A stretch of 64,000 nt of DNA from Erodium maritimum (Eukaryota; Streptophyta; Magnoliopsida; Geraniales; Geraniaceae), in NCBI GenBank assembly GCA_963921825.1, contig OY997589.1, positions 56,522,959 to 56,586,958 on the forward strand, in the 5' to 3' direction. The notes beneath the pieces are model-generated. The model worked only from the letters and a program-made list of their open reading frames with translations. It was not told the DNA's origin and made no database searches. This document shows, in pieces, positions 1 to 64,000 of the stretch (positions are counted from its first letter, which is position 1; each line of letters opens with the position of its first letter). A program made the position numbers and the translations under genes.

Positions 1-830
1 ATTTCATAAAACTTACATAATACATGCCGAGAAGTACTTTATTAAATAGTCTAGTAGCAGGTGACCTTCAAGGGTAAAAAATTGATTACATTTGACTGTA
101 ATCAATAACTAAAGACTCTTGGTAAACTAAAGGGTGGAAATCTGCAAAACAGTAAAAGTAACTCACTAATAATCTTAATTCAAATGCATACCTTGGATAT
201 TTAATGTTCTTGAATGGTTTGAAGGGTTGAATCTCCTTTGAAAATGATGAACAAAGTAGCTTCATTAATTCCTTGAAGAAGAGGCAAAAACAGATTTGTT
301 GAAGTCTTGAATTGCTCTTGAATGTCTTCTTGATTTGCCTTGGTGATCACGTCTTCTTGGAATTCCCCATGCTCTATGAGTGTAATTAAGCTCTCCACTT
401 GTTTGTTGAATTCTTCTCTTAATGCTCTAGTTCCTGACCTTGTCCTTGGTGCTAGTCGCATGCTTAAAATGTTGTTGATAGCTTCTTTCTCGGTGTTGTT
501 GATAGCTTCGTCCTTGGAGTTGCTATAGCTTCGATGTCCTCATCAGAGTTGACAGGTTCCTCCACCAATCTCTTCCTCCTAAGGTTGTTGTCATCCCTTT
601 TCACGACCATCCCTCCAACATTAGTAGATGACCTAAAAGAAGAATTTTCTACATGCTCCTTGGAGAAGGATGAGAATACAATTATTGAGGTTCTGTTCAC
701 TCTGATTGCTCCAGAGGCCCTTGCATGGAAAATATTTGTTATGGTCGACAAATTACTTACGTGCCTACGGTATAAGAAGGATATTATGCTGAAAGTGGTC
801 ACTAAAGCTTAGGGCCAGTTTGTAACAATA
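1..830 (-). pseudogene. Unrecognised coding-like relic, possibly retroelement gag debris
   Basis: Two adjacent minus-strand open stretches (about 201-461 and 464-802) share a charged, Arg/Lys/Glu-rich character. The first begins with an RTRSGTRALREEF-like segment that recalls the linker region of plant retroelement gag proteins. No catalytic motif is visible and the two frames are separated by a stop. I do not recognise the product; a decayed retroelement fragment is the likeliest reading given the repeats that follow directly. Confidence 0.25.
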
Positions 831-836
831 CCAAAT

Positions 837-1430
837 TGTTCGCCCCGAATCTGGTTTTGACCGGACTCGAGACGCAAACTTAAAATATATAAATAAAAGG
901 ACAATTTAAAATAGGTAAGTCTCAAAAATATAATAATAAACCAAAACGGAAGAGTCAACAGCTCATAAAACCAGTACATAAGGTTTAGTTCAAAAATAAC
1001 TGCACGTCTCTAGACCTACTAGACAAGACCCTCGCCAGCTCCCAAACTCAGATGTGTCCTGCTAGCACAAATCCCGCTCAACACCTGAAAGACAACAAGG
1101 GGGTGAGCTTTTTCTCAGGTTAAAAAGTAGTTAAGGTAATGAACATTGGCTCACTACCACGAGTAACCGTCCAATTAGGGCATACTAGTACAGCACAACT
1201 ACCTGCCAAACCTGGTCTCATAATCAACTTACAACGCCCTTAAACGACCACTTACACACAATAAAACATTAACCAAACAACAAAAGTACACACAAAAGCA
1301 ACCAGCACACGTCCCGTACCGCAGTCCCCGAACTACGCCGGCTGTACACATCCCGACTCCATCATATCATACCGGAAACGCACATCGGCCTAGATATCTT
1401 CCCGGAAACATCCCCGTAGGACACATATCA
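837..1430 (+). repeat. Fragment of the TGTCACGCCCC LTR family, plus orientation
   Basis: From 837 the sequence follows the first ~350 bp of the better-preserved copy at 42412: an eroded TGT-CGCCCCGAAT start, a TTGACCGGACTCGAGACG block, the CTCGCCAGC...GTCC block and a GGGGTGAGC block. Similarity fades after about 1130, and the far end near 1430 is set only by the start of an 18-bp tandem repeat. This fragment points towards the minus-strand copy at ~1510-2791. Confidence 0.55.
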
Positions 1431-1436
1431 TCGGGG

Positions 1437-1508
1437 TTGGGCCTACGGGTCGTATTGGGCCTACGGGTCGTATTGGGTCTAAGGGTTGTATTGGGCCTAA
1501 GGGTCGTG
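1437..1508 (+). repeat. 18-bp tandem repeat, four copies
   Basis: The unit TTGGGCCTACGGGTCGTA occurs at 1437, 1455, 1473 and 1491. Copies 1 and 2 are identical; copies 3 and 4 differ by a few substitutions. It lies at the junction between two opposed fragments of the same LTR family. Confidence 0.9.
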
Positions 1509-1509
1509 T

Positions 1510-2791
1510 TAACTAGCTCGCATATAGGATATGTTTAACTAGCGTAGCCTTGTAAACTGCGAACCACCTACGAGCCATGTTGTGCCGTAGTTGTTGGTAT
1601 GTCGTGCTGGTAGTATCGGGTCATGTCGTGCATGTAGGATTGTTTGTCGATTGTGTTGCTTGTATGTTCTGTGCTGTTAAACCGGTTAATAAATAACGAG
1701 CATGAAAACGAGTAGAGGCGAGCTTAGTGAGGCATATTAGAGTCTTGAACGATTTGATGCTATCTGTGTAATATGTGGGTTATGGGTTTTGAGAAATGGA
1801 TACCGGTTAAGCCGGTGGGGTTACCACGTTGAGGGTGGTGTCGGTAAGTGATGGTAAGTACGGGATGTTTGTGTGAGTATGTTCGGAATGTGATCGTGAT
1901 TGTGAGTGTGATTGTGATTGTGGGTACTTTGGTTACATGAGAAAGGTGGTTTCCCTACCTTCTGACCTTGAGTCGGTAAAACGTTGTGTCCCGCGAAGAG
2001 GTGGTTTCCCTACCTTCCGACTAGCACTCGGTAAAACGTTGTGTCCGTGATGAGGTTGTTCCGCGAAGAGGCGATTTCCCTGCCTTCCGTGTATCGGTAA
2101 AACGTTGTGTCCGCGATGAGGTCGACCGTCTATCCCGACTTTGTGTTGGGGAAGTTGCGTGCGGCTACGCCAGGACGAATGGGTTGCTCTCGAGACCGTG
2201 CAATGGTTACGAGTTGTGTGTGACTGCGATTGACTTGATTGTGATTGTTTGATAATGAGTTTCATGTGTGTGGTTTCGGTGTAATTGAAAGTATCGTCTT
2301 TGGGTTATCCGTGAGTCGGTCGTGAAAGTGTTCTGGACGGGGATTTACGGGATAGTTTGCGGTCGCGTAAAGTGAAGGGTGCTTAATTTGGGTTACATGT
2401 CTCGTTGTCGTCTTCTCCTTTAAATTGTTAAAAGTTAGTTTGGAAGCGTGCTAATACTACTTTATTGGGGCAAGTGTTGTGTATTTTCCTACTGAGCGTC
2501 AAGCTCACCCCTTACCATGTTTTCCACATGTGCTAGCTATGATTTGGATTAGAGGATATCGCGGAGCATGAGGCTAGCGAGAGTCCGGGAGTTGTTTTGA
2601 TTTTGGTCTTAGAGACGTATTGTTCATTTTTCGAATTCTGTATGTGACTGAGCGTAGGACTCAGTGTTTTGGATATTCTGTTGGTTTGTATTATTCCCCT
2701 TTTTGAAATATTAATTACTTTTAAACTGCTTTTATTTAATTTCACTAAGTCACGTCTCGAGTCTGGTCAATACCGGATTTGGGGCGTGACA
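1510..2791 (-). repeat. Fragment of the TGTCACGCCCC LTR family, minus orientation
   Basis: Read on the minus strand from 2791 this begins TGTCACGCCCCAAATCCGG and follows the copy at 42412: the GGGGTGAGCTTGACGCTCAG block (about 2480-2510), the TTTACCG/GGAAGG minisatellite (about 1930-2110), the TACCGACACCAC and ACCGGCTT...ACCGGTAT blocks (about 1800-1850) and the TTATTTATTAACCGG block (about 1680-1700). It is truncated at its other end and lacks the GC-rich distal part of the full copy. Confidence 0.7.
1927..2125 (-). repeat. Degenerate minisatellite inside the LTR fragment
   Basis: Three successive units, about 60-75 bp apart, each carry GGTGGTTTCCCTACCTTC (or a close variant), a variable spacer, then CGGTAAAACGTTGTGTCC. 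The same motif, reverse-complemented, is repeated at 43340-43680 in the longer copy of this family. Confidence 0.75.
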
Positions 2792-2807
2792 AGACTTGTG
2801 ACCATGA

Positions 2808-3290
2808 ACAAAAAGCACATAACGTTCGTGCTTTTCTTTTGTTCCCAGGAAGCTAAGGATTGGGTCCGACAAGGTGAACCTTGGAGCTTTGACAATGTAC
2901 CACTTATTCTAGAAGATATCATTAACCCGATAAGGGTGGAAATTCCCCGACTAGTTCGGATCCAATTATGGGTCCAAGCTAGGGGCATCCCACCCTTGGT
3001 CATGACCCAAGATACGAGGACCTTGATTGGAAACATCCTAGGACAATATGTGTAGGTCCTGTGTGACTAATGGGGATTCTACTAGGGAGCCAAAGTTCAT
3101 GTCCGTATCTGGATGCCCCTAGCTCGTCCGTTACGACGCTCAATAGTGCTCTGTTTTTAGGAAGTCTGACAACCGGTACGGGTGAGACTTACGTATGAGA
3201 GACTGCCCATCTTTTATTTCAATTGTGGGCGTATTTGGAATGTGGTTTGGGAATGTGATAGGGAGACGTCGAGAGTTCCCTAATTTGATA
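2808..3290 (+). pseudogene. DUF4283-like LINE ORF1 relic with degraded zinc knuckle
   Basis: The open stretch ending at 3055 reads like the DUF4283 domain of plant LINE ORF1 proteins: a WVRQGEPWSFDN block, then RIQLWVQARGIPPLVMT and a LIGNILG block (family: phrasing such as GPWLFDN ... FWVQVHGLP ... IGNVLG). After frame breaks, 3195-3260 encodes a knuckle-like segment (FNCGRI...WECD) in which the first Cys and the His of CX2CX4HX4C are lost. No reverse transcriptase follows. It is a short, broken relic. Confidence 0.5.
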
Positions 3291-4535
3291 TGTCATTGAC
3301 TGTGGAAAAGATAGATAAGTTAGGTCAAAATTTAACGACTGACTAGGTAAAAGTCCCATACCACCACCTCGAGTGCCTTAGGTTTTGAACATGTGACATC
3401 AAACATCTTACTTACTGTCCTACCATATCTAAGGACCGGATCCCTAGTAACACCAAACATCTTACTTAAGCCACAGGTAGGAAGGTTGGGTGAGACTTGG
3501 GATCGAGTTCTTCCCTAGTCTAGAGGGATTGTTATCCTTGTGACGGGACCTTTACACCCGTTAGTGGATTCCTTAGTTAGGGTGTGGTCAGGAAGAGGGC
3601 ATCTGCAAACGAACCACTCGAAGAACATACGAGGGTTGGTAAACAGCCCTGCCATATCTAATGATTAGTGAGCAGATATTAACATACCTTAGGAGGGAGG
3701 GCTCCTTGAATCTAATTGGTACTCATCTACCTTCTATTCAGACTTATGTTCAAACATACTCCTCACGAGAAACGACTCCTCAACATGGGATCAAGTAGCT
3801 TTCAGGCACCATCGTAGACATAATTCCTCATTTGGTTATGTCTTTACATTTTTTATCGTAGTCTATGTTACGGTTTCAAAACCGAATTTGTCTTCGGCAG
3901 TTGCTTCAGAGCTTATGAAGGGGGACGGGGTCGCCTGTTTTTTGTATTAGCTCTTTTCTTTTTGATTAATAACATAAAAATCTTTTTCTATAAAAAAAAT
4001 CTTAAATTAATGATTCCGATATTATTGTAATATTAATTAAGTAATATTAATCTAAAACTAATAAATCCGAGATTAACTAATCTTAATTAGAACTATTGAA
4101 ATATAAAATATTAAATTAAGAATAAAAAATTAATGTAATATTAAATTACGAAGTATTAAATTAAGAAAGCAAAAAATAATATAATCTTAAATAACTTAAT
4201 TATAAATTAAGAAACATTGAATAAATTAAAATACAAAATATGACCATCTAAATGTTGCATGCATAAAAAAAATGCCCTCTCTGTATGACTTGTGGTGCAT
4301 CCAATCGTGGCATTCCCCATTGATTGTGAGGTCGACGTCAGTTCAATCCTTTATGGATCGGATTGACATGAAACTTATGGGTACTCCAGTATTACCTCTT
4401 AGACCATGTTCGACTTCGAAGACCAGAAGTGATAGGGTTTCACCTCTAGCTTCGAAGAATAGAGGAAGGTCCTCACACTGGAAGGAGGTAGGAAGTTCGG
4501 CCTCGCATGGGCTCAACATTAAAATTCAAAATATG
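3291..4535. other. Non-genic stretch left of the copia array
   Basis: I see no gene here. 3291-3950 is mixed-composition repeat debris with many stops in all frames. 3950-4265 is extremely AT-rich, with many TTAAAT/ATATTA runs, and may act as a spacer or matrix-attachment-like tract. 4270-4535 is of normal composition and ends abruptly at the truncated LTR. Confidence 0.5.
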
Positions 4536-5007
4536 CTGGCCGTTATGGAAGCCCTGTTACGGACAACGTTAGGCTCAGGTCAAACTCAGTTGTTGACTAC
4601 ATAGCGATCACAAAGACTCCTTGGTCTAAGGATACATGACAAGCTACGACAATGAATATGTTCATGACCTGATCTATGGCACATATTCATATCGGGTCGT
4701 CCAATATCATGTCCCACATGATATCTATGATCAGACTCCGGAATCCCATTCCAATGACTAACAGAACGTAAGCCATAAAGAGCCATCTTTCATACTAGTC
4801 GCTTCGAGTGAAGCTTTGTTAACTAGGGACCCATCGAGTATGATCTATCTCGATCTATGGTTCTATTCGCATGGTGGGCATAGATCAGAGCACACATCGA
4901 TATATTACTCCAACACATAAGTAATATAAAGCCGCTTTAATTTTATTGCTAACGATGATATATACATTTGGACATTTAGGATTGAACTACGGGCACTAAG
5001 ACTAACA
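4536..5007 (-). repeat. LTR A, truncated (first LTR of the array)
   Basis: Matches the last 472 bp on the plus strand of the 1.69-kb LTR (element 5' part) and ends ACTAACA at 5007. The remaining ~1.22 kb is missing; similarity starts abruptly at 4536 with CTGGCCGTTATGG. It differs from the inner LTRs at 4691 (A for G) and 4746 (C for T). The outer boundary of the array, and any target duplication there, has been lost. Confidence 0.92.
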
Positions 5008-5022
5008 ATCTCCCACTTGCCC
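5008..5022 (-). promoter_or_regulatory. Polypurine tract, copy 1
   Basis: On the minus strand this reads GGGCAAGTGGGAGAT immediately before the LTR start TGTTAGTC, the usual copia plus-strand primer site (AAGTGGGAGA). Equivalent tracts sit at 11777-11791, 18545-18559 and 25313-25327. Confidence 0.85.
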
Positions 5023-5158
5023 TAGTTCCAATCTAAACTCCAATATGTACCCATCGACTTTACATGTCTAACATGTTCAGGCAGTGACACTGCCTTAGTC
5101 AAAGGGTTGGCTATGTTATCATCTGTTGCAATATAGGTTATCTTCACTTCACCTTATT

Positions 5159-5500
5159 TCAGTATTTCTCTGATGAGGTGGATACGCCGCAGTACATGTT
5201 TGGATTTGTTATGCGATCTGGGCTTTTAGCTTGCGCAATGGCCCTTGTGTTGTCGCAAAATGGATTCACCGGGCTGGATGGGTTTTTAATTACACCCAGC
5301 CCTGCCATGAATTTCCAAATCCACATAGCCTCCTTAGCTGCCTCTGCAGCATCCATGTACTTGGCCTCTGTCGTAGATTCGGCAATGGTATCTTGCTTTA
5401 CGCTCTCCCAGCTAAAGCTCTGCCATTCAGCGTAAACACATATCCTGACTGACTTCTAAAGTCATCTGGATTTGTCTTGGAAAACTAGTGTCTACTCATC
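5159..5500 (-). pseudogene. RNase H domain relic, copy 1
   Basis: The frame contains the typical copia C-terminal block: a serine/threonine stretch, EAKYMDAAEAAKEAMWIWKF, then a CDN...AIA segment (family: CDNQSAIALA). The open stretch ends at 5159 soon after; the usual following HIDIRYHFIRE block is degraded to an NPNMYCGVSTSSEKY-like end. Confidence 0.8.
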
Positions 5501-5627
5501 CTTCGACGACTAGTTCAGCATCATCTTTTCCCCGGGTCAAAATGATGTCTACTGGTACAACATAAGGCTTACGAGACGTCCAGTCTCATACATGTCATGG
5601 CATATATGATCGATCCTGCCCCTAGGC

Positions 5628-6576
5628 TCATAGGATTCTCATCATCCTTTTCAGCTCATCAGCTGTCTTAGGACACCGAGTCTTGCTGAGATAAATGCCA
5701 TGACTAGTGGGTAAGAGTACTTTCTTTGAATCGAGCATTAAGAACCTACTCAATGCCTTGTTCACATAGGTTCCCTGACTTAAATCCAAGACCCTCTTGG
5801 TGCGATCTCTACATATCTTAATTCCTAAGATATAAGAAGCATCGCCTAAGTCATTTATTGAAAAACACTTCCTCAACCAAGCTTAAGTCTCGTGCAAGGT
5901 TGGGATGTCGTTTTCAATGAGAATCAGAAAGGTAATCTTGCTCCCACTAGCCTTCTTATAAACGCAAGATTCATCCTCGTTCTTGATTAAGCCAAATCCA
6001 ATTACAGCTTCATCAAAACGAAGGATCCAACTCCGAGAAGTTCGTTTCAATCCATAAATGGATTTCAACAACTTATAAATCTTTCCTTTATTCTTCGGAT
6101 CGTCAAAACCTTTGGGCCGAGACATACAAACGTACTCAGTCAAATTTCCATTTAGGAAACGCGGTTTTGACATCCACTTTCCATATCTCGTAATTATGAT
6201 ACGCAGTTATGTCAAGAAGAATTTGGATCGATTTTGACCATAGCCACTAAGGAGAAGGTTTCCTCATAGTCAATCCATGCCTATAACCTTTCGCCACCAG
6301 TTGAGCTTTGTAGGTCAGAGGTTTGCCGTCCATGTCCATCTTCACCTTGAAGATCCATTTGCATCCGATGGTCCTCACACCATTGATGGGATCAACCGGT
6401 TCCCAGACTCGGTTGTCCGACATGGATTGCATTTCCTCCCTCATGGCTCCCAGCCATAACTCGGAGTCGGGCCCATCCACGACTTCTTGAAAGGTGGCTG
6501 GATCATCGTGATCCACCATGTCTTCATTGTCACCTCCGGATACCATATCTTGGAGGTGGAAGATTGATCCTTTCAA
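5628..6576 (-). pseudogene. Reverse transcriptase relic, copy 1, YVDD motif deleted
   Basis: Three pieces: 6576-6247 holds the RT N-terminus (EEMQSMSDNRVWEPVD, then GCKWIFKVKMDMDGK); 6173-5883 holds KLLKSIYGLKRTSRSW, corresponding to the family YGLKQASRQW block; 5876-5628 holds LRKCFSINDLGDASYILGI. Between FLIL and NDIPTL the expected YVDDILLI-type catalytic segment is absent and the sequence reads straight into IEND (5907-5918), which looks like a short in-frame deletion removing both catalytic aspartates. A stop at 5883 follows. Confidence 0.88.
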
Positions 6577-7090
6577 ATCGCCTTGGACCTTCCGGAATTG
6601 TAACAGTAATTGGTTCTTACTCTACGACAATCTCTGGCTCCTTTCTACTGGGTTATCAATTGGTTTAGACAGATCTGTACCATCCTGAATTTCTTCGAGA
6701 TGCACAGTCCTCCCAATGACGTATTTGGAAACAAAACTCCTTTTCCATAAAGACCCCACCCCAAGCGACGAACACCATGTTCTCACTGGGATTGTAGAAG
6801 TAGTATCCCCTTGTTGCTTTGGGATACCACACGAAGGTGCATATCTCAGATCTTGGTTCGAGCTTAGTCAAAACCAAATGTTTCACATAAGCCTCGCAAC
6901 CACAAATCTTTAGGAAGGACAAAGCGGGCATCATCCCATATCATTTTAAAATGGTGTCCCTTCCACACCCTTCGTCGAACCCCGATTCACTATGAATGCG
7001 GTCGTCTCTAGAGCATAATCCCATAAAGAGATTGGGAGATCAGTCCAACTAATAATGGAACGGACCATTGTCTAACAATGTCCGATTTCT

Positions 7091-7853
7091 CCGTTTGGCT
7101 ACACCTTTCATCTACAGTGTCCCAGGAGGAGTCCATTCCAAAAGGATCCCATTCTCTTTTAGATGATCTAATAACTCTGTGGTCAAGTATTTTCCACCTC
7201 GATCCAATCGAAGTGCCTTAATACCTTTGTCGAGCTGGTTTTCTACTTTAGTCTTAAACTCTTTGAATTTATCAAAAGCTTCAGACTTATGTCTCAGCGA
7301 ATAGACATAACCATATTTACTGTAATCATCAGTAAATGTGATAAAGTAGCTAAAACCTCTCCTGGCAAGTGAACTTATTGGTCTACACACATTCGAGTGT
7401 ATCAGCCCCTATAATTCACCCGCCCTTTCATCGCGATCGATAAAAGGGCACTTTAGTCATTTTGCCCATCAAACAAACCTTGCACCTATCGATCGAATGG
7501 AATTCGAATGAACCTGAAAGTCCGCACTTCTGAAGTGCTAATAGGTGCTTCTTGTTTATGCGACCTAAATGACAGTGCCTTAACAGAGTTAGGTTTAAAT
7601 CGTTGGATTTAGACCTATTGGTATTAACGGAATATATAGAACTTGAGGCATTGTTACCCATATCTAATATGTACAATCCTCCAACTAAGTCAGTACTTGT
7701 ATAAAACATATCATTGCATAGAACATTGAAAACTCCATTTCCAATATTAACATTATATCCTTCCTTGTCAAACACGGATACAGATATAATATTCCTACTA
7801 AAAGTAGGTATGCAATATACATTATACAATACTAAGACAAGGCCACTTGGCAA
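7091..7853 (-). pseudogene. Integrase relic, copy 1, zinc-site and DDE residues mutated
   Basis: The GAG-pre-integrase block has LRHCHLGRINKKHL in place of family LWHxRLGHINKK, so the second zinc-binding His is Arg (about 7560-7568); the CKVCLMGKMTKVPF half is kept. The core keeps FITFTDDYSKYGYVY and the LDRGGKYL aspartate, but after TPPGT comes a stop and then GVAKRRN where the family has GV(S/A)ERRN: the catalytic Glu is Lys (codon at 7094-7096). Confidence 0.88.
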
Positions 7854-7960
7854 AGCAAGACTATCCTACAACAGTTGCCACAACTCTGAAGTCCACTTCG
7901 TGCTTTCCAAACCTCTCCTACTTTCAGCCACCATATATAAGTGCATGTGTGAGATTCAGT

Positions 7961-7969
7961 CCTGGTATC
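7961..7969 (-). other. Protease active-site triad mutated to DTR, copy 1
   Basis: The minus strand reads SWVLDTRTESH where copia proteases have WVLDTGASSH. GATACCAGG replaces the Asp-Thr-Gly codons, so the invariant Gly is Arg. Confidence 0.85.
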
Positions 7970-8017
7970 TAATACCCATGAATCTTTGGAAGTAGAGAGA
8001 TGTAGCTCTATAGAGTT

Positions 8018-8161
8018 AATACCGGATGAAGGCACGGTCCCACCGCCCTTCCTTAGATCATCCAGGTTTCCTAATGAAGGCGCAGTCCTACTGCCCTTCT
8101 TCAGATCATCCACGCTATTTGATGAAGGCGCAGTCCCACTGCCCTTCTTCAGATCAGCCAT
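8018..8161 (-). repeat. 48-bp tandem repeat between zinc knuckle and protease, copy 1
   Basis: Three in-frame 16-residue repeats of the type (A/D)DLKKGSGTAPSxxxx. On the plus strand the units are marked by GAAGGCGCAGTCC...CTGCCCTTCTTCAGATCA blocks. The repeat is in all four internal copies (14787-14930, 21555-21698 and 28323-28466 by offset). Confidence 0.85.
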
Positions 8162-8525
8162 GAACTTCCTGTAATCCCGGTTCCAATGACCAGGCTATTG
8201 GCAATAGAAGCAGACATTCTCAGCTGTCTCATCTTTCCTGCCAAGTGCGCATGGGCCCCGCCCTTGCCACTTCCAATTCCCTTGTTGACCATCAGAATAT
8301 CCTTGGATCCCAGATCCCTGATATATTCATTTCAGCAATTAATGACACTTCATGTAACTCTGATATGGTCTTAGAGACAGCCTTGTCAAGGACATATTCT
8401 TTGCGTTCAGACTTCAGGACTATCCTCAAAATTCTGTACCAGTCCAAATAGTTTGTCCCATTTAGCTTGACCCTGTCAAGAATGGTTTTTAATGACAAAC
8501 TATTAATGTTCGCTGAATTTGCCAT

Positions 8526-10068
8526 TTGATCTACAACAGATAAAATTTAATCAGTAAACTGAATAAATTTTATGAAGATCAAGCTTAAACACCAACAATC
8601 GATTCTAAACCTTTAGAATCTGAAACCAAGATCCTTGATTCACTCGATTAAGCTGAACTAATGCTCACCACTTAATCGAGCTATGTAGGTAGGACTCCAT
8701 CCAATCACATCCAATGTGACTCTTGGCTAGGGTATGTACTTATGTACACGACTTACCCTATCTGTTACCCTAGCTCAACCTCAGGCTGAGAATCGTAGTC
8801 GGGTCCACCAATTTTCAACTATGGCTCGTCACTATGTAGGTGCTCCGCTAATGCGCACGACACCCACATATGTCGTCCAAACCTACTACCCCGCTTCCCC
8901 ATGGATGCTCCGCTAATGCGCACGACACCCATAGGACGGGGAGGTAGTAAGGTGTTGATGATTGGGAGGTACCGGACATGACCCGCTTTTACTTGTCCAG
9001 TTGTGTTCAAAACTTTGGCACATCCTAGATGCGATGAGCACATCAACTACATTCCAAATGCAATGATGCCTCAAATTACATCCAATGTAATTCTTCCTTT
9101 AAACCCGTCAACTACATCCAATGCAATGACGGTTCTAAGGGTTCACACACAAGGATTAAAATTCCAATTTTATCTTTGCATGTGAGGTGATATGCTCGGT
9201 AAATAAAGTTAAGCATGCAATTCTAAAACACATAGAATTAATCATGCATTAACTAAACCAAGCATAAAGCGATAAATGTGCACATAATATCCCCCTAAAC
9301 TAACTCCCACTAGCTTCTTGAGCTCCACCGACTCCAAGCCGATGCCAACACCCGAAAAGCCACCAAATGACCTTTTCGCCCTTTCTTCGTCTTGAGTAAA
9401 AAATTACAATTTAATACACGACTCGCAGGTCGGGAATAAATAAATATTACAAACAAGTGGTTCGACGACCACACCTTGAAAGAATAATTACACGCTAACT
9501 CTAACGGCTCGCAGGCCGTGAAAAGCGATAAATAATTAAATCGAGCTCGGGGCTATTATGTACACCATGCCAACATCACATCACACATCGTGTAATCAAA
9601 CAAGCATGTTATCAAACATCATGTGATTTTCCGGTTTTAATTAATAGCCAAGTTTCGAAAATTTTTGATGCTCGGTTTATCGAAACCGTTCAAAAATGAA
9701 ACTTTTGAACATTTGATCTTCGAGTTCGTCATGACGGTTCCAAACTCGTCATAACTAACAAAACGGTTTAGCCTTGGCATATCAACCATCCAATGGTCAT
9801 GCTTGGCCTAGCTCCGTCCAACGGAGCCCCGTTCGGTCCCGGTTTCGGCTCCCCGAGAGTCCCGCTCCCGAGACCCGAAAAATCAAAAAAATTTCAAAAT
9901 TTCCAGATTTGAAATAATTTTCAAAAATTCATTTTACATGCATTAAATCCATGAACAAGAATTTAAAACATGTCATCAAACAATTTAGCAAAACAACATG
10001 CCAAAAACGAAACTTTCAAGCAAAACCGAAACTTTGAACACCGTCTTGTGAATCCCGAAGGTAGCACG
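8526..10068 (-). other. Untranslated leader of the copia element, copy 1
   Basis: About 1.5 kb lies between the primer binding site and the gag start at 8525, long for a copia leader, with no convincing ORF. It contains a near-perfect 25-bp direct repeat (GCTCCGCTAATGCGCACGAC..., at 8842 and 8907, period 65) and repeated ACATCCAATG(C/T)AAT motifs at about 9040-9130. Regulatory or packaging signals may lie here, but nothing shows this directly. Confidence 0.6.
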
Positions 10069-10080
10069 GCTCTGATACCA
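10069..10080 (-). promoter_or_regulatory. Primer binding site (initiator tRNA-Met type), copy 1
   Basis: The minus strand reads TGGTATCAGAGC, complementary to the 3' end of plant initiator tRNA-Met, one base after the LTR end ...CCCAACA. Equivalent sites are at 16838-16849, 23606-23617 and 30374-30385. In copy 2 the base at 16834, just inside, differs (A for C). Confidence 0.92.
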
Positions 10081-10454
10081 CTGTTGGGTCTCGAGGTAGG
10101 GTTGGAGATGAACCAACTCGCAGCGGAAAATCAATAAAAACCAAGAGACGATTAAAACCATGAAACAACTAACAAAGAATGGATTCACAAGAGAAAAATT
10201 CAGCACTATCTCTTACCAAAACAAGAACACCGGTTAACGAATGATTGGCTTGAGTCTCCAAGACGCCTACGTATCCACATGGGAATCAAAGCCACGTAGT
10301 TCTTCTCTTTGAGGACTCAAGAACACAAAAATGGAGGAGGAAACTAGCCAAACCCGAAATGGCCATGGAAGAGGGAGAGAAAATGTGTTTCCTATTCTTG
10401 TCTTGTCTTTGTTATGTTGAAAAAAGATGACTTAAACATAAAAAAAAAAAAAAC

Positions 10455-10491
10455 CCATACTTGTCCAACTAAAGGCATGGGACAAGTATGG
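10455..10491. repeat. Inverted repeat (hairpin) in the LTR
   Basis: CCATACTTGTCC at 10455-10466 pairs perfectly with GGACAAGTATGG at 10480-10491, leaving a 13-nt loop. Present in LTRs B to E. Confidence 0.85.
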
Positions 10492-10587
10492 TGTCAAGTA
10501 AGGTGTAAATAGGACAAAGTATGGCAAGACAAGATTGGGTTAGGTGGTGAATCACCAACACCTTAATCCTTGTCTTGCTTACTTAGT

Positions 10588-10616
10588 ACTAATTAATCAA
10601 GACTTGATTAATTAGT
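10588..10616. repeat. Near-perfect palindrome in the LTR
   Basis: ACTAATTAATCAAG, one central A, then CTTGATTAATTAGT: 14-bp arms with a single-base centre. Present in LTRs B to E. Confidence 0.9.
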
Positions 10617-11776
10617 TCCATGGGCCTTGGTTGCATGGGCCTTTCATGTGCCTCTTGGAACATGGCCCGTGGCCATTTCCAACGAGGTCCCGTGATTCGC
10701 TCATCGCCTCCATGCCTTCCATACCGGAAATGTCCAACATTATCCGACGCGATCAATCCCAAGACTCCAAGCCTTGTCTCGATCCGTAAAGTCCTATTCA
10801 CTTACGGGCACATGACCCAAAACCCAGTTTTGGTCATGTCCCGAGACAACTCCCTTTTGGCCATTCTCCATAAATGTGTCAATGAGTTTCATCCTCCGGT
10901 GTGACCCTTAGGTTTATGCATGTCAATAGATCAACGTAAAATCCCATTTTACTTGATCCTATTTAAGTGGCAACTAACGAGACTTTAGTATTGCCTGACA
11001 CTACATAACGAATCGACCCTGTCGATTCTAACCTTTCCGTCGTCCCTGTCATTATCCTTTTATCTCCGATATCCTGATTGAGATAAGGCATAGAGCCGTC
11101 ATCCTTATTATTCTCAATCATCGTTCCTTGATATGTGAGATGACTGAAGATATGATACCCAGTATCATGTGCATGGCCATGCTATTCTTTCAGTCACTCT
11201 CGATCAAGCGGCCGAGAACCGATATCTTTCCCATACCTCAGTATGAGGGATAAATCCCTTAGCCGTCTTTCGTGTCACTCATGTAGCCCGTCCCCAAGCC
11301 AATCCTGGCCGTTATGGAAGCCCTGTTACGGACAACGTTAGGCTCAGGTCAAACTCAGTTGTTGACTACATAGCGATCACAAAGACTCCTTGGTCTAAGG
11401 ATACATGACAAGCTACGACAATGAATATGTTCATGACCTGATCTATGGCACATATTCATGTCGGGTCGTCCAATATCATGTCCCACATGATATCTATGAT
11501 CAGACTCCGGAATCTCATTCCAATGACTAACAGAACGTAAGCCATAAAGAGCCATCTTTCATACTAGTCGCTTCGAGTGAAGCTTTGTTAACTAGGGACC
11601 CATCGAGTATGATCTATCTCGATCTATGGTTCTATTCGCATGGTGGGCATAGATCAGAGCACACATCGATATATTACTCCAACACATAAGTAATATAAAG
11701 CCGCTTTAATTTTATTGCTAACGATGATATATACATTTGGACATTTAGGATTGAACTACGGGCACTAAGACTAACA

Positions 11777-14700
11777 ATCTCCCACTTGCCCTAGTTCCAA
11801 TCTAAACTCCAATATGTACCCATCGACTTTACATGTCTAACATGTTCAGGCAGTGACACTGCCTTAGTCAAAGGGTTGGCTATGTTATCATCTGTTGCAA
11901 TATAGGTTATCTTCACTTCACCTTATTTCAGTATTTCTCTGATGAGGTGGATACGCCGCAGTACATGTTTGGATTTGTTATGCGATCTGGGCTTTTAGCT
12001 TGCGCAATGGCCCTTGTGTTGTCGCAAAATGGATTCACCGGGCTGGATGGGTTTTTAATTACACCCAGCCCTGCCATGAATTTCCAAATCCACATAGCCT
12101 CCTTAGCTGCCTCTGCAGCATCCATGTACTTGGCCTCTGTCGTAGATTCGGCAATGGTATCTTGCTTTACGCTCTCCCAGCTAAAGCTCTGCCATTCAGC
12201 GTAAACACATATCCTGACTGACTTCTAAAGTCATCTGGATTTGTCTTGGAAAACTAGTGTCTACTCATCCTTCGACGACTAGTTCAGCATCATCTTTTCC
12301 CCGGGTCAAAATGATGTCTACTGGTACAACATAAGGCTTACGAGACGTCCAGTCTCATACATGTCATGGCATATATGATCGATCCTGCCCCTAGGCTCAT
12401 AGGATTCTCATCATCCTTTTCAGCTCATCAGCTGTCTTAGGACACCGAGTCTTGCTGAGATAAATGCCATGACTAGTGGGTAAGAGTACTTTCTTTGAAT
12501 CGAGCATTAAGAACCTACTCAATGCCTTGTTCACATAGGTTCCCTGACTTAAATCCAAGACCCTCTTGGTGCGATCTCTACATATCTTAATTCCTAAGAT
12601 ATAAGAAGCATCGCCTAAGTCATTTATTGAAAAACACTTCCTCAACCAAGCTTAAGTCTCGTGCAAGGTTGGGATGTCGTTTTCAATGAGAATCAGAAAG
12701 GTAATCTTGCTCCCACTAGCCTTCTTATAAACGCAAGATTCATCCTCGTTCTTGATTAAGCCAAATCCAATTACAGCTTCATCAAAACGAAGGATCCAAC
12801 TCCGAGAAGTTCGTTTCAATCCATAAATGGATTTCAACAACTTATAAATCTTTCCTTTATTCTTCGGATCGTCAAAACCTTTGGGCCGAGACATACAAAC
12901 GTACTCAGTCAAATTTCCATTTAGGAAACGCGGTTTTGACATCCACTTTCCATATCTCGTAATTATGATACGCAGTTATGTCAAGAAGAATTTGGATCGA
13001 TTTTGACCATAGCCACTAAGGAGAAGGTTTCCTCATAGTCAATCCATGCCTATAACCTTTCGCCACCAGTTGAGCTTTGTAGGTCAGAGGTTTGCCGTCC
13101 ATGTCCATCTTCACCTTGAAGATCCATTTGCATCCGATGGTCCTCACACCATTGATGGGATCAACCGGTTCCCAGACTCGGTTGTCCGACATGGATTGCA
13201 TTTCCTCCCTCATGGCTCCCAGCCATAACTCGGAGTCGGGCCCATCCACGACTTCTTGAAAGGTGGCTGGATCATCGTGATCCACCATGTCTTCATTGTC
13301 ACCTCCGGATACCATATCTTGGAGGTGGAAGATTGATCCTTTCAAATCGCCTTGGACCTTCCGGAATTGTAACAGTAATTGGTTCTTACTCTACGACAAT
13401 CTCTGGCTCCTTTCTACTGGGTTATCAATTGGTTTAGACAGATCTGTACCATCCTGAATTTCTTCGAGATGCACAGTCCTCCCAATGACGTATTTGGAAA
13501 CAAAACTCCTTTTCCATAAAGACCCCACCCCAAGCGACGAACACCATGTTCTCACTGGGATTGTAGAAGTAGTATCCCCTTGTTGCTTTGGGATACCACA
13601 CGAAGGTGCATATCTCAGATCTTGGTTCGAGCTTAGTCAAAACCAAATGTTTCACATAAGCCTCGCAACCACAAATCTTTAGGAAGGACAAAGCGGGCAT
13701 CATCCCATATCATTTTAAAATGGTGTCCCTTCCACACCCTTCGTCGAACCCCGATTCACTATGAATGCGGTCGTCTCTAGAGCATAATCCCATAAAGAGA
13801 TTGGGAGATCAGTCCAACTAATAATGGAACGGACCATTGTCTAACAATGTCCGATTTCTCCGTTTGGCTACACCTTTCATCTACAGTGTCCCAGGAGGAG
13901 TCCATTCCAAAAGGATCCCATTCTCTTTTAGATGATCTAATAACTCTGTGGTCAAGTATTTTCCACCTCGATCCAATCGAAGTGCCTTAATACCTTTGTC
14001 GAGCTGGTTTTCTACTTTAGTCTTAAACTCTTTGAATTTATCAAAAGCTTCAGACTTATGTCTCAGCGAATAGACATAACCATATTTACTGTAATCATCA
14101 GTAAATGTGATAAAGTAGCTAAAACCTCTCCTGGCAAGTGAACTTATTGGTCTACACACATTCGAGTGTATCAGCCCCTATAATTCACCCGCCCTTTCAT
14201 CGCGATCGATAAAAGGGCACTTTAGTCATTTTGCCCATCAAACAAACCTTGCACCTATCGATCGAATGGAATTCGAATGAACCTGAAAGTCCGCACTTCT
14301 GAAGTGCTAATAGGTGCTTCTTGTTTATGCGACCTAAATGACAGTGCCTTAACAGAGTTAGGTTTAAATCGTTGGATTTAGACCTATTGGTATTAACGGA
14401 ATATATAGAACTTGAGGCATTGTTACCCATATCTAATATGTACAATCCTCCAACTAAGTCAGTACTTGTATAAAACATATCATTGCATAGAACATTGAAA
14501 ACTCCATTTCCAATATTAACATTATATCCTTCCTTGTCAAACACGGATACAGATATAATATTCCTACTAAAAGTAGGTATGCAATATACATTATACAATA
14601 CTAAGACAAGGCCACTTGGCAAAGCAAGACTATCCTACAACAGTTGCCACAACTCTGAAGTCCACTTCGTGCTTTCCAAACCTCTCCTACTTTCAGCCAC

Positions 14701-16850
14701 CATATATAAGTGCATGTGTGAGATTCAGTCCTGGTATCTAATACCCATGAATCTTTGGAAGTAGAGAGATGTAGCTCTATAGAGTTAATACCGGATGAAG
14801 GCACGGTCCCACCGCCCTTCCTTAGATCATCCAGGTTTCCTAATGAAGGCGCAGTCCTACTGCCCTTCTTCAGATCATCCACGCTATTTGATGAAGGCGC
14901 AGTCCCACTGCCCTTCTTCAGATCAGCCATGAACTTCCTGTAATCCCGGTTCCAATGACCAGGCTATTGGCAATAGAAGCAGACATTCTCAGCTGTCTCA
15001 TCTTTCCTGCCAAGTGCGCATGGGCCCCGCCCTTGCCACTTCCAATTCCCTTGTTGACCATCAGAATATCCTTGGATCCCAGATCCCTGATATATTCATT
15101 TCAGCAATTAATGACACTTCATGTAACTCTGATATGGTCTTAGAGACAGCCTTGTCAAGGACATATTCTTTGCGTTCAGACTTCAGGACTATCCTCAAAA
15201 TTCTGTACCAGTCCAAATAGTTTGTCCCATTTAGCTTGACCCTGTCAAGAATGGTTTTTAATGACAAACTATTAATGTTCGCTGAATTTGCCATTTGATC
15301 TACAACAGATAAAATTTAATCAGTAAACTGAATAAATTTTATGAAGATCAAGCTTAAACACCAACAATCGATTCTAAACCTTTAGAATCTGAAACCAAGA
15401 TCCTTGATTCACTCGATTAAGCTGAACTAATGCTCACCACTTAATCGAGCTATGTAGGTAGGACTCCATCCAATCACATCCAATGTGACTCTTGGCTAGG
15501 GTATGTACTTATGTACACGACTTACCCTATCTGTTACCCTAGCTCAACCTCAGGCTGAGAATCGTAGTCGGGTCCACCAATTTTCAACTATGGCTCGTCA
15601 CTATGTAGGTGCTCCGCTAATGCGCACGACACCCACATATGTCGTCCAAACCTACTACCCCGCTTCCCCATGGATGCTCCGCTAATGCGCACGACACCCA
15701 TAGGACGGGGAGGTAGTAAGGTGTTGATGATTGGGAGGTACCGGACATGACCCGCTTTTACTTGTCCAGTTGTGTTCAAAACTTTGGCACATCCTAGATG
15801 CGATGAGCACATCAACTACATTCCAAATGCAATGATGCCTCAAATTACATCCAATGTAATTCTTCCTTTAAACCCGTCAACTACATCCAATGCAATGACG
15901 GTTCTAAGGGTTCACACACAAGGATTAAAATTCCAATTTTATCTTTGCATGTGAGGTGATATGCTCGGTAAATAAAGTTAAGCATGCAATTCTAAAACAC
16001 ATAGAATTAATCATGCATTAACTAAACCAAGCATAAAGCGATAAATGTGCACATAATATCCCCCTAAACTAACTCCCACTAGCTTCTTGAGCTCCACCGA
16101 CTCCAAGCCGATGCCAACACCCGAAAAGCCACCAAATGACCTTTTCGCCCTTTCTTCGTCTTGAGTAAAAAATTACAATTTAATACACGACTCGCAGGTC
16201 GGGAATAAATAAATATTACAAACAAGTGGTTCGACGACCACACCTTGAAAGAATAATTACACGCTAACTCTAACGGCTCGCAGGCCGTGAAAAGCGATAA
16301 ATAATTAAATCGAGCTCGGGGCTATTATGTACACCATGCCAACATCACATCACACATCGTGTTATCAAACAAGCATGTTATCAAACATCATGTGATTTTC
16401 CGGTTTTAATTAATAGCCAAGTTTCGAAAATTTTTGATGCTCGGTTTATCGAAACCGTTCAAAAATGAAACTTTTGAACATTTGATCTTCGAGTTCGTCA
16501 TGACGGTTCCAAACTCGTCATAACTAACAAAACGGTTTAGCCTTGGCATATCAACCATCCAATGGTCATGCTTGGCCTAGCTCCGTCCAACGGAGCCCCG
16601 TTCGGTCCCGGTTTCGGCTCCCCGAGAGTCCCGCTCCCGAGACCCGAAAAATCAAAAAAATTTCAAAATTTCCAGATTTGAAATAATTTTCAAAAATTCA
16701 TTTTACATGCATTAAATCCATGAACAAGAATTTAAAACATGTCATCAAACAATTTAGCAAAACAACATGCCAAAAACGAAACTTTCAAGCAAAACCGAAA
16801 CTTTGAACACCGTCTTGTGAATCCCGAAGGTAGAACGGCTCTGATACCAC
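11777..16850 (-). mobile_element. Internal region, array copy 2
   Basis: Collinear with copy 1 at offset 6769 and carries the same stops, the DTR protease, the deleted YVDD and the mutated integrase residues. Its gag-pol relic spans 11928-15294. Private or informative changes seen: A for C at 16834 next to the primer binding site; T at 16363 where copy 1 (9594) has A. Confidence 0.93.
11928..15294 (-). pseudogene. copia gag-pol relic, array copy 2
   Basis: Same fragmentation and domain order as copy 1: gag from 15294, knuckle about 14950-14984, protease DTR at 14730-14738, integrase 14622-13860, RT 13345-12397, RNase H to 11928. All translated pieces match copy 1 residue for residue as far as I compared. 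Confidence 0.92.
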
Positions 16851-18544
16851 TGTTGGGTCTCGAGGTAGGGTTGGAGATGAACCAACTCGCAGCGGAAAAT
16901 CAATAAAAACCAAGAGACGATTAAAACCATGAAACAACTAACAAAGAATGGATTCACAAGAGAAAAATTCAGCACTATCTCTTACCAAAACAAGAACACC
17001 GGTTAACGAATGATTGGCTTGAGTCTCCAAGACGCCTACGTATCCACATGGGAATCAAAGCCACGTAGTTCTTCTCTTTGAGGACTCAAGAACACAAAAA
17101 TGGAGGAGGAAACTAGCCAAACCCGAAATGGCCATGGAAGAGGGAGAGAAAATGTGTTTCCTATTCTTGTCTTGTCTTTGTTATGTTGAAAAAAGATGAC
17201 TTAAACATAAAAAAAAAAAAACCCATACTTGTCCAACTAAAGGCATGGGACAAGTATGGTGTCAAGTAAGGTGTAAATAGGACAAAGTATGGCAAGACAA
17301 GATTGGGTTAGGTGGTGAATCACCAACACCTTAATCCTTGTCTTGCTTACTTAGTACTAATTAATCAAGACTTGATTAATTAGTTCCATGGGCCTTGGTT
17401 GCATGGGCCTTTCATGTGCCTCTTGGAACATGGCCCGTGGCCATTTCCAACGAGGTCCCGTGATTCGCTCATCGCCTCCATGCCTTCCATACCGGAAATG
17501 TCCAACATTATCCGACGCGATCAATCCCAAGACTCCAAGCCTTGTCTCGATCCGTAAAGTCCTATTCACTTACGGGCACATGACCCAAAACCCAGTTTTG
17601 GTCATGTCCCGAGACAACTCCCTTTTGGCCATTCTCCATAAATGTGTCAATGAGTTTCATCCTCCGGTGTGACCCTTAGGTTTATGCATGTCAATAGATC
17701 AACGTAAAATCCCATTTTACTTGATCCTATTTAAGTGGCAACTAACGAGACTTTAGTATTGCCTGACACTACATAACGAATCGACCCTGTCGATTCTAAC
17801 CTTTCCGTCGTCCCTGTCATTATCCTTTTATCTCCGATATCCTGATTGAGATAAGGCATAGAGCCGTCATCCTTATTATTCTCAATCATCGTTCCTTGAT
17901 ATGTGAGATGACTGAAGATATGATACCCAGTATCATGTGCATGGCCATGCTATTCTTTCAGTCACTCTCGATCAAGCGGCCGAGAACCGATATCTTTCCC
18001 ATACCTCAGTATGAGGGATAAATCCCTTAGCCGTCTTTCGTGTCACTCATGTAGCCCGTCCCCAAGCCAATCCTGGCCGTTATGGAAGCCCTGTTACGGA
18101 CAACGTTAGGCTCAGGTCAAACTCAGTTGTTGACTACATAGCGATCACAAAGACTCCTTGGTCTAAGGATACATGACAAGCTACGACAATGAATATGTTC
18201 ATGACCTGATCTATGGCACATATTCATGTCGGGTCGTCCAATATCATGTCCCACATGATATCTATGATCAGACTCCGGAATCTCATTCCAATGACTAACA
18301 GAACGTAAGCCATAAAGAGCCATCTTTCATACTAGTCGCTTCGAGTGAAGCTTTGTTAACTAGGGACCCATCGAGTATGATCTATCTCGATCTATGGTTC
18401 TATTCGCATGGTGGGCATAGATCAGAGCACACATCGATATATTACTCCAACACATAAGTAATATAAAGCCGCTTTAATTTTATTGCTAACGATGATATAT
18501 ACATTTGGACATTTAGGATTGAACTACGGGCACTAAGACTAACA
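16851..18544 (-). repeat. LTR C (1694 bp, complete)
   Basis: Identical to LTR B by eye except for one base fewer in the poly-A run (13 A at 17209-17221). Confidence 0.93.
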
Positions 18545-21500
18545 ATCTCCCACTTGCCCTAGTTCCAATCTAAACTCCAATATGTACCCATCGACTTTAC
18601 ATGTCTAACATGTTCAGGCAGTGACACTGCCTTAGTCAAAGGGTTGGCTATGTTATCATCTGTTGCAATATAGGTTATCTTCACTTCACCTTATTTCAGT
18701 ATTTCTCTGATGAGGTGGATACGCCGCAGTACATGTTTGGATTTGTTATGCGATCTGGGCTTTTAGCTTGCGCAATGGCCCTTGTGTTGTCGCAAAATGG
18801 ATTCACCGGGCTGGATGGGTTTTTAATTACACCCAGCCCTGCCATGAATTTCCAAATCCACATAGCCTCCTTAGCTGCCTCTGCAGCATCCATGTACTTG
18901 GCCTCTGTCGTAGATTCGGCAATGGTATCTTGCTTTACGCTCTCCCAGCTAAAGCTCTGCCATTCAGCGTAAACACATATCCTGACTGACTTCTAAAGTC
19001 ATCTGGATTTGTCTTGGAAAACTAGTGTCTACTCATCCTTCGACGACTAGTTCAGCATCATCTTTTCCCCGGGTCAAAATGATGTCTACTGGTACAACAT
19101 AAGGCTTACGAGACGTCCAGTCTCATACATGTCATGGCATATATGATCGATCCTGCCCCTAGGCTCATAGGATTCTCATCATCCTTTTCAGCTCATCAGC
19201 TGTCTTAGGACACCGAGTCTTGCTGAGATAAATGCCATGACTAGTGGGTAAGAGTACTTTCTTTGAATCGAGCATTAAGAACCTACTCAATGCCTTGTTC
19301 ACATAGGTTCCCTGACTTAAATCCAAGACCCTCTTGGTGCGATCTCTACATATCTTAATTCCTAAGATATAAGAAGCATCGCCTAAGTCATTTATTGAAA
19401 AACACTTCCTCAACCAAGCTTAAGTCTCGTGCAAGGTTGGGATGTCGTTTTCAATGAGAATCAGAAAGGTAATCTTGCTCCCACTAGCCTTCTTATAAAC
19501 GCAAGATTCATCCTCGTTCTTGATTAAGCCAAATCCAATTACAGCTTCATCAAAACGAAGGATCCAACTCCGAGAAGTTCGTTTCAATCCATAAATGGAT
19601 TTCAACAACTTATAAATCTTTCCTTTATTCTTCGGATCGTCAAAACCTTTGGGCCGAGACATACAAACGTACTCAGTCAAATTTCCATTTAGGAAACGCG
19701 GTTTTGACATCCACTTTCCATATCTCGTAATTATGATACGCAGTTATGTCAAGAAGAATTTGGATCGATTTTGACCATAGCCACTAAGGAGAAGGTTTCC
19801 TCATAGTCAATCCATGCCTATAACCTTTCGCCACCAGTTGAGCTTTGTAGGTCAGAGGTTTGCCGTCCATGTCCATCTTCACCTTGAAGATCCATTTGCA
19901 TCCGATGGTCCTCACACCATTGATGGGATCAACCGGTTCCCAGACTCGGTTGTCCGACATGGATTGCATTTCCTCCCTCATGGCTCCCAGCCATAACTCG
20001 GAGTCGGGCCCATCCACGACTTCTTGAAAGGTGGCTGGATCATCGTGATCCACCATGTCTTCATTGTCACCTCCGGATACCATATCTTGGAGGTGGAAGA
20101 TTGATCCTTTCAAATCGCCTTGGACCTTCCGGAATTGTAACAGTAATTGGTTCTTACTCTACGACAATCTCTGGCTCCTTTCTACTGGGTTATCAATTGG
20201 TTTAGACAGATCTGTACCATCCTGAATTTCTTCGAGATGCACAGTCCTCCCAATGACGTATTTGGAAACAAAACTCCTTTTCCATAAAGACCCCACCCCA
20301 AGCGACGAACACCATGTTCTCACTGGGATTGTAGAAGTAGTATCCCCTTGTTGCTTTGGGATACCACACGAAGGTGCATATCTCAGATCTTGGTTCGAGC
20401 TTAGTCAAAACCAAATGTTTCACATAAGCCTCGCAACCACAAATCTTTAGGAAGGACAAAGCGGGCATCATCCCATATCATTTTAAAATGGTGTCCCTTC
20501 CACACCCTTCGTCGAACCCCGATTCACTATGAATGCGGTCGTCTCTAGAGCATAATCCCATAAAGAGATTGGGAGATCAGTCCAACTAATAATGGAACGG
20601 ACCATTGTCTAACAATGTCCGATTTCTCCGTTTGGCTACACCTTTCATCTACAGTGTCCCAGGAGGAGTCCATTCCAAAAGGATCCCATTCTCTTTTAGA
20701 TGATCTAATAACTCTGTGGTCAAGTATTTTCCACCTCGATCCAATCGAAGTGCCTTAATACCTTTGTCGAGCTGGTTTTCTACTTTAGTCTTAAACTCTT
20801 TGAATTTATCAAAAGCTTCAGACTTATGTCTCAGCGAATAGACATAACCATATTTACTGTAATCATCAGTAAATGTGATAAAGTAGCTAAAACCTCTCCT
20901 GGCAAGTGAACTTATTGGTCTACACACATTCGAGTGTATCAGCCCCTATAATTCACCCGCCCTTTCATCGCGATCGATAAAAGGGCACTTTAGTCATTTT
21001 GCCCATCAAACAAACCTTGCACCTATCGATCGAATGGAATTCGAATGAACCTGAAAGTCCGCACTTCTGAAGTGCTAATAGGTGCTTCTTGTTTATGCGA
21101 CCTAAATGACAGTGCCTTAACAGAGTTAGGTTTAAATCGTTGGATTTAGACCTATTGGTATTAACGGAATATATAGAACTTGAGGCATTGTTACCCATAT
21201 CTAATATGTACAATCCTCCAACTAAGTCAGTACTTGTATAAAACATATCATTGCATAGAACATTGAAAACTCCATTTCCAATATTAACATTATATCCTTC
21301 CTTGTCAAACACGGATACAGATATAATATTCCTACTAAAAGTAGGTATGCAATATACATTATACAATACTAAGACAAGGCCACTTGGCAAAGCAAGACTA
21401 TCCTACAACAGTTGCCACAACTCTGAAGTCCACTTCGTGCTTTCCAAACCTCTCCTACTTTCAGCCACCATATATAAGTGCATGTGTGAGATTCAGTCCT

Positions 21501-23618
21501 GGTATCTAATACCCATGAATCTTTGGAAGTAGAGAGATGTAGCTCTATAGAGTTAATACCGGATGAAGGCACGGTCCCACCGCCCTTCCTTAGATCATCC
21601 AGGTTTCCTAATGAAGGCGCAGTCCTACTGCCCTTCTTCAGATCATCCACGCTATTTGATGAAGGCGCAGTCCCACTGCCCTTCTTCAGATCAGCCATGA
21701 ACTTCCTGTAATCCCGGTTCCAATGACCAGGCTATTGGCAATAGAAGCAGACATTCTCAGCTGTCTCATCTTTCCTGCCAAGTGCGCATGGGCCCCGCCC
21801 TTGCCACTTCCAATTCCCTTGTTGACCATCAGAATATCCTTGGATCCCAGATCCCTGATATATTCATTTCAGCAATTAATGACACTTCATGTAACTCTGA
21901 TATGGTCTTAGAGACAGCCTTGTCAAGGACATATTCTTTGCGTTCAGACTTCAGGACTATCCTCAAAATTCTGTACCAGTCCAAATAGTTTGTCCCATTT
22001 AGCTTGACCCTGTCAAGAATGGTTTTTAATGACAAACTATTAATGTTCGCTGAATTTGCCATTTGATCTACAACAGATAAAATTTAATCAGTAAACTGAA
22101 TAAATTTTATGAAGATCAAGCTTAAACACCAACAATCGATTCTAAACCTTTAGAATCTGAAACCAAGATCCTTGATTCACTCGATTAAGCTGAACTAATG
22201 CTCACCACTTAATCGAGCTATGTAGGTAGGACTCCATCCAATCACATCCAATGTGACTCTTGGCTAGGGTATGTACTTATGTACACGACTTACCCTATCT
22301 GTTACCCTAGCTCAACCTCAGGCTGAGAATCGTAGTCGGGTCCACCAATTTTCAACTATGGCTCGTCACTATGTAGGTGCTCCGCTAATGCGCACGACAC
22401 CCACATATGTCGTCCAAACCTACTACCCCGCTTCCCCATGGATGCTCCGCTAATGCGCACGACACCCATAGGACGGGGAGGTAGTAAGGTGTTGATGATT
22501 GGGAGGTACCGGACATGACCCGCTTTTACTTGTCCAGTTGTGTTCAAAACTTTGGCACATCCTAGATGCGATGAGCACATCAACTACATTCCAAATGCAA
22601 TGATGCCTCAAATTACATCCAATGTAATTCTTCCTTTAAACCCGTCAACTACATCCAATGCAATGACGGTTCTAAGGGTTCACACACAAGGATTAAAATT
22701 CCAATTTTATCTTTGCATGTGAGGTGATATGCTCGGTAAATAAAGTTAAGCATGCAATTCTAAAACACATAGAATTAATCATGCATTAACTAAACCAAGC
22801 ATAAAGCGATAAATGTGCACATAATATCCCCCTAAACTAACTCCCACTAGCTTCTTGAGCTCCACCGACTCCAAGCCGATGCCAACACCCGAAAAGCCAC
22901 CAAATGACCTTTTCGCCCTTTCTTCGTCTTGAGTAAAAAATTACAATTTAATACACGACTCGCAGGTCGGGAATAAATAAATATTACAAACAAGTGGTTC
23001 GACGACCACACCTTGAAAGAATAATTACACGCTAACTCTAACGGCTCGCAGGCCGTGAAAAGCGATAAATAATTAAATCGAGCTCGGGGCTATTATGTAC
23101 ACCATGCCAACATCACATCACACATCGTGTTATCAAACAAGCATGTTATCAAACATCATGTGATTTTCCGGTTTTAATTAATAGCCAAGTTTCGAAAATT
23201 TTTGATGCTCGGTTTATCGAAACCGTTCAAAAATGAAACTTTTGAACATTTGATCTTCGAGTTCGTCATGACGGTTCCAAACTCGTCATAACTAACAAAA
23301 CGGTTTAGCCTTGGCATATCAACCATCCAATGGTCATGCTTGGCCTAGCTCCGTCCAACGGAGCCCCGTTCGGTCCCGGTTTCGGCTCCCCGAGAGTCCC
23401 GCTCCCGAGACCCGAAAAATCAAAAAAATTTCAAAATTTCCAGATTTGAAATAATTTTCAAAAATTCATTTTACATGCATTAAATCCATGAACAAGAATT
23501 TAAAACATGTCATCAAACAATTTAGCAAAACAACATGCCAAAAACGAAACTTTCAAGCAAAACCGAAACTTTGAACACCGTCTTGTGAATCCCGAAGGTA
23601 GCACGGCTCTGATACCAC
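18545..23618 (-). mobile_element. Internal region, array copy 3
   Basis: Collinear with copy 2 at offset 6768, with the same lesions. Gag-pol relic at 18696-22062; primer binding site 23606-23617; polypurine tract 18545-18559. I saw no private substitution in it. Confidence 0.93.
18696..22062 (-). pseudogene. copia gag-pol relic, array copy 3
   Basis: Same pieces, order and inactivating changes as copies 1 and 2: gag from 22062, protease with DTR, integrase 21390-20628, RT 20113-19165, RNase H to 18696. Confidence 0.92.
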
Positions 23619-25312
23619 TGTTGGGTCTCGAGGTAGGGTTGGAGATGAACCAACTCGCAGCGGAAAATCAATAAAAACCAAGAGACGATTAAAACCATGA
23701 AACAACTAACAAAGAATGGATTCACAAGAGAAAAATTCAGCACTATCTCTTACCAAAACAAGAACACCGGTTAACGAATGATTGGCTTGAGTCTCCAAGA
23801 CGCCTACGTATCCACATGGGAATCAAAGCCACGTAGTTCTTCTCTTTGAGGACTCAAGAACACAAAAATGGAGGAGGAAACTAGCCAAACCCGAAATGGC
23901 CATGGAAGAGGGAGAGAAAATGTGTTTCCTATTCTTGTCTTGTCTTTGTTATGTTGAAAAAAGATGACTTAAACATAAAAAAAAAAAAACCCATACTTGT
24001 CCAACTAAAGGCATGGGACAAGTATGGTGTCAAGTAAGGTGTAAATAGGACAAAGTATGGCAAGACAAGATTGGGTTAGGTGGTGAATCACCAACACCTT
24101 AATCCTTGTCTTGCTTACTTAGTACTAATTAATCAAGACTTGATTAATTAGTTCCATGGGCCTTGGTTGCATGGGCCTTTCATGTGCCTCTTGGAACATG
24201 GCCCGTGGCCATTTCCAACGAGGTCCCGTGATTCGCTCATCGCCTCCATGCCTTCCATACCGGAAATGTCCAACATTATCCGACGCGATCAATCCCAAGA
24301 CTCCAAGCCTTGTCTCGATCCGTAAAGTCCTATTCACTTACGGGCACATGACCCAAAACCCAGTTTTGGTCATGTCCCGAGACAACTCCCTTTTGGCCAT
24401 TCTCCATAAATGTGTCAATGAGTTTCATCCTCCGGTGTGACCCTTAGGTTTATGCATGTCAATAGATCAACGTAAAATCCCATTTTACTTGATCCTATTT
24501 AAGTGGCAACTAACGAGACTTTAGTATTGCCTGACACTACATAACGAATCGACCCTGTCGATTCTAACCTTTCCGTCGTCCCTGTCATTATCCTTTTATC
24601 TCCGATATCCTGATTGAGATAAGGCATAGAGCCGTCATCCTTATTATTCTCAATCATCGTTCCTTGATATGTGAGATGACTGAAGATATGATACCCAGTA
24701 TCATGTGCATGGCCATGCTATTCTTTCAGTCACTCTCGATCAAGCGGCCGAGAACCGATATCTTTCCCATACCTCAGTATGAGGGATAAATCCCTTAGCC
24801 GTCTTTCGTGTCACTCATGTAGCCCGTCCCCAAGCCAATCCTGGCCGTTATGGAAGCCCTGTTACGGACAACGTTAGGCTCAGGTCAAACTCAGTTGTTG
24901 ACTACATAGCGATCACAAAGACTCATTGGTCTAAGGATACATGACAAGCTACGACAATGAATATGTTCATGACCTGATCTATGGCACATATTCATGTCGG
25001 GTCGTCCAATATCATGTCCCACATGATATCTATGATCAGACTCCGGAATCTCATTCCAATGACTAACAGAACGTAAGCCATAAAGAGCCATCTTTCATAC
25101 TAGTCGCTTCGAGTGAAGCTTTGTTAACTAGGGACCCATCGAGTATGATCTATCTCGATCTATGGTTCTATTCGCATGGTGGGCATAGATCAGAGCACAC
25201 ATCGATATATTACTCCAACACATAAGTAATATAAAGCCGCTTTAATTTTATTGCTAACGATGATATATACATTTGGACATTTAGGATTGAACTACGGGCA
25301 CTAAGACTAACA
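23619..25312 (-). repeat. LTR D (1694 bp, complete)
   Basis: Matches LTR C including 13 A in the homopolymer. One private change seen: A for C at 24925. Confidence 0.93.
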
Positions 25313-28300
25313 ATCTCCCACTTGCCCTAGTTCCAATCTAAACTCCAATATGTACCCATCGACTTTACATGTCTAACATGTTCAGGCAGTGACACTGCCT
25401 TAGTCAAAGGGTTGGCTATGTTATCATCTGTTGCAATATAGGTTATCTTCACTTCACCTTATTTCAGTATTTCTCTGATGAGGTGGATACGCCGCAGTAC
25501 ATGTTTGGATTTGTTATGCGATCTGGGCTTTTAGCTTGCGCAATGGCCCTTGTGTTGTCGCAAAATGGATTCACCGGGCTGGATGGGTTTTTAATTACAC
25601 CCAGCCCTGCCATGAATTTCCAAATCCACATAGCCTCCTTAGCTGCCTCTGCAGCATCCATGTACTTGGCCTCTGTCGTAGATTCGGCAATGGTATCTTG
25701 CTTTACGCTCTCCCAGCTAAAGCTCTGCCATTCAGCGTAAACACATATCCTGACTGACTTCTAAAGTCATCTGGATTTGTCTTGGAAAACTAGTGTCTAC
25801 TCATCCTTCGACGACTAGTTCAGCATCATCTTTTCCCCGGGTCAAAATGATGTCTACTGGTACAACATAAGGCTTACGAGACGTCCAGTCTCATACATGT
25901 CATGGCATATATGATCGATCCTGCCCCTAGGCTCATAGGATTCTCATCATCCTTTTCAGCTCATCAGCTGTCTTAGGACACCGAGTCTTGCTGAGATAAA
26001 TGCCATGACTAGTGGGTAAGAGTACTTTCTTTGAATCGAGCATTAAGAACCTACTCAATGCCTTGTTCACATAGGTTCCCTGACTTAAATCCAAGACCCT
26101 CTTGGTGCGATCTCTACATATCTTAATTCCTAAGATATAAGAAGCATCGCCTAAGTCATTTATTGAAAAACACTTCCTCAACCAAGCTTAAGTCTCGTGC
26201 AAGGTTGGGATGTCGTTTTCAATGAGAATCAGAAAGGTAATCTTGCTCCCACTAGCCTTCTTATAAACGCAAGATTCATCCTCGTTCTTGATTAAGCCAA
26301 ATCCAATTACAGCTTCATCAAAACGAAGGATCCAACTCCGAGAAGTTCGTTTCAATCCATAAATGGATTTCAACAACTTATAAATCTTTCCTTTATTCTT
26401 CGGATCGTCAAAACCTTTGGGCCGAGACATACAAACGTACTCAGTCAAATTTCCATTTAGGAAACGCGGTTTTGACATCCACTTTCCATATCTCGTAATT
26501 ATGATACGCAGTTATGTCAAGAAGAATTTGGATCGATTTTGACCATAGCCACTAAGGAGAAGGTTTCCTCATAGTCAATCCATGCCTATAACCTTTCGCC
26601 ACCAGTTGAGCTTTGTAGGTCAGAGGTTTGCCGTCCATGTCCATCTTCACCTTGAAGATCCATTTGCATCCGATGGTCCTCACACCATTGATGGGATCAA
26701 CCGGTTCCCAGACTCGGTTGTCCGACATGGATTGCATTTCCTCCCTCATGGCTCCCAGCCATAACTCGGAGTCGGGCCCATCCACGACTTCTTGAAAGGT
26801 GGCTGGATCATCGTGATCCACCATGTCTTCATTGTCACCTCCGGATACCATATCTTGGAGGTGGAAGATTGATCCTTTCAAATCGCCTTGGACCTTCCGG
26901 AATTGTAACAGTAATTGGTTCTTACTCTACGACAATCTCTGGCTCCTTTCTACTGGGTTATCAATTGGTTTAGACAGATCTGTACCATCCTGAATTTCTT
27001 CGAGATGCACAGTCCTCCCAATGACGTATTTGGAAACAAAACTCCTTTTCCATAAAGACCCCACCCCAAGCGACGAACACCATGTTCTCACTGGGATTGT
27101 AGAAGTAGTATCCCCTTGTTGCTTTGGGATACCACACGAAGGTGCATATCTCAGATCTTGGTTCGAGCTTAGTCAAAACCAAATGTTTCACATAAGCCTC
27201 GCAACCACAAATTTTTAGGAAGGACAAAGCGGGCATCATCCCATATCATTTTAAAATGGTGTCCCTTCCACACCCTTCGTCGAACCCCGATTCACTATGA
27301 ATGCGGTCGTCTCTAGAGCATAATCCCATAAAGAGATTGGGAGATCAGTCCAACTAATAATGGAACGGACCATTGTCTAACAATGTCCGATTTCTCCGTT
27401 TGGCTACACCTTTCATCTACAGTGTCCCAGGAGGAGTCCATTCCAAAAGGATCTCATTCTCTTTTAGATGATCTAATAACTCTGTGGTCAAGTATTTTCC
27501 ACCTCGATCCAATCGAAGTGCCTTAATACCTTTGTCGAGCTGGTTTTCTACTTTAGTCTTAAACTCTTTGAATTTATCAAAAGCTTCAGACTTATGTCTC
27601 AGCGAATAGACATAACCATATTTACTGTAATCATCAGTAAATGTGATAAAGTAGCTAAAACCTCTCCTGGCAAGTGAACTTATTGGTCTACACACATTCG
27701 AGTGTATCAGCCCCTATAATTCACCCGCCCTTTCATCGCGATCGATAAAAGGGCACTTTAGTCATTTTGCCCATCAAACAAACCTTGCACCTATCGATCG
27801 AATGGAATTCGAATGAACCTGAAAGTCCGCACTTCTGAAGTGCTAATAGGTGCTTCTTGTTTATGCGACCTAAATGACAGTGCCTTAACAGAGTTAGGTT
27901 TAAATCGTTGGATTTAGACCTATTGGTATTAACGGAATATATAGAACTTGAGGCATTGTTACCCATATCTAATATGTACAATCCTCCAACTAAGTCAGTA
28001 CTTGTATAAAACATATCATTGCATAGAACATTGAAAACTCCATTTCCAATATTAACATTATATCCTTCCTTGTCAAACACGGATACAGATATAATATTCC
28101 TACTAAAAGTAGGTATGCAATATACATTATACAATACTAAGACAAGGCCACTTGGCAAAGCAAGACTATCCTACAACAGTTGCCACAACTCTGAAGTCCA
28201 CTTCGTGCTTTCCAAACCTCTCCTACTTTCAGCCACCATATATAAGTGCATGTGTGAGATTCAGTCCTGGTATCTAATACCCATGAATCTTTGGAAGTAG

Positions 28301-30386
28301 AGAGATGTAGCTCTATAGAGTTAATACCGGATGAAGGCACGGTCCCACCGCCCTTCCTTAGATCATCCAGGTTTCCTAATGAAGGCGCAGTCCTACTGCC
28401 CTTCTTCAGATCATCCACGCTATTTGATGAAGGCGCAGTCCCACTGCCCTTCTTCAGATCAGCCATGAACTTCCTGTAATCCCGGTTCCAATGACCAGGC
28501 TATTGGCAATAGAAGCAGACATTCTCAGCTGTCTCATCTTTCCTGCCAAGTGCGCATGGGCCCCGCCCTTGCCACTTCCAATTCCCTTGTTGACCATCAG
28601 AATATCCTTGGATCCCAGATCCCTGATATATTCATTTCAGCAATTAATGACACTTCATGTAACTCTGATATGGTCTTAGAGACAGCCTTGTCAAGGACAT
28701 ATTCTTTGCGTTCAGACTTCAGGACTATCCTCAAAATTCTGTACCAGTCCAAATAGTTTGTCCCATTTAGCTTGACCCTGTCAAGAATGGTTTTTAATGA
28801 CAAACTATTAATGTTCGCTGAATTTGCCATTTGATCTACAACAGATAAAATTTAATCAGTAAACTGAATAAATTTTATGAAGATCAAGCTTAAACACCAA
28901 CAATCGATTCTAAACCTTTAGAATCTGAAACCAAGATCCTTGATTCACTCGATTAAGCTGAACTAATGCTCACCACTTAATCGAGCTATGTAGGTAGGAC
29001 TCCATCCAATCACATCCAATGTGACTCTTGGCTAGGGTATGTACTTATGTACACGACTTACCCTATCTGTTACCCTAGCTCAACCTCAGGCTGAGAATCG
29101 TAGTCGGGTCCACCAATTTTCAACTATGGCTCGTCACTATGTAGGTGCTCCGCTAATGCGCACGACACCCACATATGTCGTCCAAACCTACTACCCCGCT
29201 TCCCCATGGATGCTCCGCTAATGCGCACGACACCCATAGGACGGGGAGGTAGTAAGGTGTTGATGATTGGGAGGTACCGGACATGACCCGCTTTTACTTG
29301 TCCAGTTGTGTTCAAAACTTTGGCACATCCTAGATGCGATGAGCACATCAACTACATTCCAAATGCAATGATGCCTCAAATTACATCCAATGTAATTCTT
29401 CCTTTAAACCCGTCAACTACATCCAATGCAATGACGGTTCTAAGGGTTCACACACAAGGATTAAAATTCCAATTTTATCTTTGCATGTGAGGTGATATGC
29501 TCGGTAAATAAAGTTAAGCATGCAATTCTAAAACACATAGAATTAATCATGCATTAACTAAACCAAGCATAAAGCGATAAATGTGCACATAATATCCCCC
29601 TAAACTAACTCCCACTAGCTTCTTGAGCTCCACCGACTCCAAGCCGATGCCAACACCCGAAAAGCCACCAAATGACCTTTTCGCCCTTTCTTCGTCTTGA
29701 GTAAAAAATTACAATTTAATACACGACTCGCAGGTCGGGAATAAATAAATATTACAAACAAGTGGTTCGACGACCACACCTTGAAAGAATAATTACACGC
29801 TAACTCTAACGGCTCGCAGGCCGTGAAAAGCGATAAATAATTAAATCGAGCTCGGGGCTATTATGTACACCATGCCAACATCACATCACACATCGTGTTA
29901 TCAAACAAGCATGTTATCAAACATCATGTGATTTTCCGGTTTTAATTAATAGCCAAGTTTCGAAAATTTTTGATGCTCGGTTTATCGAAACCGTTCAAAA
30001 ATGAAACTTTTGAACATTTGATCTTCGAGTTCGTCATGACGGTTCCAAACTCGTCATAACTAACAAAACGGTTTAGCCTTGGCATATCAACCATCCAATG
30101 GTCATGCTTGGCCTAGCTCCGTCCAACGGAGCCCCGTTCGGTCCCGGTTTCGGCTCCCCGAGAGTCCCGCTCCCGAGACCCGAAAAATCAAAAAAATTTC
30201 AAAATTTCCAGATTTGAAATAATTTTCAAAAATTCATTTTACATGCATTAAATCCATGAACAAGAATTTAAAACATGTCATCAAACAATTTAGCAAAACA
30301 ACATGCCAAAAACGAAACTTTCAAGCAAAACCGAAACTTTGAACACCGTCTTGTGAATCCCGAAGGTAGCACGGCTCTGATACCAC
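25313..30386 (-). mobile_element. Internal region, array copy 4
   Basis: Collinear with copy 3 at offset 6768. Two private changes seen: T for C at 27213 and T for C at 27454; the second changes Gly to Glu in the integrase piece. Gag-pol relic at 25464-28830; primer binding site 30374-30385; polypurine tract 25313-25327. Confidence 0.93.
25464..28830 (-). pseudogene. copia gag-pol relic, array copy 4
   Basis: Same domain order and shared lesions as the other copies, plus the private Gly-to-Glu change in the integrase core piece (27417-27695). Gag from 28830, RT 26881-25933, RNase H to 25464. Confidence 0.92.
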
Positions 30387-32077
30387 TGTTGGGTCTCGAG
30401 GTAGGGTTGGAGATGAACCAACTCGCAGCGGAAAATCAATAAAAACCAAGAGACGATTAAAACCATGAAACAACTAACAAAGAATGGATTCACAAGAGAA
30501 AAATTCAGCACTATCTCTTACCAAAACAAGAACACCGGTTAACGAATGATTGGCTTGAGTCTCCAAGACGCCTACGTATCCACATGGGAATCAAAGCCAC
30601 GTAGTTCTTCTCTTTGAGGACTCAAGAACACAAAAATGGAGGAGGAAACTAGCCAAACCCGAAATGGCCATGGAAGAGGGAGAGAAAATGTGTTTCCTAT
30701 TCTTGTCTTGTCTTTGTTATGTTGAAAAAAGATGACTTAAACATAAAAAAAAAACCCATACTTGTCCAACTAAAGGCATGGGACAAGTATGGTGTCAAGT
30801 AAGGTGTAAATAGGACAAAGTATGGCAAGACAAGATTGGGTTAGGTGGTGAATCACCAACACCTTAATCCTTGTCTTGCTTACTTAGTACTAATTAATCA
30901 AGACTTGATTAATTAGTTCCATGGGCCTTGGTTGCATGGGCCTTTCATGTGCCTCTTGGAACATGGCCCGTGGCCATTTCCAACGAGGTCCCGTGATTCG
31001 CTCATCGCCTCCATGCCTTCCATACCGGAAATGTCCAACATTATCCGACGCGATCAATCCCAAGACTCCAAGCCTTGTCTCGATCCGTAAAGTCCTATTC
31101 ACTTACGGGCACATGACCCAAAACCCAGTTTTGGTCATGTCCCGAGACAACTCCCTTTTGGCCATTCTCCATAAATGTGTCAATGAGTTTCATCCTCCGG
31201 TGTGACCCTTAGGTTTATGCATGTCAATAGATCAACGTAAAATCCCATTTTACTTGATCCTATTTAAGTGGCAACTAACGAGACTTTAGTATTGCCTGAC
31301 ACTACATAACGAATCGACCCTGTCGATTCTAACCTTTCCGTCGTCCCTGTCATTATCCTTTTATCTCCGATATCCTGATTGAGATAAGGCATAGAGCCGT
31401 CATCCTTATTATTCTCAATCATCGTTCCTTGATATGTGAGATGACTGAAGATATGATACCCAGTATCATGTGCATGGCCATGCTATTCTTTCAGTCACTC
31501 TCGATCAAGCGGCCGAGAACCGATATCTTTCCCATACCTCAGTATGAGGGATAAATCCCTTAGCCGTCTTTCGTGTCACTCATGTAGCCCGTCCCCAAGC
31601 CAATCCTGGCTGTTATGGAAGCCCTGTTACGGACAACGTTAGGCTCAGGTCAAACTCAGTTGTTGACTACATAGCGATCACAAAGACTCCTTGGTCTAAG
31701 GATACATGACAAGCTACGACAATGAATATGTTCATGACCTGATCTATGGCACATATTCATGTCGGGTCGTCCAATATCATGTCCCACATGATATCTATGA
31801 TCAGACTCCGGAATCTCATTCCAATGACTAACAGAACGTAAGCCATAAAGAGCCATCTTTCATACTAGTCGCTTCTAGTGAAGCTTTGTTAACTAGGGAC
31901 CCATCGAGTATGATCTATCTCGATCTATGGTTCTATTCGCATGGTGGGCATAGATCAGAGCACACATCGATATATTACTCCAACACATAAGTAATATAAA
32001 GCCGCTTTAATTTTATTGCTAACGATGATATATACATTTGGACATTTAGGATTGAACTACGGGCACTAAGACTAACA
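30387..32077 (-). repeat. LTR E (1691 bp, complete; right end of the array)
   Basis: Ends ...GACTAACA at 32077, followed by TTAAT of the flank. It has the shortest poly-A run (10 A) and private changes at 31611 (T for C) and 31876 (T for G). As the outermost 5' LTR it would drive transcription of the array on the minus strand. Confidence 0.93.
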
Positions 32078-32091
32078 TTAATCTCGTCCAG

Positions 32092-34452
32092 TCAAGCATC
32101 CTCTTCCCCTTCCAAATCTACAAAATAGTCCCCCAAATCAGCTTCTGGAATCACCCTCTGATTTATCTTTGCCTCTAAATTGTCGAATTGATCTATAACC
32201 AGATCATCTGCTACAAAAGCTTTCAGTCCAATTGATTTGCAATATTCATAAGGGCTTTTGGCTTCCTCAGTGCAAACAAGGGGATGTTTTTTTGCCAACT
32301 GATCTTGTATATGAGAGATGAAAGAGGAGAGTTTCTTTTCCTCTCTTAGATCTTGTATCATAGACATAGGAGACTTAGGGTTTTTTTAGACCTTCTTTTT
32401 GTAGGAGTTTTTTTGAGTTGTGAGTGAATTTTTCCTGAATTGGACCACCTAGCTCTAGATAAAATGAAGTTTGTATTTTTATTTCCCTCTAACAAAACAT
32501 ATTTTTCCTGGTTTAGAGATTCAAGAGGACCCTCTAAAATACTGTTTATCTCAACTTTAGCATCTCATTAATACTCCCTTCACTACTGTGTAAAACTGGT
32601 TCTACAACTTCAAGGGGCATGCTTATTGAAGGAGGAATTGAGGCAGATTGGGAGGAAGTGATCAGTAAAAGAGAATGAAGAGAGATTGTTTTGTTAACTG
32701 ACTCTAAGAAGGGGGTATCAAGTGTATCCTTCACTACAACATTTAAGACCAAATCTTCAGCTTCCTCAAGTCTGTGAGAGTTTTCAGAACATTCTTGATG
32801 ATATATTTATCTCCGCTACATCAGAGAAAGGAAGTTCCTTGTCCATATCTAAAACAATAAATTGTTGAACATATTGTTCTACAATAACTTCCTGGACATC
32901 TACATTAGCAATAACTCTATTGCCATCCAAAGTAGGGTTATAAGACAATACAATCTTAGGGGAAGGAGTTCTAACCTCTTCTGAACCAGATTCCTTCAAT
33001 GTCCGAGTAGGAGTTGAAAAATGACTTGAGGAAGAAAAATTCTCACTTGTATTTGAAGAGGATGAATTTGACAGAGCTGAAAGATCCCAACGAGAGAGAA
33101 GATTGGTATCTGTAGAAGATACCAAGGCTTCAAAACATTCATCTCGTAGAAGAAATTTTTTCACCTTATTCATTGGTTTGACTAAGGGAGTATAGGCCAT
33201 ATCTCTATTAGTTCCTAAGGGAGAGGAAGGGTGTGTATATATTAACTGGCCAATTTCTTTCACTACAACTGCCATTGTTTCTTCACACCAGCCATGAAAA
33301 GGGATCCCTTTAATTGTAACCCACTGGAAAATTCCTTTTCTCTTACACAACAACTGATGATGAGGGATTAATAAAACTAATTCTGAAGCCAATTCAAATT
33401 ATCCTTGATCAAAAGTCTATCCACCTGTTCATCAAGACAATGAAATAAAACACATCTACTATCAACATCTTGAACTTCTAACTCACAAACACCTTACATG
33501 GCTATCTCTATCATGATTGCTTGAGCATTGAGATCTCTAAAGGATATGACAAGATGGGATCTTTGAACAATTAAATATTGAGCAATAACCACTGATCCTC
33601 TTGGAGATGGAACTCTGGTCTATAAGTTTTATAAATGTTGTGGGGGTTCCAAATCTCTCCCTACCAATTGTGGTTGTTGAACTTCTTCTCTCCAAACTTT
33701 CTGAGGTTGTTGAAAAACTTTCTTATTCTTCTTCCAAACCTTGACAACCAATACTCTATGTCCACATTGATGCCACCTGTAGTTTTCAATGGCTGCCAAT
33801 AAACTCTGTTCTTCTTTGAAACTAATAAAGACAAACCATCTCCCTCTGAGATTTGGTTTTGTTGGTGTCTGCACAGATAAGATCTTACATGCCTCCTTGA
33901 ATTGTTCTTCTATTCATAAACATGAAGAGTTTGGGGGAATATTACAAATAAACGCCCAATATTCAAGAGAACCTGTTTTTATATTAGACCAACCTTTGTC
34001 TCCTTCATGTTAAATGGGTGGTCCAAGTCTTCTTCTCATTTTCTTTCAAAATCAGAGCTTGAATCCTGTCCCCAACCTCGAAGGTGTTTCTTTGATGGTT
34101 GTGGTTGGATTTCTTCTTGGGGAACTGCTCTCAATTTCTTCCAATTGCCCTGCTTGTCTTTCCTGAAGTAATCACATGTGGAATCAAACTTTCCAAAAGT
34201 ATCTCTAATGCGTTCTCGTATCATTGAATCTATTTGCAAGGGAGAAGAGTCTCCAGCAATAGTGTTATATTCCGATAAACATGGAGCTTCAAAACCAGAT
34301 GGTGACCGTGTAGAGGGAGAGGAAGTCATTGGAAGGAGAACTTGAATCTGAAGAACTACTAAAGCTATAAAGAGAATTTTTTTGTAATCGTCCTTCAACA
34401 ATACACCTGCGATTCCTCTTCGCCACCACACCATGGACCAGACTTGGCTCAC
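32092..34452 (-). pseudogene. LINE ORF1-like (DUF4283-type) relic
   Basis: Four minus-strand open pieces (34452-34036, 33874-33629, 33392-32784 and 32752-32092) appear to derive from one reading unit. The second has RGRWFVFISFKEE...AI, like the RNA-recognition-type motif of plant LINE ORF1 (family: G-x-FGFVRF). The third has QWVTIKGIPFHGWCEE, like the DUF4283 block (family: VRIWGLPLHLW), followed by a Ser-rich linker. The last ends at 32092, 14 bp from the array end. No endonuclease or reverse transcriptase is present. It could instead be a decayed host DUF4283 gene. Confidence 0.5.
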
Positions 34453-35312
34453 GGAGATTGAAGATCACTGCGTGCGAACTAGGGCTACACTATTAGGGGC
34501 TAGCAAGTTCCTATAGGTGGTATTTTTTTTACAAGATACTGGTGGTTTGGATCTGATTCCGCTACCATGTTTGAAAACAAAACAATGTTAGACAACTCAA
34601 TTGTTATCTTCAAACTTTTAACAAAAACTGTCTGAACAAAGAATGGTTGACCAACTAAATTAAGCAAAGCACATATTAAAGTTATGTGATAAACATAGCT
34701 TGAGGATAAAAATGAGTTATTTTGAGAAACAATTGGGGAAGTAGTTGAGGCACCGGTTTTTTACTGTTGTACAAACGTCGTTAACAGTTGAGACGAGTTT
34801 AACGTTAGTGCTGTTGTGTCTCTCTGTTATATCCATCAACTTATTTTTTTTTTATATATATATTAATCCATGTAGCTCTCTACTGGTTTGGGTTGTTAAA
34901 TGTTTGTGTGAGCTGGATCCATTTTTTCAATACTGTCCCACCTTTTCAATTTAATATTCATTTTACTTATTTGTTTTCCTATTTCATTTCATTAAAAATA
35001 AAATAAATAATATTCAGCTTCCACACACAGACAAACAAGCCAGGTATTCAACTCTCCAATCTCACTAGAAAGCAAGAAAAGATATATAATAATTTTTATT
35101 TTATTTTCTCTCAGCTTCTCTTCCTCCTCCGTACTCTCTCTCTCGCTGTTCCTTTAGCTCTATTTTCTTCGTATCTGTTCTGGGTTTTGTGAATCTGGAA
35201 CTGGGTATCAATCAATTTTTCATTTTGTTGTTTGTGACAAGTTGAGCTATATGAAATTGACTCTTTTTGTGCTTCAAATTTTGCCGTTGTTACTTAACTT
35301 TTGGTTGAGAAG
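34453..35312 (+). promoter_or_regulatory. Promoter and 5' UTR region of the response regulator gene
   Basis: There is no gene on either strand. A TATA-like ATATATAA lies at about 35082-35089, followed by a CT-rich tract at about 35101-35155 (CTCTCTCTCTCG), common around plant transcription starts and 5' UTRs. Transcription start is inferred near 35110. 34453-34700 still resembles repeat debris. Confidence 0.45.
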
Positions 35313-38300
35313 ATGAATCTGGGCAACGGTAAAGGATCTCTGTCCACAGCGAGCTCTAGTGGTGCTTGGAAACCTGCAGATTCCACTACTGATAAGTTTC
35401 CTGCTGGTCTGCGGGTCTTGGTTGTTGATGATGATCCAACTTGTCTCCTCATCTTGGAGAAGATGCTCCGGAATTGCCTCTATCAAGGTGCTTTGATTTT
35501 CAAATCTATCTGCTTTTTATATGTTTTTTTCGATTTGAATTTTACTCTGGTTTCATGGGTTTTTGCTTAATCGATGTGGGTTTTGCTCAATTTATGGTTT
35601 TGGTGGGTGTGTTTATAGATTGTTCAACTTCTATTCCAGTAAATTGATCTTAGTTTCTGTACCGTTGGTGCATAGTAGGGATTTCCTGTGTTGAGATGCT
35701 AGTTTATTGTAGTTTTAGGATCAGAAATGGACCCGTTAAGATTTGGGTTCTTACTTGTGTTTTTATAGGTCAAATCTTGAATTATTGTGATTTTTGCATA
35801 GGTAAATTATTGTGAAATTTGTGTTATAATATGTTACTGCTTGGGCTTGTTGATTTGTATCTGAGATCAATTCGATCCAATTGTTTGGTACATGTTGAGA
35901 GATCAATTGAGTTTCTGATTAACTTCTATGAATAAGAGTACCCTCCTTTACTTGTGTTTTGTTATGAGCTTGGAGGTGTTTCTTCTTGTACTCTTGCTAA
36001 TCTTTCTATGGGTTGTTTTGATTTGCTTATAATATTTCAGTTACAAAATGCAACCGAGCAGAGTCTGCATTATCTCTCCTCCGAGAGAACAAAAATGGGT
36101 TTGATGTAGTTATAAGTGATGTTCATATGCCAGACATGGATGGATTCAAACTCCTCGAGCACATTGGGTTGGAAATGGACCTCCCTGTTATCAGTGAGTG
36201 CCCCCTTCATTTCACTTGACACCCAAAAAAGTATAATAGTTCATTTTAGATTGATTCCATTCTTGTTGTGCAGTGATGTCGGCGGATGACGGGAAGAATG
36301 TTGTGATGAAGGGTGTGACTCACGGTGCATGTGACTACTTGATTAAACCAGTCCGCATTGAGGCACTAAAGAATATATGGCAACATGTGGTTCGAAAGAA
36401 GAAGAACGATTGGAAGGATGTGGAGCAATCAGGAAGCGTGGAGGAAGGAGATCGGCAACAGAAGCTAACAGAGGATGCAGATTACTCTTCATCAGCAAAT
36501 GAAGGCAGTTGGAGGAACTCCAAGAGGAGGAAGGATGAGGACGACGAAGCAGATGATAGAGATGACACGTCCACCCTAAAAAAGCCGCGTGTAGTTTGGT
36601 CTGTTGAGCTCCATCAACAGTTTGTAGCCGCTGTTAATCAACTTGGCATCGACAGTATGGGTTTAAAACCCTTTTTTTTTTCTCTATTTATATTCATACA
36701 TCCTATGCTTACACATTTGATATCTGTAAATACAGAGGCTGTGCCAAAGAAAATTCTGGAGTTGATGAATGTTCCCGGCCTCACTCGAGAAAACGTTGCA
36801 AGCCACCTTCAGGTATGGCACATTGTCATATATATTTGAAAATTGTGTTTTCTTATGACTAAAACTCAAGACTTGGGTTTTGGTACAGAAATATCGGTTG
36901 TATCTTAGAAGGCTAAGCGGGGTATCTCAGCACCAGAATGGGGTGGGCAATTCTTTCCTCAGTCCCCAGGAGGCTGCATCTTTCGGATCTATGTCTTCGC
37001 TCAATGGGATTGACCTTCAAGTTCTTGGTCAACTCCCGGCTCAGAGTTTGGCTACCCTCCAAGCAGCTGGCTTTGGTAGAGCAACCACTAAACCCGGCAT
37101 GCCCATGCCTCTTGTTGATCAAAGGAATCTTTTCAGCTTTGAAAATCCGAAACTAAGATTTGGAGAGGGCCCACAGCAACACCTGAGCAATACAAGCAAG
37201 CAAATGAACTTGCTCCACGGAATCCCGACGAACATGGAGCCTAAACAGCTTGCCAATTTGCAACAATCGGCACAATCATTTGGCAATATGAATATGCAAG
37301 TCAATGCCCACGGAGGACAGGGTAGCTCATTGTTGATGCAGTCAAGATGTCCAATACTAAATGAAGCAACTGGAAATCACGTTCCTCGCCTTCCATCATC
37401 TATGCTATCTAACAGCAGTGGGGCTTTAACGAGAAATGGAGTTGGAGAGAATAGCAGAGGAGCAGGGTACAGTTCCGTTTCACAAACTTCTTCGATCTTG
37501 AACTATCCTATTACTCAGACCCAAGAATTACCGGGAAGCAGTATGCCTCTAGGAAGTGCTCGGGGTATATCCAAGGGGCCGTTTCAAGAAGAGGTTCATT
37601 CAGATATGAAAGGATCTGCAGGGTTTGTACCAAGTTATGATATTTTCAGTAACTTGCAGCAACACAAGTCAAATGATTGGGGGTTGCATAATGCAGGGTT
37701 GACTTTTGACTCAAACTCCTTACAAGGTAACCTTGATGTTGTCTCATCGTCAGGCTTAATTCAACAAGGATTTTCATCCACCCAAGGAAGTGGACAATCA
37801 ACCATAGGCAGGGCCATGTTCTCGGCAGGGGAAGCAACCAGTATTATCCGAAATGCCAACATTGGTCAACATCATAACAATCTCGTGGGGGACAACTCAG
37901 TACGGGTAAAGACTGAAAGATTCCCTGAAACAAGCTTTCAGACAACGGCTCTCCTCTATCATGATCAATTTGGTCAAGACGACCTCATGAGTGCACTTCT
38001 CAAACAAGTAAGTTTTTTTTTTGTCTATATATCCATCTAGGTGTAATTGTAATTATTATCAGTAAAAACCTCGATATAGTAAGGGTGGTGAGCCTTGGTG
38101 CAACTGTAAATGTTGTCACCCTCAGAGGTCGCATGTTCAAGTCTGGAAACAGCCTCGCTGAATAAAGCAGTGACAAGGCAAGGCTTTTGAGTTTTAAAAC
38201 AGCATCCCCATACAGACCCCCGCAAAGGTGGGAGTGGGCAACCCCCTTTTTTCTCTAAAGAACTCCATATAATGATGTTGATTAAACCCAACTGGTTGAT

Positions 38301-38405
38301 TGCTTATAGAAATTGCTTGTTATATTCCAGCAGCAAGAAGGGCTTGGACCATCTGAAAACGAGTTAGATTTTGATGGGTATTCAATGGATAATATTCCCG
38401 TGTAG
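35313..38405 (+). CDS. Type-B two-component response regulator (ARR1/ARR2-like transcription factor)
   Basis: Six coding exons with GT-AG introns: 35313-35487, 36041-36193, 36274-36654, 36736-36812, 36889-38007 and 38331-38405, giving 659 residues (Arabidopsis ARR2 is 664). The receiver domain (about 33-150) has the acidic pocket VVDDD (39-41), phospho-acceptor Asp85 in [10 protein letters not shown], and Lys134 in YLIKP. An acidic/basic linker holds the nuclear-localisation-like SKRRKDED. The GARP/Myb-like DNA-binding domain spans about 211-272 ([18 protein letters not shown], then [21 protein letters not shown]), split by two introns. A long Gln/Asn/Ser-rich activation region follows, ending [11 protein letters not shown] as in ARR1/ARR2. 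Family role: nuclear factor phosphorylated through histidine-phosphotransfer proteins that activates cytokinin primary-response genes. The ATG at 35313 opens the usual N-terminal extension; all splice phases agree. It appears intact. Confidence 0.95.
38083..38252 (+). mobile_element. tRNA-derived SINE in the last intron of the response regulator gene
   Basis: A ~170-bp insert has a tRNA-like head (GAGCCTTGGTGCAACTGTAA, A-box-like, at 38090-38109; TGTTCAAGTCTGG, B-box-like, at 38134-38146), a GGAAACAGCCTC block and a tail ending in a T run (38247-38252). This layout matches Au-type plant SINEs. I did not find a clear target duplication. It is in the sense orientation of the host gene and away from both splice sites. 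Confidence 0.7.
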
Positions 38406-38953
38406 GAGAAGCTTGCGTTCCTCTTTCCAACTTCAGTTTCTGATGTATATAGTTGTCTGTAAACCGAGGGATGGGATTCAAGTTACCTACTTCGAGAGAG
38501 AAAATTGCTTGATACCAACTGGTAAAAAGAGTATATTCTGCCAGTTTAGTTTGGATAATTTATGATTTGATGGAGGGAGAGATTCATCTTGTCCAAAGCA
38601 ATTCGATAAGCAGCTTAAGATGCAGCTGGAGCATGTATATGCAAAATTTTAACTGCTTTTGGTGGCAAAACGGAGCTAACTTTGTGGGTGCTGTGAAGTT
38701 TGGGCACATTCCAAGTCATGGTCAGAGATGTACTTTCTGGCGTATTTTGAGCTATCTGCAGACTTGTAGGATCATAACTAGTCTAATAACATGTCAAGTT
38801 TGTTCATTTTGTTTCTTCTTTTCACATGGGAATTTAACTGTGGTGTAAATAATTTCATTTGATTGCTCAAGACATAAGTCTCTGGGTATTCTTTTGTGAG
38901 TTGTTTCAATGCATTTGAATGCAAGATGCTTAGCCTTTTCGGGATATCTTGTA
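38406..38953 (+). other. 3' UTR and downstream region of the response regulator gene
   Basis: No further coding sequence fits. The stretch is T-rich with several possible polyadenylation contexts (for example TGTAAATAATTTC at about 38843). The transcript end cannot be fixed from sequence. A copia element begins 554 bp after the stop codon. Confidence 0.4.
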
Positions 38954-38958
38954 AAATG

Positions 38959-39261
38959 TGTAAGTTCTATTTATTTATTTTTATATCGTAAAGTATATGA
39001 TCATTATTTATAGTCCAAATTGTCAACAAACACAACTTATGAAATATACTTCTTCATTTCTTAACCGTTGATGAAATTAAAATATAGGAATAAATATGTG
39101 GTTCTGGTCCCCAAGTCCAGACAGATAATTCTTGGCACGAACTCATACACCATAGTGAGAATATAAGTGTGCAAGGATTTGGAAGACCAGAAGCAAAAAC
39201 ATCAAATGTGTTCTTCAAATCTTCTTCTCCAAGGAAAACATCACATGTTGAAGTTCTGGCA
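38959..39261 (+). repeat. 5' LTR of the second copia element
   Basis: Starts TGTAAG and ends TCTGGCA. Relative to the 3' LTR it lacks about 65 bp after the CTCCAAGGAAA block and carries scattered substitutions. Confidence 0.85.
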
Positions 39262-39263
39262 GT

Positions 39264-39275
39264 TGGTATCAGAGC
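39264..39275 (+). promoter_or_regulatory. Primer binding site of the second copia element
   Basis: TGGTATCAGAGC, initiator tRNA-Met type, two bases after the 5' LTR. Confidence 0.9.
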
Positions 39276-41187
39276 ATGTTATTCATCTGCCTTGTTTTGC
39301 ATTTTCAAGTCCATGCAATTGTTGGGTTTTGATCAATATGTATGATTATTGTGTTTTGCATTTACATGAATTCTGGGCTTTAAAACGATTTTTTCAATGC
39401 CTTTTTGAGGAGTTTCGATCGGGTCTGGAACTGGGTCTGAACCGAGTTGTTTTTTACTCGACTGGAGGTTGAAGGCTATCTGACTGGTTTTTGGGTCATT
39501 GATCGGGTCACAGACTCGAGTGTGGGTAGGTACCGATATGGATTCCGGTTTCAGGACGATTGTGAATTTTATAAAGACAAATAAATAATAAAAGAACCCA
39601 GGATCTACCAAGAACATGGGAAGGGTATACTGCTTGGCCGTGTGACATTTCCAGTCATACACGCGTCATAAAATGTATTTGATGTTTTATGGCAACTGTC
39701 AGGCAGAATGAGGAAGGGACCTTTACTAATGAGCTAAATAAGAATTTTGTTAATTTCGCTCATTGGAATTTATTTGATCTAGCAGTTGGACCCTTAAGCT
39801 GATTTTTCACCTAAAATTGTCATGTTTTTGGTGTTTAATTATCCATTTTTGACTTATGTATGTGTATATTGTTTGGTTAAATAGTAGACACATCATCTTT
39901 AGATTAATAATATATATGTACGAAAATAAATCATTAAAGTTGTGATTAATTATATCGGATTTAATGGAATCGATCCCACATGATATTCTATTAAACTCTA
40001 TATAATTTATCAGAATAAAATATCAAAATTATATTTCCTAATCTACCCACAGGAATTAGGAAAAGGGACATGATTTTGATAGTTTTATTGGATGATTTAT
40101 GTGAATGTTCTGTTTGCGTATGACTTTAACCCATAGGCAAGTTGTACGTCGATATATACATTTTTATATGCTTATGTTTGTAAAGGATGATAGTCAGTCT
40201 CATTTATGTGCTTCTTTTCTATATTGTGCGTGTAATGTTTACAGCATCGAATTCTTTGAATAATAATGACTCCAAAGTAGAGGTTCACATGTTGAATGAG
40301 GAAACTATTACTCCATCCGGAAAGAGAGGGTACCTCTCGCTGTAGGAGTGATCGATATGGATTATGTCATCCAGAAGGATGAGTAACCAGCCCTAGATAC
40401 CGACGGAGTGAAAAGTGAGCTACATGAGAAATGGTAGAAGTCTAATTGACTTTCTGCCATGTTCTTAAAGACTCATATATCTGCAGGCATAAGGGGATCG
40501 GTGGAAAAGTATGGAAATGCTCGTTCCTTTCTCGCAACGATTGATGAGCAATTCTAGACTTCGAATTAGTCCTTAGCTAGTACTCTCATCGGACGGTTTT
40601 CCTTTACTAAGCTCACAGGTCTCGGTGGTGCACGCAAGCATATAATGAGAATGAGGGACATTGCGGAAAAATTAAAGACATTGGAAGTCGATATGTCTGA
40701 CACCTTCTGGGTGCATTACATTTTTGAACACTCTTCGTCATCGATTAGGTCCTTTCAAAATATCTTACAAGACACATAAGGATAAATGGTCGATGAATGA
40801 ACTCATGAATGTGTGTGCAAGAGGAAAGCCAGTTGATGATGGAGAACTGTGAGACTGTCATGCTTAGAACCCGGAAGAAGGCAAAATGGCATCCTAAGGA
40901 TGAGTTCGACGTGACTTATGTTCATGTTAACACATGGTGGATTGACTATGGTTCTTCAATCCATGTTTCAACATCGATGCAACAAATGAGCGATGTATTT
41001 ATTAAGGCTACAAAATGCGCTCAGTTGTCAAATATGTTGGAACATGTCAAATAACTTTATTTAGTGGTTATTTATTAACTTTACATGATACATTCTTTGT
41101 AGTTGGATTTTCCAGGAATTTGAATCTATATCTAAATTATTACCTTTTTGCTATGCCTTTGATTTCCGTGATACATCAATAAATTTA

Positions 41188-41330
41188 GGTATAATACCAT
41201 ATCAATACCCTAAAACTTTCATTTTTCATTTAGAGTACCCTAACACTTTTTTGTGCCATCTCAGTACCCTAAACTTTCATTTATTCCGTTTTAGTACCCG
41301 TCATCAACTTTCCATTTGATTTTCCATCCA
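41188..41330 (+). repeat. Left terminal inverted repeat of the MULE
   Basis: Inverse match to 42275-42411 plus 45730-45740. About 90 percent identity by eye over the outer ~125 bp. Confidence 0.85.
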
Positions 41331-41689
41331 CAACATGTAAAATGACCATTATACCCCTCACTAACAATCCAATTTTCAAACTTATGCCATTGAATTTAAC
41401 TTTTTATTTATAAAAAAATCAGTTTTTATTTTTTTTTTAAATCAAATTTTATTTAAAAACAGTTTTGTTTATAAAAAATCATTTTTAGATTTAAAAAAAA
41501 TTAGATTAATTTTCTAACAATATATATTTTTACTTAAAAAAATTCAGATTTTTTCATATAATTAATTTTTATTATTTGTATTTTCTTTAATCTCTATTAA
41601 TTTTATAATCATTTCTTATTTTTTATTTTCTTTAATCTTTAGTAATTTTATAATTAATTTTAAATTGTCAATTTTCTTCCTCCCACGTC

Positions 41690-42190
41690 TGAACGAAGCA
41701 CGGCATTCAGTTTGGAGTACAGAGCTTGGAGGAGACGAAGCTCGGGGTGGGGACGCGTCTGGAGGGAGAGTTTAAAGGCGGAGGACCTTGCGGTGGAGGC
41801 GGAGCTCGAGTTTGGTCCAGCGAGTTCTCGGTCGTTGCGAGCAGATCTAGCGACGCCATGGCCGGATCTGCGAGTACATGGAGAATCAAACCACCCCCAC
41901 TCTTCTTCCCAATCCGACATCAACGAAATCGAGATCGAGAATCAAACCGTCGTCCCCGACTTTGGCGTCTCCGTGTCCATTTATGAACCCAACTCCGCAA
42001 AGGCCCAAATTTCTGGACAACACTTCTTTGATTTGATGATTCATGAACAAATGTCACAGATACAGTGAATGAATCAAGCTTGGAGAAAGAGGCATGGAGT
42101 TGAAGAAGCTAAGGGTTCGCAGAGAGCAACAATAAGAAGAATAGGGAAGGAGGCGTGGTGTTGAAATGGGGAATGAGGCATGGAGTTAAA
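41690..42190. other. GC-rich, coding-like interior of the MULE
   Basis: Between AT-rich flanks lies ~500 bp of much higher GC with overlapping open stretches on both strands (plus 41712-42068 and 41726-41986; minus 41923-41660). I recognise no domain. This is the composition expected of a captured gene fragment in a Pack-MULE, but the source gene is unknown. Confidence 0.4.
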
Positions 42191-42253
42191 GAGGTTTTTA
42201 GGGTTAGAATGTCAAGAGGGTAGTTTTGGTATTTAGAAAAGAAAAAAAATTAA

Positions 42254-42276
42254 GGTCATGTGCACTGCACATGACC
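42254..42276. repeat. Palindrome near the right MULE TIR
   Basis: GGTCATGTGCA, one central C, then TGCACATGACC: 11-bp perfect arms. Confidence 0.9.
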
Positions 42277-43339
42277 AATTTCTGTTAAAAATGGATGAAA
42301 AGTTAACAATGGGTACTAAAATGGAATAAATGAAAGTTTAGGGTACTGAGATGGCACAAAAAAGTGTTAGGGTACTCTAAATGAAAAATAAAAGTTTTAG
42401 GGTACTTATGTTGTCACGCCCCAAATCCGGTATTGACCGGACCCGAGACGTGACTTAGCGAATTTAAATAAAGCAGTAAAAAGATATAAGTAATATCTGA
42501 ATAAGATGAAATAACATAAAACAACGGAAGTTCAAAACCCTGAGTCACAGCTCAGTCAATACAATAATTCAAGAAAAAAAGGTACGTCTCTACGAACTCA
42601 AAATAAAGATAATCCCGGACCCTCGCTAGCCCCATGCTCCGGGATGTCCTCTACTCCAAGTCAAAGCTAACACCTGTAGAAAACACATTAAGGGGTGAGC
42701 TTGACGCTCAGTAGGGAAAAGCCCCGAAAACCACCTCAAACAGATTTACCAGAAAGTTATTCCACAAGTTTAAGTCATATTAAAAGTTTGATATAACGAT
42801 GCGACACTGAAGCCAATTTAAAGACAAAACCCTTTTTAAACCTGACGCTCAACGTTCCAACCATACCAACTTTAACTCAATCACCAATCATTAAACCAGG
42901 CACACAACGAAGAGAACAAACCAACTAAGACACCCAATTACATTTCCAACTACCCTTTGGACACTTAAAAGGAGAAGGCGACAACGGAAACAATACTCCA
43001 AATTAAACAACATTTACTTTAACCAACCACAAACTATCCCGGAAATCCTCGTCCAAAGCCCCCTTCACAACCGACTCACGGATGACCACAAAGACGACAC
43101 TTTAACTTACACGGAAATTACACACATGAACTCATCGTCAAACAATCAAAACCAAGCCATTCGCGGTCACACACAACTCATAACAAGGAAACACTCATAG
43201 CCACAAACACAAAACCACTCGTTAAACCAAACATCATCAAAACATACAACTCGTAACCCATGCACAGTCTCGGGAGCAACCCACTCGGCCCGGCGCAGCC
43301 GCACGCAACTTTCCCCTAACACACAGTCAGGAGGGGCGG

Positions 43340-43680
43340 TCGACCACATCGCGGAACACATCGTTTTACCGATCGACGGAAGGCAGGGAAATCGCCTCTT
43401 CGCGGCCTCATCTCTCGCGGCATCGCGGAACAACCTCATCGTGGCACAACACAGCGTTTTACCGAGTGCTAGTCGGAAGGTAGGGAAACCACCTCTTCAC
43501 GGGACATAGCGTTTTACCGACTCACGGTCGGAAGGTAGGGAAACCACCTGTCTCGTGTATCACAGTACACCAAGCCTCACACTTTACCGATCGCGCTCCG
43601 GAAGGTACGACTCACCTTGCGGAAGTACGTCTCTCACACTTTACCGGCGGCGCAACGGAAGGTACGACACACCTCTCGGG
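43340..43680 (+). repeat. Minisatellite within the 3.3-kb LTR
   Basis: Five degenerate units of the type TTTACCGA(...)CGGAAGGTAGGGAAACCACCTC, about 45-80 bp apart (near 43371, 43450, 43511, 43581 and 43640). They correspond to the units at 1927-2125 in the opposed fragment. Confidence 0.75.
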
Positions 43681-44654
43681 CACAACTCAACCAAATATCA
43701 CCAGAACAACCACAATCAAAATCAAAATCATAATCACAACTACAAGCAACCACGGTACCACCACCACAATCATGATCACGTCGGTCTATCACTCACCCGA
43801 CCATATCACAACCAAGGATTCACACCATAACAATCACGGCACGCTTGCCCACACATAGCAACAACATGTTACACCGAATATAATATGCTTTGACCCTTAA
43901 ATTATACTCACAACTGCTCCGCACTTACCATCACTTACCGACACCACACTCCACGTGGTAACCACACCGGCTTGACCGGTATTCATTCCCCAACATCCCC
44001 AAATCAACAGATCATACAAACAGGAGTAGTTACTTACTCACAATATGCATCATCACGTTCAACTCTACTCGTTTTCATATTCGTTATTTATTAACCGTTC
44101 AAGCATCACAGAGCACACGAGCAAATACATTCAGCAAACAATCCTACGGGCGCGACATGGCCCGATTCTACCAGCACGGCAATTTCCCAAGATAGAATTG
44201 TAAATGTTCACAATTTACACGTCTAAGCTAGTTATTCACATCCTACATGCATACTAGTTCTTTAACCGGTTATTAGGTTTCCCTATATGCATTCTAGTTC
44301 ATCCGAAATAAAGCGGGTTTCGAGATAATCCCTACCTCAAGAAGAACCACAGCTGCGTCTCCTAGCTGCTGACGTCCGGGCCTACCTCTGGTCTTCTCCA
44401 CGATCGAGGTCCTAGCCTGATTTTAACAAAAGAGACGGAAATCAGTCCCGATCCAGTCCGTAACGGTCCTCAAAATTTATCAGATAAGTCACCTTTATTT
44501 AACGGTTATGTCCTCTAATTTTACCAAAAAAAAGCCTTTGAATTCATCCACCAATTCCTACAAGTTATCTGTCAAGTCCGTTGAGTTCTCAAATTTAATT
44601 TAATCAAATTTAATCATTAATTATACTGATTTTTAATTAATTAGGGCTTTAAAA

Positions 44655-44880
44655 CCGGTCTGACCCGGATCCGACCCGAGTCCGACCCGGATCTGAGTCT
44701 GAACCCGTACCAGACCCGGTCCGAGCCCGAACCCGAGTCCAGACCCGACCAGAGTCCGAACCCGTACCGGACCCGGTCCGAGCCCGAACCCGAGTACAGG
44801 CCCGACCTGACCCAGGCCCGGACCCAGACCCAAAGCCGAACCTGCCCTGGGCCGAGGCCTGACCTGGGCCGAGGCCCAGT
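44655..44880 (+). repeat. Degenerate GACCCG/GACCCGA-type repeat tract
   Basis: About 225 bp built from variants of CCCGAGTCC, GACCCGGTCC and CCCGAACCCG. Open in all three minus-strand frames, giving low-complexity Gly/Arg/Val-rich translations that are not real proteins. Confidence 0.75.
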
Positions 44881-47800
44881 CTGTCTCGAAATCCGCCTAG
44901 CCCGAGCTCGAACACGGCCCAAGGCCCAATTTGCTCTGGCCTGCACTGAGGATGAAGGAGCTTGGGGTTAGGGTTTGGTCCCGTTCTCCGGCGGCGACGA
45001 CGGCAGTGGGGCTCGGTGGGTGCAGATGTGAGCTGGGAAGGAGACGCCAGAGCTCCAACGTGGATTGGGTGAGGGAGGCGACGTCTGGTGCGCGATTCAC
45101 GGCTTCTCCGTCACGGATCTGACGAGGGAGCGAAGCTCGCCGGCGAGAGATGAGACGACGCCAGGCTCGAGCGAAGGGAAGAAGCCCGGGAGAGGAGAAC
45201 GAGCCTGAAGCGACGATTACCTGTGCTGACACCTTGTCGCCGGCACGACACGAGTTGATCCCGGAAGAGAAGGATCGAGCGAGGGTCTCCGGCGGCGGTG
45301 TTGTCCAGATCAGGGTCGAGTGGCTCGCCCGACGGCGTGGCTGTACCAGACGCGGGCGAGGCTTCGGTTAGAGACCGTGAGCGGGACACGGTGATACTCG
45401 GCGGCGATGAGTGAGATCGAAAGGGAGAGGAAGAGAATCGCGAGGACGAGAGAGAAGAGGAACACCGATCCTCGGGAGGCGTGAGTGTATCTGAAAGAGG
45501 AAGAGGGATCGTTAGGGTTTGGTTTCGCTCGAGATGGGCTGGGCTGACGCGCTTCCTGGGCCTTGGCCCAACTGGCTGGCCTAGTCAGCCTGGCCCAAAC
45601 CGCTTCTGTTCCTCTTTTTTTTTCTCCCTTTTTTTTGTTTGCTTTTGATCCACAATTTATCCCGCTTTCTAACCACGACGTTACCAACGAACGATTTAAA
45701 ACTTAATATTTCCCGGTCTTTACAGATGTGGAATTATCCCATAAATTTATTCCGTAACGTTGATGTTGTGGGAAATGGAATTTTGTGCAATGGTTTATTT
45801 ATGATGAATGTGCAAAGTAACACCAATAACTCAGTTACGATGGCACAAACGATCCGTTGAAAATTAGGAATATTCAATGTTGTGGCATTGGAGATTGGGA
45901 CATATATTCAAGGATAGAACCAAAGGATTGGTAAAGGATGGATTACTTGGTACTTTAGACTTTAGTGATTTTGAGGTTGTGTGGATTGCATAAAGGGAAA
46001 GCAAACCAAGATATCCAAAAAGGGTGCACATAGAAGATCTGAATTACTTGAAATCATCCATACAGATATTTATTGTCCCGACATGGCTATGAAAAGTAGT
46101 CTGAAATACTTCACCTCCTTTATCAATGACTTCTCACGATATATGTATGTTTATATGCTTCACCACAAAGTGTAGCATTAGACGTATTTAAGATTTTCAA
46201 AACAGAAGTTGAAAATCAATGTGAGAATAAAATCAAGATTGTCAAGAATGACAAAGCAGGAGAGTACTACCATAGATACACTGAAGGTGGTCAAGCACCG
46301 GGTCCATTCGCTAAGTTTCTTCAGAGCATGGAATAGTTGCTCAATACACCAATCAAGGATCTCCAAGTGAGAATGGTGTAGCTGAAAGAAGAAATCAGAC
46401 CTTGATGGAGATGGTAAGGAGTATGTGTAGTAATACGAATCTCCCATTATTCTTGTGGACTGACGCACTTAGGACGGATGTGTACATATTAAATCATGTT
46501 CCAATCAAGTCTGTTTCATAGACACCTTTTGAATTCTTCAAACGTTGGAAACCAAGTTTGTACCATGTATGCGTATGGGGATCCCCGTATGAAGTGAGAA
46601 TTTACAACCCATAAGAAAAGAAATTGGATCCTAGAACCCTTAGCGGTTATTTTGTTGGATATGCGGAACGATCCAAGCGTTACAGATTTTATTGTCCATC
46701 TCATAGCACCAGGATTGAGGAATCAAGAAATGCGAAGTTTCTTTAGTTTGATCTGATCAGTGGAAGGGCTCGGTTGTAGAGCTCAAATTGTGAAACTATT
46801 ATTGAGCAACCTCCTACATCAGTCGATCAAATCATTATCATTAGAGCAACTTCCACATGCTGATAATGATCTAGTAGATCAATTTTTTCAGGAAGAACTT
46901 TTCTTCAATGAACAACAGTTGGTCAACCTGATCCTCAGGAAAATGTTGAACCAACATTAAGAAGATATATTAGAATAAGGAAATCAGCATACCTTGGGGA
47001 CTACTATGTGTATCTACAAGGATTGGACTTCAATGTTAAAGCCGAAAATGATACCGAAACGTTTTCCTAAGCTATAAGTTATAATGAATCGAGTCAATGG
47101 TATAATGCTATGAATGATGAAATGAATTCGATGGTATCGAATGAAGTTTGGGATCTTGTCGAGTTACCTAAAGGTGCAAAAGCCATTAGATGTAAATGAG
47201 TCTTTATAACCAAGAAATACTCATCCGGTAACATCGAGATATACAAGGCCAGACTAGTTGCCAAAGAATTTAATCTATAAGGAAGGAATCGATTACAAGG
47301 AGACTATTTCTCTTGTATCAAAGATAGACTCGCTTCAAGTAATCATCTCATTAGTTGCATACTTTGACTTGGAATTGCAACAAATGGAAGTAAAACGACC
47401 TGTTTGAGCGGAGAACTAGAGGAAGAGGTGTTCATGAAACATTTAGTTTCCTGAAGGATTCACCTCGAGTAAGGGTGAGAATTTAGTTTGCAAGCTTAAA
47501 AGATCAATCTATGGTTTGAAACAAGCATCACGATAATGGTACTTGAAGTTCCATGACGTTGTTTCTTCATTCGATTTCGAAGAAAATATTATGGACAATT
47601 GTATATACCATAAGGTTAGTGGGAGAAAGTCTTGTTTCTTGATATTATATGTAGATGGTATACTGGTTGCTAGTAATGATAGAAATATGGTCTTTGAGGT
47701 GGAACAATTTATATCCAAGAACTTTGATATGAAAGATTTAAGTGATGCATCTTACAATATTGGGATAAACATACATCGCAATAAAGTAACGATACTCTGG

Positions 47801-48901
47801 GTTTGTCTCAAGAGACATATAATATCAAAGTTTTGGAAAGATTTCAGGTGACAGATTGTTCACCCAATGTAGCTCCTATTGTGAAATGCGATAAATTCAG
47901 CTTAAACCAATGTCCGAAAAATAACATGGAACGGGAAAAAGGATGAACATTCCCTATGCTTCAGCTGTTGGAAGCTTAATGAATGCACAAGTCTAACTAG
48001 AACAGATATTGCATTCAATATGGGTATGTTGGGAGATATCAAAGTAATCCAGACATTAAGCACCGAAAAGCTGCAAATTAGGTATTGTGATACCTTAAGG
48101 GAGCTCAAGATTACATGCTAATATATATACGAACGAACATTTTAGAAGTGATCGGCTATTCTGATTCCGACTTTGCTGGTTGTGTTGATTTATGGAAATC
48201 AACTTATGTATACATTTGTATGTTAGCTAATGAAGTTGGGTCGTGGTGAAGTGGAAAATATTCCTTAATTGCTACTTCTACCATGGAAGACGAGTTCGTG
48301 TCTTGTTTCGAGACTACTTCTCACGGTGTATGGATTAAGGGTTTCATTTCCAAGCTTAGAATAACGGGTTCTATTAGAAGGCCCCTAAAGTTGTATTGCG
48401 ATAATTCAGTTGTTGTGTTCATGGCTAAGAACCACAAAAGTGGAAGTCGAAACGAGCATATCGACATAAAGTATTTGGCTTTAAGAGATAAAGTGAAAGA
48501 CAAAAGTATTATCATTGAGCATATCAGTAATGTCTTAATCATAACTAATCCTTTGAGTAAAGGCATGCCACCAGGAAAATTTGAGGATCATGTTAAGAGT
48601 ATGAGACTTGGTTTCCAGATGTAAACTCGTCGTTGTTGGAACAATGTTTGTCTTTTGAAATATTGTTGCAAAGATGATTATTATTTATAAATGTGTACAC
48701 ATTCGGTATATATTAAGTTGGTTAATTATGAAATCATCGATTAAGTTTGGACCAAGAATGAACATTGGGTTCATTCATAAAGTATGAGAAACACATGCAT
48801 TGTGATAGATGGGAGGTACTAATTATTTATATTAAAAGGACATACCACCATGATTCATGCATTTGGGTTCTTATTGTTGGACATTGGACATCAATATTGA
48901 T

Positions 48902-48913
48902 AAAGTGGGAGAA
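48902..48913 (+). promoter_or_regulatory. Polypurine tract of the second copia element
   Basis: AAAGTGGGAGAA directly precedes the 3' LTR start TGTAAC. Confidence 0.85.
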
Positions 48914-49277
48914 TGTAACTTTTATTTTCTCTTTTGATATCATAAAGTACATGGTCATTATTTATGGTTCAAATTGCCAACAAACACAACTTATGAAATA
49001 TACCTCTTCATTTCTTAACCATTGATGAAAGTTAGAAATATGGGTATAAATATATGGTTTTGGTCCCCAAGTCCAGACAGACAATTCTTGTCACGAACTC
49101 ATACAACATAAGAGAGTGAGAATATAAGTATGCAAGGACTTGACCAGAAGCAAAAACATCAAGTTTGTTCTTCAAATCTTCTTCTCCAAGGAAAGCAATG
49201 ACTGAAGGTAAGTGATCATGATTCCGCAGTTATGTGATTATACCGTGTTTGCATGATCACATGTTGAAGTTATATCA
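48914..49277 (+). repeat. 3' LTR of the second copia element
   Basis: 364 bp, TGTAAC...ATATCA, followed by the AAATG target duplication. Confidence 0.88.
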
Positions 49278-49282
49278 AAATG

Positions 49283-50100
49283 GCTTTAATTGATACTTTT
49301 TATTTTATTTGCTCCATAACCTCCTTTTATTTTATTCCTGTTCTATCTTTGTATAATTACCTTTTTTTTCTTTACCCTAAACTTTGGTGGTTGTTGGTTA
49401 CCTGACCTTTTGCAACTTATCGAGTACGCTTTCTTGGTCCAACTTTTGAATTCGTGGATACGAGGATGGGAAAACGTATATATATATATACATGTAATGA
49501 ATATTATTACTTTAGAATGATGATGCAACATCCTTTCTTCGTGAGTCCAGTCTAGTTTTGTTTCATGAATTTCAATCATTTTTAGTTTCTGGACTGAAAT
49601 CTCAATCTACATCACTTAGGTCTCGATCGACAGTCTCAATCAAGATCACTGGATTTTGATTGGCAATAACTAAGTCCAAATTTCATTGGGCTAATCGACC
49701 ATGTACATGGTCGATTGAGAACTCTAGCGACTTCCCACAAATGAAGTTTGGTCTATCGACCAAGAATCCCAAACGGACGAGATTTTCCACTCTTAAACCT
49801 GGTCGATCGACCGTCCTCTCCATCCGATCAAGATTTTTCATGGACCTACACACTAAACCTTGGTCAATCGACCATGAACCCCAACTGATCTAAATTTTAC
49901 ACTATAAAACGTGTTCGGTCGATCATCCTCTCAATCCGATCAAGATTTTGCATAAATGAACCAACTTATTTAATTTGAAGTCTCTGTCTCTATATATGGC
50001 GGGGAATATAAGGAAGAGCTAGGGATATGTAATTGGATACTAACTAATAATAAACTTATTGTCTCATTCTTGATGATTCCAATATAGCTTTGATAATGTT
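49283..50100. other. Intergenic stretch with (TA)n and palindrome-rich repeat cluster
   Basis: No gene seen. A short (TA)n tract is at 49479-49491. From 49693 to 49928 five variants of the palindrome GGTCGATCGACC recur every 50-61 bp (see next entry). Confidence 0.6.
49693..49928. repeat. Array of spaced GGTCGATCGACC-type palindromes
   Basis: A perfect 24-bp palindrome (arms AATCGACCATGT) at 49693-49716, GGTCTATCGACC at 49750, GGTCGATCGACC at 49801, GGTCAATCGACC at 49862 and GGTCGATCATCC at 49917. Between them recur ATCCGATCAAGATTTT and similar blocks, so this is a decayed tandem repeat with a ~55-bp unit. Confidence 0.8.
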
Positions 50101-50149
50101 AACGAATAAATTGTATCAGAAGATCGAAGTGGACAAAAAGGATATAGAA

Positions 50150-51150
50150 TAGAAACTCAGTTGCTTACTTTTCATGCATGGTAATGTTAAAGAATTTTTT
50201 CGGCCAGCTAACATAGATAACGATGAATGTGTTGAGGCTTTTATTGTGGATCACGGCGTCATATTTATAAAAAGCTAGTACATGTGGTGCGGAAGCTGAA
50301 CCGGTTGTCCATAATGATTAATTCAACTTTAATATTTGGAGTGGTGTAGCGATGGAACACGTTTGTATTCGATGTGAGCCTATTACACATCGATCGGGAG
50401 CAACATCATCAAATACTCCACAATAGTTAAGTTTGGCTGCCACCGAAGAGGACGTTGAATTGTTAATGAAATGTATGATACTATAGACTAAAAGCTTCTG
50501 TTATAAATGGTTGATAAACAAGAAAACTTGATCGGTTTCACAGATGAGTCAAGTTTAAAAGTTGGTAGTGAAAGCTCGCTTTTAAATGAAAATAAATTAA
50601 CCTACCACGTCATTGTATTCTGTAAAATGTGTTGGCACGAAGTCTAGATATATGGTGCGTGTAGTAAAAATTAAGGGTTTGAGTGCTTCTTCATAGGAAC
50701 ATATTGCAACACTCATACTTGCTCGGTAAGTGATCGAAGGATAGAACATCGTGGAGCAACTACAGAAGTGGTTGCTGATGTATTGATGTCAAGCTTTTGA
50801 GGTCAAAATGACACACTGAGGCCAAAAAGAGTTTAAGTTCCGATGCAAAATGAGCATCACACGACCGTAACGTACCAGAAGCTTGGAAGGCATGAATAAT
50901 TGCAGCCAAAAAACTTAGAGGTTTTCTCGAGTCACGTTTTGTACTTCTTTTATCTTATTTATACATGGTTAAAAAGAAAAATCCGGACACAATCACACAT
51001 TTAGAGGTGGATTCATATTCAAGATTCAAATATGTTTTCAAAGCATATGGTTCATGCATTGACACATTTACCCTAATCCCTGGCATTTGGTTGAAGACAA
51101 ACTACAAAAAAGAAGGGGATTTTCATCCATCCGCGAGGATGCATATTTGA
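50150..51150 (+). pseudogene. MuDR/MULE transposase relic
   Basis: The plus strand in broken frames carries FFIGTYCNTHTC-like (about 50690), then KLGRHE...AAKKLRGF (about 50878-50925) and YMVKKKNPDTITHLEVD...RFKYVFKAYGSCI (50962-51063). This is the order in plant MuDR transposases (FFIRTYC..HTC ... W.A.E.A...GS...SY..L..Y...L...NPGT ... F.Y.F.ALGA). The DDE domain that should follow is absent and many stops intervene. Confidence 0.6.
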
Positions 51151-51159
51151 ATTTTTGTG

Positions 51160-52440
51160 ATCCACGGCCCGTCCATGACAAATGAACATTTGGCGGGTTT
51201 CATCCGTAAAATATGCGGTTGGATTAGATACAATCCGCGTGACCCACATATTGTTATCAAAACTTAAGATGAAAACGATTTTTGGAAAAAACTAATATCA
51301 TTCCTTGATTCAATCAATTTTAAGACACTTCGTTACATTAAAAAAAATGTTACACCAGATTTTACTACAAAAATATTAATTTCACACATGTAGTTTGGTC
51401 GACTAGTGGTGGGCATTGTAGTATGGTTGATTTGACTATATGTATTAAATTGAGTTTAGTAGCATATGCGGGCGGGTGGATCATCCACGGATCTATCTAC
51501 CTTAACCCGCAATCCGCCCATATCATTGCCAATTAATAAAATTCGATCCACCATCCATTCACTCATATGCAGATGAATAACATGTGGATAGTAGAACGGA
51601 CAGATAAGCGGACGGAGCAGATCGCAGAATGTTTTTGAACACCCTTACCCTATTTTACAGCCGCTTCCTTTCTATTCACCTTCTTTTTCTACGTTTTCAT
51701 GACAATTGCGGCCAAAAATAAGGGTATCAATCTACGGAAGTGTGTTGTGTACATCATTTCTCCTTTTTTTTCTACCTCCTCGGCTTCTTTCTTATTTTAT
51801 CAGATTTGCTATGGAGGACTTGAAAATTTGGTCGGAATTTCTCTCATCACGTAAACTCGGTTGGTGCCGGTTATAACCAGTGACCGGCCGTTGAAAGATC
51901 GAGTTAAAAACCGACACCTTTTCTGATTTCGGGGTCGGTGCCAGCAAAAAACGGTCACTACCGGTCGGGTTTTTTCCGGCAACAGGTCCCATTAACCGAC
52001 TGTAAATACCCCTAAATATCTATCATTTCAAATTGGACCCATAATTATTTATATATTTTGACACATGGTGATCTTGAGAATAGGCATTTGCTCAAGAGAT
52101 GGACAAAGGCAACGACGAGTAATCTTGAGAATCAACATAACACCATCAACAAGCTCTGTACATACCCAATATGCACTGGCATTGGAACCTCTAACCTAAA
52201 AAGATAAAAGAGAGCTCCTCAACAACCCAAGTGTACATTTTAATATAATAGTCGCTAGCATTCAGCTGTATATATCTCCACCTTGGTGAATACAAAACAA
52301 CAAGCCTACGGAGAACGTAAACATCCTGTATATACTAATACTAGCACCTCATGGTCTCTGGGTGATCGGGAATCACTGAGAAAAAAGAAAAGCCCAGCAC
52401 CAGATGCAAATCCAAACCCGAGCAGTTTATGTATTGTGCT
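51160..52440. other. Non-genic stretch before the COBRA-like gene
   Basis: No gene seen. 51404-51650 has inverted-repeat character (GTGGTGGGCATTG near the left, GAACACCCTTA at the right), hinting at a hAT-type MITE, but no 8-bp duplication matched. 51840-51985 contains several ACCGGTCGG-type motifs of unknown meaning. 52100-52440 probably includes the 3' UTR of the COBRA-like gene. Confidence 0.4.
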
Positions 52441-52446
52441 TCACAG

Positions 52447-54896
52447 CTATTGCTGAACCAACATGAAAGCCATTGCTGCTAAGAGGATTGCCCGGACTGA
52501 AGCTGAATTCATTCTATAACCCCTGCTTGTTGGGTATATTGAAGGAAGTGAGCACTCCTCCCCGTTGAAGAACACTTTGGTTGGAAACCCGTCTCCTGAA
52601 GCCACATTAACTCCCGGGGTGTTTTTCTTGGTAAATGAAATCACCGTCTGTTGCTTCCCTGGAACCCTAGGACCCTTTCTTGGGTCGGTTTCTGCCACGA
52701 GATAGTTTAATCCTTCTAGACCCTGCATAAAGATGGTGTTGTTGGCACCAGCCATGGAAGTGCCATTGAATGAGTACATTGCTTCAAAACCAGGGGCCGT
52801 TTTGTCCAACTGCACTGCAGCAAACCAATCAGCAAATTGGGTTTCGCCCCAATTGAAGATTGTGATCCTTGCACTCCATCCGTGAGTATAATCAGTGTAG
52901 AGATGCCAGTTGATAGAGACCGCGCAGTTGTCAGCACAGGGCATTGGGTTTGGGTTTGGCAGATGCTTAAGATGAGCCCAGGCTCTAGTCATGGCAGTCC
53001 GGTTCTCAAAAGGGACAAGTAGTGCCTGAGGTGGAAGAAGCATAGCAGGAGAAGCTGCACTGCAAGTGTTGCCCGTGTTACTTGAGCATCCACAAGCACA
53101 AGTTTTACATGGCACAATGGAGTCATTGTAGTAAGCAGAAAACGAGACACAACACTTGGGTTTTGACCCCTTTGGCTGTGTGATATTGCAAACCACCTGC
53201 CAGCTCGCGAATGCGGTTGTATCTGGTAATCCGCTAGGGTCTGGGAATTGACTAGGGCTCACCCGTACTGGAGGGCCACACTTGTAATCAGGATTCAGTG
53301 AGCCACTGATTTTCCAGTTCTGTGGTGGAGAGAGATCTGAGCGGTTGAGATCAGGTGGCATTTTGTAGACCCACATCTGGAAAGCCGAGACTGACTTGCA
53401 TGGGTCCATCAACTGAGGCAATATTGTACCATTTCGGCAACAAGATGGAATCAGCCCAAGGGTTGAGTCATTGGCCTTTGTTGGAGGGAGGTCAATAATG
53501 GTGGGTCTTCTTTCACAATTTAGTACATTTGCAAAGTCTAAGGACAGATAGAATGTACCTTGCGTACCGAAGAGGCAGTCAGATGAATCAACAACCCTTG
53601 GATAAGCACCTTTCATTGAGTGTATGAATTCACCCCTCATCCACTCCCAACTCAACTTCCAATCATCAAGTCGACCCAAGGGATTCTCATTAGAGATGGT
53701 AACCAGTGCCCAATATGATGAACTGTATGTCTTGATCACGTCATACATGATAGTGAGATCACCGCCTCGCCGGGGCAAGAACTTCTCGTCTTCCTTAGTA
53801 TGGCTTGTTTTAGCATTTGGGCCTTTGGTGCAACAAACCTGCATCTCGCTTCTCCCTGGTGAAGAAAGAAGAAAATAGAATTAGAGCACCATCGTTCTCT
53901 CTTAACACAATGTAAAGAGAGAATGAGCATGAGCATTTTTTAAACACAGTGAGAATGAGCATTTTTTAACTCTAAGCCCTTTCGTTCTCTCTTAACACAA
54001 TGTAAACAGGATGGCAACCTCAATTTCAACAAAACTAGTCAATACAATAACAATGTTACTATATTATACTATCACAGGGACCTACAATTAGCAATGTGTT
54101 ACAGAAATGTTATAAGCAAACACGCAATGGATGAAAATGTTCATACACATTGCAGACATCTAAACAGAAAATCTTCCACTGTAGAAAGATTTTATCCTTA
54201 AAATGACTCGAAGATTAAGTACCCCTGTTGTTATATTTGAGTTCAATGTTGCCCCTAGAAGCAATTAGGCAAGCAATATCTCAATTTTTAACAGATCCAA
54301 AATAAATAAATAAAAAACAACTCCGAGTAGACCCAGACTGAAAAAAAATCCCCAAAATCAAACCCAAAAAGCTTACCTTGCATTGTGGGTTTGGGGCAAA
54401 GGAAGCCGTCATTGGCGAGAGAGATGTTGGAGGGCATCGGAACAGACGGGGAGTTGACACCGAACTGCGTCCCGACGAGATTGACCTGAACCTGCATCTG
54501 GGTCGCGTCTCCGGCGGTCTTAATGGCAGTCTTCAGATCAGTCATCGGATACCCAGCAAAAACGGTGCCGTTCCCGACAGCGGCGGGCAAGCTAGTCCCG
54601 TCGGAGAGCACCGCATTAGAAGCGGAGACCAAGTACTCGTCGTGCTGGAAACCCACGAACACTTGCCAAGCCTTTAAATCATCGAGGCCGTTGTTGAGCA
54701 CGGTGAGCGTGGACTCGAACCGGTACGGCTGGTTCTTGGGGTCTAAGGGCTTGAGCTGGGCGCCAGAGCTGTAAGCGTACGACAAGAAGATCCCATTGCA
54801 GGAGTCGGCGGCGGGAGACGGAGCAACAGTTTGGGAGAAGGAGGGGGTCATGGTGAGAATGGAGAGGAAGAGGAAGATGAAGCTGCAGAGAGCCAT
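52447..54896 (-). CDS. COBRA-like protein, COBL7/COBL8 subgroup (GPI-anchored)
   Basis: Two exons on the minus strand, 54896-54377 and 53855-52447, joined by a GT-AG intron with matching phase, give 642 residues (COBL7/8-type proteins are about 650). Residues 1-22 are a hydrophobic signal peptide. An N-terminal domain of about 150 residues typical of the longer COBRA-like subgroup follows, with sites such as NGT and NIS for N-glycosylation. The COBRA domain begins after the intron ([40 protein letters not shown]) and contains the diagnostic CCVS at 408-411 ([15 protein letters not shown], then CKTCACGC). The C-terminus ends in a short hydrophobic stretch ([15 protein letters not shown]) suited to GPI-anchor addition. 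Family role: plasma-membrane/cell-wall surface protein in cellulose orientation and anisotropic growth. No disruption seen. Confidence 0.94.
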
Positions 54897-55116
54897 GGTT
54901 AGCAGCTCACTCGATCAAGTTTTGAATATCTTTTGCACGGATTTTGTAGAGAGAGAAAGTAGACGAAGGTTACTCTCAGTTTGATTTTCAAAATTTTGAA
55001 TCTGATTTAGTTTTTATCACTATTATCACCGAGTACTAAACCATTTAACTTTTAAAAAAATATAACAAGATAAATATATTCTTTAAGAAAAGAAATCAAA
55101 TAGAAACTTCTCGTTA

Positions 55117-55477
55117 GACCTGCTGCAATGGTTGTGAAGGCGTCGTTGCAGGCCCTACTACGGCTCGCTGTCACGACCAGCCGTGGTAAGGGGTATTGTT
55201 GCAGGTAGTCGTTGCAGGATCCTGCAACGACTCGTCCAGTCGTGGCAGCCCCAAGGCTAGTCGGCGGGCCAATCCTACGCCGACATGTGGCGGCAACGAC
55301 TTTAAAAAATGCAAACAGTTTAATTTCAAGTTCAAACAATGACTCCCTATCACTAGTCATGGTTTGTCATTGGAGAGACCATGGGAGGAGGCAGTGGTAT
55401 GAAGGAGAGAGAAACTCAAAAATAAGCTTCTACCATGGCTCCATACCACTAGTCATAGTATACCATTGGAGATGCTC
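55117..55477. mobile_element. Tourist-like (PIF/Harbinger) MITE
   Basis: 361 bp flanked by TTA (55114-55116 and 55478-55480). Ends GACCTGCTGCAATGGT and, inverted, GAGCATCTCCAATGGT, agree at about 12 of 16 positions; the right end is the usual ...CCATTGGAGATGCTC of plant Tourist MITEs. The interior has no ORF of note and several CGTTGCAGG-type repeats. Confidence 0.65.
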
Positions 55478-55584
55478 TTAATTTAAAAATCGTGTGAACT
55501 CATGCAAGCCATTCATTTCATAAATGTATGGATGAGATGCAATTGAGTTGTTGGCGGTAAAGAAACAATACTTTTTGCTAAGTG

Positions 55585-56546
55585 GTAAGGGCTTTTTAAT
55601 AAAACTATCATATTATTTTTTATCAATTCACTAATTTAATTTTTTTTCCGCTTCGTTTGAACTCTGATTGGCTTCAAACTTGCGCCAATATTTTTTTTCA
55701 AGGCTTTCTATCAAGATCAGTCATGAATATATTTTGAAGCACGAAAAAAAATTATTTCGGGGCTGATATAAAAAAATTATATCTGGATAATTTTTATCAA
55801 CACTTTACACTGATTTTATCAACAATGGACACTAGGTTTATCACCTCATTTTCCAAGACTTAACATGATTTTTATCACCTCATCATGTGTTTTTTTATGA
55901 ACATTGAACGTTGGTTTTATCAACACTAAACACTATGTTTATCACTATTTTATTTCGGGGCTGATTTAAAAAAAAATATATCTGGGTAATTTTTATCAAC
56001 ACTGGACACTAGGTTTATCGCCTCATATTCCAAAACTAAACATGATTTTTATCACCTCATCACGCGTTTTTTTAATGAACATTGGACGCTAGTTTTATCA
56101 ACACTAACACTATGTTTATCACTAAACTACATGTGTTTTATCACCACATCAAATGTTTTTTTTTGTCAACACTAAAATCTAGTTTATCACCTTGATTATC
56201 AAAATTGAACATGATTGTTATCACTTTATCACTTGTTTTTTTATCACCCCAGTACATGTTTTTATCAACATTTAGCACTAGTTTGATACCCCGATATAAA
56301 ACATTTGTTAATAAAGATTTATCAACACTCAACATTATTTTATCACCCCGATATAAATATTTATTTTTGTGCTTCAAAATATATTCAATATGCTACTTGA
56401 TAGATAGCCCTTAGAAAAAGAAAAATATTGGCGTAATCTTGAAGCTAATCGGATTTCAAACGAAGCGGTAAAAATTAAATTAATGAATTGGTAAAAAAAT
56501 GGACATTTGTCCACATGGCACCATGCTATTACAATTATGCCCTTAC
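55585..56546. mobile_element. Foldback element with ~160-bp inverted repeats and internal tandem repeats
   Basis: 55585-55742 and 56369-56546 are inverted copies; shared blocks include AATTTAATTTTT...CCGCTTCGTTTGAA, GCGCCAATATTTTT/ACGCCAATATTTTT and ATATATTTTGAAGCAC/ATATATTTTGAAGCAC. Both outer edges carry GTAAGGGC/GCCCTTAC. No clear target duplication. The core is AT-rich and made of TTTATCACC and TTTATCAACACT motifs. MULE-like foldback is the likeliest class. Confidence 0.7.
55758..56360. repeat. Internal tandem repeat of the foldback element
   Basis: A 198-bp period is set by CGGGGCTGAT at 55758 and 55956, with the following TTTATCAACACT...GGACACTAGGTTTATC and ACATGATTTTTATCACCTCATCA blocks repeated in order. 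The remainder to 56360 continues shorter variants of the same TTTATCAC phrases. Confidence 0.75.
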
Positions 56547-56639
56547 TTGTGTGAAAAAATGCTGAAGTGGCGTGTATTTTGGTAAAATTGAGGTGATGAT
56601 GTGGCATCTTGGTGAATGTTGGATCATAGGTGTGTGTGG

Positions 56640-57830
56640 CTAGAATGGGTTCTCACAGTTTTTAGGATAAGAGGAGTTTCTAGCCGATTTATCCTCTATT
56701 CTCTAAAACATAAATGGAAACAGTTTATTAAATACATTGGTAGTTAACGACTATAAGTCGTTGAGTGATGCTCTCTCTAAGGTCGGCCCTAGTCAATCTT
56801 TCATATCCAATTTTTTGGGTATCGTCTCGTTCAATTTTTGTTTCGTCCGTCACCACCGCTAGTGCAGCAGGCCTCCATACCCTATGTTGCCTCTACCGTA
56901 GTTTTTGGGTCTGCGAGATTCAATCGCAGCAGTGGTCATGTCTCACTCTACAACCGGCTCTAGCTCCCCACGGTGAAACCGTCACCCCTTGATGATCCAA
57001 AGGACACCACCAGCGTCGCTGCATCCGCCTCCTAATCCACCACCTCAGCCGCCTCTTTTTCCATCAGTGTCGCCGCCATCCCCATCATTGTTTATACTCT
57101 CGCACCTCCACCTTCCCTCCTCTGCCACTAGAGCCATCAACGCTCCCTCCTCCTCTGACACCGGAGTCATCGTCACTACCTCTACCACCAGAGCCGCCGC
57201 CCATGTCTCTTGCACCGCCTTTTCCGCGTGCCCGCTTACTACCTCGATGTTATGGATCAGTTGAGATTCCACATCTCTTCAACCGCCTGCCGGCCACACA
57301 AGTTCATCGGAGACACAATCCTGGGTTTGGTGCTATGATTGTGGCGCACCCGATCATTTGGGGACTCCGTGAAAGGACGCTTTATCCTCATATGTTGGAT
57401 CAGGACCCTAACAAACGCAATCGGAGTCAGAGATAGTGGAATCGGCAACTGACATCGAGTATCGGGGTGTGTGGGGACGCATACCTCACCTTGCACGGGG
57501 TCGGAGCCAAGCCGAAGTTGTATCCCCTATTTCCTGGTGTTCTCCCTAAATGCATGTTATCCCGTAAAATGCCTCGTATCAAATACCACGGGCATCTTCA
57601 AGTCGAGTCAGGAAATGATCATTGTGAGCTGCGGCCAAGCTACTATCAACCTGAGGATCTCCTCCCACATTTTTCTCCTAGATTAGCTGGGTATTTTAGG
57701 GTCTACGTCTAGAACGATACGTCGTTCTATAATGTTGTCTCATCCTCGCACTTTATTTCATATGAGTGCCTCTGTTATCCATTACTACTATTAATAAAAC
57801 ATCCCATTTATATGGTAAAAAACAGGGGTA
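56640..57830 (+). pseudogene. Unrecognised coding-like debris
   Basis: Open stretches of higher GC occur on the plus strand (56989-57264, Pro/Ser-rich; 57203-57436; 57467-57712), ending with a GVGAKPKLYPLFPGVLPKCM segment. They do not join into one frame, no splice pattern convinces, and I recognise no domain. It may be a decayed gene or transposon piece. Confidence 0.3.
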
Positions 57831-58335
57831 GATAGTATTTTGATCGTGATGCTCGGAGAACTTATGATAAGATATGACGTGCATAATGATAATGTTGTGT
57901 ACACTTTTAACATTCATCCTTATATACTAGATTTTTATAAGCCATTGGTTCACTATTGACTTGAACTCTAATTATGAATATGAAGTTAAGGATAAAATAT
58001 TTGCAAACTCTAAGACCATTTGTATTAGGGTCTCATCGCCATCGAATCGGGTATCGTCGCAAGCAAAAAATTTACTTTTTCCTTTCGTACAATCAAATCG
58101 TAGTCTAGTTTCACGTTGAGTCGGGGAAGACGCTTTAGACGGTCTACGAATTTGCCAACTCGGGGCAAAGTCTATTATGCAGATTCGGTGTTAACCAAAC
58201 GAATCAGCGAACGCCATGTGTGCACATATCAACACAGAATATGTAGTGGGCCGACGATTCTGACACGTGTCCTTGGTCAGCAAATTTTTTTGGCCAAAAG
58301 ATTTGATTTATTTTTTAATTTTTTTTAAAACCTTC

Positions 58336-58343
58336 TATAAATA
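58336..58343 (+). promoter_or_regulatory. TATA box upstream of the Harbinger transposase ORF
   Basis: TATAAATA lies about 90 bp upstream of the ATG at 58429, followed by a C/T- and A-rich leader. Confidence 0.5.
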
Positions 58344-58428
58344 GCCTCCTACAATTTTGAGTAGTGCATCCCAACACAAATAATCCCACAAATTTCCTCT
58401 CTATACTTTGTGTTTTCTTCTTGTCGTT

Positions 58429-59735
58429 ATGGATTCATTGAGTAGTGAGGAGTATGATGGCGGTAAAATGTGTTACGTAACGTTGCGTGCAAGGACCCAA
58501 GAAGTAGAAGAAGGGATGTTGGAGTCTATACGGATTTAGGGAGGCAGAGACACGTATGATGGCCCCCACTCGGGGGAAGCAGAAAAGACAATACATTTTC
58601 AGAGATCACAGCACTGCTCACGATCGGCTTATGTTTTGCTACTTTGAAGCGACCCCGATGGACGATAAAAAATGTTTTAGAATGGCGAAATCAGTTTTCA
58701 TGAAATTGCAGATGGCATGTCCGAGTATGATGACTACTTCCAACGAAAAATTGATTGTCGTGGTCAGCCCGGTTTCTCAACCATTCAAAAGTGTACGAAA
58801 ATTATACGGATGTTGTGCTACGGTGCTTCGGCTGACAGCCTAGACGAGTATCTGAAGATGGTTGAGACAACGTCCCTCGAGTGCATGCACCAGTTTTGCT
58901 TCGTTGTAATCAACGACTTCGGTGAAACCTACCTTGGAAAGAAAACAATAATAACATTGCTTACATTACTCGTATTAATGCAATTCATGGTTTTCCAAGT
59001 TGTGTCGGTAACCTCGATTGCATGCATTGGGCGTGGAAGAATTGTTCGAAAGCGCATCAAGGGGTTTACGAGCGGGGCGACCATTCTAGACCAACGGTCA
59101 TGCTTGAAGTAGTAACGGGGCCCGACACCTGGATTTGGCACGCATACTTTGGTATGTTGGGTTCAAACAATGATATTAATAGGTTGAACCAAATGTCCAT
59201 ATTTGCACACGTATATCGAGGTGATCAGCCCTCGCTCGCATTTTAGGTCAATGGTACGAACTACAACACGCCTTACTACTTGACTGACATAAATTACCTA
59301 TTGTGGGCGTGCTTTGTTAAGTCTATCCTTGCACCACAATTACAGAGACACATGTTATACGCAAAGAAACATGAGGTCGCAAGGAAAGATGTGGAGAGGG
59401 CATTCGGGATCTTACAAGCTCATTTAAATATCATTAGTAGGCCAGCTCGAGGTTGGGGTGATAGGAAATTTTCTATGATCATATGAGCGTACATTATCAT
59501 GCACAACATGATTGTGGATGATGAAAGTGACACCTTCCAAGGAGGCATAGAACGACTCACATCCGAAGAACCAATCATACTCGTCCATCTAGGGCCAATA
59601 CCCGGTTACGATTACATCTAAAACCAGTCAAGCCAGCTAGAGAATCGAGCAGTCCACCAACAACTGAAGGGTGATCTCATCGAACACATTTGGAATTTGT
59701 TCAAGAACGAGGTCGTTATGGATGACGACCTCTAG
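58429..59735 (+). pseudogene. PIF/Harbinger transposase (DDE, plant transposon protein family) relic
   Basis: From the ATG at 58429 the expected product is about 430 residues. The catalytic triad can be read: Asp in LDCMHW (codon 59016-59018), Asp in GSNNDIN (59172-59174) and Glu in KDVERAFG (59394-59396), with the usual spacing and the WIWHAYFG, YYLTD and MHNMIVDDE blocks of this family. Breaks: a stop near 58538, frameshifts between about 58540 and 58720 and again near 58945, then in-frame TAG at 59244-59246 and TGA at 59484-59486. The DDE half is thus one frame interrupted only by stop codons. Confidence 0.85.
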
Positions 59736-60512
59736 TTACGTGTTCATTTTATTTCCGTAGTTTAATTCATTGTAGTTCCGTTTACCTGTAATTCAACAAC
59801 TTTATCGTATCGTAATCTGAACTGTGTACCCTCGCAATGCCTTATAGGCTGATTCGGTTTCCTATAAAAAGACAACTCATCCTCATTATTTAAAGACACA
59901 AACCAAATATTTCCCAAAATAGTGTCCAACAAAATTTATGGACTCTGAGAACGAGAGCGGTGTTTCCCAAGCTGATACGAGACTGGTACTAGTAGTGTAG
60001 AGGATCCACCGAGAACAACGTCGACGTGGTCGGTTCGAGCGAACAAAGGCGAAGCTGATGAAGTATTAGCTATCATTGACCAGCAAGTACGCGGAAGCAT
60101 TTGTGCTCGACACAAATGACTGGACCCCGTTGGAGAAGGCCAACCACGAGGCCCTTATGTTCTAGATGCTTCGAACCACAACTAGCATGTTCAATATTCT
60201 AATTTCGTATTCTTGTACCTGGTTTTGAACTAGTCCGGTTTCATTTTGTACTCGGAACCATACCCGCAAAGTACGAAATAAATGTAACATTTTATGTTTG
60301 TCTTTTATATGTGACCGAATCTGCCTCCATAAATTAGTTTGACCGATTATGCCAAGATAAGTGTTGGACCGATTTAATCTCTTTGGAAAGAAAACCCTAT
60401 GATTCGGGCATCCCCTATTTAAATAAACCCAAGTGAAGAATCGGCGAGTACTCTTCATCTTCAAGCCTCTCACCAAAACAGAATTGGCAGCAGCAAAATA
60501 TTTTCTCCACCA

Positions 60513-60895
60513 ATGAATCGATGGCGCCATTATGGACAGACTTTGAGGAGAAGAGATTAGTTGTTGCATGGATGATGCATATGAGTGCCACAAGAGAGTA
60601 CTGGCACGAGCTCTATGAGGATTGACAATCAATGGAAACATAACAATACCCCCGATCTGATAAGCAGTTAAAGGATCACTGGCATAAGACCAACCTCCGA
60701 GCGCAACGATTCAAATTGGCGTGCATGCAAGCCCGATATGAGCTCAATCCAACCGCTACCGATGCTGAGGTGCTCCAAGAGGCCAACCGAGTTTATGCCC
60801 GTAATGTCGTTCTCCCCTTCAACAAGCATGAGTGGTTGGCGACTGTTCGGGAATGCCCGAAATGGCGCCTGATGAACGAGTTTCCCAACCTCTAG
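60513..60895 (+). pseudogene. Harbinger ORF1 (Myb/SANT-like DNA-binding protein) relic
   Basis: In the main frame: EEKRLVVAWMMHMS, a YWHELYED block, QLKDHWHKTNLRAQRF, then VVLPFNKHEWLATVRECPKWR and a stop at 60893-60895. This is the order in Harbinger ORF1 proteins (E-E-D..L..A....S, SL..RW..IN, F.....W..LK..PKW). Two in-frame stops near 60625-60645 and a frame change close to the first ATG break it. Confidence 0.65.
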
Positions 60896-61659
60896 TTTTA
60901 ATCCGCTCGGGTTGCTCGGAGGTGGTTTTTCAATATCGAAGGGTATGTGTTTATCAGATTTACGTTGTAGTATCTTTGTGTCCTATTTTCAGAATTAATA
61001 AAATTACATTTTCATAATATTTTATAGTTTGTAGTGCACATTAGACTTAGAATAGAACGAATCAGTCTATTCCCAATATAATCTTAGAAACAGTAGACCC
61101 ACGAATCGGGTAAAATTTAGACTAATTTTTTAAAATTTTAACCTAATCGGACTGAGATTAAATCGATTCAGTCTAATCCCACTATGAAAGGTGTAATTAT
61201 TAATCTGAAATTAAGGATAACATATTTGGACGGGTAACCAAATAAACTCGAGCATGATTCTCCTTATAGTATTGAAATGACAAACGTAGAAAAAAGGTTC
61301 AAATGAGTTTGCTAAACATTGAATGGTTTGATCCAACAATTGTTTCCTTAAATTGGCTCAATCAAACAAATGCAAATGTTTATGGATGTAATAAATGTAT
61401 AGTCCAACAACCCAAAGTCAGCATGATAGATACCAAAAGATAAGGATAAGGTTACGTTCCAGAAAGGATGGAGCATCAATCTATACCATTACCATTTACC
61501 AACACAATTTGATAAAAGAATTTGATACCTGAAAATAGAGCACGAAATGTACAACAACCTTGATCTCTACTAGACTAGTTCAATTGCTACTACACAACAA
61601 CACAAATCATAACTCATCCCACAAAACGTTAGTTATCAACCAACTAAGATCATGTTTCA

Positions 61660-62165
61660 TTAAGCATAAACGGAGCCATAAGAGAGAGCCATCAACAGCA
61701 CTGCGGCTTGCTCTTCCTCTCTCAGTTTGGTCTTGTGCATCATCACCTCTCTGCCCATAGATACCAGCCTCTGCTTCAGCATATCCCCCAGCTTGTTCTT
61801 GCTCTTTTTCTCCTCCGATCCGCCCTTGTTCATGGCTCTTCTCTTCTTCCTGCTCCTGATCCCGCAAGCGTTGCACAGTGACTGCACATATCATCAACCA
61901 TCTGTCTCAAAAAACCCAACTGAAATCCAAATCAACATGAGGATCATGGGGTCTCGTTCATTACCTTGGGTCCGGCAGGTCCGCCGCGCCACAGAGGGGT
62001 CTTGCTGGTTCCGCAATCGGCGCAGGTCTTTTTCGACGACACCCCGTCTGGGATGGCCTTATCGGTCTCCGATCCCTGAAATTGCATAAATCGAGCTCGA
62101 TTAGACCCATTCTCCAAATCATAATACGGATCACGATCACTTACTTTCTCAGACCGATGCACCAT
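61660..62165 (-). CDS. Small B-class GATA transcription factor (GATA15/16-like)
   Basis: Three exons on the minus strand: 62165-62145 (7 codons), 62075-61965 and 61881-61660, all with GT-AG introns and compatible phase, giving 117 residues (Arabidopsis GATA16 is about 139). The zinc finger is Cys25-X2-Cys28-X18-Cys47-X2-Cys50 with TPLWRGGPAGP in the loop, the class B type, followed by the basic tail GIRSRKKRRAMNKG. The C-terminus is Lys-rich then hydrophobic (AAVLLMALSYGSVYA), as in the LLM/short-B subgroup. The second intron splits the finger just after GPK. Family role: nuclear regulator of greening, nitrogen/light and cytokinin responses. Reading straight through the first intron would give a longer open frame, but the GTAAGT donor and TTTCAG acceptor and the family N-terminus favour splicing. 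Confidence 0.88.
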
Positions 62166-62460
62166 TTCTATAGCAAGATCCAGATGAGTAAATGGATGTG
62201 GATAAAGAGTTAGGAATTAGAAACCCAAATCATTATCTGGGGAAGATAAAAGAAATTGAGAAACGAATATGCAAATAGCAGCTCAAAGCTATGATGATCG
62301 AAAATAAATCGAGTGAGCTACAGAGTGAGGGAGGGAGGAAGTGAGAGATTTGTGGAAGAAGAAACGAATCAAAATCGAGAGGCACCAAAGCCGCGGGCAG
62401 ATCTGAAGAGGAAGCTTATATTGGAACTCGAAACCCTAGCGCGCTTCATAATTTTTCGGA
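62166..62460 (-). promoter_or_regulatory. 5' UTR and proximal promoter of the GATA gene
   Basis: Upstream of the ATG (rising coordinates) lies a CT-rich minus strand (62320-62350 reads as GA repeats on plus) consistent with a 5' UTR. No clear TATA box; I infer transcription start near 62400. Confidence 0.35.
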
Positions 62461-63773
62461 AGGACGAAAATGACCTTGCTCTCCCCGCCAAAACATCCGC
62501 TTTCCCTCCACAAAACATAACCTCTCTTCTCTTCCCCCATTTTTTTGAAAACTAATTTTTAGGATTTGGAGTTGTTAACCATTTGTGATTTCAAATTATA
62601 ACAACCATATTCAAGACTTGACTCTACAACCAACTAAAGTACTTCGTTAATCAAAAATAAGTTTGTGAAATAGTCCCATAGGTCCACCTAGAAAGAGAAA
62701 AAAAAAACAATAAGTCAATCATACGTCGTAAAATGTAGACTATTTATATAAATAAATGGAAACTGAAGAGAAAAGAATAAAAATTGAAGTAGACGATGGT
62801 TTGTGACAAATCATATCACAGTTTGAAACTATGATTTGATGATAAAAAGGGGGAGTGTATCGAAATTTTCAATGGAGGCAACGATATGTAGGCAACTGTA
62901 AGGTGGTGGCAATTTTAAGGGGCAACCGAAAAGTTGACGGTGGTGTTAAGGATATTGCATCCGATGGGGAGACAATGCTATGAAGACGATGGACCTCTCA
63001 TCCATGTGTCACGGGTATTAGTCGGTGTCAACGACCAATATTAAAATTAATATGATTTTTTTTCTATAAAGTGTGTCGATTTTTACTATTGACTACACTA
63101 TTCGTATATATTTCATCATTCTCTCTCAATTCCTTTTACCATTATTGTTTAAATCAACCGAACAATCCATAGTAGAAACTCACAAACAACTCAAAAAATT
63201 CTCATTCAACACATGAGAACGTTAAAAAAGAATCGTAGGTTATATTCATGGATATTTCGATTTTCGGTAGTTTTCATGTATTTTTGTTGTTTTGGATCTG
63301 CGGGACGAGCGAGACGGGGCTGGCGGCGTCGTAGCTGTGCATCTGGCGAGGGAGGATGAGGCTTGGGTGGCCGGAGAAGCCAACCCCTCCCCCGTTCGCT
63401 TCCAGAACGTTAGATCTACATGGGGCGCAGACGAGGTTGTTGGACGAAAGTGGACGTTGTTGTCGGAGGTACGCTGGAGGGACGAGAACTTTGACAAGCG
63501 AATGAGAGAGAACATAACATGTTAATTGTTGAAAACTACTCTAAACTATTGCTCACACACCTATAGAATACATTATGAATTGCCCACACAATTTTAGAAT
63601 GCAGTATGTATCGTAATAATTCTATTGATTCCAAAAAGAACTGTCCAAAACCCTTCATTCTGAACATCCCTATTATTTTTCCTAAAAAAGACGGTCAACA
63701 AAACTTTCTTCAAGTGTGGACAAAAGTTTATATATGTTTTCGTCCGTAGATAAAACTTCGGTACAGTTTTTAC
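62461..63773. other. Non-genic stretch at the right side
   Basis: No gene found. 63280-63520 is a short GC-rich patch with overlapping open frames on both strands and no recognised domain; the rest is AT-rich. Confidence 0.45.
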
Positions 63774-64000
63774 CAGGGTTGTAAAAGGCGCTAGGCGCTA
63801 CTCGGGCGGTGAGGTCCCCTAAGCGTTAGGCGAGGACTAGTCGGGGCCTAGGCGGATTTGATTTTTTAATATTTTTAATTATTAATAAATATATATTACA
63901 CAAATATAATAAAAAAATTCAAAATATAAACTAGGGGTTACTCCATGTCCTAACGATGTACTCTTAATTGCCAAATCCGCACTCAAACTTTGGAAAATTG
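63774..64000 (+). mobile_element. Left end of a hAT-like repeat, cut by the window edge
   Basis: CAGGGTTGTAAAAGGCGCTAG begins at 63774, followed by GCG-rich short repeats (GGCGCTACTCGGGCGGTGAGG, CTAAGCGTTAGGCG). CAGGG(T)TG ends and this GGCGC...GGCG pattern are typical of a widespread plant hAT-type repeat. The other end and the 8-bp duplication lie outside the window. Confidence 0.5.

Follow-up and report, generated by a model that had tools for sequence, protein, structure and literature searches.

We analysed a window of 64,000 nucleotides (C2:56522959-56586958) in the genome assembly of Erodium maritimum, which comprises 763 Mb in 40 contigs. Between positions 4536 and 32077 of the window, the minus strand carries four head-to-tail units and five LTRs, with no foreign bases in between in the sequence as assembled (Table 1). 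The units (1 to 4) measure 6765, 6768, 6768, and 6769 bp. Comparison of the window with itself gave matches displaced by one to four units, and 20,780 bp align one unit away at 99.92% identity, which is far beyond chance. Nine substitution sites and one change in poly-T length distinguish the copies, the mismatch at LTR position 473, at the broken left edge, being assigned to the flank and standing outside this count. The unit lengths and these ten differences bear out the original prediction of five LTRs alternating with four internal regions on the minus strand, with a period of about 6768 bp and some ten substitutions.

Each unit opens with an LTR, followed after one base by the primer-binding site TGGTATCAGAGC. 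The remainder of the internal region, which measures approximately 5.07 kb, comes next, and a purine-rich tract, AGTGGGAGAT, lies directly before the next LTR. The LTRs have TG...CA ends. That of unit 1 is 1691 bp in length (TGTTAG...CCAACA, then G and TGGTATCAGAGC), and those of units 2-4 are 1694-1695 bp as judged from the primer-site coordinates; copies elsewhere in the genome match positions 1-1691 or 1-1692 of the query, which gives the full LTR length. Four of the five LTRs are complete. The LTR of about 475 bp that had been predicted corresponds to the stretch shared with the truncated final copy and was rejected in favour of a length of about 1.69 kb. Since this last (3') LTR is cut after 472 bp, no target-site duplication can be read: no flanking 5-bp duplication was seen at the array, where it has been lost or made unreadable.

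Table 1. Features of the array, given as positions in the window
Feature	Position	Strand	Remark
Unit 1: complete 5'-most LTR (30387-32077) and internal region	25313-32077	-	A at LTR 202, like dispersed LTRs
Unit 2: hybrid middle LTR and internal region	18545-25312	-	
Unit 3: hybrid middle LTR and internal region	11777-18544	-	
Unit 4: hybrid middle LTR and internal region	5008-11776	-	
3' LTR remnant, first 472 bp only	4536-5007	-	Cut at CCAG/CAT into host sequence
Primer-binding site TGGTATCAGAGC, unit 1	30374-30385	-	
Primer-binding sites TGGTATCAGAGC, other units	23606-23617, 16838-16849, 10069-10080	-	
Purine-rich tract abutting LTR start	25307-25322	-	
Purine-rich tracts, other copies	18539-18554, 11771-11786, 5002-5017	-	
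Broken reverse transcriptase pieces (RVT_2), unit 4 example	5631-6621	-	Three pieces: one above, two below Pfam cut-off
Broken integrase-region pieces (SH3_retrovirus, rve, gag_pre-integrs), unit 4 example	6668-7865	-	Each above Pfam cut-off

Outside the array, the window contains a COBRA-family gene (52450-53844) and, near 36.3 kb, a match to a Myb domain, both indicative of a plant, and no tRNA genes were found in it by ARAGORN. Three inverted segments that are 78-82% alike and about 40 kb apart flank the array (1603-2792 and 42411-44178). Just left of the window, on the opposite strand, lie an LTR and internal sequence of the same family (L032, C2:56520878-56522570); this LTR is older, 88% alike, and does not represent the missing piece of the truncated 3' LTR.

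The element and its family

The minus-strand domain order, gag_pre-integrs, rve, and SH3 followed by RVT_2, places integrase before reverse transcriptase, as in Copia elements; two RVT_2 pieces, Pol_BBD, and a gag piece fall below the Pfam cut-off. The assignment to Copia made in the original prediction is confirmed by this order and by the RVT_2-type reverse transcriptase, with the addition that the element is coding-dead and non-autonomous. An intact polyprotein frame is absent: in the four internal regions, stop-free stretches on the sense strand reach 145 amino acids at most, and an ordinary autonomous Copia element was rejected on account of these broken reading frames. In the coding relic upstream of the integrase region, a 48-bp repeat of 2.8 copies (8026-8160) occurs at the same place in each unit.

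Of the best 40 of 4481 matches to a 2.5-kb internal piece, 36 lie outside the array, at 97-100% identity and some of them partial. On C4 and C1, LTR pairs with a spacing of about 6.77 kb represent ordinary single elements of the family. All nine dispersed internal regions compared are likewise broken, as judged from the length of their longest stop-free runs (142-269 amino acids). In a search for an autonomous partner, neither the LTR nor the internal region gave a match in eight RVT_2 loci with open frames of 599-1463 amino acids, each locus being just 3732 bp long. Because the array element and the dispersed copies compared carry broken coding sequence, we read the family as non-autonomous and presumably moved by enzymes supplied from elsewhere. 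One further member, at C4:58.85 Mb (L017), is a single element that landed inside a second family member; internal positions 468-472 form its 5-bp target-site duplication.

Origin of the units and composition of their LTRs

The units were compared with 19 dispersed LTRs and nine dispersed internal regions from 13 of the fetched loci; the internal parts of L022, L023, L026, L028, and L029 were omitted, as were several partial or second LTRs. In the window units, the boundary between LTR and internal region was placed 3-4 bases early, so that the internal positions quoted include those bases, and no counted substitution falls within them. Most DNA searches took the best 40 candidates, the LTR search for the C4 array described below took all 13, and the RVT_2 search took 150 of 19,132; since only top-scoring candidates were scored, the genome-wide counts are lower bounds.

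Over 6.77 kb, units 2-4 differ from one another by two substitutions and from unit 1 by five. The internal regions of the four units differ pairwise at 1-3 of 5077 sites, and the nearest of the nine dispersed internal regions differ from them at 36-38 of 4735 (L030) and 37-39 of 5074 sites (L025). Ten states are common to all four units, two in the LTR that are absent from the 19 dispersed LTRs and eight in the internal region that are absent from the nine dispersed regions. This low divergence together with the private states points to local copying of a single element, and at the level of the sequences compared the array derives from one element copied in place. Every unit also has substitutions of its own, at LTR 388 (unit 2), internal 20 (unit 3), internal 491 (unit 4), and LTR 467, internal 2936, and internal 3177 (unit 1). 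Among the best 40 of 4672 candidates, full internal-LTR-internal junctions were found three times in the array and once on C8; the other matches stop at or near the LTR edge or span part of the query.

The outer LTRs are more diverged than the units that they enclose: unit 1 and the remnant differ at four of 472 LTR positions, versus three of 5077 between the internal regions of units 1 and 4 (Fisher's exact test, p = 0.0015). One of the four, site 467, has A in unit 1 only and must be a later private change; without it, p = 0.010. Two others are informative as to the composition of the middle LTRs. At position 202, units 2-4 and the 3' remnant have C, compared with A in unit 1 and in all 19 of the dispersed LTRs. 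A 35-base pattern allowing A or C at this position occurs at 90 places in the genome, with C in just the four array LTRs. A shorter 25-mer with C occurs at 12 places, four in the array and eight outside, none of the eight fitting the 35-base pattern; the notion that 202C is absent from the rest of the genome was rejected, and because of these outside occurrences its uniqueness is limited to the local haplotype. At position 262, units 1-4 have A, and the remnant and three of three other LTRs with the 168T/187T haplotype have G; across the 19 dispersed LTRs, 15 have G and four A. Given the states at these two sites, each middle LTR begins with sequence of the 3' LTR and continues with that of the 5' LTR.

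The three middle LTRs agree in their switch interval, and a T run in each is longer by at least three T, an extension missing from unit 1 and from all 19 dispersed LTRs; the simplest account of this sharing is one crossover followed by copying of units. On sequence grounds, then, the middle LTRs are mosaic, with one informative site on each side of the switch in the window. In favour of a crossover, all four combinations of 202 and 262 exist once the 168T/187T relatives are counted. Against it, site 262 varies in the family, and a recurrent change at this site would remove the crossover in the window. Substitution rates of 0.7-1.3e-8 per site per year would place the divergence of the outer LTRs at about 0.3-0.6 million years and that of the units at about 11-42 thousand years, figures that rest on few changes and are orders of magnitude only.

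Tandems elsewhere in the genome

Two further arrays were found among the best 150 of 19,132 RVT_2 candidates. The first (C4:52030932-52044390; L033, L034) is a Copia array of three units and four 316-bp LTRs, belonging to a low-copy family with 13 LTR places found and with reverse transcriptase frames open over 585 amino acids. It is flanked by TATAC on both sides, a 5-bp duplication whose left side is a TA-rich run. The outer LTRs differ at eight of 316 positions, versus two of 4065 for the internal regions (p = 2.7e-8). At sites 18, 45, 227, and 240, the middle LTRs have derived bases in common with the 3' LTR (at 227, a third base is present in one outgroup), at site 312 a derived base is common to the 5' and middle LTRs, at site 251 a new base is present in both middle LTRs only, and the changes at 222, 277, and 278 are private to an outer LTR. 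The outgroups were four LTRs forming two pairs about 4.4 kb apart (C1, C7), that is, four of the six closest outside LTRs, the C2 pair being left out. As read from these bases, the array calls for a crossover somewhere in the interval 240-312, or else for several recurrent changes, after which the hybrid would have been copied. It has the same mosaic as the window array at more sites and is the clearest case of mosaic LTRs that we saw.

The second array (C3:40049999-40061870; L035, L036) has two units with reverse transcriptase frames of 1355 amino acids. Its outer LTRs differ at six of 732 positions and its internal regions at none of 4838 (p = 5e-6). The sites lie on the predicted sides, but when the LTR of one relative is taken as reference, each of the six changes is confined to an outer LTR; as there are no shared derived bases, the array backs the crossover route by layout and age only, and it is consistent with crossing-over after insertion. 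It gave no match to any of the primer-site motifs tried. The repeat seems to extend about ten bases past the TG...CA end, and the 3' end may also be truncated.

A tandem on C8 (C8:22198249-22211027; L026, L038) belongs to the family of the window array and has the order internal-LTR-internal-LTR, with the start of the first internal region missing. Its LTRs are identical (0 of 1685), whereas its internal regions differ at 116 of 4319 positions (2.7%). This age pattern is the opposite of that in the window and suggests that the tandem probably formed in another way; it would fit the joining of a young copy and an older one, through either an inter-element or a cDNA route. The C8 pattern contradicts a single route for all tandems. 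A cluster of the same family at C2:39.36-39.39 Mb was rejected as a tandem, its match coordinates being read as those of a nested insertion accompanied by a short target duplication.

Routes of formation and comparison with known systems

We propose, with a probability of roughly 0.8, that an LTR-LTR crossover in one inserted element, followed by copying of whole units, built the array in the window. A single non-autonomous Copia element would have inserted at the locus, and both of its LTRs would then have gathered differences, the 3' LTR probably being truncated to 472 bp already before the crossover. The start of the 3' LTR on one chromatid or homologue would have crossed over with the corresponding stretch of the 5' LTR on its partner, between 202 and 262, to give the product 5' LTR-internal-hybrid LTR-internal-3' LTR. 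Out-of-register pairing would then have copied the hybrid LTR and its internal region at least once more, giving four units. The involvement of a sister chromatid or a homologue, the order of truncation and crossover, and the number of later steps are points that we infer.

The original prediction had offered serial unequal crossing-over between LTRs, rolling-circle or circular-DNA reintegration, and insertion of a concatemer. The first is supported, and the last is disfavoured by the mosaic middle LTRs and by the divergence of the outer LTRs relative to the internal regions (4/472 versus 3/5077, p = 0.0015). Insertion of a whole tandem, from concatemeric cDNA or from a template-switch dimer as modelled by Sabot and Schulman (PMC1950507), would agree with the high similarity of the units, and the broken end leaves no readable duplication to contradict it. 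However, the model as presented there predicts alike outer LTRs, and 202C is found in four of the five LTRs but not in unit 1. Because a whole-tandem insertion should give equal ages and the outer LTRs are more diverged than the units, we consider this origin highly improbable. A single-LTR circle, excised here by LTR:LTR recombination and reinserted into an LTR by homologous recombination, might have added units; it would bear the same type of hybrid LTR as units 2-4, and circles from yeast Ty LTRs have been reported (PMC4751563). Such a circle is nevertheless unlikely, as it requires two events where one is enough and no second switch point was found in the middle LTRs.

In principle, separate insertions (two or more) of family members could have recombined or landed next to each other, and the C8 tandem, with its identical LTRs and diverged internal regions, resembles such a case. 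For the window array this is refuted by the mere 1-3 differences per 5077 internal sites and the ten private states common to the units, unless gene conversion wiped out all differences, and we give it almost no weight. Nested insertion was also rejected as a cause of the window array. The assembler may have inflated the number of units, a reading that overlaps the others rather than excluding them: the units are near-identical, and 27.5 kb exceeds many reads. Each unit has its own substitution, however; collapsing or duplicating a single copy would not produce these, and we regard an inflated count as quite unlikely.

There is about an even chance that shared-LTR tandems in this genome arise by at least two routes, separable from one assembly alone, namely crossing-over between an element's own LTRs after insertion (the window, C4, and probably C3) and the joining of a young and an old copy (C8), and that from two units on whole-unit copying takes over, letting an old, coding-dead element regrow in satellite-like fashion without transposing. 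The divergence of outer LTRs relative to units, together with derived bases in the middle LTRs, can settle the route locus by locus without population data, and extending the same comparison to every tandem in long-read plant genomes would yield the share of each route. A dead element growing through recombination is a plausible first step to satellite DNA. Among the papers listed in literature searches, no polarised mosaic-LTR test on a tandem came up, and we claim no priority.

Shared-LTR tandems are common in plants, with 266 reported in a rice pangenome (Morales-Diaz et al., 2025, PMC11899658), and recombination between the LTRs of two elements is one way to tandem retrotransposons that share an LTR (review, PMC12628747). 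In the rice, Arabidopsis, almond, and cotton tandems, as in the window, LTRs and internal regions alternate and the units are very similar, and a single insertion was inferred at the loci studied in detail, as it is here. The two loci detailed there have two internal regions and three LTRs, compared with four units in the window, and the rice tandems are mostly Gypsy, whereas the window array is Copia, coding-dead, and has polarised mosaic LTRs. Perfect target duplications flank 10 of 28 tandems (PMC11899658), and a flanking duplication is therefore not defining for this class. Between insertion as a tandem and later recombination, the authors of that survey left the route undecided. Five-LTR runs, described as uncommon in the original prediction, are less rare than this implied: besides the rice tandems, four elements with more than three LTRs were counted in Arabidopsis (LTRtype, PMC5379124), where the portion available gives no mechanism.

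The Triticeae complexes described by Sabot and Schulman (2007, PMC1950507) have a shared internal LTR, and a chimeric middle LTR marks recombination there, as in the window. In that account, the recombinant class joins two insertions and has no flanking duplications, whereas complexes formed by template switching have duplications and outer LTRs that are alike. The C4 array belongs to neither class, because it combines a duplication with diverged outer LTRs and a chimeric middle LTR. TARE1 was rejected as a parallel, being described as autonomous (PMC3701649). The Cassandra TRIM (Kalendar et al., 2020, PMC7215508) is, like the window element, non-autonomous and forms long shared-LTR arrays; it is, however, a miniature element with 5S sequences and at least 12 repeated LTRs as described there, in contrast to the 6.77-kb unit with coding relics in the window. 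The window array is a further case of these known shared-LTR tandems, with an unusually readable history.
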